Made by a program: the position numbers and the translations under genes. This document shows positions 1 through 41,505 of a DNA stretch of 41,505 bases, piece by piece (position 1 is the stretch's first letter; every line of letters starts with the position of its first letter). The notes below the pieces were generated by a model. It was not told the DNA's origin. It searched no databases and saw only the letters and a list, made by a program, of their open reading frames with translations. The stretch covers positions 1-41,505 of the forward strand of contig CADACU010000012.1 of the NCBI GenBank assembly GCA_902786545.1. Direction: 5' to 3'. This DNA is from an uncultured Anaerovibrio sp. (GTDB taxonomy: Bacteria > Bacillota > Negativicutes > Selenomonadales > Selenomonadaceae).

Positions 1-373
1 TCGGATAATTCAAAACAGCGACCCGGTCCGGGGTATAGGCCAGCCCCCCCAAAAGGTCAATTTCCCCTTTTAAAAGCTTGTCATACAGTTCCCCATATGT
101 CCCATATACATATTCATACTTCCAGTTGGTCAATAACTTAAGACGCTGCAAATAATCATAGCCATAACCACTTTTTACCTTATTGGCAGCGGCACCTGCC
201 TGGAACCCCTCCTCTTCAAAATAACCCACATGGACGACCTTCTCCACATAGGCCTCCGCCGGCATTACAGGCATAATTTTCGACACACCAAAAATTATTG
301 CCAACATTGCCAACAGACAAAAGCTTGTCTTTATATTAAAAAATTTCAAATACTTTCTGTGTCCGCACCGCAT
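1..373 (-). CDS. Solute-binding domain sensor protein, 5' part (partial)
   Basis: This gene runs off the left edge, so only the first 124 codons are visible. The start ATG is at 371-373, preceded on the minus strand by GGAGGT seven bases upstream. The protein begins with basic residues and a hydrophobic stretch (about residues 12-38) that looks like a signal peptide or membrane anchor. The following sequence (VVHVGYFEEEGFQAG, then GYGYDYLQRLKLLTNWKYEY, then YDKLLKGEIDLLGGLAYT) is the typical N-terminus of an extracytoplasmic family-3 solute-binding domain. In Negativicutes such domains often precede GGDEF or kinase modules, but whether an output domain follows cannot be seen here. A free transport-binding protein is the main alternative. 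Confidence 0.7.
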   Translation of the reverse strand, partial: MRCGHRKYLKFFNIKTSFCLLAMLAIIFGVSKIMPVMPAEAYVEKVVHVGYFEEEGFQAGAAANKVKSGYGYDYLQRLKLLTNWKYEYVYGTYGELYDKLLKGEIDLLGGLAYTPDRVAVLNYP

Positions 374-544
374 GCTTGACACCTCCCGCAGAAATTTTTA
401 ATGACACGCACTCTATTTTTTCGTATTCTTCATAAATGACTCTAAATCCTTTCTAACAAAAGAGTTTTTTTATAGAAATTTATCCCCCTTGACCAGGAGG
501 AGTATAATATCATAAGTGATGTAATAAAATTTATCGGAGGAATT

Positions 545-739
545 ATGATTACCAAAGAATTGATTGAAGAAATAAATACTCTGGCCAGAAAGCAGCGTAC
601 AGTAGGGCTGAGCCCCGAAGAAAAGGAACGGCAGCAAACCCTCCGCCAGGCTTATCTGGTCAGCTTCCGTGAAAATATGAAATCCGTGCTGGACAACATT
701 GAAATTGTGGATGAATTGCCAAAAAACAAAATGAATTAA
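545..739 (+). CDS. DUF896 (YnzC/UPF0291) family small protein
   Basis: A 64-residue protein with a clear ribosome-binding site (TCGGAGG) six bases before the ATG. It matches the DUF896/YnzC pattern: an N-terminal helix containing INTLARKQ, the central SPEEKERQQTLRQAYL block and a second helix SFRENMKSVLDNIEI. Members are short two-helix cytoplasmic proteins of Firmicutes; B. subtilis YnzC lies near SOS genes but its molecular role is not settled. Here the gene stands alone between the sensor gene on the opposite strand and the carboxyltransferase gene, so the context gives no function. Length is normal for the family. Confidence 0.85.
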   Translation: MITKELIEEINTLARKQRTVGLSPEEKERQQTLRQAYLVSFRENMKSVLDNIEIVDELPKNKMN

Positions 740-833
740 AAAGGTAAATATTGTAAAAACTTATTTTGCCCTAAAAAACGAAGAAATTTTTGAAATATTT
801 CTTAAATTACTTTGAATACATACCCTGTCTCCA

Positions 834-862
834 TTGACAAAATTTATCATACAATTTATACT
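834..862 (+). promoter_or_regulatory. Near-consensus sigma-A promoter of the carboxyltransferase gene
   Basis: TTGACA at 834-839, a 17-base spacer, then TATACT at 857-862. This predicts a transcript starting near 869 with a leader of about 65 bases before the ATG at 937. A second TTGACA overlaps the -10 (862-867) but has no matching -10 at correct spacing. Confidence 0.75.
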
Positions 863-936
863 TGACATAGAGATTGCTTATTAGGGAGTAAGCATATTAT
901 TCGGGGAATTTAATATTTTTAAGGAGATGTTCCGGT

Positions 937-2385
937 ATGTCATTTTTGGAAAATATTTTCGGCAGCAGCTCTCAGAGTAACCCAGCCTCCACTGCTGAAG
1001 TCAGCGGAGCTAATGCTGCAGGTGGTCCAGTCAAAATCACTGAAACCGTTCTTCGTGATGCTCATCAGTCACTGTTAGCAACCCGTATGCGTATTGGTCA
1101 GATGCTTCCTCAGCTGGAGGCTTTGGACAAAATTGGTTACAATGCGCTCGAGGCATGGGGCGGCGCAACTTTTGACAGTTGTCTTCGCTTCCTGGATGAG
1201 GACCCTTGGGAGCGTCTTGATACCCTCAAGGCTCACCTGAAGACTCCTATTCAGATGCTGCTCAGAGGCCAAAACCTGTTGGGCTATAACCACTATTCTG
1301 ATGATGTTGTCCGGGCGTTTGTTAACAAAGCATCCGAGCATGGTGTAGGCGTGTTCCGTATTTTTGACGCCTTAAACGATGTCACCAATCTCCGTACGGC
1401 TATCGATGCCGCTTTAAAGGCAAAAGAGCATCCACATGTTCAGGGCTGTCTTGTATATACCATCAGCCCATTCCATACAAATCAGACCTTTGTTGATTTG
1501 GCTATCGAATTGAAAAAAATGGGCGTTCACTCCATCTGTATCAAGGATATGTCCGGTCTGTTGAAGCCTTATGTTGCTGAGGATTTGGTGAAGAAGCTGA
1601 AAGCACAGGTTGGACTTCCGGTTGAACTCCATACCCACTACACTTCCGGTTTTGGTTCCATGACATATCTCAAGGCTATCGAAGCTGGTGTAGACATTAT
1701 TGACTGTGCATTGTCACCATTGGCAAATGATACTTCCCAGCCTTGTACTGAAACCATGATAGCTGCTTTGGAGGGCACTGCAAGAGATACCGGTCTGGAT
1801 CGTCAGGCTATGGAGCCTATTGCTAAGCACTTCTTGGGCGTTAAGAAGGAAATTATGAAGGAATTTAACCTCCCTGGATACTTTGATGTTAATCCAAAGG
1901 TATTGGATTTCCAGATTCCAGGCGGTATGCTTTCCAATATGGTTAACCAGCTGAAGGAAATGGGGGCTGCTGATAAGTATCAGGAGTTGCTGGATGAGAT
2001 GCCACGGGTTCGTGAAGATCTGGGCTTCCCTCCATTGGTTACTCCATCCTCTCAGATTGTCGGAACTATGGCTACCATGAATGTTATTATGATGGCTAAT
2101 GGCCAGCCTCGTTACACTATGGTACCAAATGAGGTTAAGGATTTGGCCCGTGGTAAGTTTGGTAAGACTCCAAAACCAGTTAAGCCAGAAGTATTGCAGG
2201 CTATGAAGATTAAGCCTGAGGATATGATTACTGACTGTGCTGTGGCTGATGCCAAAGAGCCTAAGGTTGCCGACTTCAAGAAAGAGTTGGCTGAAAAGGG
2301 TTATCCAAATGCTTCCGAGGAAGATGTACTCTCCTACGCACTGTTCCCACCAGTTGCATTGGATTTCTTTAAAAAGCATAGATAA
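937..2385 (+). CDS. Biotin-dependent carboxyltransferase subunit (OadA / transcarboxylase 5S / PycB-like)
   Basis: A 482-residue protein of the HMGL-like TIM-barrel carboxyltransferase family, which moves CO2 between carboxybiotin and oxaloacetate/pyruvate. Diagnostic motifs are present: LRDAHQSLLATRMR near residue 40, WGGATFD, the metal-binding ELHTHYTSG, and CIKDMSGLL, whose lysine is the carboxylated active-site residue in the family. A PYC_OADA-type C-terminal region follows (PGGMLSNM, PPLVTPSSQIVG). There is no C-terminal biotinyl domain (no MKM motif), so it must work with a separate biotin carrier, as in propionate-producing anaerobes. An unusual 30-residue Ser/Ala/Gly-rich N-terminus precedes the domain. 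RBS AAGGAGATG precedes the start. Which substrate pair it uses (oxaloacetate decarboxylation, transcarboxylation or pyruvate carboxylation) cannot be decided from sequence alone. Confidence 0.88.
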   Translation: MSFLENIFGSSSQSNPASTAEVSGANAAGGPVKITETVLRDAHQSLLATRMRIGQMLPQLEALDKIGYNALEAWGGATFDSCLRFLDEDPWERLDTLKAHLKTPIQMLLRGQNLLGYNHYSDDVVRAFVNKASEHGVGVFRIFDALNDVTNLRTAIDAALKAKEHPHVQGCLVYTISPFHTNQTFVDLAIELKKMGVHSICIKDMSGLLKPYVAEDLVKKLKAQVGLPVELHTHYTSGFGSMTYLKAIEAGVDIIDCALSPLANDTSQPCTETMIAALEGTARDTGLDRQAMEPIAKHFLGVKKEIMKEFNLPGYFDVNPKVLDFQIPGGMLSNMVNQLKEMGAADKYQELLDEMPRVREDLGFPPLVTPSSQIVGTMATMNVIMMANGQPRYTMVPNEVKDLARGKFGKTPKPVKPEVLQAMKIKPEDMITDCAVADAKEPKVADFKKELAEKGYPNASEEDVLSYALFPPVALDFFKKHR

Positions 2386-2407
2386 TACCAACTGCAGATT
2401 TTATAAT

Positions 2408-2443
2408 AAAAAAATGACTATCGCATCTGCGATAGTCATTTTT
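2408..2443. terminator. Bidirectional intrinsic terminator
   Basis: Perfect 12-bp inverted repeat ATGACTATCGCA / TGCGATAGTCAT (2414-2425 and 2428-2439) flanked by an A-run on the left and a T-run on the right. It lies between convergent genes (carboxyltransferase + and comFB -) and can serve both. Confidence 0.85.
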
Positions 2444-2454
2444 GATTGCAGTAA

Positions 2455-2565
2455 AATGAGATTTACTCAGTTGGAGCTTCAAACTCCGACTGAATGCATC
2501 CGAATAACTCTTGGGCTTTATGGGTGCTTTACTCCCATCCTTGGCACCCGATATAGCGCAAGATA
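2455..2565. other. Structured non-coding segment downstream of comFB
   Basis: About 110 bases with two inverted repeats: CTCAGTTGGAG / CTCCGACTGAA around a 7-base loop (near 2467-2496), and GGGTGC / GCACCC near 2521-2551. No credible gene is present; short reading frames here lack an RBS. It may be a dispersed intergenic repeat or a remnant of a hairpin-ended element; I cannot identify it. Confidence 0.4.
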
Positions 2566-2570
2566 AAAGT

Positions 2571-2852
2571 TTATTGAGCTTTATCATGATACGGGTTTGA
2601 CTTAACCTTTTCTACCGCATCCCGAAAACAGCATAAGAATTCCACTTGCTTACCTGTATCAAATGCGTGCAACTTGCTCATTACCTCTCCCTTTGTTGTA
2701 CTAACATACATAGGTTTAAGCTTGTTCAATATCAACGCCTTTATATCTGCCCGACATTGATCACAACGACAAACATCCGGAGTTTCATCGAGAGCTTTAT
2801 CCAGATTCATCTCGACGAATATCTCCATAACATTTTTCACATCTACTGCCAC
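2571..2852 (-). CDS. comFB: ComFB family protein
   Basis: A 93-residue protein matching the late-competence ComFB family: N-terminal VMEIFVEMNLDKAL, then the cysteine signature DVCRCDQCRADIKALILNKL and the YVSTTKGEVMSKL block typical of the family. ComFB in B. subtilis lies in the comF operon but is not essential for DNA uptake; related proteins elsewhere have been linked to cyclic-dinucleotide binding. The start is GTG at 2850-2852, with AAAGGAT on the minus strand about nine bases upstream. It is a single-gene unit; no comFA or comFC is near. The family call is firm from the Cys motif; the role in this organism is not known. Confidence 0.85.
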   Translation of the reverse strand: MAVDVKNVMEIFVEMNLDKALDETPDVCRCDQCRADIKALILNKLKPMYVSTTKGEVMSKLHAFDTGKQVEFLCCFRDAVEKVKSNPYHDKAQ

Positions 2853-2999
2853 CCTTACTCATCCTTTCAATTTGCCGACAAAAAGTAACTCCTCTCTTGT
2901 TATAAAAATCTTTCTCCCCACGACAATATTTGACACTTTTATATATTTTCCTGCAAAAAACGAAGAAAATTCATCAGACAAAAGCAAGAATGTGTACCT

Positions 3000-3746
3000 T
3001 TAATTTTTATACTGCCAATCGCAGGCATATTTTTCAATAAAATCAATGGTGGTAAAAAGCACCAATCCCAACAGGCTTAGTACCACTATACCGGAATACA
3101 TCTCCAGATAATTTACCCGCAGCCAGGCATCCATAATAAAATAACCCATCCCGTACTGGGTACCAAAGGTCTCAGTAAAAAACAGCACAGAAATAGCTGT
3201 GGCCAAAGCCACCCGAATGGCAGTTATAAATTTAGGCAATGAAGCCGGCCACAATACCTCAAAGAAAATATCTTTAAAGGAGGCTCCCAAAGAATACAAT
3301 GGATAAAAGGTTTCCTTTGGAATAGCCCGTATGCCGTCCCGAACCGCTACCACTACCTGAAAAACAATTATCAAAAAAATCATAAACACCTTGGACAAAT
3401 CCCCTACACCAAACAACAGCATCAGGATAGGCAGCAGGGCAATCTTCGGAACCGGGTAGGTCAAATACACCACCGGAGCCAAAAACTTATCAGTTTTTGG
3501 AAAATAGCCCATCAAAACACCCATAGGCAATCCAACAGCTATGGCCAGCAACAATCCGGCCACGATACGCCACAAACTGTACAGACTATGGATAGCAATA
3601 TATTGCATAAATATATCGGCCAAATTCTCCACCACCCGGATCGGGGAAGGAATAATCGGCAAATCAACTATCTGGGCCACCACAAACCACACAATGGTCA
3701 AGGCTACCGCCGCCAGCAAATACCAAAAACCAACTAACTTTCCCAT
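3000..3746 (-). CDS. ABC transporter permease, NitT/TauT (SsuC/TauC-like)
   Basis: A membrane permease of the BPD_transp_1 family with about six hydrophobic segments. The ATP-binding-protein contact loop (EAA-like motif) is visible as LGASFKDIFFEVLWPASLPKFITAIRVAL near residues 155-183. Together with the following two genes on the same strand it forms a three-gene importer for small organic ions or sulfonate/taurine/thiamine-precursor-like substrates. I chose ATG 3744-3746, which overlaps the end of the ATPase gene; a TTG at 3758 would add four residues but has poor RBS spacing. Length (248 aa) is normal. The substrate cannot be read from the permease. Confidence 0.88.
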   Translation of the reverse strand: MGKLVGFWYLLAAVALTIVWFVVAQIVDLPIIPSPIRVVENLADIFMQYIAIHSLYSLWRIVAGLLLAIAVGLPMGVLMGYFPKTDKFLAPVVYLTYPVPKIALLPILMLLFGVGDLSKVFMIFLIIVFQVVVAVRDGIRAIPKETFYPLYSLGASFKDIFFEVLWPASLPKFITAIRVALATAISVLFFTETFGTQYGMGYFIMDAWLRVNYLEMYSGIVVLSLLGLVLFTTIDFIEKYACDWQYKN

Positions 3747-4498
3747 GCCTGATTCCAATCCTTTTTTATAGTGTTTCTGAGCTTTAGGCTCATTTCAAAA
3801 AAATCCGGATTTTGGCGGATATCCTTGCCGCCAAACAGTGGATTATCCCAAATCATACTTATATTCCCTGAATTGGCGGACAAAATAGCAATTCTCTGCC
3901 CCAGATAAAGGGCTTCCTCCACATAATGGGTAACAAATATGGTTGAAACATTGAATTTATGCCACAGCCTTAGAAAAATATCCTGCATTTCCTCCCGGGT
4001 AATGGCATCTAAAGCGGAAAACGGCTCATCCATTAGCAGCACATCCGGCTGCAGGGCAAACACCCTGGCCAGGGCCACCCGCTGCTGCTGACCACCGCTC
4101 AACTCCACCGGATAGCGATGTCCCAGTCCTTCAATGCCCAACTGACGCATCAGTTTTTTCAGCATCTTTCTGTCCAACAGTTCCGGTGCCCGCTTGATTT
4201 TCATACCAAGCCGAATATTGTCATAAACCGTCCGCCATGGCAAAAGTCCATAATTTTGGGGCATAAAGCCAATGGTCTGCTTCTTGGGATTTACTGCTTC
4301 TCCATTTATGTGGACAGTACCCTCATAATCAGGAATCAATCCGGCAATAACCTTAAGCAAGGTGGATTTTCCACAGCCGGAGGGCCCAATAATAGCCAAT
4401 GTACCACCATCCGGTACCGTCAGATTTATGCCGGAAATAGCCGTATAAATATCACTGTCAGATTTATATTTTACTGATAAATTTTCAATATTGATCAT
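3734..4498 (-). CDS. ABC transporter ATP-binding protein, NitT/TauT (SsuB/TauB-like)
   Basis: A 254-residue nucleotide-binding subunit with all standard motifs: Walker A GPSGCGKST (about residues 38-46), Q-loop GFMPQNYGLLPW, signature LSGGQQQR, Walker B LLMDEP followed by FSALD, and the H-loop FVTHYVEEAL. QNYGLLPWRT and the short C-terminal region are typical of the nitrate/sulfonate/taurine subfamily. Its 3' end overlaps the permease start and it begins six bases after the binding-protein stop codon, so the three genes are translationally coupled. No residues look damaged. Confidence 0.92.
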   Translation of the reverse strand: MINIENLSVKYKSDSDIYTAISGINLTVPDGGTLAIIGPSGCGKSTLLKVIAGLIPDYEGTVHINGEAVNPKKQTIGFMPQNYGLLPWRTVYDNIRLGMKIKRAPELLDRKMLKKLMRQLGIEGLGHRYPVELSGGQQQRVALARVFALQPDVLLMDEPFSALDAITREEMQDIFLRLWHKFNVSTIFVTHYVEEALYLGQRIAILSANSGNISMIWDNPLFGGKDIRQNPDFFEMSLKLRNTIKKDWNQAWES

Positions 4499-4504
4499 AA
4501 GCCA

Positions 4505-5443
4505 TCAGTTAAACAGGTTAACAATTATATCTTCATATGAATAATTCTGCTTGATAAGCCCCTTGCTGTTCATCCACTTCATGCAATCAACAACATCTTT
4601 TTCCTGTGGCAGTCCGGCTTCACGATATTTCGGCAGTTTCAAAGCTGTCTTGGCAATCGCCGGGAATACGCTTTTCTGGATAATCAAATCAATGTATTCC
4701 TCCTGGGGATGCTCATTAAGGTATTTTACGGCTTTATTGTAGGCCCGGTAAAATGCCTTTAGCTCTTTTTCCTTATCGCTTACACATTTGGCTGTAAACA
4801 TCATAACCCCAGGGTTAATCCCCATCTGCTCGGAATCAGTTATAAATTTGCAGCCGTTGGCCACAGCAATGCTACCCATTGGTTCCGGCAAGGTGGCGGC
4901 GGCCAGCTTGCCATTTTGGAGCATTTCCAGACGGGTAGGAATTTGCGGAATAACCACCTTATTGATGCTGTCTTCCTTCATATTGTTGGTAACCAAAATC
5001 TGGTCAGTGACATATTCAATAATAGTATTTTTGGAAACAGCCACATCCTTGCCCACCAAATCCTTTGGACTGGCAATATTTTCATTCTTGCCGGCAATCA
5101 GCTTGTAATTCCCCTCCGTGTGGGAAGTTACCTTTACATCAAATCCCCCACTTTTGGCAAACGCCACCGCCAACAAATCAGAAATAGCTCCGTCAAGATT
5201 ACCGCTCTGAAGGGCCGCATCCCGGTCCATAGCACTTTTAAACTGCTGAACATCTACCTTTAGGCCTTCTTCAGCAAAATATCCTTTTTCCTGGGCTATG
5301 ATAATTGGAATGGAGTCAACATCCGGCATAACGCCAATGGCAAGCCCCTTCATCTCGCCATTCCCCTGCTTATTGGAACAACCTGCCATCAGCATTGTCA
5401 TTGCACATACAACGGTTATGGCCATCAACAAATACTTTTTCAA
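4505..5443 (-). CDS. ABC transporter substrate-binding lipoprotein (SsuA/THI5-like)
   Basis: The periplasmic or surface-tethered binding protein of the importer. It has a lipoprotein signal: basic start, hydrophobic core and lipobox LMAGC. The mature part reads as an NMT1/THI5/SsuA-like domain: IGVMPDVDSIPIIIAQEKGYFAEEGLKVDVQQFKS, then ALQSGNLDGAISDLLAVAFA and a central AVSKNTIIEYVTDQIL. I prefer TTG at 5441-5443, because GGGGG lies eight bases upstream; a TTG at 5458 would add five residues without an RBS. It lies directly after the coiled-coil membrane-protein gene (stop at 5462). The ligand is unknown; thiamine-pyrimidine, sulfonate and nitrate-type ligands all occur in this family. Confidence 0.87.
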   Translation of the reverse strand: MKKYLLMAITVVCAMTMLMAGCSNKQGNGEMKGLAIGVMPDVDSIPIIIAQEKGYFAEEGLKVDVQQFKSAMDRDAALQSGNLDGAISDLLAVAFAKSGGFDVKVTSHTEGNYKLIAGKNENIASPKDLVGKDVAVSKNTIIEYVTDQILVTNNMKEDSINKVVIPQIPTRLEMLQNGKLAAATLPEPMGSIAVANGCKFITDSEQMGINPGVMMFTAKCVSDKEKELKAFYRAYNKAVKYLNEHPQEEYIDLIIQKSVFPAIAKTALKLPKYREAGLPQEKDVVDCMKWMNSKGLIKQNYSYEDIIVNLFN

Positions 5444-5461
5444 CCTGTATACCCCCAATAA

Positions 5462-6289
5462 TTACTTCATCATATCCTGCAACAGCGTTACCCCTTTGAT
5501 GACATAATGGGCTACACTGTCAATCAAATCCTTGTTGTCATTATATACCTTCTCAGCATCCGCTTTAGTTTTTACGGCCTTCTGACGAAGGGCTTCCAAT
5601 TCATCCAGCTGACGGTTTACCTCATCATAAGCCTCTTTGGCATTATTTATGGACTCATTTATTTCTGCCAGCTTATCCGCAGCGGATTTTTCCTGCTGAT
5701 CTATTTCCTGAGCCTCTTTTTTCTCCTGACCTTCCTTGCCGGTGACTTTGTCAAAAACCTTTACAATGCCTGATTTATCCTTCTGGTCCTTATTTTTTTG
5801 CTCACTCTTGCCTCTCAGGGTATCAGCCTCAGACTGAGCCTTTTTCTGCTGAGCCTCCAGCTCCTTTATTTGTCGGTCCAACTGAGCGCGGCGAGAACTG
5901 AGGTCCTGCTGCTTCTCCGATGCTTCCAAGGCGTTTTTTTCCGACTGCGCCTGCTGCTGCTTAAGCTCCGCCTGTTTGGTGTTTCGATCACTAATATAAC
6001 CGGAAACAGCCAGTCCAACAAACATTGCCACAACAAAGGCTATAAACAACAGCAATACCGTTTTCCCTTTGCCATCTTTTTTAGGTGGCTTGGGCGGTGC
6101 CGGCTGATAGCCTTGCTGAAAATTTTGCTGGTAATTCGGCTGATTAGTCCCCGGCTGTCGACGGTTAGTATTTACATTTACCGGATCCAACTGACGCACC
6201 CGACTATGGCTAATCAACTGGGTATCCTGATTTAACATATCATCCGTTATCTGGGGTAAGGGCTGTGTTTTATCCAAACTATCACTCAT
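5462..6289 (-). CDS. Single-span membrane protein with long coiled coil, unknown function
   Basis: I do not recognise this 275-residue protein. It has a cytoplasmic-type, Gln/Asn/Pro-rich N-terminus (about 1-73, with FQQGYQPAPPKPPKK), one transmembrane segment (VLLLFIAFVVAMFVGLAVSGYI, about 77-98) and then a long Lys/Gln/Glu-rich region with heptad-like spacing (about 105-250) likely to form a coiled coil. The C-terminus (DSVAHYVIKGVTLLQDMM) is more hydrophobic. RBS AAGGATGA precedes the ATG. It sits between the binding-protein gene and another single-span protein gene on the same strand. A cell-envelope scaffold role is possible, but nothing in the sequence establishes one. Confidence 0.7.
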   Translation of the reverse strand: MSDSLDKTQPLPQITDDMLNQDTQLISHSRVRQLDPVNVNTNRRQPGTNQPNYQQNFQQGYQPAPPKPPKKDGKGKTVLLLFIAFVVAMFVGLAVSGYISDRNTKQAELKQQQAQSEKNALEASEKQQDLSSRRAQLDRQIKELEAQQKKAQSEADTLRGKSEQKNKDQKDKSGIVKVFDKVTGKEGQEKKEAQEIDQQEKSAADKLAEINESINNAKEAYDEVNRQLDELEALRQKAVKTKADAEKVYNDNKDLIDSVAHYVIKGVTLLQDMMK

Positions 6290-6304
6290 AATGTCATCCT
6301 TCTA

Positions 6305-6362
6305 TATTTAACAAACCTCATCCGTCAGTCCTTGGGGCTGACCCCTTCCCCAGTGGGGAAGG
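6305..6362. repeat. Dispersed palindromic intergenic repeat, copy 1
   Basis: A GTCAG..CTGAC hairpin followed by CCTTCCCC / GGGGAAGG. Its layout is the same as at 39820-39870 (CCGTCAG, CTGAC, CCCTTCC, GGAAGGG). It may also end transcription of the 6369-7418 gene, although no long T-tract follows. Confidence 0.6.
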
Positions 6363-6368
6363 CCACAC

Positions 6369-7418
6369 TCATTTAATATGTGAATTCACCTGTCTGGTCA
6401 GCAGCTCGGCTTCCTTTTCCAGGGTCTTGGCCTGTTTTAAAGAAGAGTCCGCACTGCGGATAGTGGCGGCATTTTTATCCTCCATCCATTTGGCATAACC
6501 ATTGGCATAATCAATATGCAAATCACAAATCTTTATTCTGAGTCGGTGTAAAGTCCCGGCTGCCGCTGGCACCTTCATTTCTTCCAACTCATTTTTTCGT
6601 GCCTGCCACTCCGGCACTACTTCACTTTCCATCAATTTCTTCAAACTATTTCTGGTATCATTGTTTCCCAATGAACCTCCGGCCAAAACATTGGTGACTT
6701 TTTCCTCCAGAGCAGCTGCCCGTTCATCATGTCGGGTCATAATGGCTAAAGATTGCTCCAGATACAGCTTTACATGCTGACGACGGGAATCATGAACTAC
6801 ACCGATAAAATCCTTAAAATTGGTAATCTCATAAATCTGCCAAGGACCATCATCATGCTTCACCAATTCTACATCCAGAACATATTCTTCGTTGGCTTCC
6901 TCCTGAAACACCCGCACCTTGGCCAATGCCGTACCAGACTCACTGTCCACAGCCACACTATCCAACCGACGGAATGCAGTAGCCCCAATACCGGATTTTT
7001 CCACAATCATATCAGCATCAACTGCTGACATTCGCTCATTTTGTCCTGTTTTACTCCATTGACCATATTCCACATAATTATCTATGGCCATCCTCAGGCT
7101 CATAACCACCGGCATCTTAAACATCCGTGAAAAGCTGCTGACTGCTTCCTTGGTATCGCCCACTGCCGGAATATTGGCCTCGACAAGGCCATCCAGCAAA
7201 GCATCACTGCTCACATCCAAGAGATGCTCAAAGTCTACATATTTTTCCAATTTGCTTTTGTCGTGATTTTCTATGGCCTCTCCAACCATTTTCAAGGCGT
7301 ATTCCGGTGTATTGGTGTAATAAGCAGCGTACCACCATATTCCACCAATAGCTGCCACCACTGCCACGGCAATGACTGCAATCAGCCTGTACTTAACCGA
7401 TCGTACAAAACTGCCCAT
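6369..7418 (-). CDS. Membrane-anchored protein, DUF2939-like, unknown function
   Basis: A 349-residue protein with one N-terminal transmembrane anchor (LIAVIAVAVVAAIGGIWWYAAYY, about 12-34). The extracytoplasmic segment that follows (TPEYALKMVGEAIENHDKSKLEKYVDFEHLLDVSSDALLDG) resembles the DUF2939 arrangement, in which an anchor is followed by a helical domain containing a VDF motif; I am not certain of this. A beta-rich middle part and a helical C-terminal half (SSLKQAKTLEKEAELLTRQV) complete it. RBS GGGGGAAGG is six bases from the ATG. It is in line with the coiled-coil membrane protein downstream, so the two could work together, but no function is apparent. Confidence 0.65.
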   Translation of the reverse strand: MGSFVRSVKYRLIAVIAVAVVAAIGGIWWYAAYYTNTPEYALKMVGEAIENHDKSKLEKYVDFEHLLDVSSDALLDGLVEANIPAVGDTKEAVSSFSRMFKMPVVMSLRMAIDNYVEYGQWSKTGQNERMSAVDADMIVEKSGIGATAFRRLDSVAVDSESGTALAKVRVFQEEANEEYVLDVELVKHDDGPWQIYEITNFKDFIGVVHDSRRQHVKLYLEQSLAIMTRHDERAAALEEKVTNVLAGGSLGNNDTRNSLKKLMESEVVPEWQARKNELEEMKVPAAAGTLHRLRIKICDLHIDYANGYAKWMEDKNAATIRSADSSLKQAKTLEKEAELLTRQVNSHIK

Positions 7419-7445
7419 AATATACCTTCCCCCATTTATCTAAAT

Positions 7446-8522
7446 CTATTCAACAATAATGCCGCCACCTACGACTTGTTCACCGGAATACAATACAACC
7501 GATTGTCCTGGTGTAACAGCCCGCTGTGGGTTATCAAAAGCAACTTTAATTCTTCCATCATCCAACGGAGTCACCGTACCCTGCCCTTCCCGGGCACCAT
7601 ACCGGATACGGGCATTGACTCGGATTGGTTCCTTCAATTCGTCAAAAGCCAGCCAGTTAGTCCGTTCGGCAATCAGACTATCCGCCATGACATCCTTATT
7701 GCTGCCTACTACCACCTGATTTTTGGCCATATCCAGCTTTACAACATATAGCGGTTCCGGATAGGCAATGCCTAGGCCCTTTCGCTGACCAACGGTATAA
7801 AGCGGCACACCGTTATGCCGCCCCAACACTTTGCCGGATAAATCCACAATATCACCTGGCTTTAAACACTGGGGTCTAAACCGCTTTAGCATAGTCTTGT
7901 AATCATCATCCGGTACAAAACATACTTCCTGACTCTCTTCTTTATCAGCAACCACCAAGCCATATTTTGCCGCTAATTGTCTGGTCTCAGCCTTGGTCCG
8001 TTCACCAAGTGGAAATTTAATGTATGGCAACATATCCCGCCGTATGCGATAAAGGGCATAGGACTGATCCTTATGGTTATCCTTGCCCATATACAAACCA
8101 TAGTCACCCTGTTCATTTTTCTTTACACGGGCATAGTGACCAGTGGCAAAATAATCCGCCCCCAGTTCCCGGGCTTTATTAAAAAGCGCACCAAATTTAA
8201 TCTGAGGATTACAGGCCACACACGGATTTGGTGTCCGCCCGGCAGCATATTCATCGAGGAAATAATCTATAACCTTGGTCTTGAACATATCCCGAAAATC
8301 TGCAACATAGTGGGCAATACCTATCTGTTCAGCCACCTTTTTGGCATCCTTAACTGAGCTAAGCATTGACGCATCGGATTCTGGTGAAAGACAAAAGCCA
8401 CGACCTTCATCACTGAGACGCATAGTGATACCAATGACCTCATAACCCTCTTCTTTTAACAAAGTAGCCACCAGAGAGCTATCCACACCACCGCTCATGG
8501 CCACTGCAACTTTTTCTTTCAT
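7446..8522 (-). CDS. mnmA: tRNA-specific 2-thiouridylase MnmA
   Basis: A 358-residue enzyme that thiolates U34 of Lys, Glu and Gln tRNAs, using ATP and sulfur relayed as a persulfide. The PP-loop motif AMSGGVDSS is at residues 8-16. The catalytic cysteine is in NPCVACNPQIKFG (about 98-110), and the second, persulfide-forming cysteine is in ESQEVCFVPDDDY (about 195-207). GHYAR and KDQSYALYRI are also family-typical. Length is normal. The start is supported by GGAGG seven bases upstream. It is followed at a 27-bp gap by the DUF2939-like gene and preceded upstream by a tandem-repeat region. Confidence 0.96.
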   Translation of the reverse strand: MKEKVAVAMSGGVDSSLVATLLKEEGYEVIGITMRLSDEGRGFCLSPESDASMLSSVKDAKKVAEQIGIAHYVADFRDMFKTKVIDYFLDEYAAGRTPNPCVACNPQIKFGALFNKARELGADYFATGHYARVKKNEQGDYGLYMGKDNHKDQSYALYRIRRDMLPYIKFPLGERTKAETRQLAAKYGLVVADKEESQEVCFVPDDDYKTMLKRFRPQCLKPGDIVDLSGKVLGRHNGVPLYTVGQRKGLGIAYPEPLYVVKLDMAKNQVVVGSNKDVMADSLIAERTNWLAFDELKEPIRVNARIRYGAREGQGTVTPLDDGRIKVAFDNPQRAVTPGQSVVLYSGEQVVGGGIIVE

Positions 8523-8562
8523 TCAAAACCTCCAAATTTGTCAAATCAATCCCTATGATATT

Positions 8563-8950
8563 ATAACGCAGTTGTTCAGATTTTCCTATATTATATATAG
8601 GAAAATATACATCTTAGCGTTTCACCGATGGCTTAAAGTATATCTCGGTATAACGCCATTGTTCAAATTTTGCCACCGGCAAAATACTCCTCCTAGCGTT
8701 TCACCGATGGTTTAAAATATATCTCGGTATAACGCAGTTGTTCAGATTTTCCTATATGATATATAGGAAAATATACATCTTAGCGTTTCACCGATGGTTT
8801 AAAGTACATCTCGGTATAACGCCATTGTTCAAATTTTGCCACCGGCAAAATACTCTGCTCAGCGTTTCACCGATGGCTTAAAATATATCTCGGTATAACG
8901 CAGTTGTTCAGATTTTCCTATATTATATATAGGAAAATATACATCTTAGC
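8563..8950. repeat. Tandem 166-bp repeat of two alternating hairpin units (A-B-A-B-A')
   Basis: An 87-bp A unit and a 79-bp B unit alternate: A 8563-8649, B 8650-8728, A 8729-8815, B 8816-8894, partial A 8895-8950. The period is exactly 166 bp. Each A holds the palindrome TTTTCCTATA / TATAGGAAAA; each B holds ATTTTGCC / GGCAAAAT at the same position. All complete units share GCGTTTCACCGATGG and ATCTCGGTATAACGC, in which ACCGA and TCGGT form another short inverted repeat. Units differ by few substitutions, so the expansion is recent. Function unknown; reading frames across it look accidental. Confidence 0.9.
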
Positions 8951-9200
8951 AGACCTGCAGCTGCCATATTGCCCTATTGAGTATCGGTCAACCGCCTTCG
9001 AACGATTTAGCCGCTACCCCCTCAGGCATCTAAAGTTGCCAGCTCCCCCAAGGGAGCCAAGGGGGCTTTCCTCATTCCTAATTAGATTTACGGATGAGGA
9101 ACATCCCATGGCAGGACCCGCGCTATGAAGCCGAAAATATTTTCCTCCGGGCCTGACTGAATGATGGAATAAAGGCAACTGTAATGGAATTTTTTCTATT
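8951..9200. repeat. Dispersed intergenic repeat, copy 2, and flanking non-coding DNA
   Basis: No gene is seen. Around 9038-9110 lie GGGAGCC and GGGGGC-type inverted repeats, the ATTCCTAATT string and an ACGGATGAGG tail, recalling elements of the 6305 and 39820 repeats. At 9200-9210 the TAGCGTTTCA string of the tandem repeat recurs once. Confidence 0.45.
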
Positions 9201-9266
9201 AGCGTTTCATTACTCCTGTTTTTCTGTTAAAATTTCTAGAGAAGTACCTTGATGGGAGCGAAGAAT

Positions 9267-10487
9267 ATGGTTGCCGGAATAATCGCCGAGTATAATCCTT
9301 TTCATAACGGACATTTACATCAGATAAATAAACTACGCGAGAAATTAGGCGAAAGCTGTACTATCATTGCCTGCATCAGCGGCGGATTGACCCAACGGGG
9401 TGAATTACCTGTTCTCAGCAAATGGCAACGGGGAGCTTTGGCCGTAGAAAATGGCGTCAATCTGGTATTGGAGCTGCCGGCTGTTTTTACCAGTCGCAGT
9501 GCCCAGCATTTTGCCTTTGGCGGTGTTTCGCTTTTCCACAAGCTCGGTGTGGTAAATCATCTGATCTTTAGCTGTGCCCATCCGGATTTGCCGCTACTGA
9601 ATAAAATAGCCGGTTTTGATTTGGCTAATTATAAAAATGAACTTCAAACTAAATTAAAGGAAGGTTTTTCTTATGCCAGTGCCGCTGCTGAACTCATGGC
9701 ACAAAATATCGGCACTGAGGCGGCTATACTACATGATCCCAATACTATCCTGGCCATAGAATATCTTAAGGCTATAAAACAATTAAACTCAACCATCCAG
9801 CCTTTGGCCATGCAACGGACCGGCAGCCATCACAACGACCACAAAGCAAACGGGCAATTTGCCAGCGGCCGTGCCATAAGAAATATGCTGCAAAAAAATT
9901 GTTTGGATGAATTAAAGCTGGTGCTCCCCAGCACGACCTGTGCCATGCTCACTAAAGAGCCTTCCATAACATTTGATATGCACCAGTTATATCCGGCTTT
10001 GCAGCTTATGCTGATGACCAGCTCACCTGAACAGCTGCGAAAAATTGATTCCATGAGCGAAGGCTTGGAATATAAGCTAATCGAGGCTGCCAATGCTTCC
10101 TCGATGACGGAATTTATCAATACACTGGTCAGCAAGCGTTACCAGCGAACCAGAATAAGCCGGCTGATTCTTCATCTGCTGTTAAACCTAACTAATGATA
10201 TAACCACCGAAGCCGACCAAATCGGCTCGCCTTATGCCCGGGTATTGGCCTTTGATAATAAAGGGCGTGAGCTGATAAAAAAACTAAAGAAAGTTTCCAC
10301 CATCCCACTCATTACCAAGGTATCCGAACACATAAACCGGCGGGATTTGATAAACAAACACCTCGCCGGTCCCTTAGAACATATACTGTATTATGATATT
10401 ATTGCTCAAAATATTTATGAGCTATGTCAAAAATCACCGGTTCCAAACCATGATTTTCTTGCTTCACCAATATATATACAGCGATAA
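9267..10487 (+). CDS. tmcAL: tRNA(Met) cytidine acetate ligase TmcAL
   Basis: A 406-residue protein of the TmcAL (former YlbM) family, which activates acetate with ATP and forms N4-acetylcytidine at the wobble position of elongator tRNA(Met). The nucleotidyltransferase signature is GIIAEYNPFHNGHLHQ at the N-terminus. CISGGLTQRGELPVLSKWQRGALAVENGVNLVLELP follows, and SPYARVLAFDNKGRELIKKL lies in the C-terminal part; both are family-typical. I chose ATG 9267 because GGGAG lies eight bases upstream and it places the motif at residue 4, as usual; TTG 9249 would add six residues. It is monocistronic, bounded by a terminator. Confidence 0.93.
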   Translation: MVAGIIAEYNPFHNGHLHQINKLREKLGESCTIIACISGGLTQRGELPVLSKWQRGALAVENGVNLVLELPAVFTSRSAQHFAFGGVSLFHKLGVVNHLIFSCAHPDLPLLNKIAGFDLANYKNELQTKLKEGFSYASAAAELMAQNIGTEAAILHDPNTILAIEYLKAIKQLNSTIQPLAMQRTGSHHNDHKANGQFASGRAIRNMLQKNCLDELKLVLPSTTCAMLTKEPSITFDMHQLYPALQLMLMTSSPEQLRKIDSMSEGLEYKLIEAANASSMTEFINTLVSKRYQRTRISRLILHLLLNLTNDITTEADQIGSPYARVLAFDNKGRELIKKLKKVSTIPLITKVSEHINRRDLINKHLAGPLEHILYYDIIAQNIYELCQKSPVPNHDFLASPIYIQR

Positions 10488-10489
10488 AA

Positions 10490-10523
10490 AATAGGTGCAA
10501 ATTTTAGATTTGCACCTGTTTTT
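10490..10523. terminator. Bidirectional intrinsic terminator
   Basis: AGGTGCAAA (10493-10501) and TTTGCACCT (10509-10517) form a 9-bp stem with A-rich left and T-rich right flanks, between the convergent tmcAL and symporter genes. Confidence 0.85.
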
Positions 10524-10525
10524 CA

Positions 10526-11890
10526 TCAACGGTTATTTACATTATTTACCACAATGCTACTCAAAGCGAAGAGAGCCATGGCGTTTGGAATAACCATCAG
10601 ATTGTTGAACATATCCGTAAGCTCCCAAACCAAATCATTGGACAGGCAGGACCCCATAAACACAAACACAATAGCAATCAAGGAGAAAACCTTTACTGCC
10701 GACTTGCCAAAAAGGTATTCCACATTTATCTTGGCAAAGAGATTCCAGCTAAGAATTGTGGAGAAGGCGAAAAACAGCAAACTTATCGCGATAAATGCGC
10801 TGCCGATGCTGCTGCCAAACAGACTGCCAAAGGCCAGCTGAGCCATATTGGTTTTTGATACCCCATCTACTGCACCGTGCGCCAGTACACCATCCCCGGT
10901 ATAAAGAGTCGTAATAACCACCAATGCTGTCATGGTAAGAACCACGAAAGTATCAATAAATACGCCAACCATTGCAACTACACCCTGATCATGTGGCTTT
11001 TCTACATTGGCCAATGCGTGGGCGTGTGGAGTGGAACCCATACCAGCCTCATTGGAGAACAAGCCCCGCTTTACACCCTGACTGATAGCAGTTTTAATAG
11101 CAATACCCCAGCTGCCGCCTATAATTGCCTCAGGATTAAAGGCATAGAAGAAAATCAAGGAAACCGCCTCAGGTACACGGCTGGCATTAGCCAGAAGAAT
11201 AATCGCACCACCGATAAGATAAAAAATGGCCATAACTGGCACCAGCTTTTCAGTAATCTTGGCAATACGAGTGGTGCCGCCAATAAATACAAAACCGGCC
11301 AACAAAGCAATTATAAAACCTACACCCCAGGTTGGAATGCCAAAGGCCGCCGCACTGGTTTCACCGATGGAATTGGACTGAACCATACAGCCCATAAAGC
11401 CCAAGGCCAGTGTAATGGCCACCGCAAAGAACACAGCTAAAAACTTGCCAAATCCGCCTGGAAACGCCTTATGAATATAGTAGACCGGTCCACCCAGAAT
11501 AGAACCGTCCTCCTTCACTACCCTGGTCTCCTGGGCTAATACTGCCTCGGCATAGTTAGTAGCCATACCGAAAAAAGCAATAATCCACATCCAGAAAATG
11601 GCGCCCGGACCACCGGTAAGAATCGCTCCTGATGCACCAACTACATTACCGGTACCCACCTGGGCTGCTACCGCCGTGGCTAAAGCCTGAAAGGAGCTCA
11701 TGCCGCCTTCACCGGCCTCACCGTTCAGTGAGAAATTGCCAAAGAACCGCCTAAAGCCCTCACCTAAACAACGGATTTGCACAAAGCGGGTTCTAATTGT
11801 ATAGAACAGTCCCAGACCAATCAGCAGAAAACACAGAATGTAATCTGATAAGTAGGTGTTAATCATTTGTACAAGTGGTAATAAGTCCAT
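10526..11890 (-). CDS. Sodium:alanine/glycine symporter (AGCS family)
   Basis: A 454-residue multi-pass membrane protein of the AGCS (AlsT/DagA) family, which couples Na+ to import of alanine or glycine. Family motifs include the early GEGGMSSFQALATAVAAQVGTGNVVG block, TRVVKEDGSILGGPVYYI and the later KRGLFSNEAGMGSTPHAHA. Start ATG 11890 has GGAGG eight bases upstream; in-frame extension further upstream would run back through the riboswitch terminator and is not real. The glycine riboswitch ahead of it argues that glycine is the physiological substrate. Its 3' end abuts the shared terminator with tmcAL. Confidence 0.94.
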   Translation of the reverse strand: MDLLPLVQMINTYLSDYILCFLLIGLGLFYTIRTRFVQIRCLGEGFRRFFGNFSLNGEAGEGGMSSFQALATAVAAQVGTGNVVGASGAILTGGPGAIFWMWIIAFFGMATNYAEAVLAQETRVVKEDGSILGGPVYYIHKAFPGGFGKFLAVFFAVAITLALGFMGCMVQSNSIGETSAAAFGIPTWGVGFIIALLAGFVFIGGTTRIAKITEKLVPVMAIFYLIGGAIILLANASRVPEAVSLIFFYAFNPEAIIGGSWGIAIKTAISQGVKRGLFSNEAGMGSTPHAHALANVEKPHDQGVVAMVGVFIDTFVVLTMTALVVITTLYTGDGVLAHGAVDGVSKTNMAQLAFGSLFGSSIGSAFIAISLLFFAFSTILSWNLFAKINVEYLFGKSAVKVFSLIAIVFVFMGSCLSNDLVWELTDMFNNLMVIPNAMALFALSSIVVNNVNNR

Positions 11891-11910
11891 AGGTATAACC
11901 TCCGAAATAA

Positions 11911-11945
11911 AAAGAGTATCATCCGAAGACGATACTCTAAAAAAC
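11911..11945 (-). terminator. Riboswitch expression-platform terminator
   Basis: On the minus strand AGAGTATC and GATACTCT pair around a GTC-TTCG-GAT top (11913-11938), followed by TTTTTATTT, then the symporter RBS. The 3' arm GATACTCT also occurs at the 5' edge of the aptamer (12081-12088), so the aptamer flank could pair with the 5' arm as an antiterminator. Confidence 0.82.
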
Positions 11946-12005
11946 ACTGTAAAATGAAACAAGGATATGCAAACAAACACATAAATTAACCTAATTTCAC
12001 ATCAT

Positions 12006-12087
12006 CACTGTCTTTTTGCCTGAGAGATTCAGCGAACGCTTCGCCTTGCACCTTCGGCACCCAATTTAATGGGATTCTCCAGAGTAT
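12006..12087 (-). ncRNA. Glycine riboswitch aptamer
   Basis: On the minus strand the conserved glycine-aptamer blocks are visible in order: TCTGGAGA, GGGTGCCGAAGGTGCAA, and CTGAATCTCTCAGGCAAAA followed by GACAG. Only one full aptamer is evident. It sits between a consensus promoter (12149-12177) and a terminator just before the AGCS symporter gene. Glycine riboswitches upstream of such symporters are known and can act as off-switches; the direction here is not decided by sequence alone. Confidence 0.93.
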
Positions 12088-12148
12088 CCTCCATCACCAG
12101 TCTGTTAAACATTCTGATGACTTCTTCGGAATAATGTAAACAATGGTA

Positions 12149-12177
12149 ACTATACTATACTTTTTTGTTCGTGTCAA
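12149..12177 (-). promoter_or_regulatory. Sigma-A promoter of the riboswitch-symporter transcript
   Basis: On the minus strand TTGACA (12172-12177), 17-base spacer, TATAGT (12149-12154). It sits about 60 bases upstream of the glycine aptamer. Confidence 0.85.
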
Positions 12178-12388
12178 CAGTATATTTGTGTTTTTATGTA
12201 ATTATTTTAATAATATTTTTCAAAACAATTAAAATACTTAGGAATTTATGCACTTAACAATTGTTTCATATAGCAACAATATATTACTCCATACTTCTGA
12301 CAAACAGGAAAACACTTCGATTATCCAGGGAATAGTCCTCCGCCTCCGCCTTCGCCAACTCCAGCTTTACCTCCCGAAACTCACCTTG
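12176..12388 (-). repeat. Left flanking direct repeat of the island (copy of GGDEF gene 3' end)
   Basis: Diverged copy of 25257-25460. The first 45 bases (starting AACAGTATATTTGTGTTTTT) are nearly identical, and the rest aligns with several differences and small indels. It comprises the tail of the GGDEF reading frame plus its downstream spacer. Confidence 0.85.
12284..12388 (-). pseudogene. 3' remnant of a GGDEF-protein gene
   Basis: The minus strand encodes GEFREVKLELAK, then AEAEDYSLDNRSVFLFVRS and a TAA stop. This aligns with the C-terminal 33 residues of the intact GGDEF protein at 25365 (GEFRKVQLELAR, EYSPDNRIVFLFVRCID) with a two-residue insertion. A stop codon occurs three codons upstream of the homology and there is no start, so it is a displaced gene end. 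It marks the left border of the island. Confidence 0.85.
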
Positions 12389-12393
12389 GTCTT

Positions 12394-13745
12394 ATGTCAA
12401 CTTCTTAATATACTGCATTATAAGTAATCTCTACATTGGCTGGCCACCACTACTATTGCTCGTAATTTGTCACCCATGGCATCATCCAAAACACCAGTCC
12501 ACATAATATTTGCCTCAGGATGAACATAGCTTTCAATATTCATAACAGTCTCGTTAAGTTCAAGTAAATTTAATTGTGGTGCATCACCGATAAAATGAAC
12601 AATAATTCCCTTGGCTTCGCTTAATGGTACTTCTATAAGCGGTGAATTTATAGCCTCACGGAAAGCCTTCAATGGTGCATTGCTCCCAGTAGCTTCACCA
12701 ATACCCACATATGCAAATTTATTATCGCCGATTACCATCGTAATATCCTCGAAGTCCGCTCCTACAAAACTATGACCATGGCCAATATCACAAATACTTT
12801 GGACACCATGACGAATAATATTATCTATCTCCTTAAATTTGTCAGTAAGGGAAGTTGACTTATCAAGATTGTCAATTATTTTTTCACTTGGGATGACAAG
12901 AATTGAATCTACACTGTTACGTAAATCATTAATGCCATTTCTGGCTCGTTCAACTCGTTCAGCTCCTTCACAAGAAAAAGGACATATTACTACCCCAACA
13001 GTAAAAGCACCAATCTTCTTAGAACACTTTGCAACTACTGGTGCCGCACCGGCACCAGTAGCTCCTCCCATACCAGCAACTACAATTACCATATTGGCTT
13101 CCTTAAGTGCGCATAAGATTTCTTCACAGTGCTCATCAGCTGTAGCACATTCCTCAGTATTACTGCCAAGTGTTATGTGTCTTGAGACCAATGACATTGA
13201 TGGGGCAAAATCTACCGAAATAAATTCAACATCTTTTATGCCTGCATTAATCATATAATTTACAGCATTTATTCCACCGCCACCTACACCGACCACTTTA
13301 AATCTAGGCATTATAGAAAAATCACAAATATTCCACTTTTTAGACAACTTTAATCACCACACACATTAAAAATAGATAATAATAAACATAAAAAATGGTT
13401 TACATATACATCTAAAATAAAAAAACACACAGCCAATAATTATCATATAACTACGATTATTACTTCGATTTAATACCTCATAATTCCTGCCACATACAAA
13501 ATAAGTAGAAAGAAAGCAGGTGCCATTTCAATTGTACTATCACACAAACCCAATGGCTGTTTTAGGCTTTTTATATATCTTCTCGACATTTACAGAAAAA
13601 TCATCTGCCGTAAGAGAAGTTAAATCCTTGCGGCTTAACCTTTTGCCATTGGATTCTTTTATAAGTCTATCTGACTGCTTCATCATTGCCTGTTCCAAAA
13701 GATTTCTGGCAAAACGCCCATTGCCAAATTCCGATTGTCCGCAGG
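12394..13745 (-). repeat. Intra-island duplication, copy 1 (CbbX-like 3' end + FtsZ-like gene)
   Basis: Homologous to 17030-18356: the last about 70 codons of the CbbX-like gene, the intergenic DNA and the whole FtsZ-like gene. The copies share the string GGATTCTTTTATAAGTCTAT and the spacer ACCTCATAATTCCTGCCACA. Confidence 0.9.
12418..13347 (-). CDS. FtsZ-like protein 1, core GTPase only
   Basis: A divergent FtsZ/tubulin-superfamily protein of 309 residues, clearly shorter than a housekeeping FtsZ (about 350-400). The nucleotide loop VVGVGGGGINAVN is at about 18-30. The glycine box reads GGATGAG (94-100) instead of GGGTGTG. The T3 segment is about ten residues shorter and lacks the TRGLGAGA-type sequence, and the T7 loop is GADFED (196-201) instead of NxDFAD, keeping both acidic residues. 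The protein stops at the end of the second domain (AIVVVASQCRDYL), without linker or the C-terminal peptide that binds FtsA/SepF. TTG 13347 has GGTGAT six bases upstream; ATG 13311 matches the start of its paralog at 17058. It follows the CbbX-like gene. Polymer formation or interference with host FtsZ is possible but unproven. Confidence 0.85.
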   Translation of the reverse strand: MSKKWNICDFSIMPRFKVVGVGGGGINAVNYMINAGIKDVEFISVDFAPSMSLVSRHITLGSNTEECATADEHCEEILCALKEANMVIVVAGMGGATGAGAAPVVAKCSKKIGAFTVGVVICPFSCEGAERVERARNGINDLRNSVDSILVIPSEKIIDNLDKSTSLTDKFKEIDNIIRHGVQSICDIGHGHSFVGADFEDITMVIGDNKFAYVGIGEATGSNAPLKAFREAINSPLIEVPLSEAKGIIVHFIGDAPQLNLLELNETVMNIESYVHPEANIMWTGVLDDAMGDKLRAIVVVASQCRDYL

Positions 13746-15591
13746 CACATTTGAAGATATCCAGACACTTTTCACGCACCTCATCGTCAATTACATACCC
13801 CTTATTTTTTACCATAAGCTCAAGAATTTGAAGCATCTCCTCAGCATTATAGTCAGGAAAATCAAGATGAAAGGCAATACGGCTCCGCAAGCCCTCATTT
13901 CCTGCCAAAAATTCCTCCATCTTTTCCGGATAACCGGCAAAAATCACAATAACACTATCCCGTCTGTTCTCCATCTCCTGCACAATAGTATTGATCGCCT
14001 CCGCCCCAAAGGAATTTGTATCATCCACCAAAGCATAGGCTTCATCAATGAATAATATGCCTCCCACGGCTTCACGGAATTTTTCCTGTACGATTTGAGC
14101 TGTCCAGCCCACATATTTGCCTACCAGATCAGCCCGGCCACATTCCACAAAATGTCCAGTTTCCAGCACTCCTTCCTGTTTTAATATTTCCGCCATAAGG
14201 CGGGCAACTGTGGTTTTGGCACTACCCGGATTACCGGTAAAAAGCATGTGCTGGGATACATTGTAGTTATCCAGCCCCAGTTTGCTTCTGGTCTGTCTAA
14301 TTTTGGCAGTATTAATAATTTGGTCCACCAACGCCTTTATATTCACAAGCCCCACCATATTCTTAAGTTCTTCATAAGGCTTGTTGCCTTTCTTCTTTTC
14401 TTTGATAGCAACCTTTTCAACTGCCTTATATGCTTTGTAAGCCTTGCTTTTCAGCCCATTACTAAACCATTTATTATAGGTTTTATATACTTCAGTTGCC
14501 GTAAAGGTCTTAGTTTGGGATGGCAATGCCCTTTCCAATTCTTCCCGAGATGCCTTGAATTGTGATTTTGTTGTAAGCTTTTCCAAGTAATTGACCGCCT
14601 GTTCCTTATCTCCCCGTCCTTCGCAGATTTCTATCAAGTGTATGTCTTCCTGGACAGACGCAATAAGACCTTTGCTAAACCCAAGATTTTCAGAAATCTG
14701 CACCAAAAAGCAAAGTGTATAAAGCTGGTTATCCATCACTGACTTTGCAATAAAATCCACTACCTCCCGATAAGCCGAAGCATACACTCCATGATCTTCA
14801 TCAGTACCACTCATATCAATAGCCAAAGCCGAGCCTCTGCCCGTTTTAAACATTTGCTGAAATTCTTCATCATCATAGCAGTGCTCACTAATGTTATTAA
14901 CATAGCTCACCCGTCCGCCCAGAAGCCGCTTATTTGCCTTCAATGCAAAAACAAGAAGGCTAATAATATCATTGGCAGCCTGTACTGTACCAGCTTTAAT
15001 AACATAATGCACGGGATTACCATAATATTTCTTTTCATTCTGGCGGGAATAAATTCTGTCAATCTCCTCCAACAGACTTTGATCAGCCATAATTTCATAA
15101 GCAAGGCTTTTAATTTTTCTTTTTGTGATGTTCTCCTGCCGATATACATGCTCCTGAACATGAAACCGTCTGTTCTCAAAGTAATCAAGCCCCAGCTTAT
15201 TTACTATATTCCAGCCACTATAAAAGTTCTTGTCATTTGCCTTATCAAGAAGTTTATTAAATTCTTTTACTGAAATCTCGTGAATATTATCCACTACCAC
15301 CTTTTTAACGGCATAGTTATCCAAAAAGTGATTCTTAAGCCACTTTTCACAGTCCTTTAAAGTAATTTTTTCCAAATTGCAGGCCCAAACTATATCCCAG
15401 CGTCCGTATTCACCACTAACAACGGCAACACTCAGGTTGTCATCCAGGCCGCAGCAAAACCCAAGATCATCGTTAACATCATTAATAATGCGGACAATTT
15501 TTTTATCATCAATTTCCGGATTCAAGGTTTCCTTATCATTCCTTCCACACTGTAGGGACTCATATGTCAATTCAGCTCTGTAAATAATCAT
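13540..15591 (-). CDS. CbbX/SpoVK-like AAA+ ATPase with large novel N-terminus
   Basis: A 683-residue protein. The C-terminal 250 residues form a CbbX/CfxQ-type AAA+ module: VGLVNIKALVDQII, Walker A GNPGSAKTT (about 453-461), the GRADLVGKYVGWTA pore-loop region, Walker B ILFIDEAYALVDD, sensor VIFAGYPEKMEEFL and arginine-finger region NEGLRSRIAFH. Such AAA+ proteins are ring-forming remodelling enzymes acting on protein partners. The N-terminal about 420 residues match no family I know; they include a region with SALAIDMSGTDEDHG and a Lys-rich linker before the ATPase. Start ATG 15591 has GGAGG eight bases upstream. It heads a transcription unit with FtsZ-like protein 1, so remodelling of that protein is an attractive inference. 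Confidence 0.86.
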   Translation of the reverse strand: MIIYRAELTYESLQCGRNDKETLNPEIDDKKIVRIINDVNDDLGFCCGLDDNLSVAVVSGEYGRWDIVWACNLEKITLKDCEKWLKNHFLDNYAVKKVVVDNIHEISVKEFNKLLDKANDKNFYSGWNIVNKLGLDYFENRRFHVQEHVYRQENITKRKIKSLAYEIMADQSLLEEIDRIYSRQNEKKYYGNPVHYVIKAGTVQAANDIISLLVFALKANKRLLGGRVSYVNNISEHCYDDEEFQQMFKTGRGSALAIDMSGTDEDHGVYASAYREVVDFIAKSVMDNQLYTLCFLVQISENLGFSKGLIASVQEDIHLIEICEGRGDKEQAVNYLEKLTTKSQFKASREELERALPSQTKTFTATEVYKTYNKWFSNGLKSKAYKAYKAVEKVAIKEKKKGNKPYEELKNMVGLVNIKALVDQIINTAKIRQTRSKLGLDNYNVSQHMLFTGNPGSAKTTVARLMAEILKQEGVLETGHFVECGRADLVGKYVGWTAQIVQEKFREAVGGILFIDEAYALVDDTNSFGAEAINTIVQEMENRRDSVIVIFAGYPEKMEEFLAGNEGLRSRIAFHLDFPDYNAEEMLQILELMVKNKGYVIDDEVREKCLDIFKCACGQSEFGNGRFARNLLEQAMMKQSDRLIKESNGKRLSRKDLTSLTADDFSVNVEKIYKKPKTAIGFV

Positions 15592-15750
15592 GTTGCCCGC
15601 CTCCATTTTTAGTAGCCATATTTTTAAAATATCATCTGTTTCTTTTATATGTATTCTACAATATGCAATGTTCAATTATTTGTACATTAAATAACTTGAT
15701 TAACATCACATATCCATATTACCCGCCTCCAATTTTTTATTTCGTTTGAA

Positions 15751-15788
15751 TATACCATATCAAAGTCAATGTACATTCAATTGTACAT
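15751..15788 (-). promoter_or_regulatory. Island promoter/operator module 1 (CbbX-like unit)
   Basis: The 20-bp site ATGTACATTCAATTGTACAT at 15769-15788 holds two TGTACA cores 12 bp apart. On the minus strand it is followed by TTGACTTTGATATGGTATA. The same module starts three other units (19182, 23297, 25038). The -35/-10 assignment is unclear, suggesting an activator or unusual sigma factor. Confidence 0.7.
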
Positions 15789-15827
15789 AAAAATACTCCC
15801 AGATGATTATCTCTAATCACCTGGGAG
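15789..15827 (-). terminator. Intrinsic terminator fused to operator module 1
   Basis: CTCCCAG-GTGATTA / TAATCA-CTGGGAG stem (15796-15827) followed on the minus strand by TATTTTTAT, which runs straight into the operator. It ends the 16051-19124 unit. Confidence 0.8.
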
Positions 15828-15903
15828 CTATATGTTGACTACTTAATCCTCTTACTTGCCGTAATAAAATGCTTTAACCTTATCCTCTATTTTGTCCCTG
15901 ATA

Positions 15904-16050
15904 AATTAGAACCTGACCTGCTGATTTTCCCATAAAATTCTTCTACCATGAGTGACCACCTCTATAAATCAAGCATCTCATTTAATGATACCAAACCAAC
16001 TGGGAGTTCTAATCTTGTTAAAAGATAACAACTAAAGCCGTAGCCTTATC
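15904..16050 (-). other. Non-coding remnant with inverted-repeat ends
   Basis: ATTAGAAC (near 15905) and GTTCTAAT (near 16006-16013) bracket about 95 bases with no gene. This segment abuts the truncated 3' tail of the nuclease-like gene, so it may be the scar of the event that broke it. Not identified further. Confidence 0.35.
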
Positions 16051-16980
16051 CTATTTATTTTTTTGTAAAAATTCAACACACTCTTCTGGTGTAAGCATCA
16101 GACTGTCATATAGACAATATCCCATAAGAGAAGCCCTTGCAAATTTTATATCAAAATCATACTCTGATGATTTAATTTTCGCAATTTCCTCACATAATTT
16201 GCTCTTTGCTGGCTTATGATTACCAATCAAAAATACGACTTCTATTCGCCTATCACTTAAATTACTAACCTCATGAGGTTTGTCTTTCATATCTGGTATC
16301 AAACCCAATTTACATTTTTGCTTAAAAATCTCCGCAACATCATCGCAAAAAAATGACATCTCATTACTTTTAATAAAATCTCTCATATCCCTCAGATGAT
16401 CTCCGATACCTGAATTTCCAGTTAAAGCATTATCACCATATTTCATTTCAATAATTGACAGAACAGGAACTTTAGATGCATTATGCTCTCTTCTATCGAT
16501 TCCAGTTGAACGCCACTTTATAGAAATCATATCAAATCTAGATGTTTTGGTACCATCGTCATCCATATACTCTATATCGGTTATATAATAGTCACTATCA
16601 TGTGAAATGTCGTGATGACGATTATTTTCACGAACCACAACCTGCTGGAATTCACGCTCATAAGCATGTTTTTCACTCATTTTATAATCAATATACCGCT
16701 TATAAGTCGGAATTTCATTTATTATATTAACATAATTACCTACTTGTAATTCATTAAAAGTTTCAGCTTTTAACGCTTCTGGCATATAAGCTGTATCAAA
16801 AACCACTTTATCTTCGTAAATATCGCATATTTTACCACCACGATAATAAATAATTGCATGACTTTCACCACGAAATTCTAAATCTAAAGTGTCATCTTTT
16901 TTTACTTCTTCCAGCAAAGGCTTTAAATCGCCGTCCAAAAATGATTTAAACATTTTTTCCCCTAGTGCTCTCTTATTCAT
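16051..16980 (-). CDS. PD-(D/E)XK-like protein, unknown function
   Basis: A 309-residue protein. The middle part has the pattern of a PD-(D/E)XK nuclease fold: TSRFDMISIKW (Asp), about 25 residues later PVLSIIEMKYGDNALTG (the ExK pair within IIEMKYG), then GIGDHLRDM as a following helix. The C-terminal part RRIEVVFLIGNHKP is a further predicted strand. The N-terminal region (FRGESHAIIYYRGGKICDIY) may be a separate small domain. The start ATG 16980 is chosen because GAGGGGAG lies eight bases upstream. It follows FtsZ-like 2 in the same unit. Nuclease activity is inferred only from motif spacing; the protein resembles uncharacterised proteins of gut Firmicutes. Confidence 0.65.
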   Translation of the reverse strand: MNKRALGEKMFKSFLDGDLKPLLEEVKKDDTLDLEFRGESHAIIYYRGGKICDIYEDKVVFDTAYMPEALKAETFNELQVGNYVNIINEIPTYKRYIDYKMSEKHAYEREFQQVVVRENNRHHDISHDSDYYITDIEYMDDDGTKTSRFDMISIKWRSTGIDRREHNASKVPVLSIIEMKYGDNALTGNSGIGDHLRDMRDFIKSNEMSFFCDDVAEIFKQKCKLGLIPDMKDKPHEVSNLSDRRIEVVFLIGNHKPAKSKLCEEIAKIKSSEYDFDIKFARASLMGYCLYDSLMLTPEECVEFLQKNK

Positions 16981-17057
16981 AATTAGTACTCCCCTCAAAT
17001 ATTTTACATTCATATTCCAGAATCAATAACCTTATATTAACTTCTTAATATACTTCA

Positions 17058-17954
17058 TTATTCGTAATCTCTACACTGGCTAGTTGCCACTACTATTGCT
17101 CGTACTTTGTCACCCATGGCATCATCCAAAACACCAGTCCACATAATATTTGCTTCAGGATGAACATAGTTTCCAATATTCATAACAGTCTCGTTAAGTT
17201 CAAGTAAATTAAATTGTGATGCATCACCAATAAAATGGACAATAATTCCCTTGGCTTCGCATAATTGTTCTTCTATAAACGGCGAATTTATAGCCTCACC
17301 GAACGCCGTCAGGGGAGCATTATTCCCAGCAGCTTCACCAATACCCACATATGCAAATTTATTATTGCCTATTACCGCCTTAATCATATCTAAGTCCGCT
17401 CCTACAAAACTATAACCATTGCCAATATCACAAATACTTTGGACACCATGACGAATAATATCATCTATCTCCTTAAATTTGTCTATAAGGGAAGTCGATT
17501 TATCAAGATTGTTAAATAATTTTTCACTTGGGATGACAAGAATTGAATCTACAACGTTACGCAAATCATTAATGCCATTTTTGGCTCGTTCAGCTCGTTC
17601 ATCTCCTTCACACAAAAAAGGATATATTACTACCCCAAAAGTAAAAGCACCAATCTTTTTGGAACACTTTGCAACTACTTGTGCCGCACTGGTACCAGTA
17701 GTTCCGCCTATACCAGCAACTATAATTACCATATCGGCGTCCTTAAGTGCGCATAAGATTTCTTCACCGTGCTCATCTGCTGCTTTGGCACATTCCTCAG
17801 TATTACTGCCAAGTGTTATGTGTTTTGAAGCCAAAGATGTTGATGGGGCAAAATCTATCGAAATAAATTCAACATCTTTTATTCCTGCATTAATCATAGA
17901 ATTTACAGCATTTATCCCGCCGCCACCTACACCGACCACTTTAAATCTAGCCAT
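17058..17954 (-). CDS. FtsZ-like protein 2, core GTPase only
   Basis: A 298-residue paralog of the FtsZ-like protein at 12418, very similar throughout. The nucleotide loop VVGVGGGGINAVN is intact. The glycine box is GGTTGTS (83-89) rather than GGGTGTG, and the T7 loop is GADLDM, so the second catalytic-type acid of NxDFAD is replaced and shifted. It likewise lacks the TRGLGAGA segment of T3 and the whole C-terminal tail. The differing substitutions at GTPase positions suggest that the copies have diverged in function, for instance one active and one poisoning subunit. ATG 17954 has GGGGGAA eight bases upstream. The gene follows a CbbX 3' remnant and precedes the PD-(D/E)XK-like gene. Confidence 0.85.
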   Translation of the reverse strand: MARFKVVGVGGGGINAVNSMINAGIKDVEFISIDFAPSTSLASKHITLGSNTEECAKAADEHGEEILCALKDADMVIIVAGIGGTTGTSAAQVVAKCSKKIGAFTFGVVIYPFLCEGDERAERAKNGINDLRNVVDSILVIPSEKLFNNLDKSTSLIDKFKEIDDIIRHGVQSICDIGNGYSFVGADLDMIKAVIGNNKFAYVGIGEAAGNNAPLTAFGEAINSPFIEEQLCEAKGIIVHFIGDASQFNLLELNETVMNIGNYVHPEANIMWTGVLDDAMGDKVRAIVVATSQCRDYE

Positions 17955-18144
17955 TTAAAATTCCCCCAATATTAAAAATAGATAAGAATAAACATAAAAA
18001 ATTGTTTACCTCTAAGTCTAAATAAAACAAACACACAACCAATGATTATCTCATAAGTACGATGATTACTTCGATTTAATACCTCATAATTCCTGCCACA
18101 TACATAATAAGCAGAATGAAAGCAGCGCCCTTTTAATCGTACTA

Positions 18145-18356
18145 TCACACAAACCCAATGGCTGTTTTAGACTTTTTATATATCTTCTCGGCATTTACCG
18201 AAAAATCATCTGCCGTAAGAGAAGTTAAATCCTTGCGACTTAACTTTTTGCCATTGGATTCTTTTATAAGTCTATCTGACTGCTTCATCATGGCCTGCTC
18301 CAAAAGGTTTCTAGCAAAGCGGCCATTGCCAAAGTCAGACTTAGTACAGGCAATTT
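18145..18356 (-). pseudogene. 3' remnant of the CbbX-like AAA+ gene
   Basis: Encodes SDFGNGRFARNLLEQAMMKQ and the rest of the C-terminal tail, ending in KSKTAIGFV, nearly identical to the last about 70 residues of the protein at 13540. The AAA+ core is gone; the sequence joins the 3' end of the UvrD-like gene in another frame. An ATG at 18399 (inside the UvrD-like gene) could start an 84-residue peptide through this tail, so expression as a small protein cannot be excluded. Confidence 0.85.
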
Positions 18357-18362
18357 TGAATA

Positions 18363-19124
18363 CTAGATAACCTGATCTACATTTCTTACAGTAAAACATC
18401 TTTTTTCACCTGCCAGCAGTTTGATTAACTGATACTGGAGCTTGTTGATAATCTCATGCTCATCCACCAAGATATAACGAAACAGTTGCTGATAACGTGT
18501 TCTGATTTCTTCATGATCTCTTATTAGTGATATTGTTATCAGCAGCAAATCATCAAAATCCAAGGCATTGCTTTCTTGTAGTTTGCTTTGATATAGCGAA
18601 TAAATCTCAGAAATCTTTTTGTGGTGAAAATTACCGTTATTATTGGCATACTGTGAAAATTCCATAGGCCCCATCATCTTCATTTTGATATTGGAAATGG
18701 CCCTCCAAACACCAATAGGAGTATTGCATTCATCGTTTAACTTCATTTGTTTAATGCATTTCTTTACCAATGAATTTATATCGTTGTCATCATATATAAC
18801 AAAATTTTTGCGATATATTCCGGTCGCTTCAATCTCCCGACGCAAAATACGGGCACAAAGGCTATGAAAAGTACATGCCCACAAATCCTTTGAGTTGATG
18901 CCAAACATTTTGGCGATTGAATCTCGCACTTCCACAATTGCTCTGTTGACAGATGGTATAAACAAAATATTTTCTGGAGCTACACCATTAGCTAACAGTT
19001 TAGTCACCTGATTAGTAAGCACTTTGTTATTGCCATAATCATCATCTGCCATTATCAGAAGTGAATCTTCATAGGGCAGTATTGCCTCTCTCTTGGTCGA
19101 AGTTAATTCCATAAAATCATCCAT
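18363..19124 (-). CDS. UvrD/PcrA-like N-terminal half with erased ATPase motifs
   Basis: A 253-residue protein aligning with domains 1A/1B of UvrD/PcrA/Rep helicases: LTSTKREAILPYEDSLLIMA, TFHSLCARILRREIEATGI, the 1B-type stretch FVIYDDNDINSLVKKCIKQM and SNALDFDDLLLITI. Key ATPase elements are degraded. The Walker A position reads ADDDYGNNK instead of GAGSGKT, motif II reads VDEHEIIN instead of VDEYQDTN, and the protein ends inside motif III (VRNVDQVI where VGDDDQSIY is expected). It cannot be a working helicase. ATG 19124 has GGAGG eight bases upstream and lies behind an island operator module, so it appears to be expressed. It may be a decaying gene or a deliberate non-catalytic mimic. Confidence 0.75.
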   Translation of the reverse strand: MDDFMELTSTKREAILPYEDSLLIMADDDYGNNKVLTNQVTKLLANGVAPENILFIPSVNRAIVEVRDSIAKMFGINSKDLWACTFHSLCARILRREIEATGIYRKNFVIYDDNDINSLVKKCIKQMKLNDECNTPIGVWRAISNIKMKMMGPMEFSQYANNNGNFHHKKISEIYSLYQSKLQESNALDFDDLLLITISLIRDHEEIRTRYQQLFRYILVDEHEIINKLQYQLIKLLAGEKRCFTVRNVDQVI

Positions 19125-19163
19125 ATTATTCGCCTCCAGAATCATTTTTTTACTTTGTTTGAA

Positions 19164-19201
19164 TATACTATATCAAGGTCAATGTACACCCTGTTGTACA
19201 T
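19164..19201 (-). promoter_or_regulatory. Island promoter/operator module 2 (UvrD-like unit)
   Basis: The 20-bp site ATGTACACCCTGTTGTACAT at 19182-19201 has TGTACA cores 12 bp apart, then on the minus strand TTGACCTTGATATAGTATA. Same architecture as the module at 15769. Confidence 0.7.
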
Positions 19202-19240
19202 AAAAATACTCCCAGATGATTATCTCTAATCATCTGGGAG
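19202..19240 (-). terminator. Intrinsic terminator fused to operator module 2
   Basis: CTCCCAGATGATTA / TAATCATCTGGGAG stem (19209-19240) with TATTTTTA on the minus strand running into the operator. It ends the long unit 19265-23245. Confidence 0.82.
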
Positions 19241-19264
19241 CTATATGTTGACTACTTAATCCTC

Positions 19265-20347
19265 TTACTTGCCGTAATAAAATGCTTTAACCTTATCCTC
19301 TATTTTGTCCCTGATTGTAGAATAACAAAGTAAATCCTTTACTATTTCAAAGTTCTTCGGTAAATTTTCTATCGCAGCAATGATCTTGGCAAGTTCTTGA
19401 TATTTTTCTCTATATATTTCAAGACATGTCTTACCAGAGCTCAATTTCAACTCGCCAATCTTACTATCAAATACAATTTCTCCAAGCATAACCACAGATT
19501 TTTCCTTTTCAATCTCAGATTCTACTTTTTCTTGAACCTTTTCGTTCCTGTACGCATCTTTTTCGGTATACTTTTCTGATGCAAGCAAATTCCTTATTCC
19601 ACAATAGTGTGAAATCATCTGCTTTATTCCAGCAATATAGAAAGGTTCATTAGGGTCTTTTGTCACCAAATCAAACTTAGCAGGATCCTTTTTAGAATCT
19701 TCTATTTTTAATTCTAAAGCATCTATATTATTTTTATACAGCGCTTGCGTATATTCATTATCCAAATAATTTTTCGATATCCCCCTACAAGTTGTTCCTG
19801 CACTCAGATAATATTCAGCAAATTTACTTTCCAAAAATAGTACCACATTTTCATAGCTTTTCTCATTTTTACCAATAAGCACCACATCCATATTAGATGG
19901 ATATCTTGGATCTATAACGGGGCTTTTAAATTCAAATATTGAATCAGTAAACTTGATTTCCCTACCATTTATTGCCATTGTAAGTGGATTATCCTCGGTA
20001 ACATTATAAAAATGAAGGAGCGCACATAAAGAGGATGAGTGCAATGTGGTGATTCTACTTTCTTCCTGACCATCACCTGCAATCGCCATCTTATATTTTT
20101 TTAAAAATTGATTCTCATCTCCGATTTGGAACTGGTTAATAAGAATCTTATCAGGTTCCCCAATTCCTCTTAATCTATATGAACTTGCAGGTTTATACTT
20201 TTCATCTGTATTGTCCTGTGAGGCAGAATCACCCGTTTTTTCAATACTAAATCCGTCTACTTCCCCCCACATTGATTTATAAAGTTTTCTTTTCCGTGCA
20301 TTATTCATTTTGTCAAAGTCAACTTTTCTCCCCTCATAATCTTTCAC
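19265..20347 (-). CDS. PD-(D/E)XK nuclease-like hypothetical protein
   Basis: A 360-residue protein. The motif set RITTLHSSSLCALLHFY (a conserved helix), FTDSIFEFKSPVI, RYPSNMDVVLIGKNE and NVVLFLESKFAEYYLS fits a PD-(D/E)XK core, with Asp in SNMDVVLIG and the ExK pair in LESK. Later parts are helical and include FYIAGIKQMISHYCGI and a Lys/Glu-rich stretch (EKVQEKVESEIEKEK). I prefer GTG 20347, because GGAGGG lies seven bases upstream; ATG 20362 has no RBS. It is last in the unit that begins with the PolC-like peptide, and its 3' end is duplicated at 15842-15904. I know of similar uncharacterised proteins in gut anaerobes; a nuclease role in defence or element maintenance is inference. Confidence 0.68.
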   Translation of the reverse strand: MKDYEGRKVDFDKMNNARKRKLYKSMWGEVDGFSIEKTGDSASQDNTDEKYKPASSYRLRGIGEPDKILINQFQIGDENQFLKKYKMAIAGDGQEESRITTLHSSSLCALLHFYNVTEDNPLTMAINGREIKFTDSIFEFKSPVIDPRYPSNMDVVLIGKNEKSYENVVLFLESKFAEYYLSAGTTCRGISKNYLDNEYTQALYKNNIDALELKIEDSKKDPAKFDLVTKDPNEPFYIAGIKQMISHYCGIRNLLASEKYTEKDAYRNEKVQEKVESEIEKEKSVVMLGEIVFDSKIGELKLSSGKTCLEIYREKYQELAKIIAAIENLPKNFEIVKDLLCYSTIRDKIEDKVKAFYYGK

Positions 20348-20427
20348 AGTTAATCCCTCCATTTCATAAATTCTTCATCTCTTATAGAAGAAGATTACAT
20401 AAATCATCAAGAAGAAAATTATAACTT

Positions 20428-20646
20428 TCATGGATCATAGCCCCACTTCTTTAATTCTTCAATATCTAATGCTAAAAACTCCTCTAAAGTGTCAGCATCA
20501 AGTAGATCTATAATCTCATCTGACAACAACCCACTCTCTCTACAAACTAACTTAGCCATGACCTCATCAGTTAACTCATGAATAGGAAAGTAATGATGCT
20601 TAATGTATTTCTTCCAAATTGCTATTTGCCGACTTCTATTATTCAT
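20428..20646 (-). CDS. Small tandem-paralog protein (copy 4 of 4)
   Basis: A protein of about 72 residues of an unrecognised family repeated in tandem here. Shared signature: RQIAIWKKYIKHHYFPIHEL, then TDEVMAKLV, a variable centre (CRESGLLSDEIIDLL) and DADTLEEFLALDIEELKKWG with a YDP end. Predicted mainly helical, basic in the first third and acidic in the last. The start ATG 20646 aligns with the other copies; an upstream in-frame ATG (20673) would add nine residues. It lies between a broken copy and the nuclease-like gene. It could be an adaptor or inhibitor; no family helps. Confidence 0.72.
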   Translation of the reverse strand: MNNRSRQIAIWKKYIKHHYFPIHELTDEVMAKLVCRESGLLSDEIIDLLDADTLEEFLALDIEELKKWGYDP

Positions 20647-20673
20647 AGTTTCCACACTGCCCCTCATAAGCAT

Positions 20674-20790
20674 TCATGGTTCATAGCCCCACTTCATCAA
20701 TTCCTCATCACTTAATTCCCAAAACTCCTCTAAGGTATCTGCATCTAACTGATAAAGAACTTCTTCCATAATGCTATTTGTCTAGCTCTC
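20674..20790 (-). pseudogene. Small tandem-paralog gene, internally deleted (copy 3 of 4)
   Basis: The 5' end (RARQIA codons) and 3' half (MEEVLYQLDADTLEEF, then EELMKWGYEP) of the family are present, but the middle is missing and the frames do not join. The junction lies at TGGAAGAAG, a string present in intact copy 1 both at the WKK codons and at the MEE codons about 90 bases later. The deletion therefore arose by recombination between these short repeats. A 31-codon frame from the internal ATG remains but has no RBS. Confidence 0.8.
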
Positions 20791-21013
20791 AGTCCCATGG
20801 ACGATAACCCCACTTCTTTAATTCTTCATCACTTAATTCCAAAAACTCCTCTAAGGTATCTGCATCCATCATCTCTACTATATCAGTATAGATTAACCCA
20901 TTCTCCTTACAAATCACCTTAGACATAACTTCGTCAGTCAACTCGTGAATAGGGAAATAATGGTGTTTAATATACTTCTTCCAAATTGCTATCTGCCTAG
21001 CTCTTACATTCAC
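20789..21013 (-). CDS. Small tandem-paralog protein (copy 2 of 4)
   Basis: A 74-residue member of the same family: RARQIAIWKKYIKHHYFPIH, ELTDEVMSKVICKENGL, then a variable IYTDIVEMM and DADTLEEFLELSDEELKKWG with a YRPWD end. I use GTG 21013, which overlaps the stop codon of copy 1 (GTGA) and gives an N-terminus (MNVRARQ) matching the other copies. This indicates translational coupling. The central segment between the conserved halves differs from copy to copy, as expected if it carries specificity. Function unknown. Confidence 0.75.
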   Translation of the reverse strand: MNVRARQIAIWKKYIKHHYFPIHELTDEVMSKVICKENGLIYTDIVEMMDADTLEEFLELSDEELKKWGYRPWD

Positions 21014-21228
21014 GGCTGATAACCCCATTTCATTAACTCTTCATTACTTAATTCCAAAAACTCCTCTAAGGTATCAGCATCTAACTGATAAAGAACTTCT
21101 TCCATAATTACTCCTTCTTCGCTGTCAATAAGTTTAGACATAACCTCATCAGTCAATTCATGAATAGGAAAGTAATGCCGTTTAATATACTTCTTCCAAA
21201 TTAATTTTTGTCTTATTCTGTTATTCAT
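21010..21228 (-). CDS. Small tandem-paralog protein (copy 1 of 4)
   Basis: A 72-residue member and the first of the array: RIRQKLIWKKYIKRHYFPIH, ELTDEVMSKLIDSEEGV, IMEEVLYQL, DADTLEEFLELSNEELMKWG with a YQP end. Its ATG overlaps the last eight bases of the DnaA-like gene, and its own stop overlaps the start of copy 2, so it is translated as part of the operon. I do not recognise the family. Confidence 0.75.
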   Translation of the reverse strand: MNNRIRQKLIWKKYIKRHYFPIHELTDEVMSKLIDSEEGVIMEEVLYQLDADTLEEFLELSNEELMKWGYQP

Positions 21229-22120
21229 TTTTTACTGTACCTTTTAAAGCCTCAGTGGCTAAATCAACGGTAATCTTATTTCCCGTCAGTTCAGCGTATG
21301 CTACCACTTTTGCCAAACCGCCTTCCAGTTCCCCAATGTTGCTGGTGATATTCTGAGCAATATAATCCAACACCTCTGCCGCTATCTCGGTGTGCTCCGC
21401 ATCACATACCTTCTGCAACAAGGCAATTCGATCTTCCAATGCTGGGGCTTTTATATCGACAACCATACCAGCCGCCATCCTTGAAATGATTTTTTCATCA
21501 AAGCCCTCTATCGCCCTTGGAGGACAATCACAAGACACAACTATTTGCTTATTTAATCTTTGAAGTTCATCTAAAGTATTAAAAAATTCTTCCAGGGAGC
21601 CTACTCTTCTTCTCAAAGTCTGAATATCATCCATTAGCAGAAGGTCAACAGTTCTGTATTTCTTTTCAAAAGCCTCAGTAGCATTGTCACGAATGGAATT
21701 AATAAGCTCTCTGGAGAAATTTTCAGCTGTGGTATACAGTACTTTCTTTTCAGGATGGCCTTTCAGTACCTCATTACCTATTGCCTGTAATAAATGAGTT
21801 TTACCCATTCCAAAATTGCCATATATAAACAGAGGATTAAGTTTATCACCAGGTTTTTTAGCCACCTTTAATGCTGCACCATAAGCCACATGATTAAAGC
21901 CTCTGTCCACCATCGATTCAAAGGTATATTTTGAATTAAGAGGCAAGCCACAATTACCAGTTTTATGATTGATCAAATCGATTTTACCTGCATCGTTAAT
22001 GCCAATGGTGATCTCTATTTCCAATTGTGCATCTTCACTGGCATTTTTCAAAACATCCACATATTTCCTTAAATCAATCTTGATTTTCTCTCTACCAATT
22101 ACATTCTTAATGTCACTCAT
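21221..22120 (-). CDS. DnaA-like AAA+ protein without DNA-binding domain
   Basis: A 299-residue protein whose residues about 62-295 align with domain III of the replication initiator DnaA: LNSKYTFESMVDRGFNHVAY, Walker A GNFGMGKTH (101-109), RELINSIRDNATEAFEKKYR, Walker B LLLMDDIQ (160-167), an Arg-finger-like ISRMAAGMV, and NIGELEGGLAKVVAY in the lid. DnaA domain IV, the helix-turn-helix that binds DnaA boxes, is absent, and the first 60 residues are not domain I or II. The ATPase motifs look intact, so it could bind ATP and pack against DnaA, as the DnaA-related regulator Hda does. Start ATG 22120 has GGAGGTG seven bases upstream. It lies between FtsZ-like 3 and the small-protein array. Confidence 0.85.
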   Translation of the reverse strand: MSDIKNVIGREKIKIDLRKYVDVLKNASEDAQLEIEITIGINDAGKIDLINHKTGNCGLPLNSKYTFESMVDRGFNHVAYGAALKVAKKPGDKLNPLFIYGNFGMGKTHLLQAIGNEVLKGHPEKKVLYTTAENFSRELINSIRDNATEAFEKKYRTVDLLLMDDIQTLRRRVGSLEEFFNTLDELQRLNKQIVVSCDCPPRAIEGFDEKIISRMAAGMVVDIKAPALEDRIALLQKVCDAEHTEIAAEVLDYIAQNITSNIGELEGGLAKVVAYAELTGNKITVDLATEALKGTVKNE

Positions 22121-22199
22121 TTTAAGCACCTCCGATTTTTACTATATGTTTATATTATTCCATGATAAATGGCAAATCCCTTTTAACAAGGATATGGAT

Positions 22200-23075
22200 T
22201 TATTCTAAAAAATAGCTATCATCCAAAAAAAGGCCAAACATTTTTATCTTGCCCTCAAATGGTTCATCCATGTGTAAAACAGCAACTATGTAATAGTCTA
22301 CACCGAGCTCACAACCTGGAATATCATTTTTCCCGCCCAGATCGTATTCCAAATCCGGTACTGGCTTATCAAAATTATTATCGCCATAAAAAAATGATAC
22401 TACTGCATGGATATCCTGCAGAAACGATTTTCTCTGATTATTGGCCACCAAATTTATCATTGCCGGATATCCTGTATTACTACGGTTCAAGCCTGCGGAA
22501 TGAAGGAATTTATCAACTACAGATTCCAATTCTGTACCTATAGCAAAGGCTGGTCTTATCTTACGAGGCGCGCATAGCACATCTTCAATGTCTCGCAAAT
22601 CAACAGCTGTTAAACCGACTCTACATACAGGATCTGTTATTCCTAAAATTGTTTCCTTAACTACATCTACTCCGTCCCTAAACAAATCTGGCTGAAATTT
22701 GTACTGAAAATCTAGATCATCCTGTGTCATGCACATTAATCTGCCTGGTGGTGTAAAATCTTTTATAAAGATTCCATTTTTTTCTATCACCAGTACGGAA
22801 ACCGATAAGATTTTTCTCTCCCACACATATTCAGCAATGTCATAAACAACTTTACTAGGGAAATTTTCCCTCATGTCAGCCACAACAAAGACCATGTCGC
22901 TATCTTCGGCCACTGAATAAATGCTCGACTGCTGCTCAGCTATGGCTGTGGAGCTTAGCTCTTTCTGAAAAACAATGGAACACAAAGCAAAATGTGAATC
23001 TCCAATTTTCTTCAGTCTATTTACTACACTGTTGCCAAATTCACCTATACCTATCACTGATACCTTTGAAACCAT
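22200..23075 (-). CDS. Highly divergent FtsZ-superfamily protein 3, glycine box lost
   Basis: A 291-residue protein recognisable as FtsZ-like by its fold pattern. N-terminal KVSVIGIGEFGNSVVNRLKK matches the FtsZ first strand and nucleotide loop (GIGEFG for GIGGGG). SDMVFVVADM matches the strand before the glycine box, SVSVLVIEKN the next strand, and AVDLRDIEDVLCAPRKIRPAFAIGTE the T7-loop helix and following strand. The glycine box itself is replaced (RENFPSK where GGGTGTG is expected) and the usual C-terminal tail is absent, so GTP binding is doubtful. It may be a non-polymerising partner or cap. ATG 23075 lies ten bases after GGAGG; an ATG at 23084 is too close. It follows the PolC-like peptide gene. 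Confidence 0.7.
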   Translation of the reverse strand: MVSKVSVIGIGEFGNSVVNRLKKIGDSHFALCSIVFQKELSSTAIAEQQSSIYSVAEDSDMVFVVADMRENFPSKVVYDIAEYVWERKILSVSVLVIEKNGIFIKDFTPPGRLMCMTQDDLDFQYKFQPDLFRDGVDVVKETILGITDPVCRVGLTAVDLRDIEDVLCAPRKIRPAFAIGTELESVVDKFLHSAGLNRSNTGYPAMINLVANNQRKSFLQDIHAVVSFFYGDNNFDKPVPDLEYDLGGKNDIPGCELGVDYYIVAVLHMDEPFEGKIKMFGLFLDDSYFLE

Positions 23076-23083
23076 TGTCGTCA

Positions 23084-23245
23084 TGCCTCCAATATAAAAT
23101 CCTTCTTCTTAAATCTGTAATCAATCAAGGATAATTCTTCCTCGATTCTTTTGTGCACTATTTCTGGCAATTCAATTCCATACAATTCATGAGCCCGTTC
23201 TAAACATTCTTTTTCCAGTACTTCGCGATAATTCTTCCACATAAT
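23084..23245 (-). CDS. 53-residue PolC-like peptide
   Basis: A small gene with a strong RBS (GGAGG nine bases before the ATG at about 23245) that opens the longest island unit. Its central sequence ECLERAHELYGIELPEIVHK, then RIEEELSLI, resembles the segment of Gram-positive DNA polymerase PolC just before its catalytic palm, where an ELYG-xLPEIV-xxRLExEL pattern occurs. The protein ends soon after (YRFKKKDFILEA) with no polymerase motif. The stop codon overlaps the RBS region of the FtsZ-like gene, so translation is coupled. A captured polymerase fragment that could contact PolC partners is my reading; chance similarity of a short helix is the alternative. Confidence 0.65.
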
Positions 23246-23278
23246 ATATGGCCTCCTTCGCAGTATAGTTTATTTAGT

Positions 23279-23316
23279 TATACTATATCAAAGACGATGT
23301 ACATTTCATTGTACAT
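23279..23316 (-). promoter_or_regulatory. Island promoter/operator module 3 (PolC-like/FtsZ-like 3/DnaA-like unit)
   Basis: The 20-bp site ATGTACATTTCATTGTACAT at 23297-23316 has TGTACA cores 12 bp apart. On the minus strand CTTTGATATAGTATAAC follows. It sits about 50 bases upstream of the PolC-like start. Confidence 0.7.
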
Positions 23317-23350
23317 AAAAACTCCTAAACAATATTTTATTATTTAGGAG
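23313..23350 (-). terminator. Intrinsic terminator fused to operator module 3
   Basis: CTCCTAAA (23322-23329) / TTTAGGAG (23343-23350) with an AT-rich upper stem, followed on the minus strand by TTTTTATG of the operator. It ends the HD/hypothetical unit. Confidence 0.8.
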
Positions 23351-23418
23351 TCTAATTCTTTGCCACATAATATTATCCTGCAATATTTTTTAATCTTTTA
23401 TCTATGTATTTAATTCTA

Positions 23419-24279
23419 TTAGATATTCCTCAGATTGTTATAATATTTTCGAAATTCACGTCTACGGATTTTATTTGCCCTTTTTTGCTTCCAAGTCATT
23501 TTAGGTAAATTATTGAGCCCGGCAAGTTCCAAGCCTTCATCCGTATACCATTTAGGTATCCAGTACTCTCCGTAGTCACGCATCATCAAAGTTCTTTGTG
23601 ACTGTAACAACAGTTCAAATTCAAGTTTTCCCTGTACAAAGTTGCTTATGGCAATCAGTATCCTTTCTTGTCCGTATAACTCCCCCTTATATTTCACCAA
23701 ATCCATGTAATTAAACATTACTTCTTGATATACAGTTCCATCTTCATCCTGAAACCATCCATAGGCATTCATATCTGATGCATCACCATGAACACATCTC
23801 TTAATATCCTCCTCACCATTTGTAATGCCATCAAGTACAAAAACGCCAGCACAAAGGTCGTGTTTGTGGGGTTTTTCACAAAATCGATATACCAAGTCCC
23901 CTTTCTTGAATGGGGTTGGAAAGCAATACCAACGGCTTTCAAAAGCATATCTGTACACATCCCTCTCAACAGCACTTAATTGTTCCAGACACGGATCCTG
24001 AGCAAGTTGAGACAGTTGAAGCTCATGCTTCTCACAAAAATCCATATGTTCCCTCAAAAAATCATGAAGACTATCCCTGTTAATTGAAAATTGTCTTTCT
24101 GGCATAGGACAATCAGGCATATTATCAATAATCCAGCGATAAGCCGTGTGCTTTTCTTCCATTGTCTTATTTGCACTTTGGTACACCAGCCATGCTGCTT
24201 GCATGGTATCACATTTATAATCGATTTCGTGCAAATAATCTCTTATGTCTTTGGAATTGACGAAAGATAAAATATCCAT
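23419..24279 (-). CDS. Hypothetical protein of a family common in Clostridia
   Basis: A 286-residue soluble protein starting MDILSFVNSKDIRDYLHEID. I recognise the N-terminal pattern (LSF-NSKDIRDYL, AAWLVYQS, TMEEKHTAYRWIIDNMPDCPMPER) as that of an uncharacterised family widespread in Lachnospiraceae and relatives, with no known function. The middle holds KKGDLVYRF and GVFVLDGI. The C-terminus is very basic (TWKQKRANKIRRREFRKYYNNL), suggesting nucleic-acid contact. RBS AAAGGAGA precedes the ATG. It follows the HD-domain gene without its own operator module, so the two are probably co-transcribed. Confidence 0.7.
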   Translation of the reverse strand: MDILSFVNSKDIRDYLHEIDYKCDTMQAAWLVYQSANKTMEEKHTAYRWIIDNMPDCPMPERQFSINRDSLHDFLREHMDFCEKHELQLSQLAQDPCLEQLSAVERDVYRYAFESRWYCFPTPFKKGDLVYRFCEKPHKHDLCAGVFVLDGITNGEEDIKRCVHGDASDMNAYGWFQDEDGTVYQEVMFNYMDLVKYKGELYGQERILIAISNFVQGKLEFELLLQSQRTLMMRDYGEYWIPKWYTDEGLELAGLNNLPKMTWKQKRANKIRRREFRKYYNNLRNI

Positions 24280-24388
24280 CTTTTGTCTCCTTTGCTTTTC
24301 ACACGCTTTTATATTTATCCATATTATGAGATAAATTCATAAACTGATATTCTGCTTCTATTTGCTTCAGTTGGGAGCATAAGAGTAT

Positions 24389-24970
24389 TCAAAATTTTTC
24401 CTCCAGTACAAAACCACTCCATGTATCTGCATACTGCAACAGTAAGGTAAGTGGTGTTTCATTGGTAGCTACACTTCGATTATCCTCCACATACTGCCCA
24501 TCATGGTAGACAATGGCCTGTACCTCTTCCTCGGTCAGTGGAAATCTTTGGGCTACCAGATACAGACTACGCACAGGAACACTCAAATAAGTAAGGTTAC
24601 CGTTCCAGTAATACGGGTACCTAAATTGACTGTCTGGTGGATTTTTGATATAGAGAGGATTTCCTGGCATTCCGGCTTTACCTAAATCATGCATAAGTGC
24701 CACTATCACGCAGCTTTCATCGGAAATTTTTGGTGCAATGGCTGCCTTTATTTTAAGCATGGTTTCCGCCACATTGATGCTATGCTCCAATAAACCCTGT
24801 TCACAGTTAAGATGATATTTGGTAGACGCAGGAGTGGTAAGATATACAGTCTCTTTTTCTACAAATTCCATCAATTCATCAAACTGCTCCCGGCGTTCTA
24901 CCACCTTATCTTTCAAAACTTTAAGGCGTTTCATCAGCTCTGCTGTCCTTATATCCTTCTGATCTGTCAT
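24389..24970 (-). CDS. HD-domain phosphohydrolase-like protein
   Basis: A 193-residue protein with an HD-type metal site: first His in GLLEHSINVAETMLKI, the His-Asp pair in VALMHDLGKAGMPG, a further His in AIVYHDGQYVEDN and a distal Asp in LTLLLQYADTW. HD proteins hydrolyse phosphoester bonds in nucleotides or cyclic (di)nucleotides; the substrate is not evident. A helical segment (RLKVLKDKVVERREQFDELMEFVEK) precedes the domain. RBS GGAGGTG is close to the ATG. The gene follows island operator module 4 and is the first island gene on the GGDEF side. A role in nucleotide signalling within the island is inference. Confidence 0.82.
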   Translation of the reverse strand: MTDQKDIRTAELMKRLKVLKDKVVERREQFDELMEFVEKETVYLTTPASTKYHLNCEQGLLEHSINVAETMLKIKAAIAPKISDESCVIVALMHDLGKAGMPGNPLYIKNPPDSQFRYPYYWNGNLTYLSVPVRSLYLVAQRFPLTEEEVQAIVYHDGQYVEDNRSVATNETPLTLLLQYADTWSGFVLEEKF

Positions 24971-25015
24971 TTTATTGCACCTCCGTAATGCATTTCTAAC
25001 AAAATTATCTATCTT

Positions 25016-25057
25016 TAGTCATAATATATCAAAATCAATGTACATTATAATGCACAT
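25016..25057 (-). promoter_or_regulatory. Island promoter/operator module 4 (HD unit)
   Basis: The site ATGTACATTATAATGCACAT at 25038-25057 is the fourth member, with one half changed to TGCACA. On the minus strand TTGATTTTGATATATTATGAC follows. Confidence 0.65.
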
Positions 25058-25090
25058 AAAAAACTCCCAGAGCATTCAAATGCCTGAGAG
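25058..25090 (-). terminator. Intrinsic terminator-like hairpin fused to operator module 4
   Basis: CTCTCAGGCATT / AATGCTCTGGGAG imperfect stem, then TTTTTTATG on the minus strand. Between here and 25256 no gene is seen; the DNA is AT-rich. Confidence 0.75.
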
Positions 25091-25256
25091 CTTCTTTTTG
25101 GTAATTCTTTCTTAGTATATAAAACTTTTCTATATATAACAAAATCTGCCATAATCCAGTTATAACATCAAACACAAAAGCGACAAAAACAACTGCGATA
25201 ATAGTAAGTTTGACCGCATTTATTTACAAGGCTCTCAAATAAACTGCATAATTTTG

Positions 25257-25460
25257 AACAGTATATTTGTGTTTTTATGTAATTTTTTTAATAATATTTT
25301 AAAAAACCATTAAATTAGTTAAGAATTGATATACTAATTGATTGTTTCATATATCTGCCAGCTATCAATCGATGCATCTGACAAACAGAAAAACAATACG
25401 GTTGTCCGGGGAATATTCCTGCGCCCTGGCCAACTCCAGCTGCACCTTTCTAAATTCCCC
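25257..25460 (-). repeat. Right flanking direct repeat of the island (native GGDEF 3' end and spacer)
   Basis: Partner of 12176-12388. It includes the last 33 codons of the intact GGDEF gene and about 105 bases of downstream spacer. The spacer part starting AACAGTATATTTGTGTTTTT is the best conserved. Confidence 0.85.
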
Positions 25461-26654
25461 GCTTATCTTGCGCCTATAGGTAATACTTAGATGGGTGCTG
25501 CCAGCATCAAAAGCTGCTTTTAGCTGCTCAATATCAAAAAAATTGTAATATTTCTCTTTATCTTCAGCAACTATGTTGCCAATTTCAGCATATTTGACTA
25601 CATCCTCAGATAAGGTGCAACGCAGGCTGTTAACTTGGCTGAATTCCGCCTCATCTATTTGAATGATCTGGTAGCAATTATCAGTAAGGTTAATTTTCAG
25701 CACCTTGATGTATATGGCACACAGTGCTGCATGGGCAACCTGGCGACCGATACGATCCACGCCCTTTTGGGCATAGTAGCTTTCCTTTGCCTTGTACATT
25801 CTGGCATCAGCAACCTTGGCCATATCGTAAATGCTTCTATCCATCCCCTCAGCTCTAGTGACATAGCCCAAGGAAATGGACATCTTGTCCACCAGTTTAC
25901 CATGCCAGTTGTTTACCATTTCATAAAACTGATCTATCAGCTTGGGCAAATTTCCCGGGGAAATATAAATAATAGCCGCATACTCATCTCCCCCTAACCG
26001 GTAAATCCGTCCATATTGTCTAAAACAGTTGCGGAGACAGTCCGCTACTCCCGACAAAAGCTCATCTCCGGCTGAATGCCCCAAGGTATCATTTACCACC
26101 TTTAACCCATTTACATCAACCGACAGCAGGGCCAGATTTTTTTGCATCGGTCCACCGTTATACTCCGCCAAATTTTCATTGTACATTTTGCGGTTATACA
26201 GCTGGGTCATATCATCCACATATGAGTTGTAAATCAGCTTGTTTTCCTTTTCCTTTTCGTAGCTGATATCCCGCACAGCAAAAATAATACTTTTTAGACT
26301 GCCGTCATCCCCCTGCTCCCCGGAAAATATTACTGCCTCCAGCCAGCCGGTAAAGTTGCCTTCAACCTGCTGAGTTATGCATTTTTTACCTTGTAGGCGC
26401 TGGACCAATGTGGATAAATCAACAAATTCCGCCATTTCGGTCACATACTCCGGTTTTAGCAACATCCGGCTCAAATCATTGACAGCCATACTTACATTGC
26501 CGGTTTCCCCCAATATGGTGTGTACATGCTCACTGGCATTATATACCTCGTAGTATATCTCCGTTTCCAAATCACAGTAATAGATGTACAAATAGTATTT
26601 CGACATGTAGTCAAAAATCTTCTCTTTATCCCCCAACCGTACAGTTTCAATCAT
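25365..26654 (-). CDS. GGDEF-domain protein (probable diguanylate cyclase) with C-terminal extension
   Basis: A 429-residue cytoplasmic protein. The N-terminal about 140 residues (YLYIYYCDLETEIYYEVY to SLKSIIFAVRDISYEKEKE) look like a PAS-type sensor. The GGDEF domain follows, with DDMTQLYNRKMYNENL, SVDVNGLKVVNDTLGHSAGDELL and the active-site loop RLGGDEYAAII (GGDEY variant), so c-di-GMP synthesis is likely. An extra about 110-residue C-terminal region (YIKVLKINLTDNCYQIIQID to VFLFVRCID) resembles a second PAS-like fold. No transmembrane segment is seen. ATG 26654 has AGGAG seven bases upstream; TTG or ATG codons further up lack an RBS. The 3' end was duplicated at the other border of the island. 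Confidence 0.88.
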   Translation of the reverse strand: MIETVRLGDKEKIFDYMSKYYLYIYYCDLETEIYYEVYNASEHVHTILGETGNVSMAVNDLSRMLLKPEYVTEMAEFVDLSTLVQRLQGKKCITQQVEGNFTGWLEAVIFSGEQGDDGSLKSIIFAVRDISYEKEKENKLIYNSYVDDMTQLYNRKMYNENLAEYNGGPMQKNLALLSVDVNGLKVVNDTLGHSAGDELLSGVADCLRNCFRQYGRIYRLGGDEYAAIIYISPGNLPKLIDQFYEMVNNWHGKLVDKMSISLGYVTRAEGMDRSIYDMAKVADARMYKAKESYYAQKGVDRIGRQVAHAALCAIYIKVLKINLTDNCYQIIQIDEAEFSQVNSLRCTLSEDVVKYAEIGNIVAEDKEKYYNFFDIEQLKAAFDAGSTHLSITYRRKISGEFRKVQLELARAQEYSPDNRIVFLFVRCID

Positions 26655-26734
26655 CTTGTTACTCCTTGCATTTAATTTGTTCCCCACTTTACGGTTATTC
26701 TCTGTGACCTGCTTTTTTTCCTGCTAAATAAAAC

Positions 26735-26764
26735 TAAAAACAGAGACCGTGTTACAGTCTCTGT
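26735..26764 (-). terminator. Intrinsic terminator of the aminotransferase operon
   Basis: ACAGAGAC / GTCTCTGT stem (26740-26764) followed on the minus strand by TTTTTAG, just after the aminotransferase stop. Confidence 0.85.
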
Positions 26765-26777
26765 CCTTTAATCTTTA

Positions 26778-27968
26778 CTATATATATTCCTCAGCCAGCT
26801 TCTTGAAGGCCGGTAGGGAGCGTTCAATGGTTTCCTGCTTTATGCAGTACGCCACCCGGAAATATCCAGGGCAACCGAAATCAGCTCCTGGTACAAGAAG
26901 CAAATTGTATTTTTTGGCCCGTTCACAGAAGGCATAATCATCCTCTTCCAGAGCTTTGGGAAATAGATAAAACGCCCCCTGTGGTTTCTGACAGGTAAAG
27001 CCTGCCTCAACCAGACCATTATACAGTAAATTTCCGTTTCGTTCGTAAGCAGCGATATTGGATGGTTCATCCACGCACCGGGCCACCACCCGCTGAAACA
27101 GGGATGAAGCATTGACATGAGTCAATACCCGTGCTGCCCCGGCAATGGAGCCATACACCTTGCCAAAATCAGCAACCTCATCCGGTACAACAATATAACC
27201 AATACGCTCACCCGGTAATGACAGGGACTTACTCCAAGAATAGCACACCAAAGTGTCCTTATAATACTTAGGAATGTACGGAACTGTTATATCACCATAA
27301 ACCAATTCACGATATGGCTCATCTGAAATAATAAAAATCGGATGACCAAATTCCTTTGACTTAGCTTCCAAAATCTTGGCCAGACGCATTATGGTTTCTT
27401 CCGAATAAACAACCCCACTTGGATTGTTTGGTGAATTAACAATCACAGCCTTGGTACTCGGTGAAAGCATTTCCTGGAATTTTTCAAACTGTATCTGAAA
27501 ATCAGCCGTATTGGCCGGAACCACCTTCAGCTCAGCCCCCATTGCCTCCACAAAACACTTATATTCCGGGAAATATGGTGCAAATGCAATAAATTCACAA
27601 TTGCCATTATCTTCAGTCAAAGCCTTAAAGCAAATAGTGAGTGCTGCCGCTGCCCCAGAGGTCATAAACAAATTCCTGCCGGTAAAACTGGTACCAAACC
27701 GACGGTTAATGCTGCCGGCAATGGTTTCTCTCACTGCCGGATCACCAGGAGCTACAGTATAGCCATGGAGAGCACAGGAATCCATTTCCTTCAGAATATC
27801 CATAATGGTTTGGTTAACCTTTTCCGGGGCCGGTACATTCGGATTACCAATGGAAAAATCATAGACATTTTCCTCACCTACTTCCGCAGCCCGCTTACGG
27901 CCAAACTCAAAAATAGTCCGAATAGTTGATTTCTTTGTCCCCAATTCATACATCTTCTCTGAAACCAT
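26778..27968 (-). CDS. PLP-dependent class I/II aminotransferase
   Basis: A 396-residue fold-type I aminotransferase. NVYDFSIGNPNVPAPEKV at the N-terminus, TSGAAAALTICFKAL, VIVNSPNNPSGVVYS, IISDEPYRELVY and the PLP-lysine motif SWSKSLSLPGERIGY are all present, as is the Arg-containing FRVAYC near the end that binds the substrate carboxylate. The start ATG 27968 lies ten bases after the ahbB stop and has AAGGGG upstream. Amino-acid specificity cannot be told; related Negativicute proteins are annotated as aspartate/aromatic-type. The close link to ahbBA and engB suggests one operon rather than a shared pathway. Confidence 0.9.
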   Translation of the reverse strand: MVSEKMYELGTKKSTIRTIFEFGRKRAAEVGEENVYDFSIGNPNVPAPEKVNQTIMDILKEMDSCALHGYTVAPGDPAVRETIAGSINRRFGTSFTGRNLFMTSGAAAALTICFKALTEDNGNCEFIAFAPYFPEYKCFVEAMGAELKVVPANTADFQIQFEKFQEMLSPSTKAVIVNSPNNPSGVVYSEETIMRLAKILEAKSKEFGHPIFIISDEPYRELVYGDITVPYIPKYYKDTLVCYSWSKSLSLPGERIGYIVVPDEVADFGKVYGSIAGAARVLTHVNASSLFQRVVARCVDEPSNIAAYERNGNLLYNGLVEAGFTCQKPQGAFYLFPKALEEDDYAFCERAKKYNLLLVPGADFGCPGYFRVAYCIKQETIERSLPAFKKLAEEYI

Positions 27969-27979
27969 ATTATTACCCC

Positions 27980-28465
27980 TTACTCCATGTAATATTTCAT
28001 ACTGGTCTTTTTCCATTCCTTCTCCGTGAACTGCAGCTCATACTCCTTGATGCCGGTCTCATCGGAAAGCTGTTTGACCAGCTTGGCACAATATTCTTCT
28101 GAATCCCCATGTATCATTGTATAAAAATTGTAGGGCCAGTTAGGCGCCGTATTTCGGTCATAGCAGTGGGTCACCGCCGGATGGGCACACATTTTTTGCG
28201 CCACCTCATCCATTATTTCTTCCGGAACCACCCACACTACCAGTGCATTGGCCTTGAACCCTACATCCACATGCCGGAGAACTGCCCCCATTTTTCTGAG
28301 AACTCCCTTCTCCTTCATCAGAGCCAAACGCTGCATCAGACTTTCTTCCGAAATACCAATTTCCCCGGCTATTGCTTTATATGGTTCAGAAACAATAGGA
28401 AAATCATTTTGTAAAGCTCTGATTATCTTTTTATCTACTTCGGAAATTACCATTTCCCGCCTCAT
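27980..28465 (-). CDS. ahbB: Siroheme decarboxylase subunit AhbB (Lrp/AsnC-type)
   Basis: A 161-residue Lrp/AsnC-like protein. An N-terminal helix-turn-helix-like half (VDKKIIRALQNDFPIVSEPYKAIA) is followed by LRKMGAVLRHVDVGFKANAL, then the heme-pathway signature VTHCYDRNTAPNWPYNFYTMIHG and a C-terminal KEWKKTSMKYY. These mark AhbB/NirG-type siroheme decarboxylases rather than transcription factors. With AhbA it decarboxylates siroheme to didecarboxysiroheme in the alternative heme b (or d1) pathway. Its ATG overlaps the ahbA stop by four bases (ATGA). Confidence 0.92.
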   Translation of the reverse strand: MRREMVISEVDKKIIRALQNDFPIVSEPYKAIAGEIGISEESLMQRLALMKEKGVLRKMGAVLRHVDVGFKANALVVWVVPEEIMDEVAQKMCAHPAVTHCYDRNTAPNWPYNFYTMIHGDSEEYCAKLVKQLSDETGIKEYELQFTEKEWKKTSMKYYME

Positions 28466-28917
28466 TTCAATTTAAACCGGACATCTATTTTATACTTCTT
28501 TTGTGAATATAGATCCATCAGGGAAACAACCCCAGGCAGAGCCTTTACTTCAGCCAAGACCTGAGCCTGGCGCTCCGGTCTATCAGTAATAAAGGTAAAC
28601 CACAGCGCATATTCCCCTCGGCGTTGATAATTATGGGTGACCTCCGGATATTCATTTATCCGTTCGGCCACCTCATCCAAATACTCATCCATTACCTTGA
28701 CCGCAATCAAAGTACCACTATATCCCAGTTTATCCGAATTAAAGAACGCCCCTATCTTCCGGACATAGCCAGCTTTCTTTAATTCCGTCAGCCGGTTCAG
28801 TACCCTTTCCTCCGACACACCCAGCTTATTCGCCATAGTCTCGTAAGGCTTATGAACAAACTCTATACCGCCCTGCAAAACATTCAGCAGTTCCTTGTCA
28901 AATGCGGTAAGTTCCAT
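28462..28917 (-). CDS. ahbA: Siroheme decarboxylase subunit AhbA (Lrp/AsnC-type)
   Basis: A 151-residue partner of AhbB. It has the same fold order: LTAFDKELLNVLQGGIEFVH, KPYETMANKLGVSEERVLNR, VRKIGAFFNSDKLGYSGTLI, and the signature VTHNYQRRGEYALWFTFI, followed by a DVRFKL end. The pair forms the siroheme decarboxylase heterodimer. ATG 28917 has GAGGTG nine bases upstream; TTG codons just before it are less likely. No ahbC/ahbD radical-SAM genes are in the window, so the later heme steps must be encoded elsewhere if the pathway is complete. Confidence 0.92.
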   Translation of the reverse strand: MELTAFDKELLNVLQGGIEFVHKPYETMANKLGVSEERVLNRLTELKKAGYVRKIGAFFNSDKLGYSGTLIAVKVMDEYLDEVAERINEYPEVTHNYQRRGEYALWFTFITDRPERQAQVLAEVKALPGVVSLMDLYSQKKYKIDVRFKLK

Positions 28918-28930
28918 CAACAATCACACC

Positions 28931-29563
28931 TCATTCGCCGGTTTCCATTAAACAGTCCCCAATCACCTGCAGCAGCTCTTCCCGGCCGCTGTTTTTCACC
29001 GAAGAATAGGGAAGAACATCCAACTCCGGTACTCCAAGCGTTTTCTTTATCTGAGCTACGCTTTTGGCAATACCATTTTTCCCCAGCTTGTCCGCCTTGG
29101 TGGCCACCACCAACACCGGCAGATTATGCTCTACCAGCCACTGAAACATTTCAACATCCGATGCCATAGGTTCATGCCGAATATCAATCAACTGACACAC
29201 GAATTGCAAATCCTCCGATGACAACAGGTATTCATTTATAAACTTGCTCCAGATTTTCCGTCGTTTAGCGCCGGTTTTGGCATAGCCATATCCTGGCAAA
29301 TCCACCAGATAAAAATCCTGTCGCTGAGGATTATCGTCAATCTTTGCCCCGATTTCATAGAAATTTATGGTTTGGGTTTTTCCCGGCTGACTGGACACCC
29401 GGGCTAGCTGATGAACTCTGGTCAAGGAATTTATCAGGGATGACTTGCCAACATTGGAGCGACCGATAAAGACTATCTCCTTCCGCCTAACCTCCGGATA
29501 TTGGTCCATTTGTACCGCTGAGGTAAGATATTTCCCCTGGGTAATAACAACCTTTTCTGCCAT
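28931..29563 (-). CDS. engB: Ribosome-biogenesis GTPase EngB (YsxC)
   Basis: A 210-residue TrmE-Era-EngA-EngB-type GTPase that acts in large-subunit assembly. G1 GRSNVGKSS is at about residues 34-42, followed by a T-containing switch (GKTQTINFYE), G3 DLPGYG, the YAKTGAKRRKIWSKFINEYL stretch diagnostic of EngB, and G4 ATKADK. It follows lon by seven bases. The lon-engB order is widespread in Firmicutes. Confidence 0.95.
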   Translation of the reverse strand: MAEKVVITQGKYLTSAVQMDQYPEVRRKEIVFIGRSNVGKSSLINSLTRVHQLARVSSQPGKTQTINFYEIGAKIDDNPQRQDFYLVDLPGYGYAKTGAKRRKIWSKFINEYLLSSEDLQFVCQLIDIRHEPMASDVEMFQWLVEHNLPVLVVATKADKLGKNGIAKSVAQIKKTLGVPELDVLPYSSVKNSGREELLQVIGDCLMETGE

Positions 29564-29570
29564 AGATACC

Positions 29571-31883
29571 TCATTTCAACAGGGCATTTTCCAACACCTT
29601 ATCAATATGGTCAACCGGAATAAATTCCAGTTTGCTGCGTACTGACTCAGGGATTTCCTCAATATCCCGACGATTTTCCTCAGGCAGGATAATGGTATGG
29701 ATACCCTCACGATAGGCCGCCAGCACCTTTTCCTTCAAGCCACCAATCGGCAGCACCCGCCCCCGGATGGTTATCTCACCGGTCATAGCCACATCACATC
29801 TGACCTTTCGTCCTGTAAGGGCAGAAATCATAGCCGTAGCCATGGTAATACCAGCCGATGGACCATCCTTTGGTACAGCACCCTCCGGAAAATGAATATG
29901 TATGTCATTTTCCTCATAAAATTTTGGCGAGAGCTTTAGCTTCTTCTGACGGCTACGAATATATGACAAAGCAGCCTGGGCCGATTCCTTCATCACATCG
30001 CCCAGCTTGCCAGTCAAAATAAGCTGGCCCTTGCCTGGGAATACATTTACTTCAGTAGGCAAAATATCACCGCCAACCTGAGTCCAAGCCATACCAGTGC
30101 ATAGTCCCACCTCTGGCCGGCGCTTTTCCTTTGGATGCGGATATTTAATCTTGCCTAAAATATCAACCAAATTTTTGGTAGTAACACTAACTACACTCTC
30201 TTCACCTTCCACCAGCTTTTTAGCCACCTTGCGGCACAGCTGCCCGATAACCCGCTCTAACTCACGGACACCGGCTTCTCTGGTATAATCAGTAATAAGA
30301 TGCTGAATGACTCCTGCACCAATCCTTATATTTTTTGTAGTAAGACCATTACTTTCCCGCTGTCTTGGTACCAAATACCGCTTGGCAATTTCCAGCTTCT
30401 CCTGCTCGGTATAGCTGGATAAGGTAATAATTTCCATACGATCCCGCAACGGTGCTGGAATATCCCCCAAATTATTGGCCGTAACAATCCACAAAACCTG
30501 GGACAAATCAAATGGCAGCTCTACATAATGATCACTGAATGTATTGTTCTGGGCCGGATCCAATACCTCCAACAAGGCTGAAGTAGGATCTCCCTTGTAA
30601 TCTGCCGCCATCTTGTCTACTTCATCCAGCAAAAATACCGGATTTTTGGTACCGGCTTTTTTCAGGGCAGCCAAAATGCGCCCCGGCATAGCCCCCACAT
30701 AGGTACGACGATGGCCTCTTATCTCAGCTTCATCCCGGACACCGCCCAGAGAAGCTCTCACAAACTTTCTGCCCAACGCTCTGGCTACAGAGCTGGCCAG
30801 TGATGTTTTACCAACACCCGGTGGCCCAACAAGACACATAATCGGCGCATTTTGACCGGAAGTGAGCTTTCTCACAGCCAAATATTCCAATATACGCTCC
30901 TTGACCTTCTCCAGCCCATAGTGATCCTGATTCAGTACATCAGAGGCCGCCTTGATGTCTTCCTTATCTTCTGTGGTAGCATACCACGGCATATCCAGCA
31001 AGGTTTCAATGTAGGTGGTAATGACGCTGGCTTCCTGAGACATATTGCCAGCCCGCTCCAGACGGGTAATCTCCTTGTTGATGGTCTTCACCACATCATC
31101 AGGGTATTTATCCTTCCGCATACGCTTTTTGTATTCTTCAATATCACCCTGAATACCGTCCTTATCTCCCAGCTCAGTATGAATAGCCTTCACCTTTTCC
31201 CGGAGATAATATTCCTTCTGAACCTTCTCAATCTGCTTGCGGACCCGTCCACTGACCTTTTTTTCGATGTCCAGAATATCCCGCTCCCGCTTCAGCACAC
31301 CATAAAGCTTTTCCAGACGGGCTTTTACATCAATGCACTCCAAAAGCTCCTGACGCTCTTCCAGCTTCAGGTTCAGGTGACCGGCAATCATATCTGCCAA
31401 CCGGCCTGCATCAGAAATAATCGATACAGAAACTATGGCATCAGCCGGAATTTTTCGGCTAGTCTTGACCCATTGCTCAAATTCATGAACAACGACCCGG
31501 ACCAATGCCTCCATTTCCAGGCTGTTATCCAGTTCATCCTGATATTCATGGACATCCACATCAATATATTCACCGCTGTCGTAGCAGTTAATGATCTGAG
31601 CCCGATACATACCTTCCACCAGAACCCGGACCGTACCACCCGGCATTTTAACCAAATGCTTAATTTCAGCCACTGTTCCCACAGAATACAGGTCATTAAA
31701 GCTTGGTTTTTCCACATCCGCATCCTTCTGAGCGGTGAGCATTATAACCTTGTCCTCCAGCATAGCCTGTTCCAAGGCAGCCACTGACTGCTCCCGACCG
31801 GCATCCAGATGAACCATCATATATGGAAAAACCATCATGCCCCGCAGTGGCAGTAATGGCAATCTTCTTAAATCATTTTTCAT
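29571..31883 (-). CDS. lon: ATP-dependent protease Lon (LonA)
   Basis: A 770-residue cytoplasmic LonA protease that degrades damaged and regulatory proteins. It has the N-terminal substrate domain ([20 protein letters not shown]), AAA+ Walker [10 protein letters not shown], Walker [12 protein letters not shown], and the C-terminal serine protease domain with [15 protein letters not shown] (catalytic Ser) and [14 protein letters not shown] (catalytic Lys). Length is typical. RBS AGGAGGAA precedes the ATG. A terminator lies between clpX and lon, so lon starts a new unit with engB downstream. Confidence 0.97.
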
Positions 31884-31910
31884 ATAAACATTCCTCCTGA
31901 TGTTTTCATC

Positions 31911-31946
31911 AGAATAAAATATAGACGCTGCCTCGACAGCGTCTAT
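31911..31946 (-). terminator. Intrinsic terminator of clpP-clpX
   Basis: ATAGACGCTG (31921-31930) / CAGCGTCTAT (31937-31946) stem followed on the minus strand by ATTTTATT. Confidence 0.85.
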
Positions 31947-31958
31947 TGCAATACGCCC

Positions 31959-33230
31959 TTAGGCGGAAACTTCATTCGTTTTGGCATTGCCCTTCCGTTT
32001 TTTGCCGTAACTCAAAATAGGGTCGACATTGTCCTCGACTACTGCCTTGGTTATATGACAGTTAGTAACCCCGCTCTGGGAAGGTACTTCATACATAACA
32101 TCCTTCAAGATACCTTCCATGATAGAACGCAATCCACGGGCACCTGTTTTTCGTTGTAAAGCCTTCTTGGCAATAGCCCGCAGTGCTTCATCATCAAAGG
32201 ACAGCTTTACATCATCCAGACTGAGCAAATACTCAAACTGCTTCACCAATGCATTCTTTGGTTTTGTGAGTATTTCAATCAGAATATCCTCATCCAAGGA
32301 ATCAAGAGTAGCAACCACTGGCAACCGGCCAATAAATTCCGGAATCAGACCGCTTTTCATCAAATCATCCGGCACAATATGCGTCAGTACCTCACCGACA
32401 TCCGCATTGTCACGGGAAGTCACCTTGGCCCCAAAGCCCATATTTTTGTTGCCACGACGCTTGTTTATTATCTTCTCAATGCCAGCAAAAGCACCACCGC
32501 AAATAAAGAGAATGTTGGTCGTATCTATTTGCAGAAGCTCCTGATGCGGATGCTTGCGCCCACCCTGTGGCGGAACGGATGCAACAGTACCCTCCAAAAT
32601 TTTCAAAAGAGCCTGCTGAACCCCTTCACCGGATACATCACGGGTAATGGACACATTCTCGCTCTTGCGGGAAATCTTATCTATTTCATCAATGTAAATA
32701 ATGCCCCGTTCGGCCTTGGAAATATCATACTCCGCATTCTGAATGAGCTTTAAGAGGATATTTTCCACATCCTCGCCTACATAACCAGCTTCAGTAAGTG
32801 TAGTAGCATCTGCCACTGCAAACGGCACTCTTAAAATCTTTGCCAAGGTTTTTGCCAACAGGGTTTTACCGCTTCCGGTAGGGCCGATAAGCAATATATT
32901 TGACTTCTGCAGCTCCACATCCTGCTCTGTAGTCATGGCACAGTTTATCCGCTTGTAATGGTTATATACAGCTACTGACAAGGTCTTCTTGGCTTCTTCC
33001 TGGCCAATAACATAATCGTCCAAAATAGCCTTGATTTCCTTCGGCTTTGGCAAATCACTAAGCTCCTCTGCCGCTGCCAGTGAATTTTCCTCAGTAATTA
33101 TTTCCCGGCAAAGGTCAATGCACTCATCACAGATGTACACACCAGGACCGGCCACCAGTTTCTTTACCTCGTCCTCTTTCTTGCCACAAAACGAGCAGGA
33201 AAGCTTGTCGTCATCAAAATTGAAGCCCAT
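31959..33230 (-). CDS. clpX: ATP-dependent unfoldase ClpX
   Basis: A 423-residue AAA+ unfoldase that delivers substrates to ClpP. The N-terminal zinc-binding domain has the cysteine pairs CSFCGKKE and [10 protein letters not shown]. Walker A is [15 protein letters not shown], Walker [11 protein letters not shown], and the pore loop GYVGEDVE is present. The ClpP-binding IGF-type loop lies in the PEFIGRLP region context and reads as normal ClpX. It follows clpP by 12 bases, the common clpP-clpX order after tig. Confidence 0.97.
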
Positions 33231-33242
33231 AACCGTGCCTCC

Positions 33243-33851
33243 TTACTGGTCCGCCTCAGCTTTTTCCTCAAGACGAACAATAACCTTATCAATCAAACCA
33301 TATGAAACTGCCTCTTCAGCACTCATAAAATTATCCCGCTCAGTGTCGGTATTTATTTTATCCAATGACTGACCAGTATGCTTGGACAATACATTGTTGA
33401 GCATGTCTCTGGTACGCTGCAGCTCCTGGGCCTGGATCTGAATATCGGTAGACTGCCCCCGGGCACCACCCAATGGCTGATGAATCATAATCCGGGCATT
33501 TGGCAGAGAAAATCTCTTTCCCTTCGCACCAGCGGTAAGCAGCAATGACCCCATGCTGGCAGCCTGCCCCACACAGATAGTAGAAACATCAGGCTTGATA
33601 TACTGCATAGTATCATATATAGCCATACCAGCCGTAACAACACCACCCGGACTGTTAATATACAGATAAATGTCCTTATCAGGGTCTTCAGATTCCAAGA
33701 AAAGCAGCTGGGCCACTACGGAGCTGGCCACAGTATCATTTATCTCACCAGTCAGAATAATGATACGATCCTTCAACAAACGGGAATAAATGTCATAAGA
33801 CCGCTCTCCATTACCTGACTGTTCAACTACATATGGTACAAAATAGCTCAT
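33243..33851 (-). CDS. clpP: ATP-dependent protease proteolytic subunit ClpP
   Basis: A 202-residue serine protease forming the ClpXP chamber. The catalytic Ser is in [11 protein letters not shown], His in [15 protein letters not shown] and Asp in the later [12 protein letters not shown] context. [19 protein letters not shown] is the substrate-binding strand. No unusual residues. It has its own promoter upstream (33929-33957) after the tig terminator. Confidence 0.97.
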
Positions 33852-33928
33852 ATAATCACCTCAAAGTTAATATCATAAGAAAAAGAAAACCATTTTAACA
33901 AAAGTTAATCTCAAATAGCTTTCTCTTT

Positions 33929-33957
33929 ATTATAATATTAAATTTCGAGCAAAACAA
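33929..33957 (-). promoter_or_regulatory. Promoter of clpP-clpX
   Basis: On the minus strand TTGTTT (33952-33957), 17-base spacer, TATAAT (33929-33934). No clear CtsR tandem heptad was seen. Confidence 0.6.
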
Positions 33958-33960
33958 GAA

Positions 33961-33994
33961 AAAGACAACCCGCCGCCCATAAAAAATGGGCGGC
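33961..33994 (-). terminator. Intrinsic terminator of tig
   Basis: GCCGCCCAT / ATGGGCGGC stem (33972-33994) with a T-rich tail (TCTTTTTC) on the minus strand. Confidence 0.85.
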
Positions 33995-34017
33995 AGAAAT
34001 CTTCTTCACTTGATATA

Positions 34018-35304
34018 TTATGCAATGCTGTCAATTACAAAGTTGGCAGTCTTTCTTCTATGTACGGAAGCTACCAAATCACCAAGACGACCCTGTTCGC
34101 TGATAATCTTCTTTACCTGCTTAGGGGTTGCATTGTAAGCTGCAGCCATGGAAGCAACCTCTGCATCCAAATCCTCAGCCTCAACCTTGATGCCCTCAGC
34201 CTTGGCAATTGCATCCAATACCAAATCAACCTTAACATTGGTAGCAGCTGCATCACGATAGTTTTCCCGCAACTTGGCAATATCAGTACCAGCATAAGCC
34301 ATATACTGCTCCAGCTTCAAGCCCTGCTGCTCAACCCGGAGAGCCAGTTCCTGAATCATTGCATTGATGCGGTTCTCTACCATAACCTCAGGAACATCAA
34401 CCTTGGCATTGTCAGCAGCCATGCTGATTGCCTTCTCGCGCTTTTCAGTCTCTGCCTTGGTCTCAGCACTCTTCTCAAGATTGGACTTAATGTCAGCCTT
34501 CAGCTCATCCAAGGTCTGGAAGGTACTTGCCTTCTTTGCAAAATCATCATTCAGCTCAGGCAGAACCTTTCTCTTGATGCTCTTTACAGTGCACTTGAAT
34601 ACAGCTGGCTTACCCTTTAACTCTTCAGAATGATACTCCTCAGGGAAGGTTACATTTACATCCTTCTCTTCCCCAACCTTGGCACCAATCAGCTGATCCT
34701 CAAAGCCTGGAATGAACGCATTGGAACCAATCTGAAGCGGATAATCCTTGCCTTCGCCACCGGCAAATGGCTTATCATCTACAAAGCCCTTGAAATCCAA
34801 GGTGATGAAATCGTCCTTTTCAACAGCAGATCCTTCTTCAGCATCAACCATATCTGCCTGGCGATCCAACATGCGAACCAGCTGCTGCTGAACTGCATCA
34901 TCATCAACTGTGTCCTTCTCTACTTCAACCTTCAAGCCCTTATACTCGCCCAATTCAACTTCAGGCTTCTTGGTAGCAACTGCCTTGAAAACAACATCCT
35001 TGCCCAACTCAAGGGTTACTACATCAATCTCAGGACGGGTAACAATCTCAATATCTTCTTTTTCTAAAGCCTCAGTGAGGGTTTTCTGGCCCAAACGCTC
35101 GAATGCATCGCTGAGGATATTCTCCTTGCCAACATGGCGCTCAACAACAAGCTTTGGTGCCTTGCCTTTACGGAAACCTGGGATATTGATACGACCAGCA
35201 ATACTCTTGCATGCTGCATCGTATGCCTTATCCAGCTCAGCAGCTGGTGCAGTAATCTCTAATTCAACCTGCTGGTTTTCCAACGCCTTTACATTAACTT
35301 CCAT
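34018..35304 (-). CDS. tig: Trigger factor
   Basis: A 428-residue ribosome-bound chaperone and peptidyl-prolyl isomerase. The ribosome-binding signature GRINIPGFRKGKAPKLVVER is near residue 35-55. The FKBP-type PPIase domain (ITLDFKGFVDDKPFAGGEGKDYPLQIGSNAF and FPEEYHSEELKGKPAVF) and the helical C-terminal domain follow. Normal length. RBS AGGAGG precedes the ATG. It lies upstream of clpP-clpX, a conserved protein-quality-control cluster. Confidence 0.96.
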   Translation of the reverse strand: MEVNVKALENQQVELEITAPAAELDKAYDAACKSIAGRINIPGFRKGKAPKLVVERHVGKENILSDAFERLGQKTLTEALEKEDIEIVTRPEIDVVTLELGKDVVFKAVATKKPEVELGEYKGLKVEVEKDTVDDDAVQQQLVRMLDRQADMVDAEEGSAVEKDDFITLDFKGFVDDKPFAGGEGKDYPLQIGSNAFIPGFEDQLIGAKVGEEKDVNVTFPEEYHSEELKGKPAVFKCTVKSIKRKVLPELNDDFAKKASTFQTLDELKADIKSNLEKSAETKAETEKREKAISMAADNAKVDVPEVMVENRINAMIQELALRVEQQGLKLEQYMAYAGTDIAKLRENYRDAAATNVKVDLVLDAIAKAEGIKVEAEDLDAEVASMAAAYNATPKQVKKIISEQGRLGDLVASVHRRKTANFVIDSIA

Positions 35305-35380
35305 TGTGTCAAAAGACCTCCTAATATACTCTTTATTGGGCTGTGCCCATTTATGACCTCATTATGCCCACATAGTAAAC

Positions 35381-35409
35381 ATAATAGCATAAGTACGGAT
35401 TGAATACAA
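35381..35409 (-). promoter_or_regulatory. Promoter of tig
   Basis: On the minus strand TTGTAT (35404-35409), 17-base spacer, TATTAT (35381-35386), about 75 bases before the tig start. Confidence 0.55.
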
Positions 35410-35435
35410 GCATAAAAGAATTGTCAGTAATCTTT

Positions 35436-37505
35436 TTATGTGTCCGTTATATTTAAAAAATGCTCCTTATATTGCAGCTCCAACACCGGCAAAACATAGT
35501 CCAGATCCACTTTATTTTCCATGGTTTCCAGCGCCGCCCGGCGGGCCTTTAGCAGAATATCTATATCCTGTAGTACATCAGCGATTTTTAAATCCGGCAG
35601 ACCATGCTGCATGGAACCAAAGAACTGGCCCGGACCCCGTAGCTTCAGATCCTCCTCGGCCAATTCAAAGCCATCAGAAGTAGTCTCCATTATATTCATA
35701 CGCTCTTTGGCTACTTCTCCCCGGTTATCAGCCACCAGCACACAGTAGGAGCTGTATTCGCCCCGGCCAATCCTCCCCCGGAGCTGATGAAGCTGGGCCA
35801 AGCCAAATTGCTGGGCATTTTCAATCACCATCATACTGGCATTTGGAACATTTACCCCCACCTCAATCACGGTGGTTGCCACCAAAAGCTTTATTTTTCC
35901 CTCATAAAACTCCTGCATTATGGCTTCCTTGTCTTTCTGCTTCAGCTTGCCATGTACCAGGCCACAGCTTATATCCCTAAATATTCCATGGGTCAGTTCA
36001 TCATACACCGCCTCAGCTGACAGCAAATGACTTTCCTCATTGTCAGCAATCAGAGGACACACCACATAGGCTTGCCGACCTTTGAGGATTTCTTCCCGCA
36101 TAAATTTATAAATAAGCTCCCGGCGATCCGGGGTACGCACAAAGGTACGAATACTTTTCCGCCCTGGGGGCAATTCCTTTATCAGAGATACATCCAAATC
36201 ACCGTACACCGTCAAAGTCATGGTCCGCGGGATAGGTGTTGCGGTCATTACAAGCACATCAGGCATATAGGCAGCCTTCTTTTCCAATTCAGCCCGCTGG
36301 CTGATGCCAAAACGGTGCTGTTCATCCGTTACCACCAACCCAAGTCTGGCAAAATTCACCTTATCCTGTATTAGGGCATGCGTACCTATTACAATATCTA
36401 TCTCATGATTCACAAGCGCCTCATAAAGCTTTTCCCGTTTGCTTTTAGTGAGCTTGCCAGATAAAAGAGCCACCTTTATTCCCAGTGGCTCCAATAACTC
36501 CATAAATCCTTCATAATGCTGTCTGGCCAATATTTCCGTTGGAGCCATCAAGGCCCCTTGAAAACCATTCTCCACCGTCTTAACCAACGCCAGCATGGCA
36601 ATAACGGTCTTGCCGGAGCCTACATCCCCCTGCACCAGTCGACGCATAGGCACCAGCCGTTCCATATCATTACAGATGTCATTCCACACCTTCCGCTGAT
36701 CATTGGTAAGCTCAAATGGCAATGCAGCCAGCAATTGATTGACAAGATGACTGTTCAAACCATGCTTTATCCCCTGTTTTTTCTCCTGGGTATGTTTTTT
36801 TAGTACCATCAGGCCACACTGAATAAGATATAATTCCTCAAAGGCCAGTCGGTCCCGGGCCAGCTGAACCTTGGCAAAGCTGTCCGGAAAATGAATGCTG
36901 CGAAACGCTTCATCCCTCGATAAAAGATTGTATCGACGGAAAATATTTTCCGGAATAACCTCCGGAATACACTCAATACTGTCCAGCAGCTGACTTACTG
37001 TTTTTCGGAAAAATTTTTGATTTAGGGATTCCGCAGCCGGATAAACAGGCAAAATACCTAAATTATCCGTCATTTCCTCATCAAAATCCATAACCTCAAA
37101 GGAAGAAAGCTGGCTCATAGCATATTGCCCCTGCCCGCCAAAAGCATATTCCACCTTACCGGCGGCAAACAGCTTTTTTCCTGGTTTCAGCTTGGCCTTT
37201 AAAAATTTCTGGTTAAACCAGGTGACCTGCAAAAATCCGGTACCATCTGTAACCAGGGCAGTCAATATGGTCATATTACGCCGCCCGGCCCGCTTCTCAT
37301 TAAGGGAAGTGATAACTCCGGAAACCACTGCTTTTTCTCCCGGCACCAAATCACTCATTGGTGTAATACAGCTCTGGTCCTCATACCCTCTTGGAAAGTG
37401 AGTGAGCAAATCAAAAATTTTGGTAATACCCAGTTTGTGCAGGAGCTGGGCCTTCTTCGGGCCTATCCCTTTTAAATATTGAATATCCTGTGCCAACTCC
37501 ATCAT
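35436..37505 (-). CDS. recG: ATP-dependent DNA helicase RecG
   Basis: A 689-residue branch-migrating helicase that remodels stalled replication forks. The N-terminal wedge/OB domain ([20 protein letters not shown]) is followed by Walker [22 protein letters not shown], motif [12 protein letters not shown], motif [11 protein letters not shown] and the motif VI region [16 protein letters not shown] place the start at ATG 37505, with GAGGT just upstream; the in-frame GTG at 37541 overlaps the preceding gene and would add 12 residues. The gene follows the EIIA-like gene closely. Confidence 0.95.
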
Positions 37506-37530
37506 ATCAACCTCAGATTGGGCAACAATA

Positions 37531-38238
37531 TTATTTACCACCGTTCAGATACATTCCCAAAAGAACAAATATGGTTACCAAGACACCGACTGTTACGACA
37601 AACATAACACCGAGCTTTATCAGATTTTTAGGATCCTTGAAATAGTCCGCCCCATAGCTGTCAAACAGGTCCAGCAAAGAATTGGAGGCGTCTTCCTCTT
37701 TAACTTCTGGTTTTTCCTCGTGCTCCTGCGGTTGTTCTTCCGGCTCCTGCTCATCCTGGGCAACGATTTCCACAACCTTAAATATCTCTCCGGCACCGGC
37801 CAGCACCTGACCAACATTTGGTATTATTTCCGTATTATCCTCTTTCTCATTTATCAAGACAACCGGCGTAATTGTGTTTATCTCTTTTTCTTTAAAGGCA
37901 TCCAGATTGTACTCTGCCACCAAATCCCCGGCCTGAACCCGTTGTCCTTCCTTGACATGAACCACCGTGGTTTCCCGGGTAATATCATGGGCTTCCAACC
38001 CCACATGGACCAATATATTCAGCCCTGACTCCGTTTGGAACCCAATGGCATGCTTTGCTTCAGCTACCGCTGCTACATACCCGCTCACCGGACTGTACAG
38101 CTGTCCTTCAGCAGGAATGATAGCCACGCCATCCCCCATTGTTTTGTCGGAAAAGGTTCTGTCAGGCACCTCCGCCAGCGACACAACCTGACCAGACATA
38201 GGTGCATATATTGGAAACTCTCTTGATTTACCAGCCAT
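37531..38238 (-). CDS. EIIA-Glc-like protein with C-terminal membrane anchor
   Basis: A protein of about 235 residues. The first 155 form a glucose-type PTS EIIA domain: [40 protein letters not shown], the first active-site His in AKHAIGFQ and the phosphoryl-accepting His in ILVHVGLE. A Glu/Pro-rich linker ([19 protein letters not shown]) and a single transmembrane segment near the C-terminus ([20 protein letters not shown]) follow. Free EIIA-Glc is soluble and EIIA fused to PTS permeases is joined to EIIB/EIIC, so this membrane-tethered single domain is unusual. A regulatory role is possible. ATG 38238 has AAGGG nine bases upstream; ATG 38247 overlaps that RBS. Confidence 0.8.
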
Positions 38239-38253
38239 TTCACTCATCCCTTT

Positions 38254-38994
38254 TTATCTTATTTTGCCCACATGAGCAGCATAGACCACGAATTCTTCCT
38301 CACCATCAAGGCCCAATTCCCGATTTAATTCTTCATCGTTAAAATGCCCGATGGCACAACAGCCCACATCTATAGTGTAGCTTGCCAAATATAAATTCTG
38401 ACAAACATGACCTGCGTCAATAAACAAATACTGCAGGGCCCTTCCCCCAAAAAAGTAATCCATCCGGTCAAGAACAGCCGCCCAAATGAATGTTACGGCA
38501 CATTCATCGAACATATTGATTTTGTTAAAGCCCTTGCGCAAGCGTTCTTTGACACCAGCACTGGTGTCAATCGGCAACAGAGCGTGCTCTATGGCCAAAA
38601 AACGATATAATCCGCTGCTAAGGCCCTCCACCTTATCAATGTATAAATATGTTTCAAAGGCATTTCGTGCTCCGGCTGATGGCACCGTACGCTTGGTCAC
38701 CCCCGATGGAAGAACCATCTTTACCCCTTGGGTACACCAAAGAAGATAAGACAACTCCTTCAATGTCAGCTTTTGGTCGCTGTACAGACGGATAGTCGAC
38801 CGCAGTTCCATCAATTCCAGAAAGCTTACTTCCTTATCCTCCAAAAAATCCGGCTCCGGCAACGCAATCAGCTTGCTGTCCTCCGGATAGGATTTTTGCG
38901 GCAATGGAGCCGGTTCATCCGTAGTACGGCGGGTATTCATATTATTTCGTACCAGGGCAGCTTCCCTCAACGATTTAAAAATATCCTTGTACAT
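38254..38994 (-). CDS. SagB/ThcOx-family nitroreductase-like oxidoreductase
   Basis: A FMN-dependent oxidoreductase of the SagB-type dehydrogenase group, about 246 residues. Typical blocks are SFLELMELRSTIRLYSDQKL (flavin-binding Arg), LSYLLWCTQGVK, TKRTVPSAGARNAFETYLYI, GLYRFLAIEHAL, and the C-terminal LFIDAGHVCQNLYLASYTID with GCCAIGHFNDEELNREL. Family members act in azole formation in peptide natural products or in unknown oxidations; no cyclodehydratase or precursor peptide is nearby, so a stand-alone role is likely. The start is uncertain: ATG 38994 follows directly after a terminator hairpin, while ATG 39015 lies inside it. Confidence 0.82.
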   Translation of the reverse strand: MYKDIFKSLREAALVRNNMNTRRTTDEPAPLPQKSYPEDSKLIALPEPDFLEDKEVSFLELMELRSTIRLYSDQKLTLKELSYLLWCTQGVKMVLPSGVTKRTVPSAGARNAFETYLYIDKVEGLSSGLYRFLAIEHALLPIDTSAGVKERLRKGFNKINMFDECAVTFIWAAVLDRMDYFFGGRALQYLFIDAGHVCQNLYLASYTIDVGCCAIGHFNDEELNRELGLDGEEEFVVYAAHVGKIR

Positions 38995-39053
38995 AAAAAA
39001 TGCCCAGCCTTTCATAATATCTTTCAATTCTTTATTATACCAAAGGCCAGGCA
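38995..39053 (-). terminator. Long intrinsic terminator after hisIE
   Basis: On the minus strand TGCCTGGCCTTT and AAAGGCTGGGCA with further pairing of TATAATA / TATTATG make a roughly 19-bp imperfect stem, followed by TTTTTT. The T-run touches the SagB-like start, and a TATAAT inside the stem could act as its -10. Confidence 0.7.
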
Positions 39054-39095
39054 ATTTGAGTATAAAATTGTATCAATATTCAGTAATAATTTGCA

Positions 39096-39797
39096 TCAAT
39101 CCACCGGACGAATTCCTGTTTTTCCGGTGAAGTGATGATAATTGCCTCCATTGTGGCGATTTATAAGCTCACAGAACACTTCCTCCGGCTTGATATTATG
39201 GTATGCCAACAGCACCAGACAGTGATACCAAAGGTCCCCCATCTCATAAATGATTTCATTCCTGTCATCATTCTTGGAGGCAATAACGGTTTCCACCGCT
39301 TCCTCGCCCACCTTTTTAAGAATCTTATCCTGACCCTTTTCAAAGAGATAGTTGGTATAGGAGCCTTCCTTTGGATTGAGCTGACGATCCTTTATCACAT
39401 CATACAGCTCGTTTAAAATGTTGGCCAGTTGATTGTCCTTTGGCTGATCCACCACGGCCAACGCCTTATCGTTTTCCATCAGGCGACGGCCACTAAAGCA
39501 GGAATATGTCCCGGTGTGACAGGCTCCACTACCCCGTTGATGAACAATCACCAACAGCGTATCACCGTCACAATCATAGAATAAATCCTTGACCTCCTGG
39601 ATGTTGCCTGAGGTGGCTCCTTTATTCCACAAGGATTTCCGGCTACGGCTCCAGAACCAGGTGGTCCGGGTTTCGATGGTCTTCTGCAGCGACTCGGCGT
39701 TCATATAAGCCATCATCAGCACTTGGCCATTTTCCTCCTGAACAATGGCTGGTACAAGACCATTTTCATCAAATTTAATCTTTGAAACATCAAACAT
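39096..39797 (-). CDS. hisIE: Bifunctional phosphoribosyl-AMP cyclohydrolase / phosphoribosyl-ATP pyrophosphohydrolase
   Basis: A 233-residue fusion catalysing the second and third steps of histidine synthesis. The HisI half has [36 protein letters not shown], the metal-binding [15 protein letters not shown] and [11 protein letters not shown]. The HisE half (from about residue 125) has [32 protein letters not shown] and [12 protein letters not shown]-terminal residues [21 protein letters not shown] extend past HisE. RBS GAGGTG precedes the ATG. A 107-bp gap with an intergenic repeat separates it from hisF. Confidence 0.95.
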
Positions 39798-39819
39798 AGC
39801 ATATCACCTCATCTATAGA

Positions 39820-39870
39820 CCTCACCCGTCAGCCCGATAGGCTGACACCCTTCCAAATACGGAAGGGAAT
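39820..39870. repeat. Dispersed palindromic intergenic repeat, copy 3
   Basis: CCGTCAG..CTGAC hairpin followed by CCCTTCC / GGAAGGG, matching the layout at 6305-6362. It lies between hisF and hisIE, inside an operon. Confidence 0.65.
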
Positions 39871-39898
39871 ATTCCTAATTCCTAATTCCTAATTCCTA
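39871..39898. repeat. 7-bp tandem repeat (ATTCCTA x4)
   Basis: Four perfect copies of ATTCCTA directly after the palindromic repeat. The same string (ATTCCTAATT) accompanies the related repeat near 9076. Confidence 0.9.
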
Positions 39899-39903
39899 TT
39901 TTT

Positions 39904-40662
39904 TTAAAGTCTCATTTCTATCCCTCGGGATTTTAAGTACTCTTTTACCTGGCGTATGGTAAACTGCCCGTAATGAAATACGGAAGCGGCCAATACAGCA
40001 TCCGCCTTCCCTTCAGTCAAAACATCATAAAAATGCTCCAGTTTCCCTGCTCCCCCCGAGGCAATAACCGGCACATTTACCGCTTCAGATACGGCTCTGG
40101 TCAATGGAATGTCATAGCCGTCTTTGGTGCCATCAGCATCCATACTGGTCAGAAGTATTTCCCCGGCCCCCAGGCTGGTTCCCCTCCTTACCCAGTCGAT
40201 AACATCAATTCCCGTAGGAGTGCGTCCACCATTTACATATACTTCCCACTGGTTCTCCCCAGTCTTACGGGCATCTACAGCCAGCACCACGCACTGACTG
40301 CCAAATATTTCCGCTCCCTGACGGATAATATCCGGATTTTTTACTGCCGCCGTATTGACGGAGGTCTTATCAGCCCCAGCTTTCAGCATTTTCCGCATAT
40401 CCTCCGGTGTGCGGATACCACCACCGATAGTAAATGGAATAAACACCTTGGAAGCGCAATCCCGGGCCACCTGCACTATGGTATCCCGCTGCTCATTGGA
40501 AGCGGTAATATCCAAAAAAACCAGCTCGTCACAGCGTTCTTCATCATATTTTTGGGCCAATTCCACCGGATCACCGGCATCTCTAAGCCCCACAAAGTTG
40601 GTTCCCTTGACTACCCGGCCATTTTTTACATCCAGACAGGGAATAATCCGCTTGGTATACAT
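39904..40662 (-). CDS. hisF: Imidazole glycerol phosphate synthase cyclase subunit HisF
   Basis: A 252-residue TIM-barrel protein that joins with HisH to form imidazole glycerol phosphate and AICAR. Motifs: [19 protein letters not shown] (catalytic Asp), [32 protein letters not shown], the second catalytic Asp in [15 protein letters not shown], and PVIASGGAG. Six bases separate it from the hisA stop, so the genes are co-translated. Length and all catalytic residues are normal. Confidence 0.97.
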
Positions 40663-40668
40663 ATTATA

Positions 40669-41394
40669 TCACTCCCCAGCTGCAACACGAATAGCTTCTG
40701 CCAAATTCAGGGTACCGGTGTAAATGGACTTGCCTACAATAACCCCTTCAATACCAGACTTTTCGTAAGGAAGCAGGGCCTTGATATCATCAATGGATTT
40801 CACCCCGCCGGAAGCCACCACCTTAACACCGCTATGACGGGCCAACTGGGCTGTAGCGTCCACATTGACCCCCTCCAAGGTGCCATCCCGGGAAATATCC
40901 GTATAAATAATGGTCTCTACTCCCACCTGAGCCATTTGCTTAGCCAAAATGCCCACTTCTACATTACCGGACACTTCCCAGCCTTCCACGGCCACTATAC
41001 CGTCTTTGGCATCAATGCCTACAACTATACGGTCACCGTACTTGGCACAGGCTCTCTGAACCAACGCTGGATTTTTGGCTGCTACTGAACCCAAAATAAC
41101 CCGCTGAACGCCTGACGACAAAACTTCATCAATATTGTCCATTGTGCGAATGCCGCCACCCAGCTCCACAGGAATATTAACCCGGTCAATAATTCTCTTT
41201 ACCACATCCAAATTCATGGATTTGCCAGCTCTGGCGCCATCCAAATCTACCAGATGAAGGTACTGTCCTCCCAGAGATTCCCACTTGGCGGCCATTTCCT
41301 CCGGCTCACCAAATACCGTTTCCCGGGCAAAATCTCCCTTATACAACCGGACAGCCTTCCCACCCCGAATATCTATAGCAGGAAAAATTATCAT
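40669..41394 (-). CDS. hisA: Phosphoribosylformimino-5-aminoimidazole carboxamide ribotide isomerase HisA
   Basis: A 241-residue TIM-barrel isomerase of histidine synthesis. IFPAIDIRGGKAVRLYKGDF carries the first catalytic Asp, YLHLVDLDGA and VELGGGIRT follow, and IYTDISRDGTLEGVN carries the second catalytic Asp; VVASGGV ends the phosphate site. Its ATG follows the hisH stop codon directly (TAG-ATG). Normal length. Confidence 0.97.
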   Translation of the reverse strand: MIIFPAIDIRGGKAVRLYKGDFARETVFGEPEEMAAKWESLGGQYLHLVDLDGARAGKSMNLDVVKRIIDRVNIPVELGGGIRTMDNIDEVLSSGVQRVILGSVAAKNPALVQRACAKYGDRIVVGIDAKDGIVAVEGWEVSGNVEVGILAKQMAQVGVETIIYTDISRDGTLEGVNVDATAQLARHSGVKVVASGGVKSIDDIKALLPYEKSGIEGVIVGKSIYTGTLNLAEAIRVAAGE

Positions 41395-41505
41395 CTACTC
41401 ACACTTCCAGTCTACAAAATTTTTTATCAGCTGCAAACCTACATCACCGGACTTTTCCGGGTGAAACTGGGTTGCCATCACATTATCTCTGGCCACAGCC
41501 GCCGT
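41395..41505 (-). CDS. hisH: Imidazole glycerol phosphate synthase glutaminase subunit HisH, 3' end (partial)
   Basis: Only the last 36 codons are inside the window. The translated end [20 protein letters not shown], then KNFVDWKCE, contains the catalytic His and Glu of the class-I glutaminase triad (FHPEKSG) that is diagnostic of HisH. The gene order hisH-hisA-hisF-hisIE agrees. Confidence 0.93.

Follow-up and report, generated by a model that had tools for sequence, protein, structure and literature searches.

Organization and gene content of the island

By its matching contigs, the source of this DNA, a rumen bacterium, belongs to the genus Anaerovibrio (Selenomonadaceae). Within the window (the whole stretch of 41,505 nucleotides analysed), an island of low G+C content lies at positions 12395-25256 between two diverged 193-nt repeats, its G+C content being 34-40% against 42-47% in the flanks. 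The preliminary description of this DNA had proposed a 12.9-kb one-strand island of altered FtsZ, DnaA, PolC and UvrD relatives, which the gene orientation, the drop in G+C content and the family matches confirm. The minus strand carries every island gene (12418-24970), and all genes, sites and hairpins given below lie on that strand. The flanking direct repeats (12176-12368 on the left and 25257-25449 on the right, no strand assigned) are 78% identical. An intact GGDEF gene has its 3' end within the right copy; a second such gene, recognized by translation, survives as a 3'-end remnant (12284-12391, minus strand) adjoining a symporter gene. In genome G012 (locus L416), the symporter and GGDEF genes are adjacent and the island is absent. 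The island and its counterparts in relatives are most likely mobile. No integrase or phage structural genes were found among the window proteins scanned with Pfam and PHROG. In two contigs of a viral collection, recombinase-like genes were seen by eye to adjoin related WYL/HD clusters.

The island comprises four apparent transcription units (A-D), each preceded by one palindromic operator-like site, TGTRCA-N6-TGTACAT, located by motif and matrix scans at 25025-25056 (unit A, TGTGCA-N6-TGTACAT), 23284-23315 (unit B), 19169-19200 (unit C) and 15756-15787 (unit D). Terminator-like hairpins of 15 pairs with T-rich tails were detected by the hairpin scan before unit C (19208-19241) and unit D (15795-15828); a short hairpin before the unit A site was seen by eye only and is absent from that scan. 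Overall, terminators were not enriched (5 found, 7.1 expected), and the promoter scan performed no better than chance (55 found, 55.4 expected). Repeat analysis of the window linked units C and D by a duplication. This duplication, the four operator-like copies, the flanking repeats, the two strong hairpins and a 286-aa gene in unit A had not been noticed previously.

Unit A encodes a 193-aa HD-domain protein (24389-24970, Pfam HD), which shows 92-94% identity across five further genomes of the genus (dN/dS 0.04 in the only pair with a value), and the 286-aa protein of no known family (23419-24279), which is 78% identical in L191 and whose best Pfam match has an E value of 0.17. Unit D contains a CbbX-like AAA+ protein with a large N-terminal region (13540-15675), 711 aa as the longest frame, although the relatives' ORFs begin at codon 24. 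Both the HD and the CbbX-like proteins had been named before, and Pfam and NCBIfam matches agree. Two PD-(D/E)XK-like proteins had also been proposed. For the putative nuclease of 365 aa (unit B, 19265-20362), a homologue retains D159 and E178-S-K180, and the profile of the protein matches a same-motif family in other islands (probability 91.4, E 9e-7); in the possible nuclease of 320 aa (unit C, 16051-17013), a D...EMK motif was recognized by eye. The proposal thus holds at the level of motifs, but neither protein matches a PD-(D/E)XK-type family in Pfam: the 365-aa protein has no Pfam match, and the 320-aa protein has none over the cut-off. The small-protein array of unit B consists of three copies of a window repeat family, encoding 72 aa (21010-21228; 89% in G013), 79 aa (20789-21028) and 81 aa (20428-20673), and a partial fourth gene copy found by repeat analysis (20671-20772).

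Look-alikes of replication and division proteins

Three tail-less members of the FtsZ superfamily had been claimed, and all three are substantiated, two by Pfam and length and the third by profile comparison. FtsZ1 (unit D, 12418-13347) and FtsZ2 (unit C, 17058-17954) match Pfam Tubulin and FtsZ_C. They are 309 and 298 aa long compared with 386 aa for host FtsZ, indicating that the C-terminal tail is missing, and their T7 loops read GADFED/GADLDM instead of the host NLDFAD. The divergent FtsZ3 (unit B, 22200-23084; 294 aa) lacks the GTP-binding signature, has no Pfam FtsZ match and matches NCBIfam ftsZ weakly, below the cut-off (E 0.0016). Its family profile nevertheless aligned with the FtsZ profile in hhalign (probability 96.7, E 4e-10) and with solved FtsZ chains (best E 3.9e-8). 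FtsZ1-3 depart from housekeeping FtsZ in the altered T7 loops, the missing tails and the lost GTP-binding signature of FtsZ3, and TubZ/PhuZ are not the closest kin of FtsZ1 (229 bits to NCBIfam ftsZ versus 18 bits to PHROG PhuZ). An FtsZ-like gene adjoins a PolC-like gene in the window and in L122, L123, L124, L224 and L199, representing three genera by survey labels.

The PolC-like gene of the window (unit B, 23081-23242) encodes a 53-aa palm-start peptide, PolC53, with a ribosome-binding-site-like sequence upstream and a stop codon overlapping the next start (ATGA). Its assignment in the preliminary description is weak by Pfam alone (DNA_pol3_alpha, E 0.004; 17.2 bits where the cut-off is 23.9) but is backed by alignment with the first helices of the relatives' palm-type PolC look-alikes. 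Among 16 other truncated PolC forms, the Asp triad is altered or incomplete in nine and kept in four, and three are PHP-only; the full-length island PolC copies of G013 and G015 keep the catalytic triad. None of the 16 has a QxxL[F/L]-type motif within its last 60 residues, whereas the host protein ends in QLSLF, and the N-terminal part is missing as well. The truncation regions are similar across genera, and PolC has been recruited at least twice, one line being common to more than one genus. All four DnaE halves aligned have lost both RGS loop and third Asp.

The DnaA protein (unit B, 21221-22129) is an AAA+ core without outer domains, in which the ATP site and the box-VII Arg are kept and the sensor-2 Arg is replaced by Gly; as described before, it scores well with Bac_DnaA (190 bits) and has no DNA-binding domain. 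The 260-aa UvrD half (unit C, 18363-19145) corresponds to the PcrA/UvrD N-terminus in Pfam and NCBIfam, and, in line with the earlier claim, no Walker A sequence is recognizable by eye. The 3' end of its gene overlaps a CbbX C-terminal fragment (18145-18399) recognized by Pfam and belonging to a duplicated-segment family. The UvrD half has 40-54% identity with frames in other genomes that are 614-886 aa long, and no other truncated UvrD copy was found at that identity in the genomes searched. DnaB forms lack the N-domain, and the Walker motif is changed in two of three. In contrast to these losses, Walker A and HEAGH are intact in all four FtsH-like proteins checked, which may thus be working enzymes. 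Judged by alignment, the look-alikes are mostly host-derived and trimmed to cores without connectors, often with loss of catalytic residues.

Linkage, selection and putative regulation in relatives

With the HD protein as bait, at least one replication or division look-alike was found in 19 of 30 Selenomonadaceae loci and in none of 49 loci from other taxa; the remaining 11 Selenomonadaceae loci were also without one. WYL genes occurred in 24 of the 30 loci and CbbX in only 12. In several genera, the altered copies recur in linkage with one another and with WYL, HD and CbbX genes. Nuclease-like genes recur as well (PDDEXK_4 in L036 and L222, Mrr_cat in L124). Locus content, gene order and partners differ greatly, even between close relatives. 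dN/dS was below 1 in every computable pair (0.03-0.56), including dead PolC palms (0.20-0.22), DnaA (0.24-0.39) and the FtsZ3 family (0.34-0.37), with weak constraint for the window pair FtsZ1/FtsZ2 (0.56). These ratios indicate that the tested look-alike pairs are under purifying selection and not in simple decay. Because linkage recurs and dN/dS stays below 1, neither scattering as single genes nor decay, the two outcomes set against the original proposal, applies. Linkage and activity loss are not general, since additional FtsZ-like genes are found away from the islands as well, in contexts without a recognized WYL gene, and the FtsH-like proteins retain their catalytic motifs.

In the genus, the site matrix gave 43 matches in 15 of the 24 stretches scanned (408 kb); the 43 include nine training sites, two sites identical to a training site and a few sites read twice. 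The chance level was 0.05 per 41.5 kb in mononucleotide shuffles of the window. No site was found in nine of the 24 stretches, some of them with WYL genes. Elsewhere in the genus, similar sites lie upstream of WYL regulator, HD and CbbX genes and of PolC-, DnaA-, DnaB- and FtsH-derived look-alikes. The site precedes the WYL gene in G006, G015 and, weakly, G001, as expected for autoregulation. The relatives' regulators carry WYL and WCX domains; a WYL gene of this kind was not found in the window's own genome (E 1e-15; genome 91.7% complete). The earlier idea of a single set gains from the site common to the units, by which the genes look co-regulated within the genus, and the island is probably under one switch.

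Possible function and comparison with known systems

From its sequence, the island may be a mobile, inducible conflict island, most likely anti-phage, whose look-alikes serve as decoys or baits, a reading that we favour and give just under an even chance. The preliminary description had taken the set as decoys or modulators of host replication and division, an interpretation that the present results support in part. A CapW/BrxR-like HTH-WYL-WCX dimer would keep the units off until infection or damage gave rise to a releasing signal, either a nucleotide or single-stranded DNA, which the HD hydrolase may remove. The look-alikes would then present core surfaces of PolC, DnaE, DnaB, DnaA, PcrA and FtsZ to phage take-over proteins, presumably doing the host little harm since the parts for plugging into the real machines are missing. 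The complexes so captured may be stripped or remodelled by the CbbX-like AAA+ protein, with the neighbouring nuclease-like proteins as a possible armed output. In its full form, 'replisome bait' immunity, one regulon would free largely dead cores on infection, phage take-over proteins would bind them, an AAA+ activase would strip or sense them and nucleases would finish phage or cell; the baits would be repeatedly re-bred from host genes, by analogy with the integrated decoys of plants, and traded between genera. This full chain is tentative, and its failing somewhere is the likelier outcome.

Alternatively, the truncated copies could, once induced, act as dominant-negative poisons of the host initiator, helicase, polymerase and Z-ring, leading to dormancy or abortive infection. 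The DnaA core, which keeps its ATP site and box-VII Arg though not the sensor-2 Arg, and the tail-less FtsZ proteins could co-assemble with host proteins, and the common site suggests joint expression of the truncated copies. However, the clamp motif and N-terminal part are absent from the truncated PolC forms, as is the N-domain from the DnaB forms, so that parts needed for replisome entry are missing, and FtsZ3 of the window, without the GTP-binding signature, is only 24-29% identical to its relatives; we regard such poisoning as unlikely. It is rather improbable that the look-alikes are sensor baits wired to a nuclease and an AAA+ protein, where binding of a phage protein triggers killing instead of mere sponging: nuclease-like genes do lie near look-alikes in the window and in L036, L222 and L124, and a CbbX-like protein is often in the set, but no bait-nuclease fusion was noticed, order and partners change between loci, and the window genes are assigned as nucleases at motif level. 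We hold still lower expectations of a DNA-damage regulon, in which a WYL activator of the PafBC/DriD kind would turn on spare parts (PolC copy, UDG, helicase) for replication restart. PafBC and DriD are described as WYL proteins responding to single-stranded DNA (PMC11804915, PMC12340889), and the islands hold full-length PolC copies and a UDG-like protein; however, 12 of the 16 truncated PolC forms have lost catalytic residues or domains, as have the DnaE halves, two of three DnaB forms and the window PcrA half, and content differs greatly between close relatives. A functionless graveyard of duplicated host genes is scarcely credible: the CbbX fragment, truncated UvrD, GGDEF remnant and partial small gene of the window would fit it, but purifying selection, similar PolC truncations across genera, sites kept before units and recurrence across genera speak against it.

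If the look-alikes are baits, each would name a host protein attacked or hijacked by phages of rumen Selenomonadaceae, and the islands would provide a ready list of phage targets, a means of fishing out unknown phage proteins and a testable instance of the inactive-enzyme decoys put forward by Kaur et al. If they are brakes, they would be natural dominant-negative inhibitors of PolC, DnaB, DnaA and FtsZ.

Our literature searches found no description of a replisome-based look-alike set of this kind. The UvrD half matches the models of RTasHel (the DRT-associated helicase) and GajB of Gabija. Gabija was rejected, as only the N-terminal helicase half is present and no GajA match was found among 10 window proteins (PADLOC); unlike in DRT, no reverse-transcriptase match was found among the window proteins scanned, and the highest NCBIfam score of the UvrD half is to PcrA. 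Models of the anti-phage ATPase IetA match the FtsH-like protein of L038, which has an M41 peptidase part and sits in a WYL/HD island. Extra diverged Pol III alpha copies were left unclassified as DnaEX and set aside before tree building by Timinskas et al. (2013, PMC3919608), where strongly diverged extra C-family polymerases are tallied in some Clostridia and Negativicutes genomes; the available parts of that account do not tie them to islands, regulators or other look-alikes.

The vWA-MoxR ternary conflict systems, as described in Kaur et al. (2020, eLife, PMC7159879), likewise combine a constant NTPase core with highly variable effectors and include rare FtsZ/tubulin members, as here. Inactive-enzyme decoys have been proposed for them from sequence (PMC7159879), and inactive host-enzyme copies are, by sequence, present among the cargo here. 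Some relatives' loci come near these systems, with AAA_5 proteins read as MoxR-like in L107, L116 and L121 (homologues in L382 and L383) and a DUF2201 metallopeptidase/VWA-like protein in L107; neither a MoxR AAA+ nor a vWA gene was found among 16 window proteins scanned with Pfam. In contrast to vWA-MoxR systems, the look-alikes here are free-standing replisome proteins (PolC, DnaE, DnaB, DnaA, PcrA), and the operator-like site, WYL and HD recur, frequently with CbbX.

WYL-regulated defence islands include those of CapW in CBASS and BrxR in BREX. CapW is described as a WYL protein that represses defence genes by way of palindromes (PMC9122588). Correspondingly, the relatives have a WYL-WCX regulator and nuclease-like cargo, and palindromic TGTRCA-N6-TGTACA sites, putatively bound by the WYL protein, lie upstream of regulator and cargo. 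Unlike in CapW/BrxR islands, the window's genome has no detected WYL gene (E 1e-15), one site is common to many scattered units in the genus, and the cargo is rich in copies of host proteins.

Borders and gene organization of the island

The window covers the initial 41.5 kb of C12, a 54.3-kb contig in a genome of 2.23 Mb that comprises 105 contigs and is 91.7% complete. Two direct repeats of 193 nt (12176-12368 and 25257-25449), 78% alike, flank the island immediately outside the boundaries drawn in the preliminary description. An intact GGDEF gene has its 3' end within the right repeat; another GGDEF gene is present as a 3' remnant, which overlaps the left repeat and adjoins a gene for a sodium/alanine(glycine)-type symporter. 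A glycine riboswitch is located upstream of this symporter gene (11998-12092, minus strand). In the relative G012 (L416), the symporter gene and its adjoining GGDEF gene are present and the island is absent; by eye, the symporter gene is adjoined by phage-like genes in G015 and by transposon-like genes in G008 (L413, L414).

On the minus strand, four apparent units (A to D) follow one another, each preceded by TGTRCA-N6-TGTACAT and then TTTGATAT with small changes. Unit A encodes the HD protein and a 286-aa protein of no assigned family; unit B encodes PolC53 (a 53-aa PolC palm-start peptide), the divergent FtsZ3, a DnaA core, small proteins and a 365-aa putative nuclease; unit C encodes a PcrA half with a CbbX fragment, FtsZ2 and a 320-aa protein; and unit D encodes CbbX and FtsZ1. 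The PolC53 frame is preceded by AAGGAGG, which resembles a ribosome-binding site, and ends in a stop codon that overlaps the FtsZ3 start. Repeats of 87-94% identity (D2, D4, D7-D9) recur in both unit C and unit D, so that the two seem to have arisen unequally from a single duplication. Between them, positions 15887-15949 (minus strand) resemble by eye the start remnant of a 416-aa gene that is whole in G004 (L039 16848-18098) and whose product weakly matches PDDEXK_4, which would point to gene turnover at this place. Strong hairpins with T-rich tails occur ahead of units C and D, and hairpins were recognized by eye only ahead of A and B; a scan for enrichment of terminators and promoters over shuffles found none. 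The small proteins gave no confident Pfam family (best E 0.0026, below the cut-off), and one copy had no match in PADLOC, NCBIfam or PHROGs.

Condition and ancestry of the look-alikes

For the look-alikes, i.e. the altered island copies of host PolC, DnaE, DnaB, DnaA, PcrA, FtsZ and FtsH, we use the names Asp triad, RGS loop, sensor-2 Arg, T7 and Walker for residues that we take to represent these motifs. Full-length island PolC copies (G013, G015) keep the Asp triad and end in QMTLF. Besides PolC53, there are 16 truncated PolC forms, whose matches run from host residue 366-396 or 660-682 to no further than 1228; the triad is kept in four of them (863, 887, 896 and 683 aa) and altered or incomplete in nine, and the other three consist of a PHP part and an unmatched end. 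A motif of the QxxL[F/L] type, such as the QLSLF at the C-terminus of the host protein, is missing from the last 60 residues of all 16. No exonuclease family was found in scans of the island PolC copies, which we rejected as a sign of truncation because PMC3919608 reports PolC that lacks the Exo insertion in Clostridia and Negativicutes. A second full-length PolC frame of 1272 aa, 76% to the host PolC of the window's genome (G000), is present in A. lipolyticus (L190 2001-5819; L189), with an operator-like site of 23 bits upstream.

Among the other look-alikes, the four aligned DnaE halves preserve neither the RGS loop nor the third Asp. All three DnaB forms lack the N-terminal domain; the Walker Lys is changed to Met in G004, the Gly-Lys is lost in G010, and the form in G015 has an intact Walker motif and an internal deletion. 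The window DnaA keeps Walker A and B, and its sensor-2 Arg is changed to Gly. The T7 loop is changed in window FtsZ1 and FtsZ2 but retained in other extra FtsZ forms, and the FtsZ3 family has no glycine-rich signature. Other matches to the window PcrA half at ≥40% lie in frames of 614-886 aa among the 44 genomes searched. The FtsH-like proteins keep Walker A and HEAGH (4/4 checked) and are therefore not dead copies. A 344-aa protein (L232 5363-6397), possibly a further replisome look-alike, resembles by eye the zinc-binding part of DnaG primase and gave a weak, below-cut-off Toprim-like match (E 0.0075).

Selection was estimated as dN/dS by the Nei-Gojobori method, in which pairs with saturated dS, including all three FtsH-like pairs, yielded no value. 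HD (0.04) and one small-protein pair are the most constrained parts (small proteins, 0.03-0.26), and CbbX (0.08-0.12) and WYL, the HTH-WYL-WCX regulator of relatives (0.11), are also low. For PolC, values rise from the host (0.05) through full-length island copies (0.09), PHP+palm forms (0.14-0.18) and dead palms (0.20-0.22) to PHP-only forms (0.45). DnaE halves gave 0.22-0.30, DnaA 0.24-0.39, the FtsZ3 family 0.34-0.37, the 365-aa protein 0.35, and FtsZ1 against FtsZ2 0.56.

In a tree of the PolC palm region (534 columns, LG+G4), full-length Anaerovibrio copies join Anaerovibrio hosts (inner support 57-73; whole group 100), while 13 truncated forms with a palm make up a second clade (support 100) within the family, which is common to Schwartzia, genus g7 and Anaerovibrio and has long branches and weak root support (48). 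From these two clades, recruitment of PolC took place on at least two occasions, and one line is common to several genera. The 286-aa protein has a 78% identical counterpart in the Schwartzia genome G035.

Operator-like sites and linkage across genomes

Throughout the window genome, the operator-like site occurs at ≤2 mismatches in the four island places only. With ≤3 mismatches, a longer pattern was found in nine genomes among 200 relatives, comprising 6/16 of the genus (the window's included) and three others of the family. One of these three has WYL, CbbX and HD beside the site (G089, L041); the matches in the other two, G038 and G061 (L042, L043), have no island genes around them and are probably due to chance. 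A weight matrix built from nine sites was run over 24 genus stretches (408 kb) at a threshold of 16 bits, giving 43 matches, which include the nine training sites, two identical to one of these and a few single sites read twice. They fall in 15 of the stretches, leaving nine with no match, and the background in 20 mononucleotide shuffles of the window was 0.05 matches per 41.5 kb. Sites lie ahead of WYL in G006 (37.7 bits), G015 (28.9) and G001 (18.7), full-length island PolC (21-23), the DnaA core (31.4) and PDDEXK_4 (17.9). HD, CbbX, FtsH-like, VWA-like and pentapeptide proteins are other nearest downstream genes, and a 170-aa frame intervenes between a DnaB-like gene and its site (22.9 bits). 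Judged from these sites, the island units and the relatives' genes behind similar sites probably form one regulon. The scanned WYL proteins contain WYL and WCX domains; a WYL gene of this kind was not found in the window's own genome (91.7% complete).

HD at ≥64% identity is present in 16 family genomes and one of another family among 120 searched, ten further genomes having matches at ≤34%. In a named collection, the HD alignment, which retained the 80 best among 88 confirmed stretches, gave 79 loci, some sharing one genome, of which 30 were assigned to Selenomonadaceae and 49 to others. Within this set, at least one PolC, DnaE, DnaA, DnaB, FtsZ or FtsH look-alike occurs in 19/30 Selenomonadaceae loci, a count independent of FtsH-like proteins, and in 0/49 others at this sensitivity, where distant look-alikes may be missed because the reference set is from Selenomonadaceae. 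In the same best 80 of 88 stretches, WYL was seen in 24/30 versus 13/49 loci and CbbX in 12/30 versus 3/49. DnaA of ≥440 aa, UvrD of >500 aa, DnaE of >900 aa (beside islands in L213, L215 and L272) and a small second DnaE piece in L213 were excluded ahead of the count, the DnaE genes as possible housekeeping copies. In L218, a 500-aa DnaA adjoins a DnaN-like gene, an arrangement that by eye resembles the real origin locus, and this DnaA was not counted among the look-alikes.

Linkage is also seen from the polymerase side, as nine of 11 extra C-family polymerase genes among the matches listed are in loci with WYL, HD or CbbX; the other two are in L198 and L210 (phage-like by eye). In 27 family genomes, extra DnaA genes above 100 bits are in islands in 4/4 cases (G000, G010, G012, G013), and the six extra DnaB genes above 100 bits comprise three truncated ones in islands and three longer ones elsewhere (frames of 456-677 aa). 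An unusual 433-aa protein of G012 (L106 5735-7036) has two DnaA AAA+ matches in tandem. FtsZ extras are tied less to islands, many adjoining other genes, and are not a clean marker of WYL islands. In most family genomes, FtsZ is encoded twice, by genes that are both of about normal length. Some extra FtsZ-like genes (L192, L194, L205, L193) perhaps belong to a separate conflict system, with a dynamin-family protein beside that of L194 (Pfam) and, by eye, radical-SAM or VWA neighbours.

ADP-ribosylglycohydrolase recurs in WYL loci (L036; L106, L246 and L385 by similarity), as do PARG (L246) and macro (L038) genes, with L106 and L387 assigned partly by eye, as if these loci could reverse ADP-ribosylation.

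Proposed working and comparison with known systems

An origin of the island from a phage was rejected, as dead PolC palms were found in no viral contig, and HD in four (68-72% identity in two of these, 38-49% in the others). In L393 and L394 of the viral collection, HD and WYL are near recombinase-like genes, one contig also having FtsH-like and QatA-like genes, and contigs of this type are possibly a carrier element.

The preliminary description had suggested decoys or modulators of host replication and division. As read from the sequences, the proteins of the set consist of cores from which connectors are missing, namely the clamp tail and N-terminal part of truncated PolC, the DnaB N-domain, the outer domains of the window DnaA and the FtsZ tail. 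A dominant-negative brake on the host replisome would need such connectors to act as a poison, whereas a bait would carry less risk if they were absent. Because of these cores without connectors, the operator-like sites and the nuclease-like neighbours, we rank an anti-phage decoy or bait above a brake. In such a decoy system, the HD protein, whose His-Asp residues are kept, might clear a WYL ligand, and CbbX, chiefly known for remodelling inhibited Rubisco, might strip phage inhibitors; both roles are guesses.

Searches that covered open-access papers brought up no description of such islands. Timinskas et al. 2013 (PMC3919608) set aside diverged DnaEX copies, some from Negativicutes. For vWA-MoxR systems, with MinD, FtsK and, rarely, FtsZ, Kaur et al. 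2020 (PMC7159879) put forward the idea that inactive enzymes serve as decoys. Some WYL loci of relatives contain AAA_5 ATPases, which we read as MoxR-like. The island WYL proteins of relatives have the same WYL and WCX domains as CapW, which binds ~20-bp palindromes and keeps CBASS genes repressed as long as cells are uninfected (PMC9122588).
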